From Limnomonas spitsbergensis (Eukaryota; Chlorophyta; Chlorophyceae; Chlamydomonadales), in assembly GCA_037349105.1 (NCBI GenBank), contig JAYJMM010000019.1, positions 2,787,501 through 2,851,500 on the forward strand: a DNA stretch of 64,000 bases, in the 5' to 3' direction. This document shows positions 1 through 64,000 of this stretch, in pieces. The position numbers were made by a program, and so were the translations under genes. Below the pieces are notes generated by a model. It saw only the letters and a list, made by a program, of their open reading frames with translations. It had not been told where the DNA came from and searched no databases. Position 1 is the stretch's first letter; the number at the start of each line of letters is the position of its first letter.

Positions 1-942
1 GACGGGCTATCAGAGAGGGCTGTCCAGACCCTCAAGGCAGGCCTGCGCAAGTGCTGCGAGGAAGGCAGCAGCGACGAGTCCTGGGACAAGATGGTGCCCT
101 GGGTAGCCCTAGGCTTCCGGTGCTCGCCGCAGCAGGCCACGCGCATGGCGCCGTACGAGGTGCTGTTCGGGCAGAGACCCACCTTTCCCTCCAGAGTGGG
201 GGCGGACCTCTGGAACACAGCCAAGGTGGCAACAGCAGAAGAGGCAGCAGACCTGCTCTTGGCCAGAGTGGCCAGGATCAAAGAGGCACTGCCAGCCGCG
301 GGTGAGCATCTGAAAATTGCGCAGCACCGCGACAAGCTGCGATATGCACGCATTCGTGGGGGAGGGTATGTCCCCCAGGTCAGGCGTTTTGCAGAGGGAG
401 ATTACGTGTATGTGAAGTATTCATCAGAACGACGCAGCCTCGATCCCAAGGCCAGGCCTGAGATCCTAAGGGTGAAGACACTGGGGGCGACGGGAACCTT
501 GGTTTTGGAGGGGGCAGATGGCCTCACAGGAACAGAGAATGCTGTCAATTGTTCTCCATGCCACTTGCCCAACCTCAGGGGAGTGGTTGATTTCAGTGGA
601 ACCAGACCCAATAACAGCCTGTCATGCGAGGTGTGCCAGCTGCCTGATCGCGGAGAGGTGATGCTTTTGTGTGATGCCTGCAATACAGGTTGGCACATGG
701 ATTGCTTGGTGCCAGTACTCGAGAAGGTGCCTGAGGGCGAGTGGTTGTGCCCACAATGCACACCTGATGACAAGGGAGCTGGGCCCGCTGCAGCTCTGCC
801 CCCCCCCGATATCCAGCCCAGCCATGGAAGATCAGCCTCAACCGTGCTTAAGTCGCACGGCTGTAGTCCGCGATTGCTTCGCAATGGCAATGACATCCGG
901 ACGCACAGTTGCCCGATTAGTTGTTGGTCACGTTTCAAATAA
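1..942 (+). mobile_element. Ty3/gypsy-type retrotransposon pol, 3' end (integrase C-terminus plus PHD finger)
   Basis: Frame 1 is open from the window edge to the TAA at 940-942. The first codons read DGLSERAVQTLK, the usual context of the third catalytic residue (Glu) of a DDE retroviral-type integrase; the Glu is at about bases 13-15. Next come PYEVLFGQRP and, further on, GDYVYVKYSSERRS and NCSPCHLPN, which are typical of the region after the integrase core in Ty3/gypsy elements. The reverse transcriptase, RNase H and first two integrase acidic residues lie outside the window. The ORF continues through a C4HC3 PHD finger and then a Pro/Ser tail. The role is insertion of element cDNA into the host genome. 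I could not place the 3' LTR or polypurine tract. No stop or frameshift is seen in the visible part, so the copy could be young. Family assignment is by motif recognition only. Confidence 0.8.
625..759 (+). other. PHD finger encoded in the retrotransposon pol
   Basis: The segment starts CEVCQLPDRGEVMLLCDAC, continues with WHMDC and ends with WLCPQC. The spacing C-x2-C, C-x2-C, H-x2-C, C-x2-C (C4HC3) and the Trp before the last Cys pair are the hallmarks of a PHD finger, a histone-tail reader. It is in the same open frame as the integrase and sits where chromoviruses carry a chromodomain, so a role in choosing integration sites is a reasonable inference. Confidence 0.82.
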
Positions 943-1615
943 TCCCGCCATGTCGCGTTGGCGCCCTGCTCGCAGGATCAGCGCTGATTTTGAAAGGTCT
1001 CAGGGGCACATGTTACCTGTCAGAGTCGAAGGGGTTCGTATGCCGACACCGCACATCTGTTAACTTAGATTAAGCTGCAGGCGAAACAATAATTCGGGAC
1101 TAGATCCAGGCCACTCTTGCGCTTGAAGCCTGGGTGGGCAGGCTAAACTCCTCTGTGAATTTCACTATGAGTACGGCGAGCGGAATACGGCGAGCGGACT
1201 AGGGCCCCGATATGACAAAAGGCTGTCCATAGAGATAACCCCACCTGACCAATTTTCCAAACCGAGTCATGCGTGCATGGTGTAAACATTTTATTTTACA
1301 GGAACTGTGGTTCGATATAACATATATCATGCGAAGTCCATACCGTCACACTTCATAAGAGGTAGGAACACACACATAATACCTTGTTCAATCGCACATA
1401 GCCATATTCTCATTGTTGTAGATAGATCGGCTAACGGTCAAACCTGATCATTCAATCAACACCAAGTCGCACTCACGCGCACGCGCCCAGGCCTGGATCG
1501 ACCATCAGTCCCCCCAAACAACAGTTTCACTCCGTAGATTAGCTCTGGAGGCTTGCATCTATTGTATATTGTATATTTGTGCACTCGTCTTCCTGGATCT
1601 CCTGCTCCTCTCGAA
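943..1615. other. Flank between the retroelement and gene 1; LTR or promoter not resolved
   Basis: The base composition changes sharply here to AT-rich, including TA-rich runs near 1310-1340 and 1560-1575. The stretch should contain the 3' end of the gypsy-like element (untranslated region and LTR) and the promoter and 5' UTR of the gene starting at 1616. No second LTR copy is in the window, so the LTR ends cannot be fixed. No other coding signal was seen. Confidence 0.4.
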
Positions 1616-4600
1616 ATGCTCATCGAACAGCTCGAGCAACTGGCATCCGAATTAGGTGGCCACGCTGAGGTAGGTGGCAGTGTTGTGCTTTCATGCTATA
1701 ATGCGATGTTTCTCATGAAACGGTGTCGAGGGAGATGACAATTCTCTTGTTACATCGCCATGCACTGTGAATGTTCCTCATCATGGTGAATGACACCGTA
1801 TGTACGCGCTCATCGATCGCCCTCATTCTGTTTTGTTATTGCGTTGGTGTTTCGCAGATTGGAATTGCAAGTCTCCTACATCCCTGCCTGGGGGACCGTG
1901 GCGTCGCCTTGTTGTGTCCTGCAATCGCACAGGTTGCACAGCGAGTTCGTGCGTCCTACTTGGAGGCACTGGCCATCGTCCTTGTCCCAGAGCTCAACAG
2001 GCAAGGCTCAGATTAAGGAAGGCCTCTCATCGAGACATGCGTGTGTCCTGTTGTTTATTGCACAAATTCGGGAGAAAGCCCTTTTTGCTGCCCTCCCTCC
2101 ACGGTCACCTAGCCCCATCTGAACCATCCCCAACAACTGGCCTTATAATAACATTTACCCCCTCATCCTATTTGAATGATGCCTACGCCTCAGTCGGCTC
2201 TGCCCTCCCTCCTTTGTCAATTGTCATCCCTTTGCCTGCTACAATGCATCGCCTGCATGACCACCTCGTTTCTCTGCCGAATAAAATTCAGCAGGCTTGC
2301 ATCCAGCGGTGGGAACGTGGTCCTCATTGGCGAAGACGATCGTCCCTCCTACCAGTGCTTGCCCTCGCCCCACCTCGCCCCTACCACCCCGGACTACTGC
2401 TTCGGAGGAGCTGGCAACACCTCGGCCACCTCATCGCCAATCTCCTCAAAACGCCACAGCCTTAACTGGCCCAACACCGCACAGCAACAGCAGCCCACGC
2501 CGAGCTCTTCGTCGCAAGATGTCAACGACACGTCCCTCGCGCCCGACGCCTCTAAAACCCTCGATGAGCGTGTCGATGCCACCTCTTCGCCACCGCTACC
2601 CCAGCAGCTGCAGCAGCAGCAGCAACTGCACGCCGAGCGCAAGAGCCTTGACCAAGGCCGCGAACCTGCGGATGCCCGCGATGGTGATGGCCCGGAAGGC
2701 CCGGTCGCCGGCAACCTCCTGGCAGACTTCTGCGGCTCCCTCAGCAGCATCTCAGCCCCCAACCCCGCCCTCAGCTCCCCTTTGATCCGGGCTGCCAGTG
2801 GTGAGTGCCGGGCGCCGCTTTAAAGCTTGCGGCCCTGCTGTCTGCTCCCCGCTTGCTGGCGCCAGCCCCCATGCGTCAGAAGCAGCCGTTCACGCTCACA
2901 GTGTAGATCTGACCAGTCTCAGGCCCCCAGCTGAAATGGGACCGACTCAGCACCCTAGATGACTGGACTTATCAACATGTCACTTGCCTCAAGAGTGTGC
3001 TGCCCTTGATGATGTGTCTGGGGCGCGGAAGACCCTGGGGCGTGGGTGAGGGAAAAGCCCTGGCCTTTCCTGCCCTTGTGGGCTTCAGCAGCGCATGTGT
3101 AGGCCCTACCTCAAGTGTATCACACTATCACATAGCATGGTACTGGTGCACATTGGACATGATTGCCTCGCCGATAGATCCCGAAACAGCATCGTGCTGT
3201 CACCCCTTCCCTAAGCACTCACTCTCTGGCAATTTAAAAAGGGAACCCGAGTCCCTTCTAGAATTTTCACAACATATTACTTTTCTCCACACTTCTTCAC
3301 ACTTGGGGTGTATATTTTGATGTATAAATATGACGTCTCTGCGAGTCATTCCAGAGGATCATGGGGCTGATACGATGCTGAGACTGCAGTACTGTAGATT
3401 TGCCTAGCCTTCCCTCATAATTAATGTTGTTTGGGGTCGAGGGATCCATGAACATACTAAGTAATGATTGTCGACGCCAGTTTTCAGTCAGAAATTAAGG
3501 TCGATAATTCGCCCTGAGGGCAGCACTACAAGAAATTGTGTTTTCATAACGGAGGGAAGGCAAATCAAATTTTCGGTACTCGGATGTCCCTGTGCCTGCA
3601 GGCCCATAAGGGCATGCCCCCTCACGGTAGCACACTCCGGCAAACCCTGTCCCGTTTTGTTCTGCATATTGCCGTATCGTGCAACCTTGGAAACGCGACT
3701 AACTAAAACCTGTACAGCGTCGTGTTGTACCGCGTTTTGTAATGCTGTATCGCGCAGCCTCAACCTCCTTCCTTTGGGCCACCCTTGAACCATCGAAACA
3801 AAGACATGCCGCTGAGCCCAGTAGCCCACACCCCTCTCCGGAGCCCACACCCCTTTCCGGTCAAACCATCAAAGAGTGCCACTGCTCCAACACCCTATCC
3901 CTTTCTCAGAAGGCGGAGTCGCACAGCTGGCAGCGGCCCAGGACCTTGACCGCCCCGTTCCTTGGCAGCAGCAGCAGCAGCAGGCTGGGGAACAGCAGCA
4001 GCAGCAACAACAGCAGCAGCCGCGGGAAGTTGACAGGCGTTCGACCGGCGATTTCCGCGGCCTGACCATCGCCAGCCCGATGCACCAGCAGCAGCTGCGC
4101 ATCTGCAGCAGCGTGCCGCGCTCCGCAGGCGGCGGCGCGGGAGCCGACCCATCCCAGGCGTCGTCGTCGTCGCCGTCGTCAGCTATGGCGGCACTCCAGC
4201 AACACATGATTCAGCAGGAGCAGCAGCTGCTCATGTCCTCCGGCGGCGGTGGTGGTGGCAGCGCGTACAGTCCGTCCTCCTTCCCGCACCACATATCGGG
4301 GGGGGGCGGTGGCGGCGGCGGCAGCGGCATGCTCAGCCCCTCACACCCGCACCACTTGTCCCCCACCAGCGGCGGCGGCGGCATGTTCGGTCAGACCAGC
4401 GAGCAGGACCTGGTGGCGGCGCTGCAGCAGAGCTTGCGCGACTACTCGGCGTCGCAGGCTGCCGGTGGCGGGCCGCCGCTGACTCAGCAGCAGCAGCAGG
4501 CGATGTACAACCAGCTGCAGCATCACGCAATGCAGTCGCAGCAGCAGGGCGGGCAATCGAACCAGTTCCGGTGAGAGGGCGGGTGACATGGGTAGGGGTG

Positions 4601-7600
4601 GACTGAGGCAGGCAATCAAACCAGTTCCGGTGAGGGCTGGTGACATGGCTAAACCCTTGACCCCAAACCCTTAACCCTAAACCAGGCGGGTTCTCGAACC
4701 AGTTCCGATGAGGGCTGGTGACATGGTTAGGGGCGGACTGCTGCTGAAGCACTGGGCAGCTTACTTGTTGAGGCCTACCACCGTGGCTTTGTGTGTGGGG
4801 GGCAGCTGTGTTGAAGCTTTATGGTGGTGACTGGTGAGGCTTGTGAAATATTTAGGGGTGGACCGAGGCTCGCGACCTGTGGCATAAGCACCTGGCACTT
4901 TGCTTATTGAGGCCTGCCACTGTATCTGTGTGTGTGTGTGTGGTGCAGCTTTTTTGAAGCTGAAGCACCCTGTATAAGCTCAATGGGTCTGCAGCCGGTG
5001 GCATAAGCACCTGGCCCTATGCTTATTGAGGCCTGCCACGGTAACTGGGAGGCTGTGATGCAGCTGCATTCAAGCTGAAGCACCCGACATAAGCTCAATG
5101 GTTATGCAGCTGGTGGCACAAGCACCTGTGGGGCCCATGCAGCACCTGGCCTCCCGCCTGATGGACATGCGCTGGTATGTAGCTAATTTTAGCTTGAACA
5201 CACTGTAAATACGTGCTTCAGCTACAATTCAGCTGCATCACAGCCTCCCGGGTACCCCCATAAAAGCAAAGCGTCCTCAGCTACCCCCTTAACATCACAC
5301 CAACCTTACGTTACACCCGCAGGTCTCTCCCTGGCACCCCCGCACGCCTGAACCAGCCTACAAGCCAGGGCGGCGGCGGTGGCAGTGGCGGCAATATGTT
5401 TTCACCGCCTGTACTGGATGCGCAGCAGGCGGCCGCCGTGGCCAGCCGCAATAGCAGCTTGCTGTCTGCGGCGCTCAGCCAGGTATGTTATAGGAATATA
5501 GGATCCTATTTTTGCCTAGCCAGGCATTTCCTCCCCCTGCGGCGCTCAGCCAGTTAGGGTATAGGATCCGGTTTTTGCCTAACCATGTAAAGTTTGTTTT
5601 CCTGCGGCGTTCAGCCAGTTAGGAATATAGGCTCCTATTTGGATGAGGTCCTGGACGTGAGAAACGGGCCTAAACATAATCTAGCCCGCTGTGGCGCCAG
5701 CCACCACAGCAGCTTGTTTTCTCGACGCCTAGCCAGGTACCGGGTCCTATATGGATGAGGTCCCATGGGAGAGGGAAGATTTTATGTCCATGGAGAGGCT
5801 GTTTGTAACTCTGGAACCTGACCTTGGGCTGATGTTTATTGCATTGTGTTTTAGGCGGGAGGATCGCGGCAGGAGACCGGTCTTAATTTTAGGGTTTAAG
5901 GAGCTTCATAGCTGCATCGAACCCCAGCTAGTGCCTAACCTACCGGCTGTCATGGCTGGAGCGCACCAACTCACAATATTAATGATTGCATGTAAGGCTA
6001 CCCCCTGCAAGTACATGCAGCATGCCCTGTCGCTTGGGCCTCTGGCCATGAGCCAGCCAAGTAAATCCAGCTTTGTAATTCGGAAAATAAAGAAGCTACT
6101 CCCTCCCTTGCCCCTTTATCCAGGTTTCAATACACGCTCAGCAGCAGCAGGGGCAGGGGCATCCTGGAGGGCTCATGCCGCGCAGAAGCTTGCCCGACTC
6201 GTTCGCGCTGCCTTTCGGCTACCCACCCAACCAGCCTCCACCGCAGCAGCAGCAGCAACAACAGCAACAAACTTCGCCGCGCGCCTCCGGGCCGCCCGGG
6301 AGCAAGCATGTGAGCCACCCGAGTTGTTCAGACTGGCTCAGCATGTCGTCCCCAACAGGGTCCTTGCTTGACCTCCAGGTAAGGGTTGGGTGGCGTTGCA
6401 GCGAGGTGTGCATACAGCGTCCCTGTCCCCTGGGCGGCCTGTTGACCTCCCCTCTCCTATTGAATACTCTCACCCAATGAAAACGCTTCACCTTATGAAC
6501 ACGCTTTAGCTTACTGTATGAATGTTTCCCACTTGTTGAACACACCCCACCCGTTCACATCATGAACCCGCTTCACTTGTTGAATTTTCTTCACCTGTGC
6601 GCTCCCTCCAGTGTCCGCAGGGAGTATACAGAGCCCCCGTCGTTGACTTCCCCTCTCGTGTTGAATGCCCTTCATCGTTGAATGCGCCTCACCTAATGGA
6701 AACGCTGCACGTTGTGAACACACCCAACCTGTTGCCCTTCACCTGTGCGCTCCCTCCAGTGTCCGCGGGGAGCATACAGAACCCCTCACCTAATGAAAAC
6801 GCTTTACTATATGAACACGCTTTAGCTTCCTGTATGAATGCCCCTCTCCTGTTGAACACACCCCACCTCTTGAAGACCCTCCACCAGGTATCTTAATCCA
6901 TGCCTCAGGGCGTATCGTTTCCCCCCCATTTATTTACACCCTTCACCTGTGCACTCCCTCTAGTGTCCGCAGGGAGCATACAGTGCCGTCGGCGGCCTAT
7001 CCAGCATCCCCTCAAGGCAGGACCTGGAGATGCTGCTCAGCATGCAGCCGGGCGGCGGCAGCGCCGGCGGGTCGGGCGGTGGCGGCGCCGGGCTGCCGAG
7101 CGCGTACGGCCCTGGCAGCCCCACGCATCAGCAGCAGATGCAGGCGGGCTCGCCGATGCTGGGTGGCTCTGGAGGCGGCGGCGGCAGCGGTGGCATGCTG
7201 GGTGCTGCTGGCGAGATGCCGCCGAGGTTCAAGGTGCTGCCGCTGGTGGTGACGCAGCGCATTGGGTCCCTGACGTCGACCAGCTGCGTGATATCCATCC
7301 GGGATTTTGACGATAAGGTAGGCAAAGGGTTTAGGGGATGAGGAGGAGCAGAGGTGAGGAAGGAGGCGTAATTTTTATCTGGGTCTCCCTCCGTGTCTGA
7401 GTCTCTCTCTGGTGATCAGGTGCCACACCTTGCATTTGAAGTCAAGCGATTAGGGACGTGAGCACGGTATGGGGGGGTTGCAGCAGGGGATCCTTTTGTT
7501 TTCCACCGATTCAGACCCCTGGCAAGACGGCATTGGAAAGCTGACATCCAGGGCTACACGCTGCCTTCATCTGAGGTGAAATCAGACCAGAATAGAGCAC

Positions 7601-10600
7601 CTCCTGCTATTAGGCCATCCCCCCCCCCGACCTCCTTTCGCCTTTCGCCTCACCTCCTGCCTGCAGATTGTGAGTAAGAGCGTTGACCGCTTTCACCCCT
7701 CCTGCTTTTTGGCCACTTCCTCCTTCCACCTCACTGGCTGCTTTATGGCCACCCCACCCCCTTCCTCCTTCTGCCTCACCTCCTGCCTGCAGGTTGTGAG
7801 TAAGATGGCATTGCTAGTCGATAGCTATGGTGTGGATGAGGCGATGGCCATGCTGTCACACCTTGAACACCGAATGCGCACCAAGCAGGTAAGGGCTGAT
7901 TTTGTGTTTGTGTCTCGGGTTTTTAGGTTTGGGCGGCCGGCCTCACACCTGGAACACCGAATGCGCACCAAGCAGGTAAGGAGCAGGAGGATGTGTAGGT
8001 ATTTGGCCATGTTTGGATTTCCTTGCTGCATGAACTTTGGCGCAGAATGTGCATCAAGCAGGTGAGGGGGGAGAGGATGTTTAGGTAAGTGGCACGCCCT
8101 GTTCTGTTGAGGGCCGTTGCTTGCTGGCTGGAGGAGAGATCGGGCGGGCCTGAAAATAGCACTGCTTGGTTCCCTTGCTTCTTTCTGAACGAAGAAGCTC
8201 TCAGGTGGTTGGCCCCTAGACAAAGCTGCGTGTCCAATGGAATAGACCTCTGCATTGCTTACCCTGTGCTGAGACTTGCATAGGCAGTACATGCTTGTAC
8301 CGTCTGACGTACCTCTATGTACGGCAATTGTACTACTTCTGTACCGCGCAGGGCGCCATGAAGAACGGGCCGGGCTACCTGGATGTGGCGGTGTCGTCTC
8401 ACTTGGACATGCTCAAGGTGAGGACGGGGATAGCGATTTGAGTCCAATTGTGTCACACATGAAATTGGGGGGGAGCTGCTTGTAGGGATAGTTGTGCTCG
8501 GTACTCTGGCCTAATGGCGGTGTTGCCTGATCTGGCTCAAGATCAGGACGGAGACAGAGCGCGTCACTTCAGGACTGGAATTTCACGGTGTCGCACACAT
8601 AATTTTGGGGTTGTAGACGCAGTGAGGGATGAGTGTGCACGGTGCTTTGGTCCTGTGTCGGCGTCCTCTCGATTAGGTACGTTCAAGGTCAGGACGGGGG
8701 CAGAGCATGCCATGTTAAGGATTGGCGGTCGATTCAGCCGCACATGACATTTGGGTTAGGCGCTTGGAGGGTGAATCTGGCGCTGCTAGTAGCATGCTCA
8801 AGGCCAGGACGAGAACAGAGCACGTCACTCAAAGGAGCGGAGGTGGATCTTGTCACACGTCAGGCTGGGGTTAAGGGTTCAGAGATGATTTGAGCTGGGT
8901 GTGGGTAAGAAAGTGAGAACATCAGAGAAGAAAGACAATTCTGAACTCTCTCTTAATCCCATTGTTGATACCCCTACCCCACTGCCCTCCCTCAGGCCCA
9001 GGGCTCATGTTCCAAATGACTACAACCTATGATGCGGTCGAAACACCCCCCAACACATTAACGTGATATCCTATCCTATTCATAGTGTGTTACCCTGACT
9101 TCCTCTATCCCTGACCCATTGCCCTTCCTCGAGGGCTCCTGTCCCTAACGTATGCAAGATAGGATATGGTATATAACAACAATCATATTAAGATCACATC
9201 CAAATTGTGCTACCCCGCCTGCCTGTATCCCTTCACCCAAATTCACCCAAATCAATCAAAACACCTGATCATAGTCATATCATATCCACATCGTGCCGCC
9301 CGGACTGCCTCTACTCCATGACCTGCAAATTTCCAGTTAAAAAGCAGGAGGTTTTACTCAAGTTCACAGCTTCCCCGTCTTAAGCATTATTTGTGATAAC
9401 CAGCTTTCACTGGAAGGTGGCATTTTAATTGGTTACCCCTCCCCCCTCAGGCCCAGGGCTCATGCCCCAAGAGCATGACCATTGAGGAGTATGCCTCGCA
9501 AGCCCTTGGGCCGGCTGTCTTCCATGAGCTTAGGGAGGCGGTGGCCAGCAACCGCTGGCTGGAGTGGCAGCACCTGGACCAGGTGCAGTGTTTATTTAGA
9601 ATGGCGACAAGGACGTGCCGTTGGCAGGCTGCCAAAGGCCTGATTGGAAGGCAAAAACGCCTCGACCAAACCTTGACCGACCTGTGGCCGGCGGTCCAGG
9701 CAGCATGGCTGGCCACACCTAGGGTCTATGGACGCAGGCTGGAGTGTAGCTGACATGTTGCTGAGCCGCAAAAAAAAAACGCTGACCCTGTGAAGGCTTT
9801 GCCGAGGGGGGTGGAGAAGGAGGGCTTTGGGGAGAGGCAGGGTCAGGCTTCAGGTCCTTGTTAACGATTCTCCAGTTGTTGGACTTCAGGTCCTAGTCAA
9901 GGCTTCACATGTTACGGTTTTCACATTGTATAGGCCTCTCAGATCGTGAATCACGACCTTCAGAGATGTTACAGCCGATCGGCGACCAAAGATTTTCAGA
10001 GGACAAGAGAAATGCCGAAAGCCCTTGCCTGCAAAAAAAGGGTGACTGCAGCCTATGGCCGCAGGTCATCGACGGCGGAAGGCCGAATCCTGGGCGGTTT
10101 GGCCCTAGAGTCTTTGAAGATATCATGACTCGCGATCATGTGTTGCCTTGTCTACTCAGTGCCTCCCTTGGCTGTTGAACCATTGTTTCCACGTCCTTGA
10201 AGCTCATGGACCCGGTGAAGCCCCAACCAGTGATCCCCCAGCATGAGCCCCAGCCATGAGCCCTGAACCTGAACCCAGAACTTCCACTTCACCTGAAGCT
10301 TGAAATGTTTGTTTTGTAACCCTGAACCCTTAACCTTACCCTGAAGAAGCTCCAACTAGTGAGCTCCCAACCCTGACCCCCTAGCCATGAGACTTCAACC
10401 CGAACCCTGAAACTTCAATTAGTACTGAAGCTTGCACATGGTTCCCACAACCCTGAAGCTTTCAGTTTTACTGAAGCTTGAACTTACACTGAAGCTTGAA
10501 CCTGTGATGAAGCTTGAACATGGTTTCCACATCCCTAAGACTCTGAGGCCCAAGCAATGAGCTCTACACCCTGAGCCCCGAGCCATGAGCCCGCAACTCA

Positions 10601-10929
10601 AACCCTGAACCCCCAAACCCTGATGTGCTTCCCTTACCGCCAGGGCATTGTGCAGCGGCTTTACAAGCTTCCTCGTGAGGTAGCTGTCGAGCAGCTGCAG
10701 GGTGCCAGAACTCTGAACCCTGACAAGCTTCAAACCTGAACCTGAACCCCAACCCCTGATGTGTGCCTTGCAGGGCATCGTGCAGCTGGTGAAGAAGCTT
10801 CCCAAGGAGGGAGCCGTCGAGAAGCTGCAAGAGATCAGTTGCCACAGCTTCAAGAATGTGGACAACATCAAGGGCTGCATCATGAGCATCCTGAACTCCA
10901 AGATCAGGGAAGACAGGAGGAAGCAGTAA
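1616..10929 (+). CDS. Polyglutamine/glycine-rich protein with hnRNP Q/R acidic-domain-like C-terminus (11 exons)
   Basis: Proposed exons: 1616-1669, 1858-2000, 2307-2800, 3910-4570, 5323-5482, 6124-6378, 6973-7317, 7793-7888, 8352-8417, 9451-9582 and 10774-10929 (TAA). Phases agree and give about 853 residues. Exon 1 starts MLIEQLEQLASELGG. The middle (residues about 66-700) is low complexity with Gln runs, Gly runs and His/Met/Pro. From about residue 700 the sequence is ordered: VVSKMALLVDSYGVDEAMAM, then NGPGYLDVAVSSHL, and in the last exon IVQLVKKLPKEGAVEKLQEI followed by NIKGCIMSILNSKIRE. These resemble the helical acidic domain at the N-terminus of hnRNP Q/R-type RNA-binding proteins. 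No RRM was found, so an RNA-related role is only inferred. The exon 2 donor would be GC (intron 2001-2306); an acceptor 15 bases earlier also keeps frame. The N-terminal exons are the least certain part. Many introns carry copies of their own splice junctions. Confidence 0.68.
4571..4745 (+). repeat. Two intronic copies of the exon-4 3' end plus donor
   Basis: The exon ends with caatcgaaccagttccg followed by gtgag and gacatgg. The same junction recurs at about 4614-4647 (still ccg-gtgag) and at 4694-4727, where the donor has become cgatgag. The copies lie inside the intron in direct orientation. Confidence 0.85.
4765..5115. repeat. Intronic tandem repeat, ~110-115 bp, three diverged copies
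   Basis: Each unit holds the words tgcttattgaggcctgccac, a TG-rich stretch, gtgcagct, and ggtggcataagcacctgg. Copies begin near 4765, 4900 and 5018. The repeat lies between exons 4 and 5 of gene 1, and a (tg)n run occurs at 4926-4942. Confidence 0.75.
5483..5760 (+). repeat. Three intronic copies of the exon-5 3' end plus donor
   Basis: Exon 5 ends gcggcgctcagccag before gtatgttataggaatatagg. The junction recurs near 5539-5575 (ccag-ttagggtatagg, donor lost), 5604-5635 (ccag-ttaggaatatagg, donor lost) and 5722-5760 (gcctagccag-gtaccgggtcc, donor GT kept). Unit length is about 65-115 bp. Confidence 0.85.
6590..6795 (+). repeat. Two decayed copies of the exon-7 acceptor and exon start
   Basis: The working junction at 6945-6990 reads cctgtgcactccctc, then tgtccgcag, then ggagcatacagtgcc. 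Copies occur near 6594-6640 (tgtccgcag-ggagtatacagagcc) and 6738-6786 (tgtccgcgg-ggagcatacagaacc). Between them are repeats of gttgaacacaccccacc and related words. Confidence 0.85.
7655..8068 (+). repeat. Duplicated exon-8 edges: one upstream acceptor copy, two downstream donor copies
   Basis: Upstream, cctcacctcctgcctgcag followed by attgtgagtaagag (7650-7682) copies the true acceptor and exon start (cctgcctgcag-gttgtgagtaag, 7782-7805). Downstream, the exon end caccgaatgcgcaccaagcag plus gtaag is copied at 7945-7982, and again, more diverged, at about 8040-8067 (gcatcaagcag-gtgagg). Confidence 0.87.
8418..8830 (+). repeat. Exon-9 donor junction repeated three times in the intron
   Basis: The real junction is acatgctcaag-gtgaggacgggg near 8407-8429. 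Diverged copies are ctcaag-atcaggacggagacag (8537), ttcaag-gtcaggacgggggcag (8681) and ctcaag-gccaggacgagaacag (8799). Spacing is about 120-145 bp, and each copy is followed by related sequence (cacgtcactc, tcacacat). Confidence 0.82.
8980..9140 (+). repeat. Two decayed copies of the exon-10 acceptor and exon start
   Basis: The working junction at 9440-9472 is cctcag-gcccagggctcatgcccc. A close copy lies at 8990-9019 (cctcag-gcccagggctcatgttcc) and a poorer one near 9121-9147 (cttcctcgagggctcctgtccc). Confidence 0.8.
10644..10712 (+). pseudogene. Decayed or alternative duplicate of the last exon of gene 1
   Basis: After an acceptor-like ccgccag the sequence reads GIVQRLYKLPREVAVEQLQG, aligning with GIVQLVKKLPKEGAVEKLQE of the real last exon at 10774. 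It has a gtagct in the position of the second exon's ggagcc, and then runs into unrelated sequence with a stop. It is most simply a 130-bp tandem copy of the acceptor plus exon start; use as an alternative exon cannot be excluded. Confidence 0.75.
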
Positions 10930-12000
10930 AGACGGCAAGCTCTGTCTGACAGGCCCCTCCTTGCCTATGGGAGGAGCTGTAGCTGAGACAAAAGCTTCAG
11001 CTTGAGGTACAGAGCCCTTGCTGTGTGGCGATGCTTGGGGGAGGTGGAGAGGGTGATTTGTGGTGGGGGCCATGAAGGTAAACGGCTGCGGAGGTGGGAC
11101 TGGCAGTTGGCCTCTTTGTTTGTCCATTTGCGTCTGCTGAGGATCTAGAGTAGCAGGCGGGTCGGTTATGCTCTCAGACGATGGGACGAGAATCGAGATG
11201 GATGGGGGGAGGCGGTGGCAGCAGTGCACTGGCTATGCCTGCCCGTTGCGCTCCCCCCGGTTGGCCCTTGTAGATTATATGATTACCGTTGCTGCGTGGG
11301 TGTGAATATGTCCTCTGGAAAGCTTGTTAGGTATATAGTAGTTTTGTTTTGTGCCTGCTCCATCTATCCCTCCCCTTGTTTTGTGCTCTATAAGTAATAA
11401 ATACTGAGACTCGATGTACGGCCTACTTGCTTCCTCCTTCTCTCACGGTTCGCACGTTTGTTGCTGAATTACGAACGGGCATTTGCCGTGCACTTAGCCG
11501 CGGGGCGGTTGGAGAGAGCAGGGTTCACGCGGTGTCTCACGAGCCCGTGCCCCTGCCTCCTCCCCGCCCCCACCCCTGTTTTTCATTTTGTCTTGCGTGC
11601 GTCGTCTGGGAATGTTTACGTTGCGCCAGACAGATCCGCACGCCCCCCTTTTTCGTTGTGCATGATTACTGTACACACCCTACAATTGCTTTAGCTTGTG
11701 CTTGCTATGATTGTTTTAGCTTGCGCCTGTTTCCGAGGCGCTTCGTCTGGCGGTGGGCCGTCCTTATGCAATGGCTCCCTGTTGCTTTGCTGGAATGCCG
11801 AAATGGAGGTCTGATTGGTCTAACCAAACTTTTTTTGTTGGTTCCCACCCACCTCTCCTTGTTGGCTCAATGCACTCCTTGATGGGTGTATCCGTGCCAC
11901 CTCTTTTTGTCACCCACTCTTGTCAGCCCGTCTGTCCTTTTCCAGCTGAAAAGCAATACATTCGTTTTGTGGCGCTGTAATCCATACATGTGTTGTACTC
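10930..12000 (+). other. Probable long 3' UTR of gene 1
   Basis: No coding signal on either strand beyond chance ORFs. Volvocalean genes usually end in a TGTAA polyadenylation signal; TGTAA occurs at 11976-11980, about 1.05 kb after the stop. A more upstream site near the AATAAA at 11397-11402 is possible. Transcript evidence would decide. Confidence 0.35.
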
Positions 12001-12109
12001 GTAATTGTACCGGCCTTTTGTTTGGAGGCTGCTCAGTGTTGACCAATTTCCCCCACGGGAGGAGCGGGACTGCCTGGGGCACTCCCCTGCCCTCCGAACC
12101 ATTGGATTG

Positions 12110-12380
12110 GGTCAGACCCACACTGCCGAGCCTTTTTGAGCAGGGCCCAGAGGTGGTACGTCATTGGATAGTGTCAGACTTAACCCGGTAAATCCTGAGG
12201 GGTGCAGCGGCCGGGAGCAGGAACCACTCTGGATACATGATGGGACTGTTGGGCGCCTACGCGGCCGAGCCTTTTTAAGCAGGGCCCAGAGGTGTAACGT
12301 CATTGGATTGTGTCAGACCTAACCCGGTAAATCTTGAGGGAAGCAGCGGCAGGGGGCAAGAACCACTCTGGATACATGTA
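12110..12380 (+). repeat. Dispersed core repeat, tandem pair of ~136-bp units
   Basis: Both units contain ggccgagcctttttgagcag (second copy has ttttaagcag), then ggcccagaggtg, cgtcattgga, gtgtcagac, taacccggtaaatc and gaaccactctggatacatg. The core also recurs elsewhere in the window on both strands. Confidence 0.85.
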
Positions 12381-13060
12381 CGGCTTCTCTATCCTAGACG
12401 CCATGCTGCGTGCGTCTCTGGGGACACTTGCTGGGACTGAAGAGTCACATATTCAGGGTCCTTGCGCAAGGTTGTGTCTTTTTCTCTCTTGTTGTCCGTG
12501 TATGCTAAGAAGTGTCAAATGTGTCGGTATATGCTTGAATATGTCAAGGTGTCGTCTTTCAAACTGTCTTTTCATCATCGCGATTACCGGTATGGCAGCA
12601 TTCTGTGCGGAAGTAGGTTTGTGTGTTTGCGCATCTTTGACGCCTCTGGTTGGTCTTCTTGAGTTCACATTTCACGGCTGTCTTGAGATGTTACGGGCGC
12701 TCCCTCGCGGCTGCATGGTCACCTTTTTGCATGGCCATCCTTCTTGGTCCTTTGGAGTGGTCCTTTTGCGTGCCGCTTCATCTAAACCCTCAGGGAACGC
12801 ACAGCTACAAGTAACAGCTCGAGGAGACATTGTGCTGCGTGTGTTGGTGACGGCTCGAGAGCGACAGAGCCTGCATCTAGTCTGCATTTGTAATTTTCGC
12901 TAAAAGTTTGCCGCATGTCACGGAGCAGAATGGGCTCTTCCACCACCTTTTATCAGCCTCGTGTTCCCAACTCCTTTCGCTTGAGAATTGCGACGTTGTG
13001 AATGTTCTGAGTGCCTTATTAAGGACTTTGCCGATGTGTCAATGACTTACACCACTGGGC
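12381..13060. other. Unassigned intergenic stretch
   Basis: An ORF of 189 codons lies at 12334-12903 on the plus strand, but it shows no recognisable motif, has no Gln/Gly bias like the genes here, and starts inside a repeat copy. I see no supported feature. A TGTAA motif is present at 12889. Confidence 0.3.
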
Positions 13061-13064
13061 CATG

Positions 13065-13910
13065 CGTAAGGTCATTGACCTCTGGGCCATGCTGAAAAAT
13101 GCTGGGCTGCATGGGGGCCCAAATAATCGGATGCTGCCGATGTGTGGCAATAGCCGTCTCTATGGCATGACAAGAGGAGTTTTGCATGAGGGAGGGTGTG
13201 CGGCATGTCACTTACCGCCTGCTCTCGTAGCGCGGAAGGGGGGGCAACGACATGACCCCCCATGGCCATGCTCAAAAGGCTCTGACGCGTGGACGCCTGA
13301 CTGTCTGGTCGGGAAGAATAGAAACTAACGATTAAGGGAGAAAGGAAGACCACCCCCAAAAAGTTAAGGTGGTTTGAAGAAAGATGTCCCCGTCCAGATC
13401 CTAGTCCTGAACAAAGAGGAAAGAAACAAACATACCAGGAAAAGGGGAAGTGGAGTTACTGACGTCACACCTCTGGGACCTGCTAAAATAAGGCTCGTCC
13501 ACGTCGGCAAACAAAAAGTCTGCTAGGAAAGTCAAGGGAGAAGGTACACGAGGAAAGAAATGAAAGCAAGTCCACCTTCTAAACAGCAAGAACACAAAAA
13601 AAGGTCAGGCAAACCATATCCCTTGTCCTCAAAAGAGACTAGCCTTCAAAAACCTCAAGTACACGTTTTACAAAAGCCAGGGCCTCCCACCCCTGTCTAC
13701 GGGGAAGTAACGTGAAGGGACACGAATGGCTGGGAAAAGAGAGGTGGGAGAAAGCATTTCTCCTGGCCTGTATGTCCCTTGGTATGCATACCTGTCCACT
13801 TGTGAGAAAAATGATGGATGAAGGAGAGGGGGGCAGGAAAGGAGTTGTGGGTCAATGACATAACACCTCTGGGCCCTGCACAAAAAGGCTCGCCCGCGTG
13901 GGCGCTGAAC
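13065..13910 (-). repeat. Cluster of four minus-strand copies of the dispersed core repeat
   Basis: Copies in the form cctctgggccctgctcaaaa-aggctcggcc-gcgtgggcgcc occur near 13070-13118, 13247-13300, 13460-13512 and 13853-13908 with 10-25% mismatches by eye. Each is followed by a purine-rich stretch (gggagaaaaggaaat-like), suggesting that the unit is longer than the core and is inserted repeatedly in one orientation. Confidence 0.78.
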
Positions 13911-14147
13911 TGTCCCGTTGGAAGAAAAGGAAATAACTTAAGGGAAGAGGTAAAGGAATGTGGGTGCAGGGCGATAACGTAACACCGTGGAATTTACCAG
14001 AGACATAATGATGACCTCGTGAACAGGGTGTTGACAAAGCGCGCTGCCAACAAATGGCTAAAAGCTGGAATGGTGAGCTAACAAAAACTGGTGCTTCAAA
14101 CTGTTGGGCTGGATTTTAATCACATATAGGGTGATGCAGGTGATGAC

Positions 14148-14322
14148 TCTTTATTTCCGGCCTTTTGTTTTGGCCCTTCACTTTATTTCCCACTTTTTCC
14201 TCCTTTCTTTTGTCCTGCCCCCTTGTGTTTGTTTCCATCTTACCTCCCAACTCTGAAGTTAGGCGCCCACGCGGCCGAGCTTTCTTGATCAGGGCCCAGA
14301 GGTGTAACATCATTGACATATA
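14148..14322 (+). repeat. Longer copy of the dispersed repeat (pyrimidine-rich head plus core)
   Basis: The unit runs from ttccggccttttgttttggc through cacttttt, ccccttgtgtttgtttcc and tacctcccaa to the core (cgcggccgag, agggcccagaggtgtaac, tcattgac). It aligns over about 170 bp with 15283-15453, giving the fullest view of this element: a pyrimidine-rich head about 115 bp long and a 55-bp core ending in cattgac. Confidence 0.82.
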
Positions 14323-14649
14323 GGGTGATGATTCATGGCATTGTTCTACTTCATGTGTCAATACGTCTCTGAATGTCGAGGTCGTTTTTAGTTATCTTCA
14401 GCTGAATTGCCTTTCCAACATTTCTAGGGGTATGCATTGTGCAGCCCAAACAGCACCTCATAGCCCTTACCCAAGCGCGCAATATCCCATGAGAACCGAG
14501 ATGGGAACCATAAATTGTAATCAAGTGAGCTACGTAACTCTTATATTAATTTTGAGGCAATACGCAGTATGCACGTATGGTCGTACATGCATGCTATTAG
14601 CGGCAGCCATGGCGGCCGACATGCAGCTCGCTATCAGGCAGGGCACCGG

Positions 14650-15255
14650 AAGGCGCAATTGGTGAAGTTACTTGCTTGGTGCCTTGCTGGAGCTGGAGCT
14701 GGGATCAACCGTCTCCCAACTGCGTCAGACAGCGACTGACCTGCTGCAGCCGCTACCTGTCACAGAGGTGCTAGTGCTAGTTGATGCAGCATACGAGTGG
14801 GCGCAGCTGGTTGCAGCTGGCAGAGGGGACCCCAGAGATCCCGCCACTGAAGTACTTAACACAGGTCTACGGCCGCCTACCACACCTGGCTTCAGTCTGC
14901 GGCATGCGCTTTCCTTGCGCAGGCCAGGCTCGGCACCAGCCGAAGGAAGTGTGAATGCGTGCGCACGAACTTAAGGCTGCGGCTCGGCGCCGTCAGCACG
15001 GCTGACACTGGATGGCGCAGCGGTCAGCAACGTGACAGACGGCGCTGCCAGCGATGTTGGGCTAGGGGAGACGGTGAGCATGTGGAGGTCGCATTGCATG
15101 CTCGATTTCAATGTCCCAGCGTGCAGGATCATCTTAGGGAGCGGGGATGGGTAGGTCCTCCAAATGGTGTTAGAGACTTCTTCGAGTTACCACTAGAGCA
15201 GGCTTGGGTGGGATGCCCTGGCTTTTGTGAAAGATGTGGTAGATATCGTTGAGGC
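14650..15255 (+). pseudogene. Degenerate LINE-type reverse transcriptase tail
   Basis: Two adjacent, frame-broken ORFs encode QLRQTATDLLQPLPVTEVLV and, in another frame, EVALHARFQCPSVQDHLRER followed by WVGPPNGVRDFFELPLEQAW and CERCGRYR. The pattern H-x-x-F-x-C-P-S then VRDFF resembles the C-terminal end of algal non-LTR retrotransposon ORF2 proteins. The frame break and the missing catalytic core mark it as a relic. The assignment rests on pattern memory, not on a search. Confidence 0.45.
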
Positions 15256-15282
15256 ATATACGTTTTCAGAGGCTGGAACTTC

Positions 15283-15453
15283 CTTTGTCTTTCTTTTCCA
15301 GCCTTTTGTCTGTCCCCTCACTATATTTCCCACTTCTCCCCCTTTTTCCCTTGCCCCCTTGTGTTTGTTTCGTTCTTTCCTCCCAAACCATTAGTTAGGC
15401 GCCATGTGGCCGAGCCTTTTTGAGCAAGGCCCAGAGGTCTAACGTCATTGACG
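15283..15453 (+). repeat. Second long copy of the dispersed repeat
   Basis: Pyrimidine-rich head (cttttccagccttttgtctg, ccccttgtgtttgtttcg) plus core (ccgagcctttttgagcaagg, cccagaggtctaacgtcatt). It matches 14148-14322 nearly end to end. Confidence 0.82.
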
Positions 15454-15667
15454 GACATGCATGCTATTGCAAGATGGCCGAAACATGAGTCGAACTCACA
15501 GGAACCAGAGGGTCTCCATTGTGCGCTCGGGGCGGCGGGTATGAGAGGCGCCGGCCGTGGGACTGTCTGTCTGCTTGCAAAATCTTGTGGGCTGTTAAAC
15601 CAAACCCGGCTTTTCTGTACTTCATTACTTAACATACGGTATGACGCGACTTTTAGTGCCCCTTTTT

Positions 15668-15728
15668 AGTTAGGCGCCCACGCGGCCAAGCCTTTTTAGC
15701 AGAGCCCAGAGGTGCAATGTCATTGACC
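15668..15728 (+). repeat. Core-only copy of the dispersed repeat
   Basis: The sequence ggcgcccacgcggccaagcc, tttttagcagagcccagagg, tgcaatgtcattgac matches the core with few changes and lacks the long head. Confidence 0.82.
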
Positions 15729-16520
15729 TATGATACCATGGATGCAGTGGCCTGCTTATGTTAATCACTGTAATTCCTTCACATCTGTCACTGTTTCTTA
15801 GCTGCCACTCCAAGCCCTTAATGAACCCCTGAACATCTAACGCGTCCAACGTTGTTGTATTTTTCATCACGCCCTTCTCCACTGTATACGGTAGCCTTAA
15901 ATATATCATAGTTACCGGTAGGTAATGACGAAGTCATATAAACACATAAATGCATGTGTGTATCGTGTTGACTTCATGTGCCACGTTGTCACTCATTTAC
16001 TATTTCGGAACAATGCTAACCCATGACCTACTACACCAGCTGGTGGAGACGTGACACCCGAACGGGGTTCAGGGAATGAAAGCGCATGAAGCACTTGGTG
16101 GGCAGGTTTATTTTGGCTGAAAGCCAAAGTCAATTCCAAAAGGCCCATTCCATGCTAAGGCTTGTCTCATTGTAATCAGCGCCTGCGTGGCGCTTTACCC
16201 GAGTGACCCGTGATGGTGGATTGCTTCAATACTTGTGGCATGCATGCGTCATTGTTTCTGTTAGTGTGTACTGGACCACCTTTGCTGAGCCGCCCCGCGG
16301 CCACCCTTGGGCCGATTGCCATCCAGCCGGGACCGGCCTCCGGCCGGTGGCCCCAGCAGCAGGTATGGCCGCACCAGGGGCTTGTGGCCGGGGGCCACAG
16401 TGTAGCTGAACTGTAGCTGATAGCGGTATACCACTCACTAGGGGAAAACGCTTGCATGCATGTGTCGCCATCTGTAATCAGTAGGTGTTCATGGGATATG
16501 TTATGTGGATTAAGTTCCGA
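15729..16520. other. Unassigned intergenic stretch
   Basis: Moderately AT-rich sequence with overlapping short ORFs on both strands at 16176-16649 that look like chance. No protein motif, tandem repeat or transposon end was recognised. Confidence 0.3.
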
Positions 16521-16524
16521 GGGG

Positions 16525-16690
16525 AAGGGCAAACATAAACTAAATACTGGTACACCCATCCTCGAAAGCTGCAGACCTTGACGAGAGCTTCCCATATCTG
16601 GTCTGAAAATTGTTTTCAACCCAGGGGGCTGGGAGATATGGAGGGTCAAAATGGGGGGGGGAGGGGGGTTACCAAAAAAACTCTTTTTTA
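16525..16690 (+). mobile_element. Terminal fragment related to the 17.1-kb and 40.7-kb DNA transposon
   Basis: The words cttgacgagagcttcccata, gggctgggagatatgg and a poly-G run followed by ccaaaaaa occur in the same order as in the element at 17091 (aacgagagcgttccatag, gggtgggagatatggg, poly-G, cccccaaaaaa). Only one end is recognisable, and it is clearly diverged. Confidence 0.6.
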
Positions 16691-17090
16691 AATTTCAGTG
16701 TCTTTTTTTGTAACATCAGATTGAGACGATAGCCCTCGCTTCCCCTCCTGCCCCTGTGCCCTCGTCCCCCTCCTATTCCTGTCCCCGCCCCCCGTTAGCC
16801 ATTAGGTGCGCAATTATCACATCTAGCATCTACGGCCCTTGGGGTGTGTGGTTGTGTGCACTATCATAGCTAGCGCATGCGTGGACTGCACACCCACTTG
16901 GCGCATGTTGGCTCCAACTGCAGCCTGTCGAAGCGGAGCACATTCAAGCTAGGTCAAGGCTATTGGCGGAGCGTGCATAGAGGGCGTCAGAATCGGCTGC
17001 TAGGAGAGCGAGGGGGAAAGCTCCTGGGCCAGATCTAGCGCCAACATCATTGATGAGGTAGGCACTATTATATTTTATAGGGCACACGAG

Positions 17091-17697
17091 CGAGGGGGGG
17101 GGCAAACATATTTTTGGAGAACCCCATCCCCCTTGTTGTAGAGCTTAACGAGAGCGTTCCATAGCTGTTTTTAAAATGTTTTTGTTTTGGCCCAGAAGGG
17201 TGGGAGATATGGGGGGGCAAAGTTGGCGGGGGGGGGGGGGTCCCCCAAAAAATTCAAGATTTGTTTTTTCAAACTTCGTATCTTTTTTCCTGGAGCTCGT
17301 TGAGGCTGGCAGCGGCCCCTATGTGTTCTCATTGCCAACATGAGTCCATTTACATCCTAAAATGTTGCTTCGATTACCACATGACCCCATGCCCCCCCAC
17401 ACTGAGGGTTTGTCTCCACTGGACACCCCCCGAAACCAGCGAGTCATTCTTAGTTGACTTTTGGCATGTCATCACCTAAAGAATCGAAATTTACCAGTAG
17501 AAGCGCCTTGACGAGCTGATAAAAACACCCCTTACATGCCCTGTAATTTGACTTTTGACTGCGATATTTGAATTTCAATGGGTTCTGGAGGCGGGGTGGG
17601 GGGGGGTGGGGGGTGGTAGGCTCGTTGGGTGCTCGTCTTTGGGGGGGGATGGGGTCCCTGCCTCCCTGGCTTTTTTTTGCCCCCCCCTCGCACTCGA
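17091..17697 (+). mobile_element. Non-autonomous deletion derivative of the 40.7-42.5-kb DNA transposon
   Basis: Both ends match the larger element, in inverted orientation relative to the plus strand: 17150-17460 matches 42130-42440 reversed (encoding the shared LKCCFDYHMTPCPPTL stretch), and 17465-17697 matches 40685-40880 reversed (gcgccttgacgagctgataa, aacaccccttacatgccctg). The central transposase part is missing. The ends are G-rich with gggggggcaaa-type inverted termini. The flanks cacacgag and cactcgag are a possible 8-bp target duplication with one mismatch. Confidence 0.78.
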
Positions 17698-18635
17698 GAC
17701 GTAATTGTGATGAGGCGCCCATAGGGCATTGGACAAGGAGGCGAGGCTAGCGAGTGGGACCATCGATAGTAATTATCATTGAGGTTGGTGCTAGGTTTCA
17801 TGTTGCACCCTGCCCCGCAGGCCGGGATGCAGTTGTGATGGGGCTGAAGTGCACGATGCAAAATAATTTGTACCAGTACATGGCTCATGGTTGAACCATA
17901 AAATATTTCCCCCAAACTTTATCTTTTATGCCATTGCCTTGCAGGATGGCTCTCCGGCCTAAAGGAAGCACAGGCGGACCATGGACCATGGAGGCGGAGC
18001 GATGCAGATGCGCATCATGGAGATGCAAACGGCAACATCGAACGTTGCAGCCTCCGCCGCTTATGCCCAACTCCATGCCACCACTCAACCACTGCCGCCA
18101 CTGTCGCCAGTTGCCACTGCAAGTGATGTGGGTAAAAATATGTGTAGCTTACATCGTCGGCCTAGTAAACGAACGCTAGACAGAAGTGAAAATATACTGC
18201 AAGAAAGAAATGAAATAGGGGGATAGGCGGCAGGAAAAAGCGCTGCGAAGATCTCCCGTACAGAACTCCAAGCTTCGCCATTCTTCCTCCATCTCACGCC
18301 TCATGGAACAGGGGTGGAGAAACTTTCGGAGGAACTTTCGGAGGAACTTTCGAAAACTTTCGCATTTTCCCTCCACACATGTTTCCTCCACCAATCAGAA
18401 ACGGGCTGTAACACCGTGTTGGCTAATTTCTTACATGGTCGGCCATTTTGGCCGTACCGTACCGTATCCGTATTCGTACCATAACATTTGGAAGTACCGT
18501 ATTTCCGTACCGAGCAACCCTGCTTGGCCATCCGGGTTGGCCGTCTGTCGTGCTGGACCTGTTCTTCTTAACAAATAAGGCTGGCCGTGCTGTAGCTGAG
18601 CTCTAGCTGTATAACCCTTTACGGTGTGGAGGGTG
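17698..18635. other. Intergenic stretch with one small tandem repeat
   Basis: No gene was recognised. At 18311-18362 the word ggaggaactttc is repeated in tandem about three times and followed by gaaaactttcg. Runs of accgtaccgtatccgtattc occur near 18450-18510. The rest is unassigned. Confidence 0.35.
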
Positions 18636-18639
18636 GACC

Positions 18640-18900
18640 AGGGGGGAAATGGTCTAGTGGTGCAACGCTGGTGGCATCCATACCCAAAGGTTAAGAGTAC
18701 GAACCGGCTACACGATCTTCTCTCCCCCCTTTCTAGATCGCTGGGATCCATGTTCCTGCCCCTAACATAAGAGGGTAGTATGGCTGCACCACGGTCCTGG
18801 CTGTGCATGGTAAGTGGAATTGAGCTCATTCCTTACCAGCCCCACGCGGCCGAGCGTTCAGCAGGGCCTAGCGGGTATGCAGTATGCACCGTTTTAAACC
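18640..18900 (+). mobile_element. tRNA-derived SINE-like element
   Basis: The head has tRNA-gene architecture. There is a box A match (tggtctagtgg, 18649) and, about 43 bases on, a weaker box B-like word (gagtacgaacc) preceded by aaaggtta, as in a variable loop. This is followed by a body (cataagagggtagtatggct, gcaccacggtcctggctgtg, cacgcggccgagcgttcagc) that recurs at 43262-43440 and 57755-57895. The tail contains a variant of the dispersed core. The mature tRNA could not fold normally, so this is not a tRNA gene. RNA polymerase III transcription is inferred. Confidence 0.62.
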
Positions 18901-19265
18901 CTTCGCGGTAGCCAGGCGCCCAGGTCCCATGCTTCGGCCAACATGGGCGGCTTCCTCAATCCACGCACTTGATTGTGCATCTATTCATTTATTTAAAACT
19001 CCATTTATTTATTTGAAACACCCTTCATGAACCATACCTCAGCAGGGCTGTGCACGCATGCAATCAGCTCACATCCGCAAAGAGAGCGCCGTGACCCCCT
19101 GGTGCAGACCCTGAATTTAAAACAAATACTTAGGAAGGAATGTGATGCTCTGCTGAACTGTCAAACAAACCAGTGTGTGAGATCTGAGTCGAAGGGCCGC
19201 CAGCCCCTTGTTAGGCTTCAGGGCTACAGATGAAGCGTGGGCTAAGTTGGCTAAGAGATTGAGTA
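18901..19265. other. Unassigned intergenic stretch
   Basis: Short ORFs only. The words catttatttaaaactccatt and tatttatttgaaacacc form a short duplicated pair at 18985-19022. No gene or element recognised. Confidence 0.3.
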
Positions 19266-19557
19266 TGACAGAAGATGCAAGATCTCAGAAGATGCAAGAT
19301 CCCAGAATATGCAAGATCCCAGAAGATGCAAGATCTCAGAAGATGCAAGATCCCAGGAGATGCAAGATCCCAGAAGATGCAAGATCCCAAAAGATGCAAG
19401 ATCCCAGAATATGCAAGATCCCAGAATATGCAAGATCTCAGAAGATGCAAGATCCCAGAAGATGCAAGATCCCAGAAGATGCAAGATCCCAGAAGATGCA
19501 AGATCCCAAAATATGCAAGATCCCAGAAGATGCAAGATCCCAGAAGATGCAAGAGCC
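19266..19557 (+). repeat. 17-bp minisatellite
   Basis: About 17 copies of agatcccagaagatgca with a few substitutions (agatctcaga, cccaaaat). As 17 is not a multiple of three, the array is open in several frames, which produces spurious ORFs on both strands. It ends about 400 bp upstream of the start of gene 2. Confidence 0.93.
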
Positions 19558-19970
19558 CATTTCACCACCGCAGCATGGCTATAGTAATATGAGCATACTG
19601 GCTTCGGGACGATCTCCCTCCCCTGGCCTGATCTCTCTTTCTGAATACAAAAAAGTATGAACCGCGTGTCCGCACTTTATCAGGGGGGTCATCCATCAGC
19701 CCCAGCATGCCATTCGCAAAATCACGAACGTGATGCAAACGAACATCTTCCATACTGTGTCCAAAGCCTGTCGGTGAGACCTCAGGACATCCAGGCCAGG
19801 GGAGTCCCCCCGCCCCCGGCTGCCCGCTCTTGAGTTTTCGCGCGCGCTTCGCTGCGCAAAGCATGTTGTGGTAGACATCAAGGTAGACGATAGCGCTCTA
19901 CTACGGAACCGCCTCCGCCAGACCCGCTCCCAACACCGGAGACAGCACAACGCATCTGCCGCACCGCGAA
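19558..19970 (+). promoter_or_regulatory. Upstream region and probable 5' UTR of gene 2
   Basis: A GC-rich stretch with gcgcgcgcttcgctgcgcaa at about 19838 precedes the first long coding exon. No TATA box was recognised. The limits of promoter and 5' UTR cannot be set from sequence alone. Confidence 0.35.
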
Positions 19971-22900
19971 ATGTTCCCCGGTGGCTATCCTCATCCGCAC
20001 CACGCCTCTGGCTACGTCCAGGGCATGGGCTACGTGCATGCCCAACCCGCGCCGTTCTACGGCGACTCGGTCCAGATCCCTTCGAGCCTTCCGTTCTACC
20101 CGCCCCCGCAGCTCCAGCCTCCTCCCTATGGCGGGTACCTCCCAGTCCCCTACCGCGACGTCGGACCCTCTCCCCACATGGAGGCAGCCCCATGGTTCAA
20201 CCCCTCGAACGGGGTGCCTATGATGGGCCACCTACCCTACCACGGCCCCATGCAGCCTGCCATGCCAGCTCCCCACCATCAACCGCAGTGGCAGCCGACA
20301 ACGCCCAGCGGCATGCACATGGGACCCGAGGCAGAATACCCCGATGACGGGGCCGACGGCTACTATGACGAAGAGGGCACTTACTACGAAGACAGTACCG
20401 AAGCCTATCCGGAGGAGGGAGCGTACCCTGAAGACGATGCTTATCCCGAACAGAATGCTCCTTACCACGAGGGAGGCGCCTACACTCACGACGGCGCTTA
20501 CGCGACAGAGGGAACCTACTCCAATGAGGGTGCACATGCCGAAGACGGTACCTACTTTGCTGCTGATTCAGACTCTTACTCGCAGCACCAGCAGCAGCAG
20601 CAGCGCCAGCAAGCGTCAAAAAAGGCGCTCGCGATCGTGGCCCCGCCATCCCGTGGGACTGGCAGGGTGGTAGGATGGGCCGCTTCCCCGGCCGCCGCCT
20701 CCGATTCAAATGTCGCCGCTGCCTCCTTCGCCGCTGCTGCTTCCAGCTCAGCGGCCCTGGCGGCCATTCAGGTTGGCGCAGGCACTCGCACGATGGAGGA
20801 ACAGCTGATGAGCCGCGCCATGCTGGAGGCCATGACCAGGTGTGAAACGGTATGAAAACATTTTCCTAAATCCTTAACGGCACCATGGGGGAGTACCTTA
20901 TGAGCCGCGCCATGCTGGAGGCCATGACCAGGTGTGAAACGGTATGAACACATTTTCCTAAATCCTTAACGGCACCATGGGGGAGTACCTTATGAGCCGC
21001 GCCATGCTGGAGGCCATGACCAGGTGTGAAACGGTATGAACACATTTTCCTAAATCCTTAACGGCACCATGGGGGAGTACCTTATGAGCCGCGCCATGCT
21101 GGAGGCCATGATCAGGTGTGAAACGGTATGAACACATTTTCCTAAATCCTTAACGGCACCATGGGGGAGTACTTTATGAGCCGCGCCATGCTGGAGGCCA
21201 TGACCAGGTGTGAAACGGTATGAACACATTTTCCTAAATCCTTAACGGCACCATGGGGGAGTACCTTATGAGCCGCGCCATGCTGGAGGCCATGACCAGG
21301 TGTGAAACGGTATGAACACATTTTCCTAAATCCCCAACGGCATCATGGGGGAGCAGCTTATGAGCCGCGCCATGCTGGAAGCAATGTACAGGTGTGAAGC
21401 GGTGTGAACCCCCAACGCTCGACCCAGTAAATTTGTAACAAAACCCCTAAATCCTATACGGCACTAAAGAGGAACAGCTGATGAGCCACGCCATGCTGGA
21501 GGCTATGACCAGGTGTGAAGCGGTGTGAACCCCTAACCCTCGACCCTGTAGATTTGTAACGAAAACCCTAAATCCTGTACAGCACTGGAGGATCAGCTTG
21601 TGAGTCGTGCCATGCTGGAGGCCATGATCAGGTGTGAAATGGTATGAACACATTGTCCTAAATCCCCAACGGCATCATGGGGGAGCAGCTTATGAGCTGC
21701 GCCATGCTGGAAGCAATGTACAGGTGTGAAACGGTGTGGACCCTCAAGGATCAACCCTAAACTTTGCTCCTTGGGGGGTCAGCTTAAGAGCCATGCCATG
21801 CAGCCATGCTGGATGCCATGTCAAGGTGTGAAATGGTATGAACCCTTACCCCTATATCCTACTTGTTTTGAAAAACTACCTTAAACCCTGAACGGCACAT
21901 TGTAGGAGCACATCATGAGGAGAAACAGCCATCCTTGAGCTAAACACCAGGTGTGAAATGGTGTGAACCCCTAACCCTTAAAATCCTAAAGACCACCATG
22001 GGGGCACAGCTGATGTCCCGCACAATGCTGGAGGTGATGACTAGGTGTGAAACGGTGTGAACCCTTTGCCCTAAATCCTGAGCAGTACAATGGAGGAGCG
22101 GCTGATGAGCTATGCCACGCTGTTGGCTCTGAACATTTGACTGCATGACCTCCTGACCTTTCCTGTCCTCCACCTCCCCTGCCCCCCTCTTGTCCCCCCC
22201 CCCCCCCATCTCCCTTCAGCCTCGCTCCCACTTGTTTCATGGCTCAAGTTCAGAGACTCTTCTCCACCCCTAACTCCACCTGCTTAAACTTCACCTCCTC
22301 TGCCCCCCTCTGCCCCTCCCTATCAGCCTCGCTTCCTCATGGATCGTGATACTCAAGTTCAGAGGCCCCTCCACCCCTATCTGAACCTCCTTGGCCTCCT
22401 CCTTTCCCTTCTTTACTTCCCCACCCGCCCCTCCCATTCCGCCTCCCTGCAGCCGCGCTCCTACCTAAATCGTGGTACTCAAGTTCAGCGCTTCCACCCC
22501 TAACTTGACCTCCTTGGCCTCCTCCTCCTCCTCCCTCCTCCTCTTCTACCCCCCCCTCCTGCTCCTCCTCCTCTACCTCCCACCCCCCTGAACCTCCTTC
22601 TATGCCTCCCATCCCCTGAACCTCCTCCGCTACCTCCCCCCCCCTGAACCTCCTCCGCACCCCCCTCTCACCCCTTGCAGTCTCGCTCCCACATGGATCG
22701 TGATTCTCAAGTTCAGCGGTATTGACTCGACCCAGGTGGTCCTGACCTCTGAGGAGCTCCTTCGCCAGCATGCCCAGCACCGCCTACAGGTCCAGACGCT
22801 GCTGGTCGGTGTCAAGGGCAAGGGGGCGGGGCCGAGGGGCCTGTTGTCAGCAGCCTTCTTCAGGTAAGCAGGGGCAATGTAGGAAAGGGCATGCCCAGCA

Positions 22901-25900
22901 CCGGCTGCAGGTCCAGACGCTGCTGGTCGGTGTCAAGGGCAAGGGGGCGGGGCCGAGGGGCCTGTTGTCAGCAGCCTTCTTCAGGTAACCAGGGGCAATA
23001 TAGGGGAGGGACTGCGATCTAACTGCTGCTCCATGCCGCACAGCTGTAACTCAGCTGCCACTCAGCTGCCACTCAACTGCTTCTTTGCATAACCCTTCAG
23101 TTCATCTTGGTCCTGCAGGCGATTCAAATGCCACCTGACTGCAACGGGACTGCTATTCCATTGCCACGCAACTATTACTTAACTGTCACTTAACTGTCGC
23201 CTGCAGGCCCTTTCAGCCAACCCTGGTCCTGCACGCGATTCAACTGCTGCTTAACTGAAACTGAAGTGCTACTCCATGGCCACTCAGCTATTACACAACT
23301 GCCACTGAACTGCCGTTCAACTTCCACCTTGCAGGCCCTTCAGCTCGTCTTGGTCTAGCTGGCAATTCTACTGCCACTCAACTGCAACTGAAGTGCCACC
23401 CAACTGTACTATAACTGCTGCTCCTTCGCCGCTCAGCTATTACTGAGCTATAACTCAACTGCCACACAACTGCAACTGAAGTGCCACCCAACTGCAATGT
23501 AACTGCTAATCCGTCGCCACTCAGCTGTCACCCAACTGCCACTCAACTGCCACTCAACTGCCATCCCGCAGGCCCCTTCAGTTCATCTTGGTCTTGCTGT
23601 TCATTCAACTGCCACTCAACTGCAACTGAAGTGCCACCCAACTGCAATGTAACTGCTAATCCGTCGCCACTCAGCTGTCACCCAACTGCCACTCAACTGC
23701 CACTCAACTGCCATCCCGCAGGCCCCTTCAGTTCATCTTGGTCTTGCTGTTCATTCAACTGCCACTCAACTGCAACTGAAGTGCCACCCAGCTGCAATAT
23801 ACCTGCTGCTCCGTCGCCACTCAGCTGTTATTGAGCTATTACTCAACTGCCACTCAACTGCCATTCAACTGCCACCTCGCAGGCCTCTTCAGTTCATCTT
23901 GGTCTTGTTGGCCACGCAAAAGGGCTACGAACCAGTCACTGAAGAGCAGCTGCTCAAGGGCCTGCCCCCTCCTGACTGGTAAGTACTGCCTGAGGGATTC
24001 AAGGTAGATGGAAACAGCAACCCCTGATCCAGGACCTGCCTCCTCTCAACTGACATGTACTGGCATGTACTGCCTGAGAGACGGGGTTGAGGGCTTAGGG
24101 TTCATCTAGACCGGTGGACTGAAACAGAAATCCCTAATCAAGGGCCTGCCCCCACTTGACTGGTAAGTACTGCATGAGGGATTGAAGGTAGACGGGAAGA
24201 GCAACCCTGCTTCAGGACCTGCCTCCTCTTGACTGGTATGTACGGCCTGGGAGACAGGGTTCAGGGTGAAGGGTTGATCTAGATTGGTGGACTGAAACAG
24301 TACTCCTTGATCAAGGGCCCGCCCCCTCCTGACTGGTATGTACTGCCTGTGAGGCAGGGTTGAGGGTTTAGGGTTTATCTACAATGGTTGACTTAAACAG
24401 GAATCCCTGCTCCAGGGCCTGCCCCCGCCTGGCTGATATGTACTGCCTGCAAGGCAGGGTTGACTTTTAAATTCCACACCCCAAACCCTCCACCCTTGGT
24501 CCCTTTACCACAAACCCTGATCCAGGGCTCGACCCCTTACAGCTTGCCAGTGTTGGGCTTTGGAGACGCAGTGAACACCTGAACCATATGCGATAACCCA
24601 TAAATTACAATTGTACAAACGATGCAACCATGGATCCTATCACAGGGCTTGCCCCTTTTTGGCTTTCCAGTGGCGTGCTTGCGAGATGTAGGGGCCATGT
24701 GGACCCCAGGCCATCAACCTTCAACTATCTTAAAGTATCTTTAAGTATCTTAAATTATCTAGCCCTAAAACCGTAGACCTTGTCGCAGGGCTTGCCTTAA
24801 CACTGCCAATCTAACCCCTTTAAGCCCCATGATGGTCTTAGTGTGAATTAAGTATGAATGCCACACACCTGTGCTTCATACTTTGCCTTATACCTGAAAC
24901 CCTAGATCCTGGAAACCCACACGTGCTTTCCACACTTCACCCTGAACCCTGAACCCTACATCCTGGAAACCCACACATCCTTTCCACACTTCACCTGAAG
25001 CCTCAAATCCTTGATGCCCCATCTTGATCCCGCTCTGCCTGCAGGTGTGTCCCTGTGTCAACCTTTGTTTGTGCAGCTCACACTATTTCACACTATTTAC
25101 ACACTCAGCAGGCTTGCAATTCTCTGAGCCCATGTTTAATGCTTTCCACACTATTTCCGATCCATGTTGGCAGGTGCATCCCTGAGCCTATCCCCAGCAT
25201 TTTTGTCCACACTGTTTCACACTCTGTGCACACTGTGTATGCACTCAATGGGCTGGTGTGTCCCTGAGCCCATCTTTGGTGCTTTCCACACTATTTCCAC
25301 ACGATTTCCACGCTAATTTCACACCCTATCTGCAGGTGTATCCCCGAGCCCATCTTCAGCGCACCCGCCCGCCAGCTGGCCCGCCTTCGGACTGGCAAGC
25401 CCACCGAGCCTGGCAGCAGTACAGGCAGGCCCAACCAGCCAGACAGCAACGGCACGGCGGACAATCGGGGGGCCATGGTGCACGCCAGCAACGGCGGCAG
25501 CAGCAGGGGCAGCGGGAGCGGCAGTGGCGGTGGAGGCGCGAGCGGAGGTGGCGATGGGGGTGGCAGCGGTAGCGGGACGTATGCGGACACGTTGGAGCTG
25601 TTGTCTGGATCGCTGTTTTGGTCCCCAGTGCAGGTGGGGGTCAACCCAAACCATAGATCCTTCAACCCAAATTATAGACCCTCCAACCCCGGTGCAGGTG
25701 GGGGAAAAAGGTTGACTGCGTTCAATATATGATGTGTGCATGAGGTAGAGGTGGAAGGGGGAAAGGTTGAGCGTACATCAATAGATTATACACGCATGAG
25801 GCTGGAGAATGTCATGGAAGGTATATCATGTAGGCTACTATGCTGGGGGAGATAGCAGGTATATCATGTTTGCTGGGGGGTGCGGAAGGTGCTGGGTGTA

Positions 25901-28900
25901 CCCCTTCCTCTCCTGCCCTCTCTACTTTCCTGTACCCCTCCCACCTCTACCTCCTCCTGCCCTCGTGCCCTCCTGCCCCACTCCTTCCTCCCATCACCCT
26001 GAAAAGCCTCAAACGCTGTAAGGGGGTCACCTTTTCTAGTTGCATGTTAAGCTACATTTCTATGTTACCTCATACTATGCTGTGGGTGGGTCACCTTCTC
26101 TTGTTGCATCCTTGTTATTGCTACATCACTATTCTTGCTGTTCCCAATTACCTTCAATCCCTCAGGCAGTACTTACCAGTCAGGAGGGGGCAGGCCCTTC
26201 ATAAGGGATTGCTGTTCACATCTGATCAATCCCTCATGCAGTACCAGTCGAGAGGGGGCAGGCCCTGCATAAGGGATTGCTATTTCAGCCTGATCAATCC
26301 CTCAGGCGGTACTTACCAATCAGGAGGGGGCAGGCCCTGCATAAGGGATTGCTGTTCCCATCTGATCAATCCCTCATGCAGTACTTACCAGTCAGGAGGG
26401 GCAGGCCCTGCATAAGGGATTGCTATTCACATCTGATCAATCCCTCATGCAGTACTTACCAGTCGAGAGGGGCAGGCCCTGCGTAAGGGATTGCTGTTCC
26501 CATCTGATCAATCCCTCATGCAGTACTTACCAGTCAGGAGGGGCAGGCCCTGCACAAGAGATTGCTATTCATATCTGATCAATCCCTCATGCAGTACTTA
26601 CCAGTCGAGAGGGGCAGGCCCTGCATAAGGGATTGCTATTCCCATCTGATCAATCCCTCAGACAGTACTTACCTGTCAGGAGGGGGCAGGCCCTTCATAA
26701 GGGATTGCTATTCACATCTGATCAATCCCTCATGCAGTACCAGTCGAGAGGGGGCAGGCCCTGCATAAGGGATTGCTATTTCAGCCTGATCAATCCCTCA
26801 TGCAGTACTTACCAGTCAGGAGGGGGCAGGCCCTGCATAAGGGATTGCTATTCCCACCTGATCAATCCCTCATGCAGTACTTGCCAGTCAGGAGGGGGCA
26901 GGCCCTGGAACAAGGAGTACTGTTTCAGTCCACTTGTCTAGATCAACCCTTAGCCCTTAACCCTGTCTCTCAGGCAGTACATGTCAGTTGTGAGAAGGCA
27001 GGCCCTGGAGCATGCTTGCTGATCCCATATACCTCAAACCCCTTAGGCAGTGCATCCTTGCCATTACTACATCACTATTTTACCAAGGTAAATACTTGTA
27101 ATGCCTTATAGCTTAGCATCACTAAGATGTTCAGATGTCCGAAGGGCACCTGCTCCTCCATGTCTCCCTGCCCCCGAACATATTCCACACGTCCACACCT
27201 CTCCCCTCATACCTAGTCACAGATATACCCTCTATGATACTCCTCTCCCACACCCACTTATTCCCAACCTGTCCACTGGCCCCTCCCCCCTTGTCTCAGT
27301 CTTATGATATGGCTGTGGCTGACTGGCGGAGGGCTGCCAAACCCTTACCCCTTACCCATCCCCCTCGATCTTGGTAGAGGCTGGCAGGCAGAGGGTTGCC
27401 TAACATTGGAGCAGCGCTAAGCGGGCTGCCCTCATGCCTGCCCCTCACTTACATGCCAGTCAATACGACATTACGGTACCCCCCTCCTCCCCCCCCTATT
27501 TTCCCAGTCCTACCATTCCGGTGGTAGGTGGCTGGCAGAGGGCTGCCTCACATCAGAGCAGGTGCTGATTGGGCTGGCCTCATGCCACCCCCCTGATCAA
27601 CAGATCATTGTGTCACCCTCCACTCCCAGTCTTATGACCCTGGTGGTGGCTGGCGGGCTGAGGGTTACCCGACCCAGGATCAGGTGCTGAGTGGGCTGGC
27701 CTCATGCCACCTCCCTAACATGTACATGCAATACTCATTACGGTACCCCCCCTCCTCCCCCCCCCCCATTGTCATACAAACCTGGTGGTGGCTGGCGCGC
27801 GGAGGGTTACCCGACCCAGGATCAGGTGCTGAGTGGGCTGGCCTCATGCCACCTCCCTAACATGTACATGCAATACTCATTACGGTAACCCCCTCCTCCC
27901 CCCCCCCCCATTGTCATACAAACCTGGTGGTGGCTGGCGCGCGGAGGGTTACCCGACCCAGGATCAGGTGCTGAGTGGGCTGGCCTCATGCCACCCCCCT
28001 AACATGTACATGCAATACTCATTACGGTACCCCCCCTCCTCCCCCCCCCCCCATTGTCATACAAACCTGGTGGTGGCTGGCGCGCGGAGGGTTACCCGAC
28101 CCAGGATCAGGTGCTGAGTGGGCTGGCCTCATGCCACCCCCCTAACATGTACATGCAATACTCATTACGGTACCCCCCCTCCTCCCCCCCCCCCCATTGT
28201 CATACAAACCTGGTGGTGGCTGGCGGGCGGAGGGTTACCCGACCCAGGATCAGGTGCTGAGTGGGCTGGCCTCATGCCACCTCCCTAACATGTACATGCA
28301 ATACTCATTACGGTACCCCCCCTCCTCCCCCCCCCCCCATTGTCATACAAACCTGGTGGTGGCTGGCGGGCTGAGGGTTACCCGACCCAGGATCAGGTGC
28401 TGAGTGGGCTGGCCTCATGCCACCTCCCTAACATGTACATGCAATACTCATTACGGTACCCCCCCTCCTCCCCCCCCCCCCATTGTCATACAAACCTGGT
28501 GGTGGCTGGCGGGCGGAGGGTTACCCGACCCAGGATCAGGTGCTGAGTGGGCTGGCCTCATGCCACCTCCCTAACATGTACATGCAATACTCATTACGGT
28601 ACCCCCCCTCCTCCCCCCCCCCCCATTGTCATACAAACCTGGTGGTGGCTGGCGCGCGGAGGGTTACCCGACCCAGGATCAGGTGCTGAGTGGGCTGGCC
28701 TCATGCCACCTCCCTAACATGTACATGCAATACTCATTACGGTACCCCCCCTCCTCCCCCCCCCCCCATTGTCATACAAACCTGGTGGTGGCTGGCGCGC
28801 GGAGGGTTACCCGACCCAGGATCAGGTGCTGAGTGGGCTGGCCTCATGCCACCCCCCTAACATGTACATGCAATACTCATTACGGTACCCCCCCTCCTCC

Positions 28901-31900
28901 CCCCCCCCCCATTGTCATACAAACCTGGTGGTGGCTGGCGCGCGGAGGACTGCCTATTATCCGAGCAGGCTGCCCTCATGCCAACCCCCCTCGTTAACAT
29001 GCAATGAGATATTACGTCCCTCCCCCCCCCCCTTGTCCCAGTCTTATGATCCCGGTGGTGGCTGGCGCGCGGAGGGCTGCCTCACGTCAGAGCAGGCACT
29101 GAGTGGGCTGCGAGCGGGTCGGCTGTGTAGCATGACTCCCATCATGGGCTCCGCGTGTGCCGTGAACAAACGGGTCTGGATTCCGACGGCTCTCATGCTG
29201 CCTCTGGGGGCCCTGGCATACATGAACGCACGCAGCGGGCGAAGGTAGGTTCAGGGTTTTAAGATTGACATGAGCGCATGCAGCGGGGGAAAGTGGGTTC
29301 AGGGGTTGGAGGTTAAGATGAACGCATACAGCGGGCGATAGTGGGTGAGGGATGAAGGGTGAAGGGTGAGGGATGAAGGGTGAGGGATGAAGGGTGAAGG
29401 GTGAGGGATGAAGGTTGAGGGATGAAGGGTGAAGGGTGTTTACGCGAACAAGCGCGTGTGGATCCCCACCGCCCTCATGCTGACGCTGGGGGCAAAGGCG
29501 TACATGAACGCACATAGCAGGCGGAGGAGGGTGAAGGTGTTCAAGGTTAACACGAACGCGTACAGAGGGCGAAGGTGGGTTAAGGGGTGATGGGTCAAGC
29601 GGTCACACAAACAGTAGAGTGTGGATCCCTCTGCTCACATGCTGCCGCTGGGGGCCCTGGATTCCATGCACGGCAGGCTAAGGGGGTTAGGGGTGCAAGG
29701 TTAACATGAACGTACACAGCAGGCGGAGGTGGGTTGAGGTTTTAGCATTTATGTGAATATAAGGGATCCACGCCCTACTACTCGCATGTCACAGCTGGTG
29801 GCCTTGGCGCATGCAACAGGCGAAGGTGGGTTAGGGTTAAGCATTGACAACGTGTGTGGAAGGTGTGGAAGTGTGGATCCCCTCGGCCCGCTTGCTAATC
29901 TAAAACCCTCAACCCTTAACCCTTAAAACCCCAAACTACGTTTGACCCCAAATGGTTAGCTCTCCACCCTAAATCTGGCTCAACCCCGAACCTCCCCACC
30001 CACAGCCACCCGAACCTCCCCACCCGCCCACCCACTCAACCTGAACCTGGCTCAACCACCCACCCAAACCTCCCCAGCCACCCAACAAACCACCCACCCG
30101 AACCTCCCCACCCACCCATCCACCCACCCACCCACCCGAACCACCCCGCCCACAGGCTGGTGCCCCTGTCCATCCACGACATGTCCTACATCAACAGCCA
30201 CGTATTTCGAGCCGTCCAGTGGGGAGGACCGGACGCGCCCAACAAGCGCCTGCTGCTGGAAGCTGAGCAGAAGGTGGCAGCAGCGGCAGGCCCGCCGAAG
30301 CTTGGGGCCAGCGCCGCCCCTTTCAAACCGACGGCAGTTGCTTTCAAACCCGCGGGAAGTGGTGCTGTTTTCAAGCCTGCTGCGACGGCCGCCACGTTCA
30401 CACCTGCGACCGCCACGTTCACACCTGCAGCGACCGCGTTCACACCTGCGGCCGCCGTGTTCACTCCTGCGGCAAACTCTGCCTCGTTCACACCTGCGGC
30501 CACCGCGTTCACACCTGCGGCGACTGCCGCCTCGTTCACACCCGCAGCGACAGCTACTGCGTTCACACCCGCGGCGACTGCCACTGCATTCACACCTACA
30601 GCAACAGCCGCCGCATTCACGCCCGCAGCGACAGCCGCCGCGTCCACGCCTGCAGCAGCAGCGGTTGCAAAGCTGGGGGCCGCTGCCGCACCGTTCAAGC
30701 CCGCAGCAGGTGGCGGCGGCGGCGGCGGAGGAGCCTCACTCCTCCCCGCCCCTTCCGCTGCCAGCCCTCCGGCCGGAGCCAGCCCCTCGCTGAAAGCTGC
30801 TGTGGCGGCCAAGCCGTTTGTCATGATGGCGCCGGCAGCCCCTTCGGCCCCCGTGACTACTCCCGCGACCACAACCAGCTCCATGGGAACCGCGACGAGC
30901 GCTGCCTCCTCCGCCGCCGTCGGCAACGGCAACGGCCGCGCCCTAACCGCCAGCGCAAAGCCCTACCAGCCTCCGCTCTCCTCTGCAACCTCCTCCTCCT
31001 CCTCAGCCGTCTCCGAGCCTCCACCTCTGCTCCCAGCAGCGGCGGTGGTCGCGGCCGCCTCGTCAGTCCTCGTTGCCGGCGCCAAGCCGTTTGTGCCGGT
31101 GTCATCCCCTCCCATTGCCTCTTCCTCCATTCGATTTGAACCCGCGGGCAATGTTCCATCCCTCGGTGCAGCTTCGCCGGCGGGACCCGACACATCTGCC
31201 GGTACAGGAGATCTGGCAGCTGCTGCTCGCCCTGCTGGGGTTGCCTCCCTGAATGGTGAGCGCTCCCGAGAGGGAACAGGAGGTGTTCTAGCTGCTGCTC
31301 GCCCTGCTGGTGCTGCGTCCCCCCGAACGATGAGGCTTGCAGTCTTTCCTGTAGGTGAGCCCTTCACCCTAAACCCTAAACCCGAATGGTCCGGCTTGAA
31401 GTATGTCCTGTAGGTGAGCCCTCCTCAGGGGGGAAACAGCTGTCCTGTTGGTACATCTTAATGGAGCTGCATCCACTAAAAGATCTGCATGCAATGATTT
31501 CCTTTTTTTGTGGTTCCTTCAAATTCTTAACTCTTAACCTCATTTTTCGGCGGCCCCTAAAAACTTTTCACCTTTTCCCCTGTTTCTGCAGCCCCTAGAA
31601 ACCCTACAGCCTTAACCCTTTTTTCTGCGCCCCCCAAAAACCCTCAACCCTGAACCCTACAACCCTTTTCCCGTGGCCCAAAAGAAACCCTGAAACCCTT
31701 TTTATCCAGGTTACCCTGAAGGCCCAACAGCACCGACAACGCCGTCGCTCGTGTCTCCCTCTAATGCTGCTGATGCTGCTGCCGCTGCCACTGCTGCCAT
31801 GACAGCCATGGCGACATCCCCCGCAACCAAGGCAGCGGCGGCGGCGGAGGTAGCGGCGGCGGCAGTCCCCTTCCCTCCTACTTCTGCCATAACGACAGCG

Positions 31901-34900
31901 AGCGCCGTGCCTACATCCTCCGGGAAGGCAGCGGTAATGGAGCCCAGCGATGTAGATGCCGCCCGGGCGACGATGACGACGGCCGGTCCTTCGTCCCTCG
32001 ACAAGACAGCGGCGCTACCGCCCTCCGCTGCCAAGCATGCCGTCATGGCTGCAGCGACGGCGGCAGCAGCGGCGGCGGCGGCGGCAGTCCCTGCATCCGT
32101 TAGCAGGACGGCGGCGACAGCGGCAGTGCAGGAGCCTAAGCCGGCTGCTTCGTCCGCCGCGGTGGTTCGTGCTGCTGCTTTCGCCACGCCTGTTGCTCCT
32201 GCTCCTGCTGCTGCTGCTCCCATCCCATCCGCTTCGGCCCCAAAGCGTTCCCCGTCGGTCGCCCTCGTGGTTGGAAAAGAGGTCCGCCTCGCATCCGCCT
32301 CGTCAGGAGCTGAGTCAGGAGCTGAGTCAGCGTCAATAAATGCTGATGCCGCTCCTGCATCTGTTGCAGTCTCCGCTGCTGCTGCTGCTACTGCCGCTGC
32401 TACTGCGGCTGCTACTGCTGTACCCATTGTGATTCCCGCTACTGCATCGACTACTGCTGCTACTGCAGCAACGGCCCCTGTTGCAATCCCCGGTACGGCT
32501 GCTGCTGCTCCTGCTGCTACTGCCCCTGTCGCGATCCTAGCCGCTGCAGCTCCAGCCACCGCCCCCCCTTTCGCAGCTGCTGCCCACAAGACAGTGTCCA
32601 GTTGGACCACCGCAGGCCCAGGCGGCGCCAAGCCCCTCTCGTTTGCTCAAATGATCAAAAGAGACGCTCCGCAGCCAACCGCTCCCCGGCCCGCGGCGGC
32701 AGCAGCAGCGTCCCCTCCGGCGTCCAAGCCCGCCGCCGCCGCCGCAACACCTGCAACGCCTGCAGCAGAGCCTAGTCAGGCCCCAGCTGCAGGATCTAGT
32801 CAGGCCCCCCGCGCTGGATCCAGGCAGGCCCCTACCGTTGCAGCCGCCGACGCAAAACCCTCCGCGCCCTCTCGATCCACTAGGCCCGCTGCTACACCTG
32901 TGTTAGGCACCAGGCAGGCCCCGGGCGCCGGATCTAGGCAGGCACCTACCGCCACGCCTTTCACCGACCCGAGGCCTGCAGCTGCTGTAGAAGTAAAGGC
33001 TGCTGAACTGGTCAGCGCACCCACACGGCCCCCAGCCCCAGTTCCTGTCCCTGCCGCGGCTGCTGCTCCTGCTGTAAACTCCTGGGCTGAGCGTGTCGGT
33101 CCCCCTCCGGTGAAGCCCTCGCAGCAGCAGCAGCAAGCAACGCCGGCAGTCAAGCTGGCCCCTGCAGGCCCTGCCGGGAAGCAGCCTTCAGCCGCGGGGC
33201 AGCCCAACGGGAGCAAGCCAGTGGTGATCAGCAGCACCAATGCAGGCGGCGGGAAGAGCTCTGTACTTTTCCCGCCGCTGCCGCAGGTTGAGCGGCAAGG
33301 GCCCGCCGCCGCTGCCGCGGAAGCGGTAGCGGGTGTCGCACACTCCAGCAGCGGCATCCCCGCAGCGACCGCGGCCGCCGCCGCCGCTGCGGCGGCGGTG
33401 GCGCCCAGCGCCGTCCCGGCTGTGCCTGCGCCTGCTGCCGCTGCTGCTGTTGATGGCCCTGCTGCCTCCGCACCAGAGGGTCCAAAAGCGTGGTATGATG
33501 ACTTGCTGGCCGCGCGTAAGCCTGTGGAGGGACTGGCGGGGAAGCGGGTGCCCATACCTGTGCCGGTCCCAATGCCGGTGCCAGTTCCAGTACCTGTGCC
33601 GATTCCGGTGCCGGTGCCGGCCCAGCCCAGGCCGGCTTTACCTCCTCCAGTGCCAGTGCCCATGCCCAAACCAGTGCCGGTACAGCTGCTGCCTAAGCCA
33701 TCGCCTCTGCCACTCAGCGTGGACGACGTCCCGCAACCGCCGGGCGAGGCAGGTGGCACGGCTGTGGCCGGGGCAGGCCCTTGGGGGAAGCCGCTGGCTC
33801 CGCCCCGGCTGCCAGTTGCCGGCCCAGCGCCGGCGCTGGCGCCTGTGGCGGCTGCCGGCAGCGGCCCGCCCGCCGCTGCCGCCGCACCAGCCGTTGCACT
33901 GCCCCGTCCTGTGCCGGCGGCTGCAAAGCCTGCAGGCGCAGTGGCGGGCCTACCCGTACCGGGCCTGCCTCTGAGGGATGGCGGCATCCGTACGCTGTTC
34001 CTGGGAGCGCAGGGCGGCCTGGCCCAGGTGCCAACCTGGTGGCTCAAGGACGAGCCCTCGGCCGTCCCTCGAGGGCCCTTCAAGGGAGAGCAGGTGAGGG
34101 CTGCAGAGGGGGGAGGGGGATATATTACGTGAGGGCTGCAGGGGGGGGAGGGGGATATATTACGTGAGGGCTGCAGGGGGGGGAGGGGGATATATTACGT
34201 GAGGGCTGCAGGGGGGGGAGGGGGATATATTACGTGAGGGCTGCAGGGGGGGGGAGGGGGATATATTACGTGAGGGCTGCAGGGGGGGGGAGGGGGATAT
34301 ATTACGTGAGGGCTGCAGGGGGGGGGAGGGGGATATATTACGTGAGGGCTGCAGGGGGGGGAGGGGGATATATTACGTGAGGGCTGCAGGGGGGGGGAGG
34401 GGGATATATTACGTGAGGGCTGCAGGGGGGGGAGGGGGATATATTACGTGAGGGCTGCAGGGGGGGGAGGGGGATATATTACGTGAGGGCTGCAGGGGGG
34501 GGGAGGGGGATATATTACGTGAGGGCTGCAGGGGGGGGAGGGGGATATATTACGTGAGGGCTGCAGGGGGGGGGAGGGGGATATATTACGTGAGGGCTGC
34601 AGGGGGGGGGAGGGGGATATATTACGTGAGGGCTGCAGGGGGGGGAGGGGGATATATTACGTGAGGGCTGCAGGGGGGGGAGGGGGATATATTACGTGAG
34701 GGCTGCAGGGGGGGGAGGGGGATATATTACGTGAGGGCTGCAGGGGGAGGGGGGGATATATTACGTGAGGGCTGCAGGGGGGGGAGGGGGATATATTACG
34801 TGAGGGCTGCAGGGGGGGGAGGGGGATATATTACGTGAGGGCTGCAGGGGGGAGGGGGGGATATATTACGTGAGGGCTGCAGGGGGGGGGAGGGGGATAT

Positions 34901-37900
34901 ATTACGTGAGGGCTGCAGGGGGGAGGGGGGGATATATTACGTGAGGGCTGCAGGGGGGGGGAGGGGGATATATTACGTGAGGGCTGCAGGGGGGGGAGGG
35001 GGATATATTACGTGAGGGCTGCAGGGGGGGGAGGGGGATATATTACGTGAGGGCTGCAGGGGGAGAGCCGCAGGAGGGCCACAGGAGCGGTTCCAGACTA
35101 CCAGTTTCTTAATTGTCTCAGGATGCCTCGTTACTTTTCTGAGCGCTTCGACTACAATGCCGCTACGTCCTGGCCGTTGGTAGGGGTTTGCCTGGTGCAG
35201 TAAGGTGCCTGCTGCTTGGGCCACCGGCTGCAGGATATGTTTGTTTTTCCGTGAATCAGCTACAGAGGCCGGAGACCCTGGTTGTGGCCAGCCTCGGTCA
35301 CCAGATACAGGCCAGTCTAGGTCAGGTCCTCATTGGGCCTGTGGTGGCAGCTGGGTGGCCTGCCAAAGTTTAACTAGTAGCCGAAAAAAGAATCACTGGC
35401 TGCAGGCGGTTCGAGGTTGGGTCCCCATTGGTCAGGTGGTTGCTGCCCATCGGGGTCGCCAAAAAGAGTGATGTTGAACCATGAAAGAAATGCTGGCAGA
35501 GGTTTTGCCGGCTGAGTGCTTTGAAAAGTGACTCCAGATACCGGTAAGCTGCTTTAAATAAACAGTTTCAAGTAACTGCAAATGTTGCACGCCTTGACAT
35601 GGATCCTTAAGCCCTAAACACCATGTGCAGATGTTGCACCATTTCTCACTTAACCCCAAACCCTAAACTCCATGTGCAGATGTTGCAACCTTTCTCACTG
35701 AACCCCAAACCCTTAACTCCATGTGCAGATGTTGCAACCTTTCTCACTGAACCCCAAACCCTTAACCCCATATGCAGATGTTGCAACCTTGCTCACTGAA
35801 CCCCAAACCCTTAACCCCATATGCAGATGTTGCAACCTTTCTCACTGAACCCCAAACCCTTAACCCCATATGCAGATGTTGCAACCTTTCTCACTGAACC
35901 CCAAACCCTTAACCCCATATGCAGATGTTGCAACCTTGCTCACTGAACCCCCAACCCTTAACCCCATATGCAGATGTTGCAACCTTGCTCACTGAACCCC
36001 AAACCCTTAACCCCACATGCAGATGTTGCAACCTTTCTCACTGAACCCCAAACCCTTAACCCCATATGCAGATGTTGCAACCTTGCTCACTGAACCCCAA
36101 GCCCTAAACCTTATCTGCAGACGTTGCAACCTTGCTCACTGAACCCCAAACCCTTAACCCCACATGCAGATGTTGCAACCTTGCTCACTGAACCCCAAAC
36201 CCTTAACCCCACATGCAGATGTTGCAACCTTGCTCACTGAACCCCAAACCCTTAACCCCATATGCAGATGTTGCAACCTTGCTCACTGAACCCCAAACCC
36301 TTAACCCCATATGCAGATGTTGCAACCTTGCTCACTGAACCCCAAACCCTTAACCCCATATGCAGATGTTGCAACCTTGCTCACTGAACCCCAAGCCCTA
36401 AACCTTATCTGCAGATGTTGCAACCTTGCTCACTGAACCCCAAACCCTTAACCCCATATGCAGATGTTGCAACCTTGCTCACTGAACCCCAAACCCTTAA
36501 CCCCACATGCAGATGTTGCAACCTTGCTCACTGAACCCCAAACCCTTAACCCCATATGCAGATGTTGCAACCTTGCTCACTGAACCCCAAACCCTTAACC
36601 CCATATGCAGATGTTGCAACCTTTCTCACTGAACCCCAAACCCTCAACCCCATATGCAGATGTTGCAACCTTGCTCACTGAACCCCAAACCCTTAACCCC
36701 ATATGCAGATGTTGCAACCTTGCTCACTGAACCCCAAACCCTTAACCCCACATGCAGATGTTGCACCATTTCTCACTGAACCCCAAACCCTTAACCCCAT
36801 ATGCAGATGTTGCAACCTTGCTCACTGAACCCCAAGCCCTAAACCTTATCTGCAGATGTTGCAACCTTGCTCACTGAACCCCAAACCCTTAACCCCATAT
36901 GCAGATGTTGCAACCTTGCTCACTGAAGCCCAAACCCTTAACCCCACATGCAGATGTTGCAACCTTGCTCACTGAACCCCAAACCCTTAACCCCACATGC
37001 AGATGTTGCAACCTTGCTCACTGAACCCCCAACCCTTAACCCCATATGCAGATGTTGCAACCTTTCTCACTGAACCCCAAACCCTTAACCCCATATGCAG
37101 ATGTTGCAACCTTGCTCACTGAACCCCAAACCCTTAACCCCATATGCAGATGTTGCAACCTTGCTCACTGAACCCCAAACCCTTAACCCCACATGCAGAT
37201 GTTGCAACCTTGCTCACTGAACCCCAAGCCCTAAACCTTATCTGCAGATGTTGCAACCTTGCTCACTGAACCCCAAACCCTTAACCCCATATGCAGATGT
37301 TGCAACCTTGCTCACTGAACCCCAAACCCTTAACCCCACATGCAGATGTTGCAACCTTGCTCACTGAACCCCAAGCCCTAAACCTTATCTGCAGATGTTG
37401 CAACCTTGCTCACTGAACCCCAAACCCTTAACCCCATATGCAGATGTTGCAACCTTGCTCACTGAACCCCAAACCCTTAACCCCACATGCAGATGTTGCA
37501 ACCTTGCTCACTGAACCCCAAACCCTTAACCCCATATGCAGATGTTGCAACCTTGCTCACTGAACCCCAAACCCTTAACCCCACATGCAGATGTTGCAAC
37601 CTTGCTCACTGAACCCCAAACCCTTAACCCCACATGCAGATGTTGCAACCTTGCTCACTGAACCCCCAACCCTTAACCCCATATGCAGATGTTGCAACCT
37701 TTCTCACTGAACCCCAAACCCTTAACCCCATATGCAGATGTTGCAACCTTGCTCACTGAACCCCAAACCCTTAACCCCATATGCAGATGTTGCAACCTTG
37801 CTCACTGAACCCCAAACCCTTAACCCCACATGCAGATGTTGCAACCTTGCTCACTGAACCCCAAGCCCTAAACCTTATCTGCAGATGTTGCAACCTTGCT

Positions 37901-40900
37901 CACTGAACCCCAAACCCTTAACCCCATATGCAGATGTTGCAACCTTGCTCACTGAACCCCAAACCCTTAACCCCACATGCAGATGTTGCAACCTTGCTCA
38001 CTGAACCCCAAGCCCTAAACCTTATCTGCAGATGTTGCAACCTTGCTCACTGAACCCCAAACCCTTAACCCCATATGCAGATGTTGCAACCTTGCTCACT
38101 GAACCCCAAACCCTTAACCCCATATGCAGATGTTGCAACCTTGCTCACTGAACCCCAAACCCTTAACCCCATATGCAGATGTTGCAACCTTGCTCACTGA
38201 ACCCCAAACCCTTAACCCCACATGCAGATGTTGCAACCTTGCTCACTGAACCCCAAACCCTTAACCCCATATGCAGATGTTGCAACCTTGCTCACTGAAC
38301 CCCCAACCCTTAACCCCATATGCAGATGTTGCAACCTTGCTCACTGAACCCCAAACCCTTAACCCCATATGCAGATGTTGCAACCTTGCTCACTGAACCC
38401 CAAACCCTTTAACCCATATGCAGATGTTGCAACCTTTCTCACTGAACCCCAAGCCCTAAACCTTATCTGCAGATGTTGCACCCTTCCTCACTGAACCCCA
38501 AACCCTTAACCCCATCTGCAGATGTTGCACGCCTTCACGGGCGGTTTGTTGAAGGAAGCAGCCCTGATGTGCGGAACCGAACCGGGCGCCGCCGACAAGA
38601 AGGCGCCGCCACCCCTTACGGTGCGAGATGGGGGTGGAAGGGGGAGTGCGAGGGGCTGTGGGGTGGTGGGGGGGGTGAGGGGGGACTTGAGTAAGGGAGG
38701 CAGGGGGGGGGGATGAGGGTGCTCCTCTACTCTTGGTGCGAGATGGGGGTGGGAGTGTGAGGGGCTGTGGGGTGGAGTGGGGTGGGAGTGCAATTGTGAG
38801 AGATGGGGGTGGAGTGGGAGTACGAGGGGCTGTGGGTTGGAGTGGGGGTGGGAGATGGGGGTGGGCGCCGCCGACAAGAAAGCGCCGCCACCCCTAATGG
38901 TGCGTGAGATGGGGGTGGAAGGGGGAGTACGAGGGGCTGTGGTGGGGGTGAGGGTGGGAGATGGGGGTGGGCGCCGCTGACAAGAAAGCGCCGCCACCCC
39001 TAATGGTGCGTGAGATGGGGGTGGAAGGGGGAGTACGAGGGGCTGTGGTGGGGGTGAGGGTGGGAGATGGGGGTGGGCGCCGCTGACAAGAAAGCGCCGC
39101 CACCCCTAATGGTGCGTGAGATGGGGGTGGAAGGGGGAGTACGAGGGGCTGTGGTGGGGGTGAGGGTGGGAGATGGGGGTGGGCGCCGCCGACAAGAAAG
39201 CGCCGCCACCCCTAATGGTGCGTGAGATGGGGGTGGAAGGGGGAGTACGAGGGGCTGTGGTGGGGGTGAGGGTGGGAGATGGGGGTGGGCGCCGCTGACA
39301 AGAAAGCGCCGCCACCCCTAATGGTGCGTGAGATGGGGGTGGAAGGGGGAGTACGAGGGGCTGTGGTGGGGGTGGGGGTGGGAGATGGGGGTGGGCGCCG
39401 CTGACAAGAAAGCGCCGCCACCCCTTACAATTCGTGAGATGGGGGTGGGAGTGGGAGTGGGAGTGCGAGGGGCTGTGGGAGTGGGAGTGGGGGGGGGAGT
39501 GGGAGATGGGGGTGCTCCTCTACTCTTGGAAGTGTGGGAAACGGGGGCATTGGGCTGTGGGTGGGTGGGGGGATGGGAGTAAGGGGGCAGTGGGGGAAGG
39601 AGAGGTATGGAGTGAGGGGGTAGTAGGGGTGAGGGTGAGGGGGAGCATGAGGGGGGGTGGGAGTAAAGTGTGGGGAGTGGGGGAGGGGGGGGCAAGGGCG
39701 CTCCTCTATTGTTGTAGGTGGGGGTCACGTGCTAACTTCCCCCGATGCGGTCCTCTACCTTTGCAGAGGCTCCTTGCGGACGCTGTGAAGGCACTCCCTC
39801 CCCCTTCCCTCCTCCCTCTTGTCCCCCCCCTCCAATTCCCCGCGCTTGGGCTCGACGTTGTTTCTGAACCCTAAACCCTGAGCCCTTTCCTGGGTGGGTT
39901 GTGCAGGTGTTCCCTCCCTCTTCATTCCATCTACCCCCCGCCCCCCTGTCCCCCTGCGATATTTCCAAACACCAACCCCCAAACCCTGTGTAGTTGTGCA
40001 GGTGTTCAACCCGCCTCTTATCCCCCAAACCCTGTGTAGTTGTGCAGGTGTTCAACCCGCCTCTTATCCCCCAAACCCTGTGTAGTTGTGCAGGTGTTCA
40101 AGCCTCTTATCCCCCAAACCCTGTGTAGTTGTGCAGGTGTTCAAGCCTCTTATCCCCCAAACCCTGTGTAGTTGTGCAGGTGTTCAAGCCTCTTATCCCC
40201 CAAACCCTGTGTAGTTGTGCAGGTGTTCAAGCCTCTTATCCCCCAAACCCTGTGTAGTTGTGCAGGTGTTCAAGCCTCTTATCCCCCAAACCCTGTGTAG
40301 TTGTGCAGGTGTTCAAGCCTCTTATCTTCACCTCATGTACCCTGTCCCCCCGCGTTCATTCTGAGCACGAAACCTAAACCCTGTTGTGAATATGCAGGTA
40401 TTCCCCCTATTTTCATCTCTTAACCCTAAACCCTGTTGTGAATATGCAGGTATTCCCCCTATTTTCATCTCTTAACCCTAAACCCTGTTGTGAATATGCA
40501 GGTATTCCCCTATTTTCATCTCTTAACCCTAAACCCTGTTGTGAATATGCAGGTATTCCCCCTATTTTCATCTCTTAACCCTAAACCCTGTTGTGAATAT
40601 GCAGGTATTCCCCCTATTTTCATCTCTTAACCCTAAACCCTGTTGTGAATATGCAGGTTTCCCCCCTATTTTTTCACTAAGAACCGAGGGGGGGGGGCAA
40701 AAAAAAAGCCAGGGACCCCATGCCCCCCAAAACAATCGAGCACCCAAGCCTACCACCCACCCACCTACCGCCTCCGGAACCCTTTAAAATTCGAATATCT
40801 CAGTCATAATTTAAAATTACAGGGCATGTAAGGGGTGTTTTTATCAGCTCGTCAAGGCGCTTCTACTGGTATATTTCAATTTGTTAGGTGGTGACAATTC

Positions 40901-42754
40901 ATGCCAACAGTCAATTTGGGTACTGAGCTCAGCCAGGCTATTGACTACCGACTTCTTCTAACTAGTGATCACATGTTTGTAGAAGGCAGATGGCCTGCAT
41001 GGCGGTGGCAATGCGATGGCATCAGCCTTCATCTTGGCCATGAGCTCTCTCACTGTCTTCTTCCTCTCCCTCAGCGGGACCTCTTTGTCCACTACTCCCT
41101 CTAATTCCTCCACCGTCACCGCATAGCTTGCCACATCTGCCTCCGCCAGCTGCTGATCGGGATGGGCTGTCAGCATGTGATCAAGGTAGTGATAGCTCCA
41201 GACCCACGGGCGGGGGACGGGCGGATCCCTGCTCCTGCAGACATGGCATGGCACTGGCCTGTTGGTGCAAGGATTGGCGGCTGACGCCTTGTGCGCTGAG
41301 GTGTATGACATCTTGTGGTGCAGAGGGCATGCGGAGCTGACTTTCACGGTACTGCTGTTAGAGCCTTTCCCAGCTCTGACCTGCACATGCCAGAGTCCCG
41401 GTCTCCACACACAGCACCACAGAAGCCACATGCTTCATCAGCATGAGGCTCCAAGCTGCAGGCTGCGCCACATTGGCCCAACAAGATATGGCGTGCGACG
41501 TGCAAGCGCATAGCGGATAACCTGACCTTCTTCCCATACCCAGCCACCCTGCAGTCCACAAGCACGTCCTTGGCTGCTGATGGCCCAGGCTGATCCTGGC
41601 GCTGCTCTAGCTGCCGAGGCACGCTGTTGCAAAGAGGCCATAACTTGGCCTCACTGCCTCTATAAGGGAACTCGGCTGAGCCTGCCCATCCGAGTCCATG
41701 TTGAGAAGTGGACCCAACACACCCTGCTGATGCAGCCCATCCCACACCCTCATGAGCACAGCCAGGAGGATGAGCTGGAGCTGGGCGCCCATGGCCTTGC
41801 AAGAAGGGATCACTATTAAGGGGACCGCAGTGTAGCCGTTGTCGGCATAGGCCTGCACGAAGATGACTAGGGCCTCAGATGCCAGGTGGCATCTCCCCGC
41901 TGTCACCTGGCTGAAGAGGGCCTGAATCGCATCCATGCTGTCGAGTAGGAGGGACGCATTCTCGTGGTGCTCATAGCAGATGCCGCTGACCTGGTTGAAG
42001 TCTGGATGCCAGGAGGGCCGCCCGGATTTGAGGACCTTGCCACAGCGACCACAACTGATCTTTTCATTCATGATCCACCGGACCAACACTACCGTGTGCC
42101 GCGTGTAATACAGCTCTTTCAAAGGCTGGCTCAGCTGGTTTCGGGGTGTGTCCAATGCAGCCAAACCCTCAGTGTGGGGGGGCAGGGGGTCATGTGGTAA
42201 TCGAAGCAACATTTTAGGATGTAAATGGACTCATGTTGGCAAGAGGAACACAGAGGTGCCGCTGCCAGCCTCAACAGACCTCCAGAGGAAAAGATACGAA
42301 GTTTTCTAAATATTGGATTTTTTGGGAGACCCCCCCACCCCAAACACTTTGCCCCCCCATATCTCCCAACACCCTGGGCCAAAACATATTTTAAAAGTAG
42401 CTATGGAACGCTCTTGTCAAGCTCTTCAAAAAAGGGGCATGGGGTCGATTTTTTGTTTTGCCCCCTCCCTGACATTCAACCCCGAAACCCTGTTGTGAAT
42501 GTGCAGGTGCGAGCCTTTTGCAGGTGTACCCGCCTCTTATTTCCACCCCCCCCCACACACCCCCCACCCCGCCCCCCTGTCCCCTGCATAATTTCTGCAC
42601 ACGTAAGTTATGTTTTTGAAATTAAACCCTAAACCCTAACCCCCGTGTGGTTGCGCAGGCGTACCAGCCTCTGCAGAAGCTCCTGGCGGATGCGGAGCTG
42701 GGCCTGAGCTACAGCCTGGTCACTGCAGAGCAAGTACAGAGGTACTATTTCTGA
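19971..42754 (+). CDS. Large GYF-domain protein with Ala/Pro-rich linkers (9 exons)
   Basis: Exons: 19971-20839, 22681-22863, 23883-23978, 25336-25633, 29042-29244, 30156-31354, 31710-34093, 38522-38620 and about 42659-42754 (TGA). All phases agree; about 1808 residues. Residues 1-289 are His/Pro/Tyr-rich, then acidic repeats (TEAYPEEGAYPED) and a Gln run. Exons 6-7 hold FTPAATA-type repeats, long Ala runs and a PVPVP stretch. The C-terminus, split by two introns, reads WWLKDEPSAVPRGPFKGEQM, LHAFTGGLLKEAALMCGTE and AYQPLQKLLADAE. This keeps the GPF-x4-M core and the QPL strand of a GYF domain, with the GYF tripeptide changed. GYF domains bind proline-rich peptides, often in translation-repressor or splicing complexes. 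Exons 2-5 contain further segments of similar pattern (LTSEELLRQHAQHRL, LTSEQALSGLRAGRL). The last exon may instead splice on at 42741. I infer a GIGYF/EXA1-like adaptor; paralogy is unproven. Confidence 0.72.
20840..22135 (+). repeat. 92-bp array of the exon-1 donor junction (about 12 intronic copies)
   Basis: The exon ends gagccgcgccatgctggagg, ccatgaccag, then gtgtgaaacggtatgaacac. The same junction recurs exactly 92 bp apart at 20931, 21023, 21115, 21207, 21299 and 21391 (position of the last exon-like base). It then recurs with growing divergence and 95-124-bp spacing near 21512, 21633, 21727, 21828, 21952 and 22046. Nearly every copy keeps the GTGTGA donor. Confidence 0.95.
22195..22680 (+). 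repeat. Acceptor-side copies of exon 2 (three plus the true site)
   Basis: The true junction (22671-22720) is ttgcag, tctcgctcccacatggatcg, tgattctcaagttcagcgg. Copies start after tcag/gcag near 22220 (cctcgctcccacttgtttca), 22327 (cctcgcttcctcatggatcg) and 22453 (ccgcgctcctacctaaatcg), each followed by a ctcaagttcag. Pyrimidine-rich sequence separates them. Confidence 0.92.
22864..22995 (+). repeat. 121-bp duplication of the exon-2 3' part plus donor
   Basis: The last 97 bases of exon 2 and 24 bases of intron are repeated immediately downstream, ending ttcttcag-gtaacc at 22984. Only a few substitutions are visible (ccgcctac versus ccggctgc). The copy would still be spliceable. Confidence 0.93.
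23090..23882 (+). repeat. Acceptor-side array of exon 3 (five copies plus the true site)
   Basis: gcag followed by gccccttcagttcatcttgg recurs near 23095, 23205, 23332, 23568 and 23718 before the true exon at 23883. The last two upstream copies are a perfect 150-bp duplication. The spacers consist of the word caactgccactcaactgc repeated many times. Confidence 0.93.
23979..24480 (+). repeat. Donor-side array of exon 3 (four to five copies)
   Basis: The exon end aagggcctgccccctcctga-ctg plus gtaagtactgcctgaggg recurs near 24020-24070, 24140-24190, 24210-24260, 24310-24360 and 24415-24470. Some copies have gtatgt in place of gtaagt, and all keep a GT after the tg. Confidence 0.92.
25040..25335 (+). 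repeat. Acceptor-side array of exon 4 (three copies plus the true site)
   Basis: The true junction is ctgcag-gtgtatccccgagcccat. Copies: 25039-25072 (ctgcag-gtgtgtccctgtgtcaac), 25168-25200 (ggcag-gtgcatccctgagcctat) and 25252-25285 (tggtgtgtccctgagcccat, AG lost). They are separated by cacactatttcacac-type words. Confidence 0.9.
26155..27060 (-). repeat. 72-bp inverted array of the exon-3 donor junction inside intron 4
   Basis: About 11 copies of a 72-bp unit. On the minus strand each reads agggcctgccccctcctgac, tggtaagtactgc, atgagggattg, the same exon-intron junction found in direct orientation at 23950-24480. A ~140-bp block at 26165-26305 is repeated again at about 26660-26800, so the array has higher-order structure. 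Diverged copies extend to about 27060. It lies in the intron after exon 4, antisense to gene 2. Confidence 0.92.
27290..29041 (+). repeat. 143-bp acceptor-side array of exon 5 (about nine homogenised units plus diverged flanks)
   Basis: The true exon starts tcttatgatcccggtggtgg after ccag at 29041. Diverged copies at about 27298, 27507 and 27630 still have cag before tcttatga or a similar word. Between about 27770 and 28920 the unit is a near-identical 143-mer in which this start has become tcatacaaacctggtggtgg, so the acceptor AG is gone. Each unit carries gacccaggatcaggtgctga and a poly-C run. Confidence 0.94.
29245..29900 (+). repeat. Donor-side copies of exon 5
   Basis: The exon end catgaacgcacgcagcgggc-gaag followed by gtaggttcaggg is repeated in diverged form near 29270, 29318, 29505, 29548, 29705 and 29810. 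Two copies extend further back into the exon (gtgtggatccccaccgccct at 29455; tgctgccgctgggggccctg at 29640). A 14-21-bp gtgagggatgaaggg array lies at 29343-29440. Confidence 0.9.
34094..35062 (+). repeat. ~36-bp array starting exactly at the exon-7 donor (about 27 copies)
   Basis: The unit is gtgagggctgcag, a run of 6-9 G, aggggg, atatattac. The first unit starts at the exon-7 donor (gagcag-gtgaggg), so the intron begins with about 27 consecutive GTGAGG donor-like sites. Variation is almost only in the G-run length. Confidence 0.97.
35063..35570 (+). other. Unique core of the giant intron 7
   Basis: This is the only non-repetitive part of the 4.43-kb intron. The words gaggttgggtccccattggt (35410) and ggccggagaccctggttgtg resemble 55380-55470, so part may be a small dispersed element. 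No coding signal. Confidence 0.4.
35575..38521 (+). repeat. 49-bp array of the exon-8 acceptor (about 59 copies)
   Basis: The unit is cttgctcactgaaccccaaa, cccttaaccccatatgcag, atgttgcaac. The true exon 8 starts after ctgcag with atgttgcacgcc at 38522, so every unit ends in an acceptor-like tgcag plus the first 8-9 exon bases. A variant (agccctaaaccttatctgcag) recurs at about 36100, 36400, 36840, 37225, 37370, 37865, 38010 and 38450, showing higher-order units. The first copy, near 35580, keeps more exon sequence (atgttgcacgccttgaca). Confidence 0.97.
38621..39730 (+). repeat. 106-bp array of the exon-8 donor junction
   Basis: Exon 8 ends gccgacaagaaggcgccgcc-accccttacg before gtgcgag. The 106-bp unit repeats this as gacaagaaagcgccgccacc-cctaatg-gtgcgtgag at about 38865, 38971, 39077, 39183, 39289 and 39395. 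G-rich degenerate units follow to about 39730. Confidence 0.95.
39745..40665 (+). repeat. Acceptor-side arrays of exon 9 (decayed exon copy, ~43-bp and 52-bp units)
   Basis: At 39755-39790, tttgcagaggctccttgcgg-acgctgtg is a decayed copy of exon 9. Then ttgtgcag-gtgttcaagcctctta repeats every 43-49 bp about eight times (39960-40325). Next, gttgtgaatatgcag-gtattccccctattt repeats at 52 bp about six times (40383-40665). The array resumes at 42487 beyond the transposon, before the true site gttgcgcag-gcgtaccagcctct. Confidence 0.92.
40687..42469 (-). mobile_element. DNA transposon with frame-broken transposase, nested in intron 8 of gene 2
   Basis: G-rich inverted ends match each other: the left end reads gggggggcaaaaa then gaccccatgccccc, and the right end is its reverse complement in the same order. 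The minus strand encodes a protein broken into three frames (42212-41607, about 41640-41350, 41431-40958). Visible motifs: a CGRCGKVL zinc ribbon with a later CYEHH, VWDGLHQQGVLGPLLNMDSDGQ, CGFCGAVCG, and a C-terminal NPCTNRPVPCHVC ... YHYLDHMLTAHP zinc-finger-like part. The DSDG segment looks like an acidic catalytic region of a cut-and-paste transposase, but I cannot name the superfamily. The frame breaks could be mutations or small introns. It interrupts the exon-9 acceptor array, so it came later. Confidence 0.7.
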
Positions 42755-42904
42755 AGTACAGAAGCAGCGCCAAGCAGCGTAACGGGCGGTCCAACTGAGA
42801 GGCGACGCAACAGGCAGTACCACAGGGAGATAGTGCAATTGGCAGTACGACAGGGAGGCAGTGCACCAGGCAGTACTACCGGCTGCATAGCCAGACGTTT
42901 CATT

Positions 42905-43195
42905 ACAATATGGCACCAAATAGACATTTTGTCATGACGGCTGCAGCAGGATGTTTTACTCCTTTTTTATATTGTGGGCATAGCCCTACGTTTGCAAGCA
43001 CTGAGCATACATCATGTCGCCGGGTTTATCATAATGATCTGGCACCAAGATCGACATTTGACAGTGCGGACAAAGCCCTGCGTTTGCAAGGACCGAGAAT
43101 ACGATGTGCTACGCCGGATTGAGCATTACGGTATGGCATCAAAATCGACATTTTTAAAACACGGACAAAGCCCTGCACGTTTGGAAACACCCCCT
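42905..43195. repeat. ~100-bp tandem repeat, three diverged copies
   Basis: Each copy contains tatggcaccaaa-tagacattt (or tctggcaccaagatcgacat, tatggcatcaaaatcgacat), then a cggacaaagccctgcgtttg-like word. Located 3' of gene 2. Confidence 0.8.
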
Positions 43196-43261
43196 GGCCA
43201 GGCAGATCACAATATCGGGTATCACACCGAGATAACGCAACCCGCCACTCAATCCTCTCTC

Positions 43262-43440
43262 TCCCCCCGCCTAGAACGCCGGGTTCCACGTCCATGCCCC
43301 CTCACATAGGAGTATGGCATGGCTGCACCGTGGCCCAGGCTGTGCACGGTAGCTGGAATTGAGTTAAGTCATTCCCTACCAGCCCCTTGCGGCCGAGCGT
43401 TCAGTATGGCCCAGCGGGTATGCACCGTTCTAGACACCGA
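43262..43440 (+). mobile_element. SINE-like element body, second copy
   Basis: Matches 18745-18900: ccctcacataggagtatggc, atggctgcaccgtggcccag, gctgtgcacggtagctggaa, ttgcggccgagcgttcagta. The tRNA-like head is not recognisable here. Confidence 0.72.
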
Positions 43441-43514
43441 GATAAGGATTTTTGACGGATTCGGTCTGTCGGCGAGTCTTGGCTCATGAGTGATGACTTG
43501 GTTGAAATGAGTTT

Positions 43515-43850
43515 GTATGCGCCCAGGCCAATGACTGGGCCCTGCTCACAAAGGCTTGGACGCGTGGGTGCCCATCTGTCACTGCAACCACCCTGGTCAA
43601 TGACATTACACCTCTGGGCCCTGCTCAAAAAGGCTTGGCCGCGACCACCCTGGTGTATCACGTGCTTGCTCCTAGATGCACGAAGGGGCAATGACGTTGC
43701 ACCTCTGGTTCCTTTCTTCCCCCTCCCAACGGGACAGATGGGCGCCCACGCCACCGAGCATTTTCGAGCAGAGCCCAGAGGTCACTGACATTACACCTCT
43801 GGGCCCTGCTCAAAAAGGCTCGGCTGTGTAGGCGCCCAGCTGTTCAGATG
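43515..43850. repeat. Cluster of five dispersed core repeats, mixed orientation
   Basis: Minus-orientation copies at about 43530-43575, 43600-43645, 43695-43715 (partial) and 43785-43838; a plus-orientation partial copy at 43741-43785. The adjacent plus and minus copies at 43741-43838 form an imperfect palindrome. Confidence 0.78.
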
Positions 43851-43984
43851 GGAGAAAAGAAGAAATTAAAAGGAAAGGGGCTAAAGAGGCCCTGTCGCAT
43901 CTTTGGAACAGAAAACGTTATGGTCTTATTATAAACCATTACGTTTTCATCACCTTTAAAACGTTCTCAAGGTAACGAAATCAA

Positions 43985-44245
43985 GTACCGTAAAACGGCA
44001 TAGGGGCCGTGCACCCCTGTTGAGAACGAATATAATGAAATTCGTCGCACAGGCAAAAAGTACCGTACTCCGCGCAGGCGCAGCTGAATTTCATTTGATA
44101 TTTGGTGCTTGAAACACTACTCCGCACCCCCCCAAAGAGGGTTGATTAGCTATTTATTACCCGGTAGTCTGTCGCGCACAACTCCATGCACCTCAAAAAA
44201 CAATTGATTGACGCCGATTCAAAACCGTTTTTCAGTCTAAACAAA
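43985..44245. repeat. Short member of a two-ended repeat family (long copy at 54480-55350)
   Basis: Left part cctgttgagaacgaata, attcgtcgcacaggcaaaaa, gtaccgtactccgcgc and right part ccccccaaagagggttg, ctgtcgcgcacaactcc, gcacctcaa match the two ends of 54480-55350, whose middle is about 600 bp longer. This looks like an internal-deletion pair of a non-autonomous element. Confidence 0.65.
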
Positions 44246-44399
44246 TTTACCATGGGATTTGTTAATTCGTAGGGTTAAGGGTTGAAGAACACTCGATGAT
44301 TCAGTTGCGATCGAATAGACGAGCTATATAACGAGCACAGTCCTTGCATGTATACAGATTTTGTGTTTGCTTACCCCACGTTGTATCTGTACACGCTAC

Positions 44400-44475
44400 T
44401 ACCTGTGCGGTGCAGCGGTAAGGCGCTATGTTCGTTGTTGCCAAAGTTTTCCAGGTTTGGGGTGGGAGTTATCTT
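44400..44475 (+). other. tRNA-like relic (possible SINE head)
   Basis: ggtgcagcggtaaggcgc resembles a tRNA D-arm/box A, and about 35 bases later ccaggtttggggtgggag is a poor box B. The anticodon region does not pair well, so a functional tRNA is unlikely. Confidence 0.3.
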
Positions 44476-45106
44476 GTTTTTGTTCACTTTTTCCTCTCGG
44501 TCTATCTAATGATCAGAACCCTACTTGCTTTCTCTCCTGAATTACCAAAAGTACGAATCTAAAATGATACGACAGGAAGCCCCCAGACTGGTTTGGGCAC
44601 TGAATTACCCGGGGACACCGCTCATTGTTTTCATTACTGATACTGATATGTAAATACCGTAGACGTTCTTTACCATCGCTTGAGGTAATTAATTGGAGTT
44701 TTCTTTAACCGCGGGGCCAAAAAGTAGTTGTTATTAAGCCGCAGGGGCCATGAATAGTTGAATGCTAATCCGCGAAGCCTCTCAAATGGAAACTAGCATT
44801 TCGCTAGCGAGAGTACGCGTTGCAGCTGCAAGGGTAGGTGGGAACGCACTGAGAATCACGATAAGAGTACCGATGTGGGGAAGTGTACTGTATCGGTACA
44901 GGCGGAAATTTCAGATTATAGTAATCAAGTTCGGTCGTGCGACCCTGACATGATTCATTCACTACCCACGTGTCATTCCGCGTAAGCCAATAAACATCAA
45001 AAAGGGCGAAGGCAAAGGACGTCTCCGGTAAAACAAAAACAGCCCGTTCATTTTTGCATGCGATCTCAATATTACTTGATCTTCCTTCTTCAATTTGAGT
45101 AGCATC
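44476..45106. other. Intergenic stretch 3' of FANCL, no gene seen
   Basis: AT-richer sequence with chance ORFs. It should include the 3' UTR of FANCL on the minus strand. No clear minus-strand TGTAA was found close to the stop codon. Confidence 0.35.
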
Positions 45107-48100
45107 CTACATGTTAAATCCCCCATGCCCTGCCTGTACTGCCAGCGACCCCGAGCAGTACGGGCACTTCCCAAACAGCGTCCCAAACGAAGCGGTGGTG
45201 TCTTCCAGCCCTCGTAGCCACTCCGCCAGGCAGCTGCGGTGGAAGGGGCGACCGCAGCTCACTGTCGGGCAATACACATCGGGAGACTCGCCTACATGGA
45301 GGGGGGGAGGGGGAATTACTTATTCATTTTCCATGACGCCTCTGGGACTTGATCAAAAAGGCTCAGCCGCATGTGGGTTGTGGACCTGACGGCTGCAGCT
45401 CACCGTCGGGCAAAATCCATCGATAGACTTGCCTGGAGGAGGGAGGGGGAGGGGGATATTATTTATTTATTTATTTTTCATGAAACGCCTCTGGAACTTG
45501 TTCAAAAAGGCTCAGCCACGTGGACGCCCAACGGCCCGACTACTTTTTCCATTCGGGTCATGAAACCGGCGACCGCAGCTCACCGTCGGGCAATACAGAT
45601 TGGGGGACTCGCCTGGAGGACAGGGGTGGTGGCGATATGATTGATTTATTTTCCATGTTAATGACGTTACACCTCTGGGCCCTATGAAACAATGCTCGGC
45701 CATATGGGCCGAGCCCAACTAAATTTGTAATTTGGGTTGTGGACCTGGCAGCCGCAGCTCACCGTCCGGCAATCCACATTGGAAGACTCCCCCGGAGGAG
45801 GGAGGGGGAGCGATATCTTATTTTACCATTCAATGTCACCGGCAATGGTGTGGACGAGGACCAGGCCTTCACCACACTGTTTCCTCCACCCTCACTGGAT
45901 CACCCCCCTGCTGGGCGTAGATTTCCTTCTTTCACTGACAAAACGGCAACTGAGCGGAGGTGGAGTTGGAGACTCATCCTTCCCGTTTTCTGACCCCCCA
46001 CCCCCCTGCCAGGCGTAGTTTACTTCCCAGTTCCTTCCTAGTTCCTAGTTTGCGTTCTTCTCACACGGCGGATACCCAACCCCTAGCATCTCACCGTCAG
46101 CCAAACCCCCATTTTCGCCAGGGGTTGCCGGGGGGGCGTCGCAAAATGGCCGGGAAAAATGGGTCTTCGGCCCATTTTCACCGGCGCTGGCCCCGGCGTC
46201 ATTACCCTGGTACAACCCCTAGCATCTCACCTGGGCCCTCCGGATCCTCCGCGTCTGCCAGGTGGTACGCGTAGCATATGGAGCACTCCGCGTTCGGCTC
46301 CTCAAAATCCTCGGCGGCGGAGACGAAGCCGCCGGCGTGCTGGTTCCGTGGGCTGCAGCCCGCGCCCGCTGGAGCGGCTGGCCCTTGAGTGGTGCCCATG
46401 CCTCCTGCCACGCCACCGGAGGGTGGCGGCGGGAATTTGAATTCCAACAGATCCTCCAGGTTCACACGGGGGCTCCTGAGGATTTTGGTTCAGGGTCTCA
46501 GGTTAAGGGTTGAGGGTTTATAATATAGGACTACACGGTTAGGATTAAAAGTTCACGCTGGGTGATCTGCGCCGAAGCTCCCTGCCGCCCCACTGGAGGG
46601 GGGCGGCGTAAATTTGAATTTGAATTCCAACAGGTCCTTTAGATCCACACGGGGGGGGGCTGAGGGTTAAGGCTTGAGAGTTTAGGGTTCGGAATTTACT
46701 CCCAACTAAGTGGTTGGGAGAAAAGAATTCAACAGACCGGTGCCGGTGTGCACCAGCAACTAGGGTTTAGTATAAATCCTTCACCCCAAACCCTAAACCC
46801 AGACTGGTGCCGGTGCCGGTGTGCACCAGCAACTCCGAGCCAGCAAGCTCAAAACCACAGTCAGTCAGCAAGGCAGAAAACTGCGCCCCTTATAAGATCA
46901 GTCAAGCAGCATCTGTACCAACCTCGTCTCCTCCCAGTCATCCATTCTGGCTGCCAGCCTGTTTTGCATCGGCCCCACCACATCGGGCGGGCCGAGGAAT
47001 CGCACCTGGGGGGGCGGGTTGTTGCAACACGGAAGGTTTGTTGCAACATCGAGGGGTTCATGCAACATGATTGGCACCTTTAGCCCTCATCCAGCCTGTG
47101 GTGCCGACAGACAAGGCTGCAGCGCATCCAGCCAACTCCCATGCTGCAACAACACCCAAAACCAAACTGCAACAACATATGCAACCGCACCCAAACCAAA
47201 CTGCAGCAACAACTGCAACAACAAATCCTCCGTTCCTCTCACTTGTAGAGCTGATAGACAGGGGTGCAGTGCATCCAGCCAAACACCCGACCATGCCACA
47301 ACAACATGTGACCATGCTGCAACAACTCAACACCACGCCGCAACACCACCACCATGATGCAACACCACCTGGCCATGCTGCAACAACGCAACATCGTGCT
47401 GCAACAGCAAACTCTCCATGCTACCCACCTATGGTGCTGAGAAACAGGGTTGCAGCACATCCAGCTTGACACCCCACTATGCCACAACAACACAACACCA
47501 TGCCGCAACAACACCTGATCATGCTGCAACAACACCTGTCCATGCTGCAACAACACCTGGCCACGCTGCAACAACACAGCACCGCGCTGCAGCGACACCT
47601 GGCCAGCCGCAACAACACCTGACCATGCCGCAACAACACCTGACCATGCCGCAACAACACCTGACCATGCTGCAACAGCACCTGGCCACGCTGCAACAAC
47701 ACAGCACCGTGCTGCAACAACACCTGGCCATGCTGTAACAACACAACACCATGCCGCAACAACACCTGACCACGCTGCAACAACAAGCCTTCCATGCCTT
47801 CCACCTGTGAAGCTGATAGACAAGGCTGCAGCGCACCCAGCCAAACACCCCGCCACGCCGCAACAACACAGCAGTACAGCACCATGCTGCGACAACATCC
47901 CCCCGTTCCACCCACCTGCGGAGATGATAGACGGGGCTGAAGCGCATCCAGTGAGATCTCCAAGCTGCAGTGGCGGCCCAGAGCCACCCTGCGATGTGTC
48001 AGCTGGCCCCCCCCTCGCAACAGGCGCCCGCCTCGCTCCTGTACCGCCTTGTCCCGCTCCTGTACTGCCCTGCCCTGCTCCTGTACCGCCTTGCCTGTGG

Positions 48101-51100
48101 CAGGCCCTGATGCGGGCGGCTCCAGAACCCAGGAGTGGTCATCAACGTCCTCCAGGCAGGCCCACAGATCCTGGTAAAGATGCAGCGCCTGCCATGCGGA
48201 GGATTTTTGACTTCAGGGTACAGGGTTGAGGGTTTAGGGATAATGGTGAAGGGCTCAGGGTCTACCCAGTGCCCAGGCATGCAGGTCATGGAAGTCCTCC
48301 AGACAGAACCAGAGATTCTGGTATAGGTGCAGCGCCTGCCAAGCGGAGAATTTGGGACTGCAGAGTTCAGGGTTTAGGGTTCATGGTCAAGAGCTCAGGG
48401 TCCACCCAGTGCCCGAGAGTTGCCGTCAAAGTCCTACAGACAGGAATAAAGATCCTGGTAGAGGTGTAGCGACTGTCATGCGGAGGATTTCGGGCTTCAG
48501 AGTTCAGGGTTCAAAGTTTATGATGAATGGGCTTATAGGGTCCACCCGAGAGAACGGCCATTAAACTCCTCTAGACAGAACCAAAGACCCTGTCAGGCGG
48601 AGGATTACAGGCTTCAGGGTTTAGGGATAATGGTCAAGGGTTTATAGGGTCTACTCGAGAGATAGGTCATACCATTCCTCCAAGCTGGAACAGAGGTCTT
48701 GGTAAAGGCAAAGCACCTGCCACGCAGGATTTCAGAATTCATACTTCAGAATTCAGGGTTCAGGGTTCAGGGATAATGGCCAAGGCTCAGGGTCTACTTA
48801 GTACCCAGGAGTTGCCGTCAAAGTCCAGACAAACACACAGATATTGGTACAGGCTAAGCGCCGGCCATGCTTTGGATTCCAGATTCTTAGTTCAGGGTTC
48901 AGAGTCTGCCTCAGTACCCAGAAGTTGCCGTCAAAGTCCTTGAGGCAGAAACAGAGATCCTGGTAGAGGTGCAGCGCTTGACATGCGAAGGATGTCATAC
49001 TTCAGAGTTCAGGGTTAAGGGTTTTGGGATAATGGTGAAGGGCTTTTAGGGTCTACCCGGGGACGCAGGTCATAAAAGTCCTCCAAGCAGGTCCGGTTAG
49101 AGGTGCAGCACTTCCCGAGCGGAGGATTCCGGACTTCTCAGTTCAGGGTTACGGTCAAGGGATAGTGGTGAAGGGCTCAGGGGCTACCCAGTGCACATAT
49201 CCGGGTACAGGTGAAGTGCCTGCCACAGAGGACTTGGAACTGCAGAGTTCAGGGTTTAGGGATAATGATGAAGGGCGCAGGGTCTGCCCAGTACCCAGGG
49301 GTTACCGTCAAAGTCCTACAGACAGGACCAGAGATCCTGGTAAAGGTAAGGCGCCAGCCGGGCGGAGGATTTCGGACTTCTTAGTTCAAGGTTCATGGAG
49401 AAGGAACTACCCAGGAATGCAGGTCATGAAAGTCTCCTCCTGACAGTCCTGGTAGAAGTGAAGCGCCTGCCACCGAGGATTTTGTACTTCACAATTCAGA
49501 GTTCAGGGTCAAAGATGAAGGGCTTATAGGGTCCACCCGGGGACGCAGGTCATACCATTCCTCCAAGCTGGAACAGAGGTCCTGGTTAAGGCGAAGTGCC
49601 TGTCATGCGGAAGATTGCATACTTTGGGGTTCAGGGTTCAGGGTTAATGATGAAGGGCTTATAGGGTCTAGGACGAAGGGTTCCAGGACTAAGGGTTCCA
49701 GGACTAAGGGTTCCAGAACGAAGGGTTCCAGGACTAAGGGTTCCAGGACTAAGGGTTCCAGGACTAAGGGTTCCAGGACTAAGGGTTCCAGGAATAAGGG
49801 TTCCAGGACTAAGGGTTCCAGGACTAAGGGTTCCAGGAATAAGGGTTCCAGGACTAAGGGTTCCAGGACTAAGGGTTCCAGGAATAAGGGTTCCAGGACT
49901 AAGGGTTCCAGGACTAAGGGTTCCAGGAATAAGGGTTCCAGGAATAAGGGTTCCAGGAATAAGGGTTCCAGGACTAAGGGTTCCAGGAATAAGGGTTCCA
50001 GGAATAAGGGTTCCAGGAATAAGGGTTACAGGACTAAGGGTTATCTTGGTACATGTGAAGCGCCTGTCACAGAGTATATACGGTTTGGGTTTAGGTTTCA
50101 AGATTTGAGGTTTGGGGTTTTTTCTATTGCCCCTCTGATCTTCACATCCACATATTTATTCAATGCCACCATCAGCAGGACCGCAGCAGACTGCCCCTCC
50201 CCCTCACCTGCCTCCCCCATATACTGTGAACCCCTTCCACTTGCCCCCCTCTACTCTTTACCTCCTCAAACTGCTTCAGTACAACCATCATCAGATACTG
50301 CCCCCCCCCCCCCCCCCCACACCACCACCACCACCATTTCTCCTCTCCACCTCCTCAAACTGCCTCTCCTATCCCCCCCCTCCCCTCTCTCCCTGCGCCC
50401 CCCTGCCCCTCTCTCCTATCCCCCCTGCCCCCCTCTCCTATCCCCCCCCTTCCCTCTCTCCCTGCGCCCCCCTGCCCCCCTGCCCCCCTGCCCCTCTCCT
50501 ATCCCCCCCCTCCCCTCTCTCCCTGCGCCCCCCTCCCCTCTCTCCCTGCGCCCCCCTGCCCCCCCTCCCCCCCACCACCATTTCTCCTCTTCACCTCCTC
50601 CAACTGCCTCAGCGCCGCTATCAGTAGATCCCACCACAGCCTGCCCCTCCCCCGCTGCCTCTCCCTGACCCCCTTCTCCCCCCACCTGTCTCCCCCCTAA
50701 AAACCTCCCCCTCTCTGATCCCTCCACCCTTGCCCTCTCCCTCCCACCCTCTCCTCTTCACCTCCTCAAACTGCTTCAGTGCCACCATCAGCCTGTCGCA
50801 GCCCGCCCCCCCCCCCCCTGCCATGCATCAGTCTCTGCGAGCTGGGCAGCAGGTACGGCTGTGATGACCTCCAGCCTTCCTGCCCCGCTCCCTCCTCCCC
50901 TGCCTCCACACTAAACCCATCCCCACCCGCCCCTCTTCACCTCCTCAAACTGCTTAAGTGCCACCATCAGCCCATCCCGTCGCAGCCCGCCCCCTCCTCT
51001 GCCATGCATCGGCCGTTGCAGCTGGGAGCTGGGCAGCTGGTACGGCTGTGATGACCTCCAGCCTCCCCGCCCCGCTCCTTCCTCTGCCTCCTGCCACCCA

Positions 51101-54100
51101 CGCCCAGCAGCCGCGGCGGCAGCTGCGGCATCGAGGCTGAACGGCAGCGGGAGTTCCGGAGCACAGGCCAGCGCGGGCGGCGTGATAGGGAAGCTGGGCG
51201 GAAGGTGCAGGGCCAGCTTGTGGATCCTGCCGCCAGTGTCTATTGCCTGGAGAACCACACGGGAGCAGTCCTGAGGGGAGCGGGTGGGGGACAAGGAAGG
51301 GGGGGGGTACAGGTAAGGTCTTTGGGAGAACCAAACGGGAGCAGTCCTGAGGGGAGCGGGTGGGGGACAAGGTAGGGGTGGGGGTCTAGTAAGGTCTTGG
51401 GGGGACCACACGGGAGCAGTCCTGAGGGGAACAGGTCAGGAGGGGAACAAGGTGGGGGTGGGGGTCTGGCAAGGTCTTGGGGGAAACACGCGGGAGCAAA
51501 CCTGAGGGGAACAGGTGGGGAGGGGGACAAGGTGGGGGTGGGGGTCTGGTAAGGTCTTGGGGGGACCACGCGGTAGCAAACCTGAGGGGAGCAGGTGGGG
51601 GTCAAGGTAGGGGAGGGGGACTGGTAAGGTCTTGGGGGGACCACACGGGAGCAGACCTGAGGGGAGCGGGTGGGGGACAAGGTGGGTGGGGGGACCACAC
51701 GGGAGCAGACCTGAGGGGAGCGGGTGGGGGACAAGGTGGGTGGGGGGACCACACGGGAGCAGACCTGAGGGGAGCGGGTGGGGGACAAGGTGGGGGTGGG
51801 GGACCACACGGGAGCAGACCTGAGGGGAACAGGTGGGGGACAGGTGAGGAGGGGGGCTGGTAAGGTCTTGGGGGGCAGGACAGAGGGGGGCAATGTAGAG
51901 GGCAAAGGGAGGGGGGACAGAGGGCGAAAAGGGATAACTGGGTGAGGAATTACACTACCTCACACAGATATGTGGAATCAGACTGCCTTACATTGTAATT
52001 GGGGTGTGGCTGTCCTTTTAGTGTGAGCACATCAACACTCAATGCCTTTTCGAAAGAGCCAGACAGAGCGACCTGGGAGGGAATGCATGCGGAAAGGCCA
52101 AAGAGGAAGAACTGGCCCAGATCCCAATGTCCAGGTAGAGCCAGGACCGAATGAGGAGACAGGTGAGGGATAAGACGAACAAGGAATCACTTTACAACGA
52201 ATGAAGAAACGCCAAAGAAAAATGGAAAAAGGCCTGAGCCCCACAGCCCAGGGAGAGCCCAGACCAAATAAGGAGACGGCTGAGGTATGCGCTAGAAAAG
52301 GGTCACTTGCAGATGCATGTGGAAAGGCCGAAAGAAGGTTTTGGATATCAGCCGGGACCCCTGAGCCCAGGAAGAGCTGAAACCGAATAAGGAGACAGGC
52401 CTGGTCAGAGTCTATGAAGGGGCACATTGAAAGGGTGTGTGTATGGGGGGGGGGAGTTTGAGCAGCCGGTGGCAAGCTCTGTCACTTGTAAACGCAAAGG
52501 CGTGTCAAACTGAATCCTCTATTTCAGAGAGCAAGGGAGCAGGTAACACCAGCAGCGTCCGCCAGGCTAACCAGCATTCTAGGGTTTAAGGTTTAGGGTT
52601 AAGGGTTAGGGTTTAGGGTTTCAGTGCACACACAAGATAACTTTTGACAGGCTGCTGGACATGGCCACTACTGGGCTGATGGTGACCAAACCTTGCCTGG
52701 CCTTCGGCTGGCGGCCCAAGCAACAAGCACCTTGCTGCACCAGTCGCCATCGGCAATCGAGAATCGTAAAGCTGAAGTGTAGATGAAGTGCACTTAACAA
52801 TACAGACCCCCCCCTGGAAGCTCTGATCCCTCGGGGTTCATGGTTTAGCGGAACCCTTACAGAGAAACCCCTAAAACACTGAACCCATATCATAACCCTT
52901 GAAGCCACTGATCCCCAAGCCCTAAGACCATACCGCACAAGCAGCGTTGACACCTCAGCACATATCATTGCCCGATGGGAGGGGGCGCCGCGCAACTTTG
53001 CAAACATGCAAACAATTGATCATCCCCTCCCTCCCATTCCTTCCCTTCCCATCGCACATTACATGTGGCAAACCTCGCCCCACTAAAGCTTTAACCCTAA
53101 GCCCTGTTCCTGAGCATTTCATGGCGACCATCTGGCCACTTCAACCCTAACCCTTGAACCCTTACCCCTAGCACTACGTAGCCCTTACCCTTACCTCCTG
53201 ACACCTTTACCTTTTACAGTGAAACCCACACCCTCTAACGCTACTGAGCCCCGTATTGATCCTTTAACCTTAGCCCCCAGACCTTACCTCTTTATCGCTA
53301 CTTCACCTCATACCCTTAGTCCCTGACCATTGAAACCCACGCCGTACCCCTTACCCTCTAACGCCTCTCAATTTCTTACTCTTACACCCTGACCCTTATA
53401 CCCTGACCCCCAACCCTTACCCTTAGACTTTGACCCTGACCCACCGGCCCTTCAGCTCTAACTCTACTTAACACCTAACCCTGGCCCTGCACCCTGGGCA
53501 TTGCATCTGGCCACCATATCGCCACTATACAGCAAGCCCTGGACCCCAAGTCCCCCCCTTGGCACTACAAGAGGAGCAGTTGATAATAAACAGCAGGCCC
53601 TAAACCCCAAGTCCCCCCCCCCTGACAATTCAAGGGGAGCACTGCCTACCTGAGATAGCTCCGAGACATGGTCCCAGCCCAGCCTGTCCAGCTCCGAGAC
53701 CACTGCACGGCAGAATTCGGCACTCGGAGGCGCTCGGGCCTGCCTGAGCAGCACACCCAAGTTGTGGGCCTCACGATTCAGGTTCCAATACCACAGGGTT
53801 CATGGTTCATGGTTTGGGGTTCAGGTTTCTAGGTTCATGGTTTATGGTTTATGGTTCATGGTTCCTGGTTTGGGGTTCAGGTTTCTAGGTTCATGATTTA
53901 TGGTTCATGGTTCCTGGAGCTCCTCAATCTGCTCCTGGAGCTCCCGACCCCCTTTTCCCGCTGCTCCCACTCCCAATCCACCATTACCCACGAGGGCCCA
54001 CATTCCTCGTGCTCAGGTGTCCAGACCCACCTTTCACGCAGGACCTCCTCAATCAGCTCCTGGAGCTCCTCAATCAGCGCTTCAGGGGAGGGGCACCTGC

Positions 54101-57100
54101 TGCAGCGCTGTTCAACCAGAACAACACAACACACATAAATTGGAATTTGTATTAACGGGTGCTTCAGCCACAATGGCACGGCTCGAGGGTCCTGGTGCAG
54201 CACTAAACAACCAGAACAGCACTAAGAATAAAAACAGTTTTTCATCTGTGGGTGCTTCAGCTACAATGGTGCGGCCGGAGGGGCTAGCTGCAGCAAACAC
54301 TGTTTTTCATGAGAGGGGCACCAGCTGCAGCGCTGTGCAGCGTTTTTTAATCTGTGGCGCCCCTGCTGCAGCGCTGAACAACACAACGCACACAAACAGA
54401 GTTTTCATCAGTGGGTGCCTCAGTTATGGTAGAAGTAAAGATATAAGTACGGTGCTTCCACTATACTGTAAGTATATATACATATAACGGGATAGGGTTT
54501 GCGCACCACTGTTGAGAACTAAAATATCGAATTCGTCGCGCAGGCAAAAAGTACCCTACTCCACTTGGGTAGCTGCATTTTTCGATTTGGGGGGCTCAGA
54601 TTGGCAATAGTCTCAGATTGGCAATAGTCTCAGATTGGCAATAGTCTCCGAGATATAATCAGTTTGAGACGACAGTATCATCACTGCCTGTTTATGAAGA
54701 GTTGGGTGAAAACGTCCGTCAGAAAAGTCGGCGCTTTAAACTGCGGTCATCCCACTCCTCAAGCTTGCACATGCAGTTCACAGTTCAGTAGAGGGTCCTG
54801 CCCTCAGAAAGTGTAACCAGTGTCGGGTGGGCCAGTTTCGGAGCAAAACTAAATCTGCTAGCGCTGAACCGCAGGTGACTTGCAAGTTTTCAGAGGGGAC
54901 AAACTGACGGTTTGGAGCGCAGTGAAAAGCCCAATAGCCGCTGGCCAAAGGGGTGCTCCAGGGTAACGGGGAGCATCAGAAGCTAAAGCGGAGGTTAGGG
55001 TGGGTGGGTTCGAAAGTAAGAGGAACTTTAAGCTCAGACGAAGCGGAAAAACTTTTCCGGCTGAAGGTCTTTCACGAGCTTAGCTCCTTTACACCCCATA
55101 TAGGGGTTAAGGGTTACGATCGAGTATTTCCACTCTTGTAGCCCCCCCAATCCTTCAGGTTTGTGCATTACTAAGGGTCGGTCCACTCCCTCTTTTGGTG
55201 GTACTATGCTCTAACCTTGCTCGTACCTGGTCTGAAAAAAAACTCCTTGACCCCCCAAAGAGTTGTTGTTTACTATTCTGTCGCGCACCACTCCGCGCAC
55301 CTCAACAATAATGAATGAAACGCAGATTCAAACCGGTCTTACAGTATAAGTATATTATAAGTACATATATCAGTACAGCCTGAGGGACCTGGTGCAGCCA
55401 GCCCTGCTGCCTGGGCCGCTGGCCGTAGGCCGGACAGGTCAGTCAAGGTTCGGTCCCCATCTGTATCGATCCTCATAACCTAAGAGGACACAAACCACAT
55501 CTGTATCATTAGGTATGACTAGTAAGAACGCTACACCATCAGCCCATTGGTGGCAGCACAACCGCCAGTCAAACCAGATGTCCGTTTCACAAACAAATAG
55601 GCGTTGACTCGGCGGAGATCGCAAAAGGGCGTCATTGGAGGCAGGGGGTGCACACAGATAGATAGGTTTTGGGGTTAGGGTTTATGGTTAGGGTTTATGG
55701 TTAGGGTTTATGGTTAGGGGTTAGGGTTTGGGGTTAAGGTTTAGGATTAGGGTTTAGGACTGTGAGGAACTAGCCTGAAACCCAAACCCTAAAATATGTT
55801 GGTTGGAAGCAGGAGGTGCACACAGATGGATAGGGCTTAGAGTTAGGGTTTAGGATTCATACCAACTCAACTGGGCCTCAAATCTATTCCTTTGCTCTTT
55901 GGGCGGAAATCCTATGCATATTTAAATATGCGTGTCCACCATTCAAACGTTAGAATGTTGCCACGCTCCCCAAGCATGCAAATAGGGTCCCCTCTAGCGC
56001 CACGCCACACCGGAGGTGACTCTATTTGCGCGTGTTGGGACCACCCCCCAGGATTATTTTCCTTTTCCTCGCTTGTAACCACCGTTGAGTGAGAGGCAAG
56101 AGCAAATAGGTATGAACGAGCAACCGTTGAGTGAGAGGCAAGAGCAAATAGGTATGAACGAACAATTGACATCAATGCTCTCCTGGTATATTTCATGCTC
56201 GAACTGGTTTTCAGGCACCCATCCCATGCATCAAATCTGATGCCGTGCTGTGCTCTTGACCATAAAATGTCAATGCCCTCCCAAGCTTTTGTGAGCATGG
56301 GGCAGCTTCTGCCTTCAGGGCTATTGGATGGTTAAATTCACACTGGGAGATTGTGCATGCTGACAACGTGGCGCTACCGCAGCACCACCACGCACCCCCC
56401 CTAGCAAGAGCTAGAGCTGCAGATCGTATATGTTGACAACCAGGCACTGCCACAACAGCACCACCAGACACCCCCCCTAGCAAGAGCTAGAGCTGCAGAT
56501 CGTGGATGTTGACAACCAGGCACTGCCACAACAGCACCACCAGACACCCCCCCTAGCAAGAGCTAGAGCTGCAGATCGTGGATGTTGACAACCAGGCACT
56601 GCCACAACAGCACCACCAGACACCCCCCCTAGCAAGAGCTAGAGCTGCAGATCGTATATGTTGACAACCAGGCACTACCACAACAGCACCACCAGACACC
56701 CCCCCTAGCGAGAGCTAGAGCTGCAGATCGTGGATGTTGACAACCAGGCACTGCCACAACAGCACCACCAGACACCCCCCCTAGCAAGAGCTAGAGCTGC
56801 AGATCGTGGATGTTGACAACCAGGCACTGCCACAACAGCACCACCAGCCCCCCCCCCAACATGAGTTGGAGCTGCATAACGTGGATGTTGACAACCAGGC
56901 ACTGCCACAACAGCACCACCAGACACCCCCCCTAGCAAGAGCTAGAGCTGCAGATCGTGGATGTTGACAACCATGCACTGCCACAACAGCACCACCAGCC
57001 CCCCCCCAACATGAGTTGGAGCTGCATAACGTGGATGCTGACAACCATGCACTGCCACAACAGCACCACCAGCCCCTCCCCAACATCTGCAAAATAAGAA

Positions 57101-58657
57101 TTTCATCCTGGTAGTAAAGCAATGTCCCCCTGGCCTGATCCTTCAAGAGGCTTCCAGGTAAAAGGTGAGAGGTAAATCATCGCAAGCGCTCTGGTTCAAT
57201 GTTGCATGGAATTGGCCTAAGGTCTCTGGTTTAGGGTTGCAAGGAATTGGCCCAAGGCTTCAGGTTCATGTTTGCAAGGTACTGGCCAAAGTTTTTAAGT
57301 TTAGGGCTGATGAAAGTTCATCTTAACTCTCAGCCAAAGGGTGGCAAGGAACAGGCATACGCTTTAAGTTGAGGGTGCTGGGAATCAGCCTATGCTTTCA
57401 TACTTTAATGTTATTAAGGGCTGCGAAAAAATGACTAATGCTTTCACCTGAGCCAGATGCTCCTCTCGTCCCTCTACCAGCTCCCTCGGGCCAGGGCCGA
57501 ATTCCAGACCATCTGCCAACATGCCCCCGCAATCAGTGGGCTGCACGTTACAAATCCTCACCCGCCTAAGCTTTTAGGTTTAGGGCTGTTGGGAATCGGC
57601 CCATGCTTTCACCTGAGCCAGCTGCTCCTCTCGTCCCTCCACCAGCTCCCTTACGCATGGGCTGTATTCCAGACAGGCTGCCGACAAACATACTGCTCGC
57701 AGAAGGCTGCACGTTATTGATCCTCACCTACCTGTTCCATGTTCCTAAAAAAAATGTTCCTGCTCCCTCACATAGGAGGGTAGCATGGCTGCACCATGGT
57801 CCTGGCTGTGCATGGTTCGCTGGCATTGAGCTCAGTCATTCCAAACCAGCCCCACGCGACCGAGCGTTCAGCATGGCCTAGCGGGTATGCGCCGGTCTAA
57901 CCCCACCGAACCTCTCAGATTTAGGGCTGCTGGCAATTGACCTATGCTTTCACCTGAGCCAGCTGCTCCTCTCGTCCCTCCACCAGCTCCCTCAGGCCTG
58001 GGCCGCATTCCAGACAGGCTGCTGACATGCCACCGCACTCAGCAGGCCGCACGTTACTGATCCTCACCCACATGTAGGGACACGCACTGGGGGAAAATGC
58101 CTACAGCAGATGGCAGGGGCAGGGACGGGAGGGGTAATGGCTGGCAGGGGCAGGAGAGGGAGGTTTGGTGGCTGACAGGGGCAGGGGCGGGAGGGACAGG
58201 GGCTGAAAGGGGCAGTGGCGGAAGGAGCATAGGCTGGCAGGCAGGTGCCAGCGAAATGGGGGCAGTGGACTACCGGATGCTTCGAAGTTTGGTTCCCGAA
58301 TAGCCAGAGACACGGCCATGCGGCCATGCAAACATGCGGCTATGCGGGAGCCAAACCTCTGGAACGCACGGGCCGGCAAAATATCTGTAGCTCCACACTT
58401 CCATATCAACCTGGATCTCATGATAATCTTGCATTGTTCAGTCCAGCATGTGTTGCATGGCTGGACCAACTGTGTGCTGGACGGTGCTGTTGGAGTCACC
58501 GTGTCCGCCAAGCTTCACTACGGCACATTCATCGCAAAAACACTAAAATAACTACGGGTCCATGTCGCACCTGTCGGAGATTGATGAAACCCTCGTACAC
58601 GGTGTTGTCGGCATTGCAGGGAAGCAAGATCTTGGCCGGTCCGTTGGTGGCAAACAT
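45107..58657 (-). CDS. FANCL: FANCL, Fanconi anaemia RING E3 ubiquitin ligase (9 exons)
   Basis: Exons in transcript order: 58657-58571, 58100-57954, 54107-54031, 53743-53650, 51270-50941, 48188-47916, 47005-46923, 46475-46231, 45291-45107. All phases agree; 506 residues. FANCL with the E2 UBE2T monoubiquitinates FANCD2-FANCI in interstrand crosslink repair. Diagnostic segments in family order: NTVYEGFIN (exon 1), the E2-like region ending CGPGLRELVEG, LIEELQELIEEVLRERQ and SELDRLGWDHVSELS, GGRIHKLALHLPPSFPITPP (RWD-like), SWVLEPP, THRRVALGRHCSLEISLD, VRFLGPPDVVGPMQNRL, and a C4HC3 RING with ligands C428, C431, C453, C458, H463, C466, C488 and C491, including FHRSCLAEWLRGL and FGKCPYC. It is longer than the ~375-residue animal protein through Ala/Gly-rich and AVQERDK-type insertions. 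The start is the first in-frame ATG of exon 1. Every later intron carries junction copies. Confidence 0.9.
45292..45800 (-). repeat. Acceptor-side array of FANCL exon 9 (three copies plus the true site)
   Basis: On the minus strand the exon starts gcgagtctcccgatgtgtat, tgcccgacagtgagctgcgg. Copies occur at about 45436-45392, 45620-45567 and 45796-45755. Each ~150-190-bp unit also holds a copy of the dispersed core repeat (aggctcagccgca and ctctggga words near 45335, 45485 and 45665), so a transposed repeat was carried along in the duplication. Confidence 0.9.
46020..46230 (-). repeat. Donor-side copy of FANCL exon 8
   Basis: The intron starts gtgagatgctaggggttgta on the minus strand (46230-46211). 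The same word with ggtgagatgctaggggttgg lies at about 46096-46077. Confidence 0.7.
46500..46690 (-). repeat. Acceptor-side copy of FANCL exon 8
   Basis: The exon start cctggaggatctgttggaat, tcaaattcccgccgccaccc is copied at about 46645-46580 as aaaggacctgttggaattca, aattcaaatttacgccgccc. Flanking cacgggggc words are also shared. Confidence 0.85.
47085..47915 (-). repeat. Donor-side array of FANCL exon 6 with an embedded 24-bp repeat
   Basis: The exon ends ctggatgcgcttcagccccg, tctatcatctccgcag before gtgggtgg. Copies lie at about 47852-47810 (ctgcagccttgtctatcagc, ttcacag-gtgg), 47463-47435, 47290-47250 and 47130-47090. Between them a ~21-24-bp unit (caacaacacctgaccatgct on the plus strand) is repeated more than 20 times. 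Confidence 0.92.
48189..49630 (-). repeat. Acceptor-side array of FANCL exon 6 (about 11-12 copies of ~130 bp)
   Basis: The minus-strand unit is a gaaccctgaac word, tccgcatggcag-like acceptor, gcgctgcacctctaccagga, tctctg, then gactttgacggcaact and tgggtac. Copies are centred near 48320, 48460, 48590, 48700, 48845, 48965, 49100, 49215, 49345, 49460 and 49590. Some retain nearly 70 bases of exon. Confidence 0.93.
49675..50045. repeat. 15-bp minisatellite within FANCL intron 5
   Basis: About 24 copies of ggttccaggactaag or its aggaataag variant. The period is a multiple of three, so a long low-complexity minus-strand frame (GTLSPGTLIPG) appears; it is not considered coding. The flanking intron contains gggttcagggtt words from which the unit could derive. 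Confidence 0.93.
50105..50940 (-). repeat. Donor-side array of FANCL exon 5 (about five copies)
   Basis: The exon end ctgatggtggcacttaagca, gtttgaggag before gtgaag is copied at about 50792-50757, 50627-50588, 50362-50335, 50293-50257 and 50182-50155. A further copy of the exon part ending tgatgcatggcag is at 50885-50820. Long poly-C/CCCCT tracts separate the copies. Confidence 0.9.
51290..51900 (-). repeat. Acceptor-side array of FANCL exon 5 (about eight copies)
   Basis: The minus-strand unit is cccacccgctcccctcag, then gtctgctcccgtgtggtccc (exon: gactgctcccgtgtggttct). Copies are near 51330, 51415, 51495, 51575, 51655, 51710, 51765 and 51815, spaced 56-85 bp. Confidence 0.94.
52060..52490. 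repeat. ~130-bp tandem repeat, three diverged copies, in FANCL intron 4
   Basis: Shared words: ggaaaggccaaagagga/ggaaaggccgaaagaagg, gagcccaggaagagctgaaa, cgaataaggagacagg. Copies start near 52080, 52205 and 52320. Confidence 0.75.
52580..53480. other. FANCL intron 4 remainder with telomere-like words
   Basis: 52580-52621 is gggtttaaggtttagggtta-type sequence, and 53090-53480 is rich in taaccctaaccctt-like words of varying length. No gene seen. Confidence 0.5.
53520..53649 (-). repeat. Tandem pair after the FANCL exon-4 donor
   Basis: Two ~75-bp units share accccaagtccccccc, then caagaggagcagt/caaggggagcact, next to the donor at 53649. Confidence 0.72.
54108..54480 (-). repeat. Acceptor-side array of FANCL exon 3 (three copies)
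   Basis: The true minus-strand site is tctggttgaacag-cgctgcagcaggtgcccctc. Diverged copies near 54230-54180, 54300-54260 and 54390-54330 share gctgcagcaggggcgcc- or ctgcaccaggacc-like words and gtgtgttgtt. Confidence 0.78.
54480..55350. mobile_element. Long member of a two-ended repeat family, in FANCL intron 2
   Basis: The ends match 43985-44245 (ctgttgagaac, ttcgtcgcgcaggcaaaaag on the left; aaagagttgttg, ctgtcgcgcaccactccgcg, cacctcaa on the right). Flanked by gtaagtatatata- and tataagtatattataag-type words. At 54598-54648 cagattggcaatagtct is repeated three times. No transposase was recognised. Confidence 0.6.
55670..55855. repeat. Telomere-like interstitial repeat
   Basis: Short imperfect array of ggttagggtttat/ggtttagg words at 55674-55765, with another gagttagggtttagg at 55833. 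This is far from a chromosome end in this window and is mixed in period, so it is more likely intronic repeat DNA than a telomere. Confidence 0.75.
56076..56162. repeat. 40-bp direct duplication
   Basis: accgttgagtgagaggcaag, agcaaataggtatgaacga occurs twice in direct succession. Confidence 0.9.
56345..57085. repeat. ~77-bp array in FANCL intron 2 (about nine copies)
   Basis: The unit is ccccccctagcaagagctag, agctgcagatcgtggatgtt, gacaaccaggcactgccaca, acagcaccaccaga. On the minus strand each has tggcag and ctgcag words with the look of acceptors. The last three units have cccaacatgagttgg in place of ctagcaagagctag. Relation to the exon-3 acceptor is possible but weak. Confidence 0.92.
57435..57953 (-). 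repeat. Donor-side array of FANCL exon 2 (two to three copies, one split by a SINE body)
   Basis: The exon end agggagctggtggagggacg, agaggagcagctggctcag before gtgaaagcat is copied at about 57720-57610 and 57565-57450 with upstream exon sequence (cgtgcagcc, gcatgttggcag). A SINE body sits at 57755-57895 between copies. Confidence 0.93.
57755..57895 (+). mobile_element. SINE-like element body, third copy
   Basis: ccctcacataggagggtagc, atggctgcaccatggtcctg, gctgtgcatggttcgctggc and cacgcgaccgagcgttcagc match the copies at 18745 and 43262. Antisense to FANCL. Confidence 0.75.
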
Positions 58658-59329
58658 GACATCGATGGCAGAATACGGCTGGAATGAGCCTCGAAGGATG
58701 CAAGGTTGCAAAGCGATAGGCGCTGTCCTGTTCCTCGCCCCCTAAGGTGCTGGGCGCATTTCAAGGCAGGGGTTCAAACTGGTAGTTCAAACGCAAGGTG
58801 GGTGGGCTGGCTGGCCAATAACCGTACAAAATGGATCAAGATGGCATTACGGATTTATGGTAAGAATTGGCGAAAGCTAGTGCATGTGCAATTCGGGGAA
58901 TTTTTTTTTGAGCTAGTCGCGTGGCCAAAGTGGCTGGACGCGTCGCTTCTATGTTGCACTTAGGTGCATGTCTCAGTCAGCCAGTCAGGGCTCGCGAGCT
59001 CGGGGATAATCAATCCACGAAAGGGGCATGAAAGATCTCTGGCATGGATCTGCAGCCAGACCAACCTCAGATCTGGAGTGGGAAGCAGGGTGGGAAGTGT
59101 GGAGGTTGTCGAGAGCGTGGTACCTGCCATTTCTGATGCCAGCCAGTCAAAGCTTCGAACTCGCTGTTTTGCGACCGATTTTCGTAAACTTCATTGCATC
59201 TTATAGCATAGTTGGACAAGCGTGAGGCCAAACCTCCCAGGAGTCCGAGGTGCAAGCTGCCCTCAGCTCCGGTCATCCCAGGGATAGCTCTACAGGCTCT
59301 GATCATTCGAAATAGTTGGTACTCGAAGT
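58658..59329. promoter_or_regulatory. Head-to-head intergenic region between FANCL and the kelch gene
   Basis: FANCL starts leftward at 58657, and the first kelch exon recognised starts at about 59330. No other gene is supported; short ORFs here lack motifs. The arrangement allows a shared bidirectional promoter, but an undetected first exon of the kelch gene could also lie here. Confidence 0.4.
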
Positions 59330-62300
59330 ATGCACTGGATTCCATGTGGATCACAGCAGGGCGCCGAGAGTCCGCTTAGCCGCTTCGGACACTCCGCCGT
59401 GCGCGTCGACGCCCGCGACGTCTGGGGCACCGAGCTGGTTGTCATATTCGGTGGCGTCATCCATTCCCACTCCCAGCCCAGCAACGCATCCGCCTCGCAG
59501 CAGGAGCCCGCAGCAATTGACCCCCATGCAGCGCTGGCAGACGTGCATGTGCTGCAGGTGGAGTCAGATTCCTGGTTCAAACCGGCCTTCCCCCCGGAGC
59601 AGGAAGGGGCAGATAACACGCCCTCCCCGGAGCCTCGGGCATTCCACTGCGCCGCAGCTGCAGGTCACAAGATGTACGTGTTTGGAGGCCATGTGCTTCA
59701 CTTTGATGCGGAGCACAACAAGAAGCGGCGAATTTTCTTCTCCGACCTGTGGAGCCTCGATATTGTGAGGCCCATGCACTGTAGATATGCTGTCACAAGA
59801 GCAATGCATGCAGATTGCAGACGTAGTCATGCAATCAATCAGCTTTATTATACTGTGACCTGTGGAGCATCGGTATTGTGAGACCATGCAGTGTAGACAT
59901 GCTAACACAAGAGCAATGCATGCCGATTGCAGACGTACCCATGCAATCAATCAGATATCATTTTCTGACCTGTGGAGGCTCGGTATTGTACCGGCCCATG
60001 CAGTGTAGACGTGCTAACACAAGAGCAATGCATGCAGACGTAGCCATGCAGTCAATCAGATATTATTCTCTGGCCCGTGGAGGCTCGGTATTGTGAGGCC
60101 CATGCACTGTAGACATGCTAGCACTATGCATGCAGATTCAGCCATGCAATCAATCAGATTTTTTCTCTTGCCTGGAGAGCCTGGATATTGTGATATTCAT
60201 GCATGCAGTCGCTGCCATGCAAACTGGTTTTGTGGAAGCAGATGTATCCATGCAATTTAGAGCCATGCATGCAGATGTATCCTTGCAATTTAGAGCCTTG
60301 CAATCAGATATGGCCATACCATGGGGGCCATGCAACCAGATATAGCAATGCAATGAGATCCATGCAATCAGATATAAGCAGATAGCCGTGCAGCCGGCGC
60401 CATGCGCGCAGATGTCGCCATCTAGCCAGACATGTGGGTATAGCCCTGCATCCAGAGCCATGCCAGCATGCAGAGAATGCATGCATGGCCATGCATGGGA
60501 TGTTGCCGTGCAGTCAGAGCATTTCAAGTGGATGCGCTCGTGCATGCTTTTGCAGGTGCACCCTTGTGAGTGGGTCGGTGCACGCAGATGTAGCCATGCA
60601 ATTGGAGCCATGCACGGCATGCAAGTACTTTCAATTCGAATTTGGGGGCATCATGAGGCAGGCTGGGTAGTGGGGAATAGATGTGGCGGCATGCACATAC
60701 ATGCGTGCAGCAGGGTCCTGGGGGGCCTTATGATAATCGTAGGATCAAACCGACCCCTCCCTTTTTTTGTTCGTTGGCTTCCGCCGACCAGGTGTTATCT
60801 TTTGGTCGGTGTCTTGATGTCGGAATTTCTGGGGACATTGCAGCATTACACATGGAGACGTAGAAATGCGTTGAGGGCCATGCAGGTAGAAGCACTTTTG
60901 CATGGTAGTACAGATGTATCCTTGTGGAGGGGTCCATGCATGCACATGGATGTTTGGCATCTGATCTGATCCACACCCATGCCCTGCTCCTTATGCCTTG
61001 CCCCTCATGCCCTGCTCCTTATGCCCTTCTCCTTATGCCCCTCCTGATGCCCCTCCTCCTTTGCTCCTGATGACCCTCCTCCTTATGCTCCTCATGCCCT
61101 GCTGCTCCTGCCCTTCATGCCTTGTTGCTCCAGGAGACTTGGGGCTGGTGTCGTGAGTGGTCCCTACATCAACAGGAGGGACCTTGCAGGCGCGACATGG
61201 CCACCCTCACGCACGTTGGGGGAGACCAGCTCCTGCTGTTCGGCGGGCGCAACGAAGCTGGTCGGGCGGTGGGGGACTTGTGGTTGTTTGACCTGAAGAG
61301 GTGGGATTCATTTGAATTCAATAAGGGAATTGAAATTAAAAATTATTTTGGGGGCGTCACGAGCTGGCCGGGCGGCGGGGGACTTGTGGTTGCTAGACCT
61401 GAAGAGGTGGGATGACTTTGACAGGGAATTAAAAAGTATAAGTAATTGAGGGCGTCACGAGGCTGGCTGCTTGGTGTGGGATAGATGTGGCTGTTAGACC
61501 TGCAGGAGTGAGAGGGATTTGACGGGGAATGATTTTTAAATTGAACTTGAGGGTGTTGCAAGGCGGGCTGGGCCATGTTGACTCAGCTGCAGCCTCCCTC
61601 GCTGGTGCCCTGCCTTCGGAAAGTGTGGAATGTCTACTAGTTCACACTGTTAACGCTTTCATTTTGGCCTGAGACTGGTGTAGACACAGTCAAAGACCCC
61701 TGCGCCAGTGCCCTTCCCTCGCAAAGTGTAGAATGTCTACTAGTTCACACTGTCCTTACACTATTTTTCCTGCAGGCTGGTGTGGACTCAGCTAAAGCCC
61801 CCCTCGCCTGCACCCTGCCCTCGCAAGATGCATGCCGTCGTGTATGTGAGTGTGGAGAGTGTGGATTTCGTCGTGGGAGTGTGGAGGGTGTGACCGCCGT
61901 GGGGCAGGTGTACATGGTATGAACGCTGTTGCGTAGGTCATTGTGGAGTGTTTGAACGGATGGAACGATTTCACGTTTGTGTGGAGTGTATGAACGGAAT
62001 CTGCCCAATGCAAAATACGACAAATATGAAGTACGGCATGAGTTTGTAGAGTACAGCAAACTTTGCATTAGAATCGTTCGGTAAAGGCTTGACTATTATT
62101 ATAATCGCAATAAAACCTTATATTAGAAGTGTGGGTTCCCACTGATTAAGATTTCGAAGGGCTGCACAAGAGGCGGTGCAGATTAAGAAGTCATGTTACG
62201 AATGAAGGGTGCAATGACGACAATAGGCAGAATCAGGCAGAAACCCTAAACTGTTAACCCTAAACCCTAAACCCTGAACACTGAACCCCCTCGCATGCGA

Positions 62301-64000
62301 CAGGATTCAGGGTGGTGCATGAACGATCTAACGATGAGTACCGTATTCCTTTTTTGGCTTCGCACTCGCTTTTATTGTTGCAAAGTTTAACCACTTTTTC
62401 GAAAGGGCCAGGTGGAGCGAACCGGAGGCAACGTTAGGTTTTGATACCCTAGTAAAGCGGAAGGCACCCTTGTGATACCATTATTATTATATCGTTGATG
62501 TTTGCACAAAGGCTAGAGGTTCAAACATGCACACTTGCTGGGGCTGAGGCTTGAACGGGGGCCTGCGTGTTCACACTTGTTCATACAAATGACTGGAAAA
62601 GACAAACAATTCATGCGCCTTTGTCCAGACCATGTCCTCACATTCTACAGTCTTCTTCACAGTCCCTCCACACTGCCTGCTTTTGTATGATCTGGTTCAC
62701 ACTTGTTCATACTCTAAATCTGGAAGGTATGCATCTTCGCCCTATCCTCGTATCTTGCTGTCTCCCTCACAATGCCCCCCCACCCCTGTACTGACTGCTG
62801 TCTCCCTCACAATGCCCCCCCACCCCTGTACTGACTGCTGTCTCCCTCACAATGTCCCGCCACCCCTGTACTGACTGCTGTCTCCCTCACAATGCCCCCC
62901 CTACCCCTGTACTGACTGCTGTCTCCCTCACAATGCCCCCCCCACCCCTGTACTGACTGCTGTCTCCCTCACAATGCCCCCCCTACCCCTGTACTGACTG
63001 CTGTCTCCCTCACAATGCCCCCCCACCCCTGTACTGACTGCTTTGGTATGATGTGGTTCACAATGAACATGCAATGCCGTTGGTTAAGCACGTGCTCTGA
63101 TTTGAATGGTTCAGGTGGGCGGCGGCCGGCTGCTGCTGGTGGTTGGCACATGTGTTGTGGCTGATTCACTGCTCAATGCCGTGTAGGTGGGCGGCGGCCG
63201 GCTGCTGCCTGTGGCTGGCAAACGTGCTTTGGCTGATGGTACAAATGTCGTTGTTCAGGAACGTGTTCTGTTCAAATGGGTGTAGGTGGGCGGTGGCCGG
63301 CTGCTGCTGGTGGGTGGTGAGCGTGACGTCGGCGCGCTGGATGACCTTTGGAGCCTGAAAGGCCTGGATGGCGCTGAGCCTGTGAGGTGGGTTCATGGAG
63401 AGGAGGGTGAGAGGTGTGGTCGCGGCGCTGAGCTTGTGAAGTGGGTGTGGAGAGGAGCCTGAAAGGCCTGGATGGCGCTGAGCCTGTGAGGTGGGTGGGT
63501 GGAAATGAGGGCGCAAGGGCGGGAGTTGCATGGTAGCACGATACGGCATGATACGGCGCAATACGGCATAGGTTCAGCCGGATTGTACTACCAAATTGCC
63601 ACGATACGGCATGATACGGCACAGGTTCAGCCGGATTTTGCTACCATGGGGAGTTGTGGTCGTAGGCTGATCCTGTGAGGCAGGTGTGTGGAGAGGAGAG
63701 CGGGAGTTGTGGTCGCAGTGCTGCACCTGGGAGGTGGGTGTGTGGAGAGGAGGGTGAGAGATATGGTATCTGTGTAGCTGGACCCAGGTCAGGCTGTGCC
63801 CCGACCCCTCTGCCGCAAACATATACCGGTCCGCGTTTGTGTTCTGAATTGCTCACTGGGAGAAACACTGCTCCTGGCTCTGGTGGACTCAAGTCAGGCT
63901 GCGCCCTGCCCCCTCTGCCACAAACATGTGATCGACTGGTTTTCAGGGGAGGTGGGGCACTCTCCTGTGCAGGTGGACCTAGGTCTGGCTGCGCCCCGCC
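59330..64000 (+). CDS. Kelch-repeat protein, 5' part (continues past the window)
   Basis: Exons: about 59330-59764, 61134-61300, 61776-61845, 63286-63386; the next is at or beyond the window end. Phases agree (0, 2, 0, 2). Kelch blades are visible as RFGHSAVRV ... TELVVIFGG, PRAFHCAAAAGHKMYVFGGH ... FFSDLWSLD, ATLTHVGGDQLLLFGGRNEA ... GDLWLFDLKRLVWTQLKPP, and CPRKMHAVVYVGGGRLLLVG ... DDLWSLKGL. Paired glycines before the loop and the DLW-x-L/F-D strand recur at kelch spacing, implying a beta-propeller. Such propellers are protein-interaction modules; the partner and any N- or C-terminal domain are not visible. The start is uncertain: ATG 59330 is the first in-frame ATG, but an acceptor near 59356 (atcacag-cagggcgcc) and an upstream exon are possible. 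Confidence 0.8.
59765..60200 (+). repeat. Donor-side array of kelch exon 1 (four copies, ~105 bp)
   Basis: The exon ends gacctgtggagcctcgatat-t before gtgaggcccatgcac. Copies: 59858-59890 (cctgtggagcatcggtattg-tgag), 59969-60000, 60073-60108 and 60168-60195. gcaatgcatgcaga words separate them. Confidence 0.92.
60201..60960. repeat. Degenerate catgcaatcagat-type repeats in kelch intron 1
   Basis: Short words of the form gccatgcaatcagatata and atgcatgcagatgtagccat recur dozens of times without a fixed period. No coding signal. Confidence 0.7.
60975..61133 (+). repeat. Expanded pyrimidine tract before the kelch exon-2 acceptor
   Basis: tgccctgctccttatgccc-like units of about 18 bp are repeated about eight times directly upstream of the acceptor (gctccag at 61133), so the polypyrimidine tract itself has been multiplied. 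Confidence 0.8.
61301..61775 (+). repeat. Junction copies on both sides of kelch intron 2
   Basis: Donor side: the exon end ggggacttgtggttgtttga, cctgaagag-gtggga is copied at 61375-61412 and, more diverged, at 61475-61515. Acceptor side: the exon start ctggtgtggactcagctaaa, gcccccctcgcc is copied at about 61567-61620 and 61672-61735. Confidence 0.92.
62755..63035 (+). repeat. ~43-bp array in kelch intron 3 (six to seven copies)
   Basis: Units of ctgctgtctccctcacaatg, a C run, acccctgtactga. The first and last units join tgatctggttcacac/tgatgtggttcacaa words. Confidence 0.93.
63108..63285 (+). repeat. Acceptor-side copies of kelch exon 4
   Basis: gtgggcggcggccggctgct plus g-tggt follows caG at 63113 and taG at 63185 before the true site at 63286. 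Spacing is 73-100 bp. The copies diverge after about 30 exon bases. Confidence 0.92.
63387..63760 (+). repeat. Donor-side copies of kelch exon 4
   Basis: The exon end gcctggatggcgctgagcct-gtgag before gtgggtt is copied at 63425-63445, 63458-63500 (longest, gagcctgaaaggcctggatg), 63662-63690 and 63720-63745. A (acgatacggcatgat) duplication lies at 63536-63620. Confidence 0.88.
63760..64000 (+). repeat. Acceptor-side copies of the next kelch exon
   Basis: ctggacccaggtcaggctgt, gccccgacccctctgcc occurs after gtgtag at 63777, and again at about 63880 and 63970. The 63970 copy has an in-frame TAG, so it is probably not the working exon, which would then be 63778 or beyond the window. Confidence 0.8.

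Follow-up and report, generated by a model that had tools for sequence, protein, structure and literature searches.

Junction copies at exon edges in a 64-kb window

The window analysed here, a stretch of 64 kb from the genome of the snow alga Limnomonas spitsbergensis, carries genes on both strands. Among nine open reading frames searched against Pfam, one matched Kelch-type families and eight were without any match; the gene that we call gene A had a weak GYF match (E 0.028) under the cut-off, its joined exon translation had no homologue at E ≤ 10, and the window had no Rfam match at gathering scores.

The introns of these genes contain copies of their own edges. Clear junction copies were present in the adjoining intron at 21 of the 25 edges examined, on both strands (Table 1). 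An earlier note, made from the sequence alone, had put the number of such edges above 25; our 25 edges cover part of those counted there, and the four others showed a weak copy, copies from the intron side only, or none. For 17 edges in two plus-strand genes, 80-bp junction probes were compared with the adjoining intron, and copies with exon sequence were found at 13 (scores 38-140 vs 31 for the best control). The copy at edge 25633 was weak (score 31; 11 exon bp and 7 intron bp), edges 34093 (score 75) and 61134 (score 31) had copies from the intron side only, and edge 61845 had no copy in the adjoining intron with the 80-bp probe. Six of the 17 probes missed the exact GT/AG by one or two bases; when 14 of the 17 edges were probed at their exact sites, spanning copies appeared at the same edges. 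Eight more edges, six plus-strand (5.4-8.1 kb and 29 kb) and two minus-strand (50.9-51.9 kb), were picked by eye for a visible array; all eight had spanning copies, which gives no estimate of frequency. The description of the arrays as exon bases repeated together with the splice site thus holds at most edges examined, the array at 34094-35063 being an exception.

Homology-backed edges come from the Kelch gene only, whose translation, joined over three introns, matched one Kelch profile (residues 4-116 of 124). Clear copies were found at four of its six homology-backed edges, and also at donor 63386, just beyond the profile match. The single-frame match extends 24 residues beyond donor 59764, so homology alone does not fix that donor.

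Table 1. Exon edges and their arrays of junction copies (window positions)
Feature	Positions	Strand	Choice of edge
Gene 1 donor after 5482; three diverged downstream copies (5537-5585, 5602-5640, 5698-5739)	5443-5739	+	picked by eye
Gene 1 acceptor 6964; two upstream copies (6589-6635, 6735-6779)	6589-7003	+	picked by eye
Gene 1 acceptor 7793; one upstream copy (7627-7679)	7627-7832	+	picked by eye
Gene 1 donor after 7888; two downstream copies (7943-7981, 8045-8068)	7849-8068	+	picked by eye
Gene A donor after 20839; 92-bp unit, 6.5 copies (20808-21409), older 121-bp copies; 12 spanning copies	20800-22140	+	junction probes
Gene A acceptor 22681; three older upstream copies	22220-22720	+	junction probes
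Gene A donor after 22863; 121-bp unit, two copies, 96% identical	22768-23004	+	junction probes
Gene A acceptor 23883; upstream 150-bp array, five spanning copies	23363-23921	+	junction probes
Gene A donor after 23978; downstream 100-bp unit, five spanning copies	23940-24463	+	junction probes
Gene A acceptor 25336; one spanning upstream copy	25040-25375	+	junction probes
Gene A acceptor 29042; 143-bp unit, nine copies (27639-28948), older copies; 12 spanning copies	27280-29081	+	picked by eye
Gene A donor after 29244; five diverged copies	29205-29849	+	picked by eye
35-bp array, 27 copies; first base is the donor GT after 34093; zero exon bases copied	34094-35063	+	junction probes
49-bp acceptor array, 60 copies, up to exon start 38522; about 8 exon bases copied	35612-38561	+	junction probes
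Donor near 38620; 106-bp array downstream (38800-39458)	38580-39458	+	junction probes
Donor 50941; two copies (50743-50793, 50586-50632)	50586-50980	-	picked by eye
Acceptor 51270; eight spanning copies (array 51254-51856)	51231-51856	-	picked by eye
Kelch gene donor after 59764; 112-bp unit, three spanning copies	59725-60193	+	junction probes
Kelch gene donor after 61300; one spanning copy, one more diverged (by eye)	61261-61560	+	junction probes
Kelch gene acceptor 61776; 103-bp unit, one spanning copy	61576-61826	+	junction probes
Kelch gene acceptor 63286; two upstream spanning copies	63112-63325	+	junction probes
Kelch gene donor after 63386; downstream copies	63347-63752	+	junction probes

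Make-up and origin of the repeat units

Unit length varies from edge to edge, as the earlier note had stated, and the shortest repeat offsets are mostly 61-164 bp (median 108). A genome search with three of the many units, in which few candidates were scored and very common words were skipped, found the 92- and 143-bp units at their home arrays only and the 49-bp unit at its home array and in two weak partial matches (73-75%) on contig C99. Mobile elements were accordingly rejected as the source of these three units, and each array examined originated at its own locus. Across 27 edges, the share of exon sequence in the unit ranged from 0.06 to 0.71 and was non-uniform (KS p 0.018); by subtraction at the same edges, at least 22 bp of intron travels with each unit, probably because an acceptor needs a pyrimidine tract of its own to work. 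In 10 of 12 arrays, copies resemble the true edge less the farther away they lie. The donor and acceptor contexts of one intron are not copies of each other: one of 63 introns scored above the best mismatched score (27), and this one, intron 4 of C106, was tested with a donor since corrected. The birth of introns by duplication of AGGT-containing segments, the established model cited in the earlier note, is therefore unsupported here.

Chaperonin and kinesin genes outside the window

The pattern extends far outside the window, as had been proposed. Of 114 junctions in 11 chaperonin genes, 35 had a copy in their own intron at score ≥30, vs 19 of 5168 mismatched introns and one of 114 reverse complements. 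This count uses position 5960 as the donor of C106 intron 4, which we take to be correct by comparison with human CCT4; the older donor gives 36 junctions and was used in the decoy, coverage, exon-share and donor-versus-acceptor analyses. Introns C62-0, C62-4, C61-1 and C4-0 were left out as unreliable, as were exon pairs with a missing exon between them unless a paralogue resolved them. A copied exon edge was present in 22 of 57 chaperonin introns, and copied edges are commoner in longer introns (15/29 at ≥500 bp vs 7/28 below; by length class 3/11 under 250 bp, 4/17, 7/14, and 8/15 at ≥800 bp), in line with the link to intron lengthening drawn in the earlier note. Copied edges were rarer in the kinesin sample (two of 10 introns), from which K124a-0 and K28-1 (two of 12) were left out as unresolved and in which K124a-3 was counted with donor 2150, the correct donor being 2061. 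One kinesin has eight further 89-bp copies of an exon end with its donor; another kinesin, homologous to it and 15 kb distant, has none at that donor. In this sample of one gene family and 10 kinesin introns, junction copying is thus frequent and not, as had been claimed, the rule.

Copies also differ between paralogues. At exon positions where paralogues differ, the copy has its own gene's base in 106 of 156 cases, the other gene's in 29 and neither in 21, a count in which copies within one array are not independent. Since the copies mostly match the exon of their own paralogue, they are younger than the split or have been homogenised.

Position-blind duplication and selection on exons as a proposed explanation

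Repeat clusters spanned an exon edge in 27 of 39 chaperonin cases vs 12.4 expected by uniform placement (the remaining 12 do not enter the exon); part of this excess arises because detection favours the conserved exon copy, but pairs of ≥88% identity still spanned an edge in 14 of 21 cases vs 6.8. Position-blind simulations under 12 settings, with free parameters and with six settings near the observed coverage of 0.29 (0.25-0.35), gave 37-56% edge-spanning clusters, single replicates reaching at most 65%. With clusters that come no closer than 20 bp to an edge set aside, 33 of 39 remain, vs 46-65% simulated. One of nine earlier settings (coverage 0.80) gave 0.80 and 0.84. No cluster was confined to the flanking exon, of which up to 100 bp per side were examined, vs 39 that touched introns. 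Direct repeats covered 0.29 of the introns vs 0.34 of a 154-kb stretch that includes the window, a background that includes genes, falls short of a clean intergenic control and has a coverage of only 0.13 in its first 19 kb; intron coverage that is not above background speaks against an intron-only process. In the simulations, position-blind duplication with selection on exons reproduced much of the edge enrichment, so that the junction-tied process of the earlier note is not needed; an additional edge bias is possible but unproven.

We propose that these introns have grown by a junction-duplication ratchet, which we consider the best explanation of the copied exon edges (probability roughly 0.7). 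Short tandem duplications of about 60-160 bp would arise widely in the L. spitsbergensis genome, through a mutational process probably blind to junctions. Those within exons would damage the protein and be lost by selection, and those across a splice site would be tolerated because the exon-adjacent copy still works. If the first donor or last acceptor, that is the outermost copy, is the one spliced, the extra copies, each with a piece of exon and a splice site, would turn into intron. Repeated rounds, together with array expansion and decay by point mutation, may then yield a longer intron holding copies of its own edge of mixed ages; as selection keeps the exon edge intact, it would still be recognisable as the parent of later copies. 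In favour of the ratchet are the specificity of copies for their own intron, the absence of clusters confined to exon, the higher frequency of copied edges in longer introns, the intron repeat coverage that is not above background, the wide range of exon shares, the loss of similarity with distance, the differences between paralogues and the three units private to their locus apart from the weak partial matches of one; the edge excess over the simulations and the non-uniform exon share tell against it.

Transcription or splicing could instead make the edges themselves prone to duplication (e.g., through R-loops or breaks at stalled junctions), so that splicing drives growth. Such a bias would fit the edge excess over the position-blind simulations, the copies at some junctions in both paralogues, though most copies look post-split, and the low repeat coverage of the window's first 19 kb (0.13 vs 0.34 overall). 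However, the distance from breakpoint to splice site varies as widely as the exon shares do, repeats are no denser in introns than in the 154 kb overall, and detection accounts for part of the excess; all three kinesin clusters touch edges, but n is 3. We regard this bias as unlikely, if worth keeping in mind, and its fuller form, with junctions as mutational hot spots, intron growth driven by splicing or transcription, and the outermost of many equal sites chosen by position (exon definition) and not by sequence, as if anything slightly more doubtful.

The copies might also be alternative or recursive splice sites under selection. Decoy sites are present, as the earlier note had stated, since GT/AG is intact in 141 of 158 spanning copies vs 125 expected from other adjacent positions, a soft difference given that mid-alignment positions are favoured, and no purging of decoy GT/AG was seen in the spanning copies tested. 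A functional role is nevertheless improbable: chaperonin acceptor decoys are intact in 15 of 23 cases vs 16.3 expected, hence not over-preserved, in 21 of the 24 best chaperonin copies splicing at the inner site would cause a frameshift or introduce a stop, and paralogues differ in their copies. That long-read sequence was collapsed or spuriously repeated is conceivable for a published assembly of polished PacBio CLR reads, as given in the available part of the genome paper (PMC11228838), but highly improbable, as the copies bear substitutions, some being fresh and others highly diverged, and as both members of a paralogue pair can have copies at the same junction, for instance chaperonins C36/C119 at intron 7 and C99/C39 at intron 6. 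Introner-like mobile elements inserted at splice sites would account for arrays with splice signals at many introns, yet the spanning units hold their own host exon, their lengths are edge-specific, and the searched units are private to their loci apart from the two weak partial matches, which leaves this origin barely credible.

Comparison with known systems

We found no description of arrays that span junctions as a general way for introns to grow in the open-licence PMC literature at the level of titles and the beginnings of abstracts, and the available part of the L. spitsbergensis genome paper (PMC11228838) does not mention the junction-copy pattern. In related algae, Chlamydomonas and the core-Reinhardtinia, introns are unusually long and have no short-intron peak, and the accessible part of that study calls the benefit of intron length unknown and expects the driving mechanism to be ancient (PMC8226300). 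As a way to make introns long, junction copying is simple, and we have not found it described. In L. spitsbergensis the intermediates are still visible as arrays of fresh and decaying junction copies, which makes intron lengthening directly testable, and natural genes with several, once about 60, similar donors or acceptors offer a clean test of exon definition against site strength.

Introners, or introner-like elements, alter many introns by one kind of process, and in this respect resemble what we report; they do so with a shared element, whereas none was found here with the three units searched, and each spanning unit originates at its own locus. Intronic minisatellites are tandem arrays in introns, as are the arrays here, but the unit of an ordinary one is confined to the intron, whereas 27 of the 39 chaperonin clusters enter the exon, and the units often include the exon edge and splice site, giving serial decoy sites. 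In intron birth by tandem duplication (the AGGT model), local duplication likewise provides splice signals without a mobile element, but the new intron lies between two exon copies, whereas here existing introns are enlarged. In the potato RdRp gene, according to the available part of the report, a single duplication across an intron-exon boundary made a new intron (PMC4974935); there as here the duplicated stretch crosses a splice junction, whereas in L. spitsbergensis the duplications are recurrent, affect many genes and mainly lengthen introns.

Splice junctions recur inside their own introns

The earlier note had proposed that splice junctions are copied into their own adjoining introns, and such copies are directly visible in the sequence on both strands. 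When an 80-base probe (40 exon and 40 intron bases) from each of 17 window edges was aligned to the remainder of its own intron, copies that take in exon sequence were found at 13 of the 17 (scores 38–140), versus a best score of 31 for identical probes aligned to other introns or to the reverse complement; the remaining edges had a weak copy (1), intron-side copies only (2), or no copy (1). Copies were also present at 8/8 further window edges, picked by eye on both strands. For the Kelch gene, the joined translation of the predicted exons over three introns matches one Kelch profile (E 3.6e-20, residues 4–116 of 124), and this protein-level match is support for the predicted edges that is independent of the arrays. 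Clear copies occurred at 4/6 profile-supported edges, and also at the next donor, just beyond the match.

The further proposal that arrays derive from their own loci held in a search of units of 92, 143, and 49 bp against the whole genome (260,226,709 bases, 124 contigs): none matched anything beyond its own array except the 49-bp unit, which had two weak partial matches (73–75%) on contig C99, although such a search may miss copies. The window lies on contig C19 at 2787501-2851500. The published L. spitsbergensis genome, a PacBio CLR assembly annotated with RNA-seq and Iso-Seq, comprises 260,248,090 bp in 124 contigs, with a GC content of 54.15% and a mean intron of 788 bp (PMC11228838).

Coordinates of features in and around the window
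Feature	Position	Observation
Open frame	window 1-939 (+)	resembles retroelement integrase fused to PHD-finger-like segment; cut by window edge (by eye only)
Kelch gene	window 59.3-63.4 kb	
40-bp x7 array	window 62756-63042	in Kelch gene intron; stops short of exon edge, an in-window counter-example
Satellite-like block (L018)	C19:2941501-2951500	86% of 10 kb is tandem array, units 20-250 bp
GC donor of kinesin K124a (L030)	after 2061, gene strand	TTGCAG|GCAAGT

Copies in chaperonin and kinesin genes

Chaperonin (CCT/Cpn60) exons were located with Pfam PF00118 in 11 genes on 10 contigs (57 introns, 114 junctions), and splice sites were placed from reading frame, profile position, and GT/AG, with conserved exon blocks and peptides added for two paralogue pairs. 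A copy scoring ≥30 was detected at 35/114 junctions (22 with spanning copies, which contain both the exon and the intron side of the junction, 4 with the exon side alone, and 9 with the intron side alone), compared with 19/5168 probe trials on introns of other genes and 1/114 on the reverse complement. Copied exon edges were present in 22/57 introns, or in 17/40 or 12/40 when one paralogue per pair was removed, depending on the member dropped. By length, they occurred in 3/11 introns below 250 bp, 4/17 of 250–500 bp, 7/14 of 500–800 bp, and 8/15 longer ones. By gene (named by contig), the counts were 8/9 in C39, 3/3 in C62, 3/9 in C99, 2/3 in C106, 2/8 in both C36 and C119, 1/3 in C37b, 1/4 in C37a, 0/1 in C22, 0/4 in C4, and 0/5 in C61. 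In C106 (L026), intron 4 is nearly all repeat cluster (shortest unit 86 bp, measured with an earlier donor coordinate), and intron 0 is only 75 bp long and showed no repeats.

The kinesin sample (PF00225) was thin, with 3 loci and 10 usable introns from 12 exon pairs; spanning copies of exon edges occurred in 2/10 introns, and 3/3 repeat clusters reached an exon. The clearest single case is intron 3 of K124a, where an 89-bp unit comprising the exon end and a GC donor recurs in eight additional copies, seven matching the full 80-bp probe and one shortened to 40 exon and 27 intron bp. A homologous kinesin 15 kb away has a GT donor that is not copied (score 14), but at the other end of the matching intron its acceptor does have a copy, of greater divergence (score 46). 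In each of the locus pairs L024/L025, L028/L029, and L030/L031, the two genes, chaperonins or kinesins, closely resemble each other.

Are exon edges preferred?

Among 39 direct-repeat clusters touching chaperonin introns, 27 ran into an exon versus 12.4 expected under uniform placement (P < 1e-5), and 33 lay at an edge or within 20 bp of it versus 16.3 expected (P < 1e-5). The exon-reaching fraction was 19/25 (P 1e-5) or 15/24 (P 6e-4) with one member per paralogue pair dropped, and 14/21 (6.8 expected) with only repeat pairs of ≥88% identity. Duplication biased to junctions would give such an excess, but so do two ordinary sources, namely short ancestral introns and the easier detection of exon copies, since an exon copy does not decay. 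We passed simulations of position-blind duplication with exon conservation through identical detection. Twelve settings, six of them with repeat coverage of 0.25–0.35 (observed 0.29), gave 37–56% spanning clusters (single replicates ≤65%) where 69% were observed, and 46–65% at or near an edge where 85% were observed; of nine earlier settings, eight gave 26–56% spanning and the ninth, with coverage of 0.80, gave 80% spanning and 84% at or near an edge. Position-blind duplication plus selection on exons thus accounts for much, but not all, of the edge pattern.

Shortest repeat offsets in the 39 clusters were 61–164 bp (median 108, one outlier of 317). Exon sequence made up a fraction of 0.06–0.71 of the unit at the 27 spanning edges (mean 0.39, none above 0.71), a distribution that departs from uniform (KS p 0.018), and the intron part (offset minus exon part) was at least 22 bp at 18 acceptors and at least 59 bp at 9 donors. 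Selection would leave such a minimum if the outermost site must retain its own signals. Direct-repeat coverage was 0.29 in chaperonin introns, 0.34 in chunks of a 164-kb stretch including the window (terminal satellite-rich 10 kb excluded), and only 0.13 over the initial 19 kb of that stretch; because the stretch contains genes with such introns, this shows only that chaperonin introns are no richer in direct repeats than the surroundings at large. Local inverted repeats were about 10x rarer than direct ones (3.2% vs 33.9%).

Turnover of copies and decoy splice sites

The chaperonin pairs C99/C39 and C36/C119 differ at fourfold sites by 0.76 and 0.41, respectively; exon blocks are common to both members and introns align little, a pattern that suggests an old gene or segment duplication. 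Where the exons differ, intronic copies carried their own gene's base at 106 positions, the other gene's at 29, and neither at 21, which argues that most copies arose after the split or have undergone homogenisation. Two C99 copies, in introns 1 and 4, show no preference for their own exon and may be of older origin. Similarity to the true edge dropped with distance in 10/12 arrays having at least three copies (median rho -0.65).

Copied GT or AG dinucleotides were kept in 141 of 158 spanning copies (64 chaperonin and 94 window, 60 of the latter from one array), versus 125 expected from other adjacent positions; because alignment centres are favoured, we read these counts as absence of purging rather than preservation. 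Considering the best copy per chaperonin edge, the dinucleotide was kept in 17/24, and in 21/24 splicing at the inner site would cause a frameshift or introduce a stop, so the outermost copy, next to the exon, is probably the site used in splicing.

Comparison with known intron evolution

That introns can be gained by tandem duplication is accepted (PMC3443670; PMC4974935), and a comparative Chlamydomonas study treats the driver of long introns in core-Reinhardtinia as an open question (PMC8226300). The open-licence literature searched yielded no description of tandem duplication that repeatedly lengthens introns by copying their junctions; the accepted route concerns the gain of introns, whereas here introns appear to be recurrently lengthened by copies of their own junctions.
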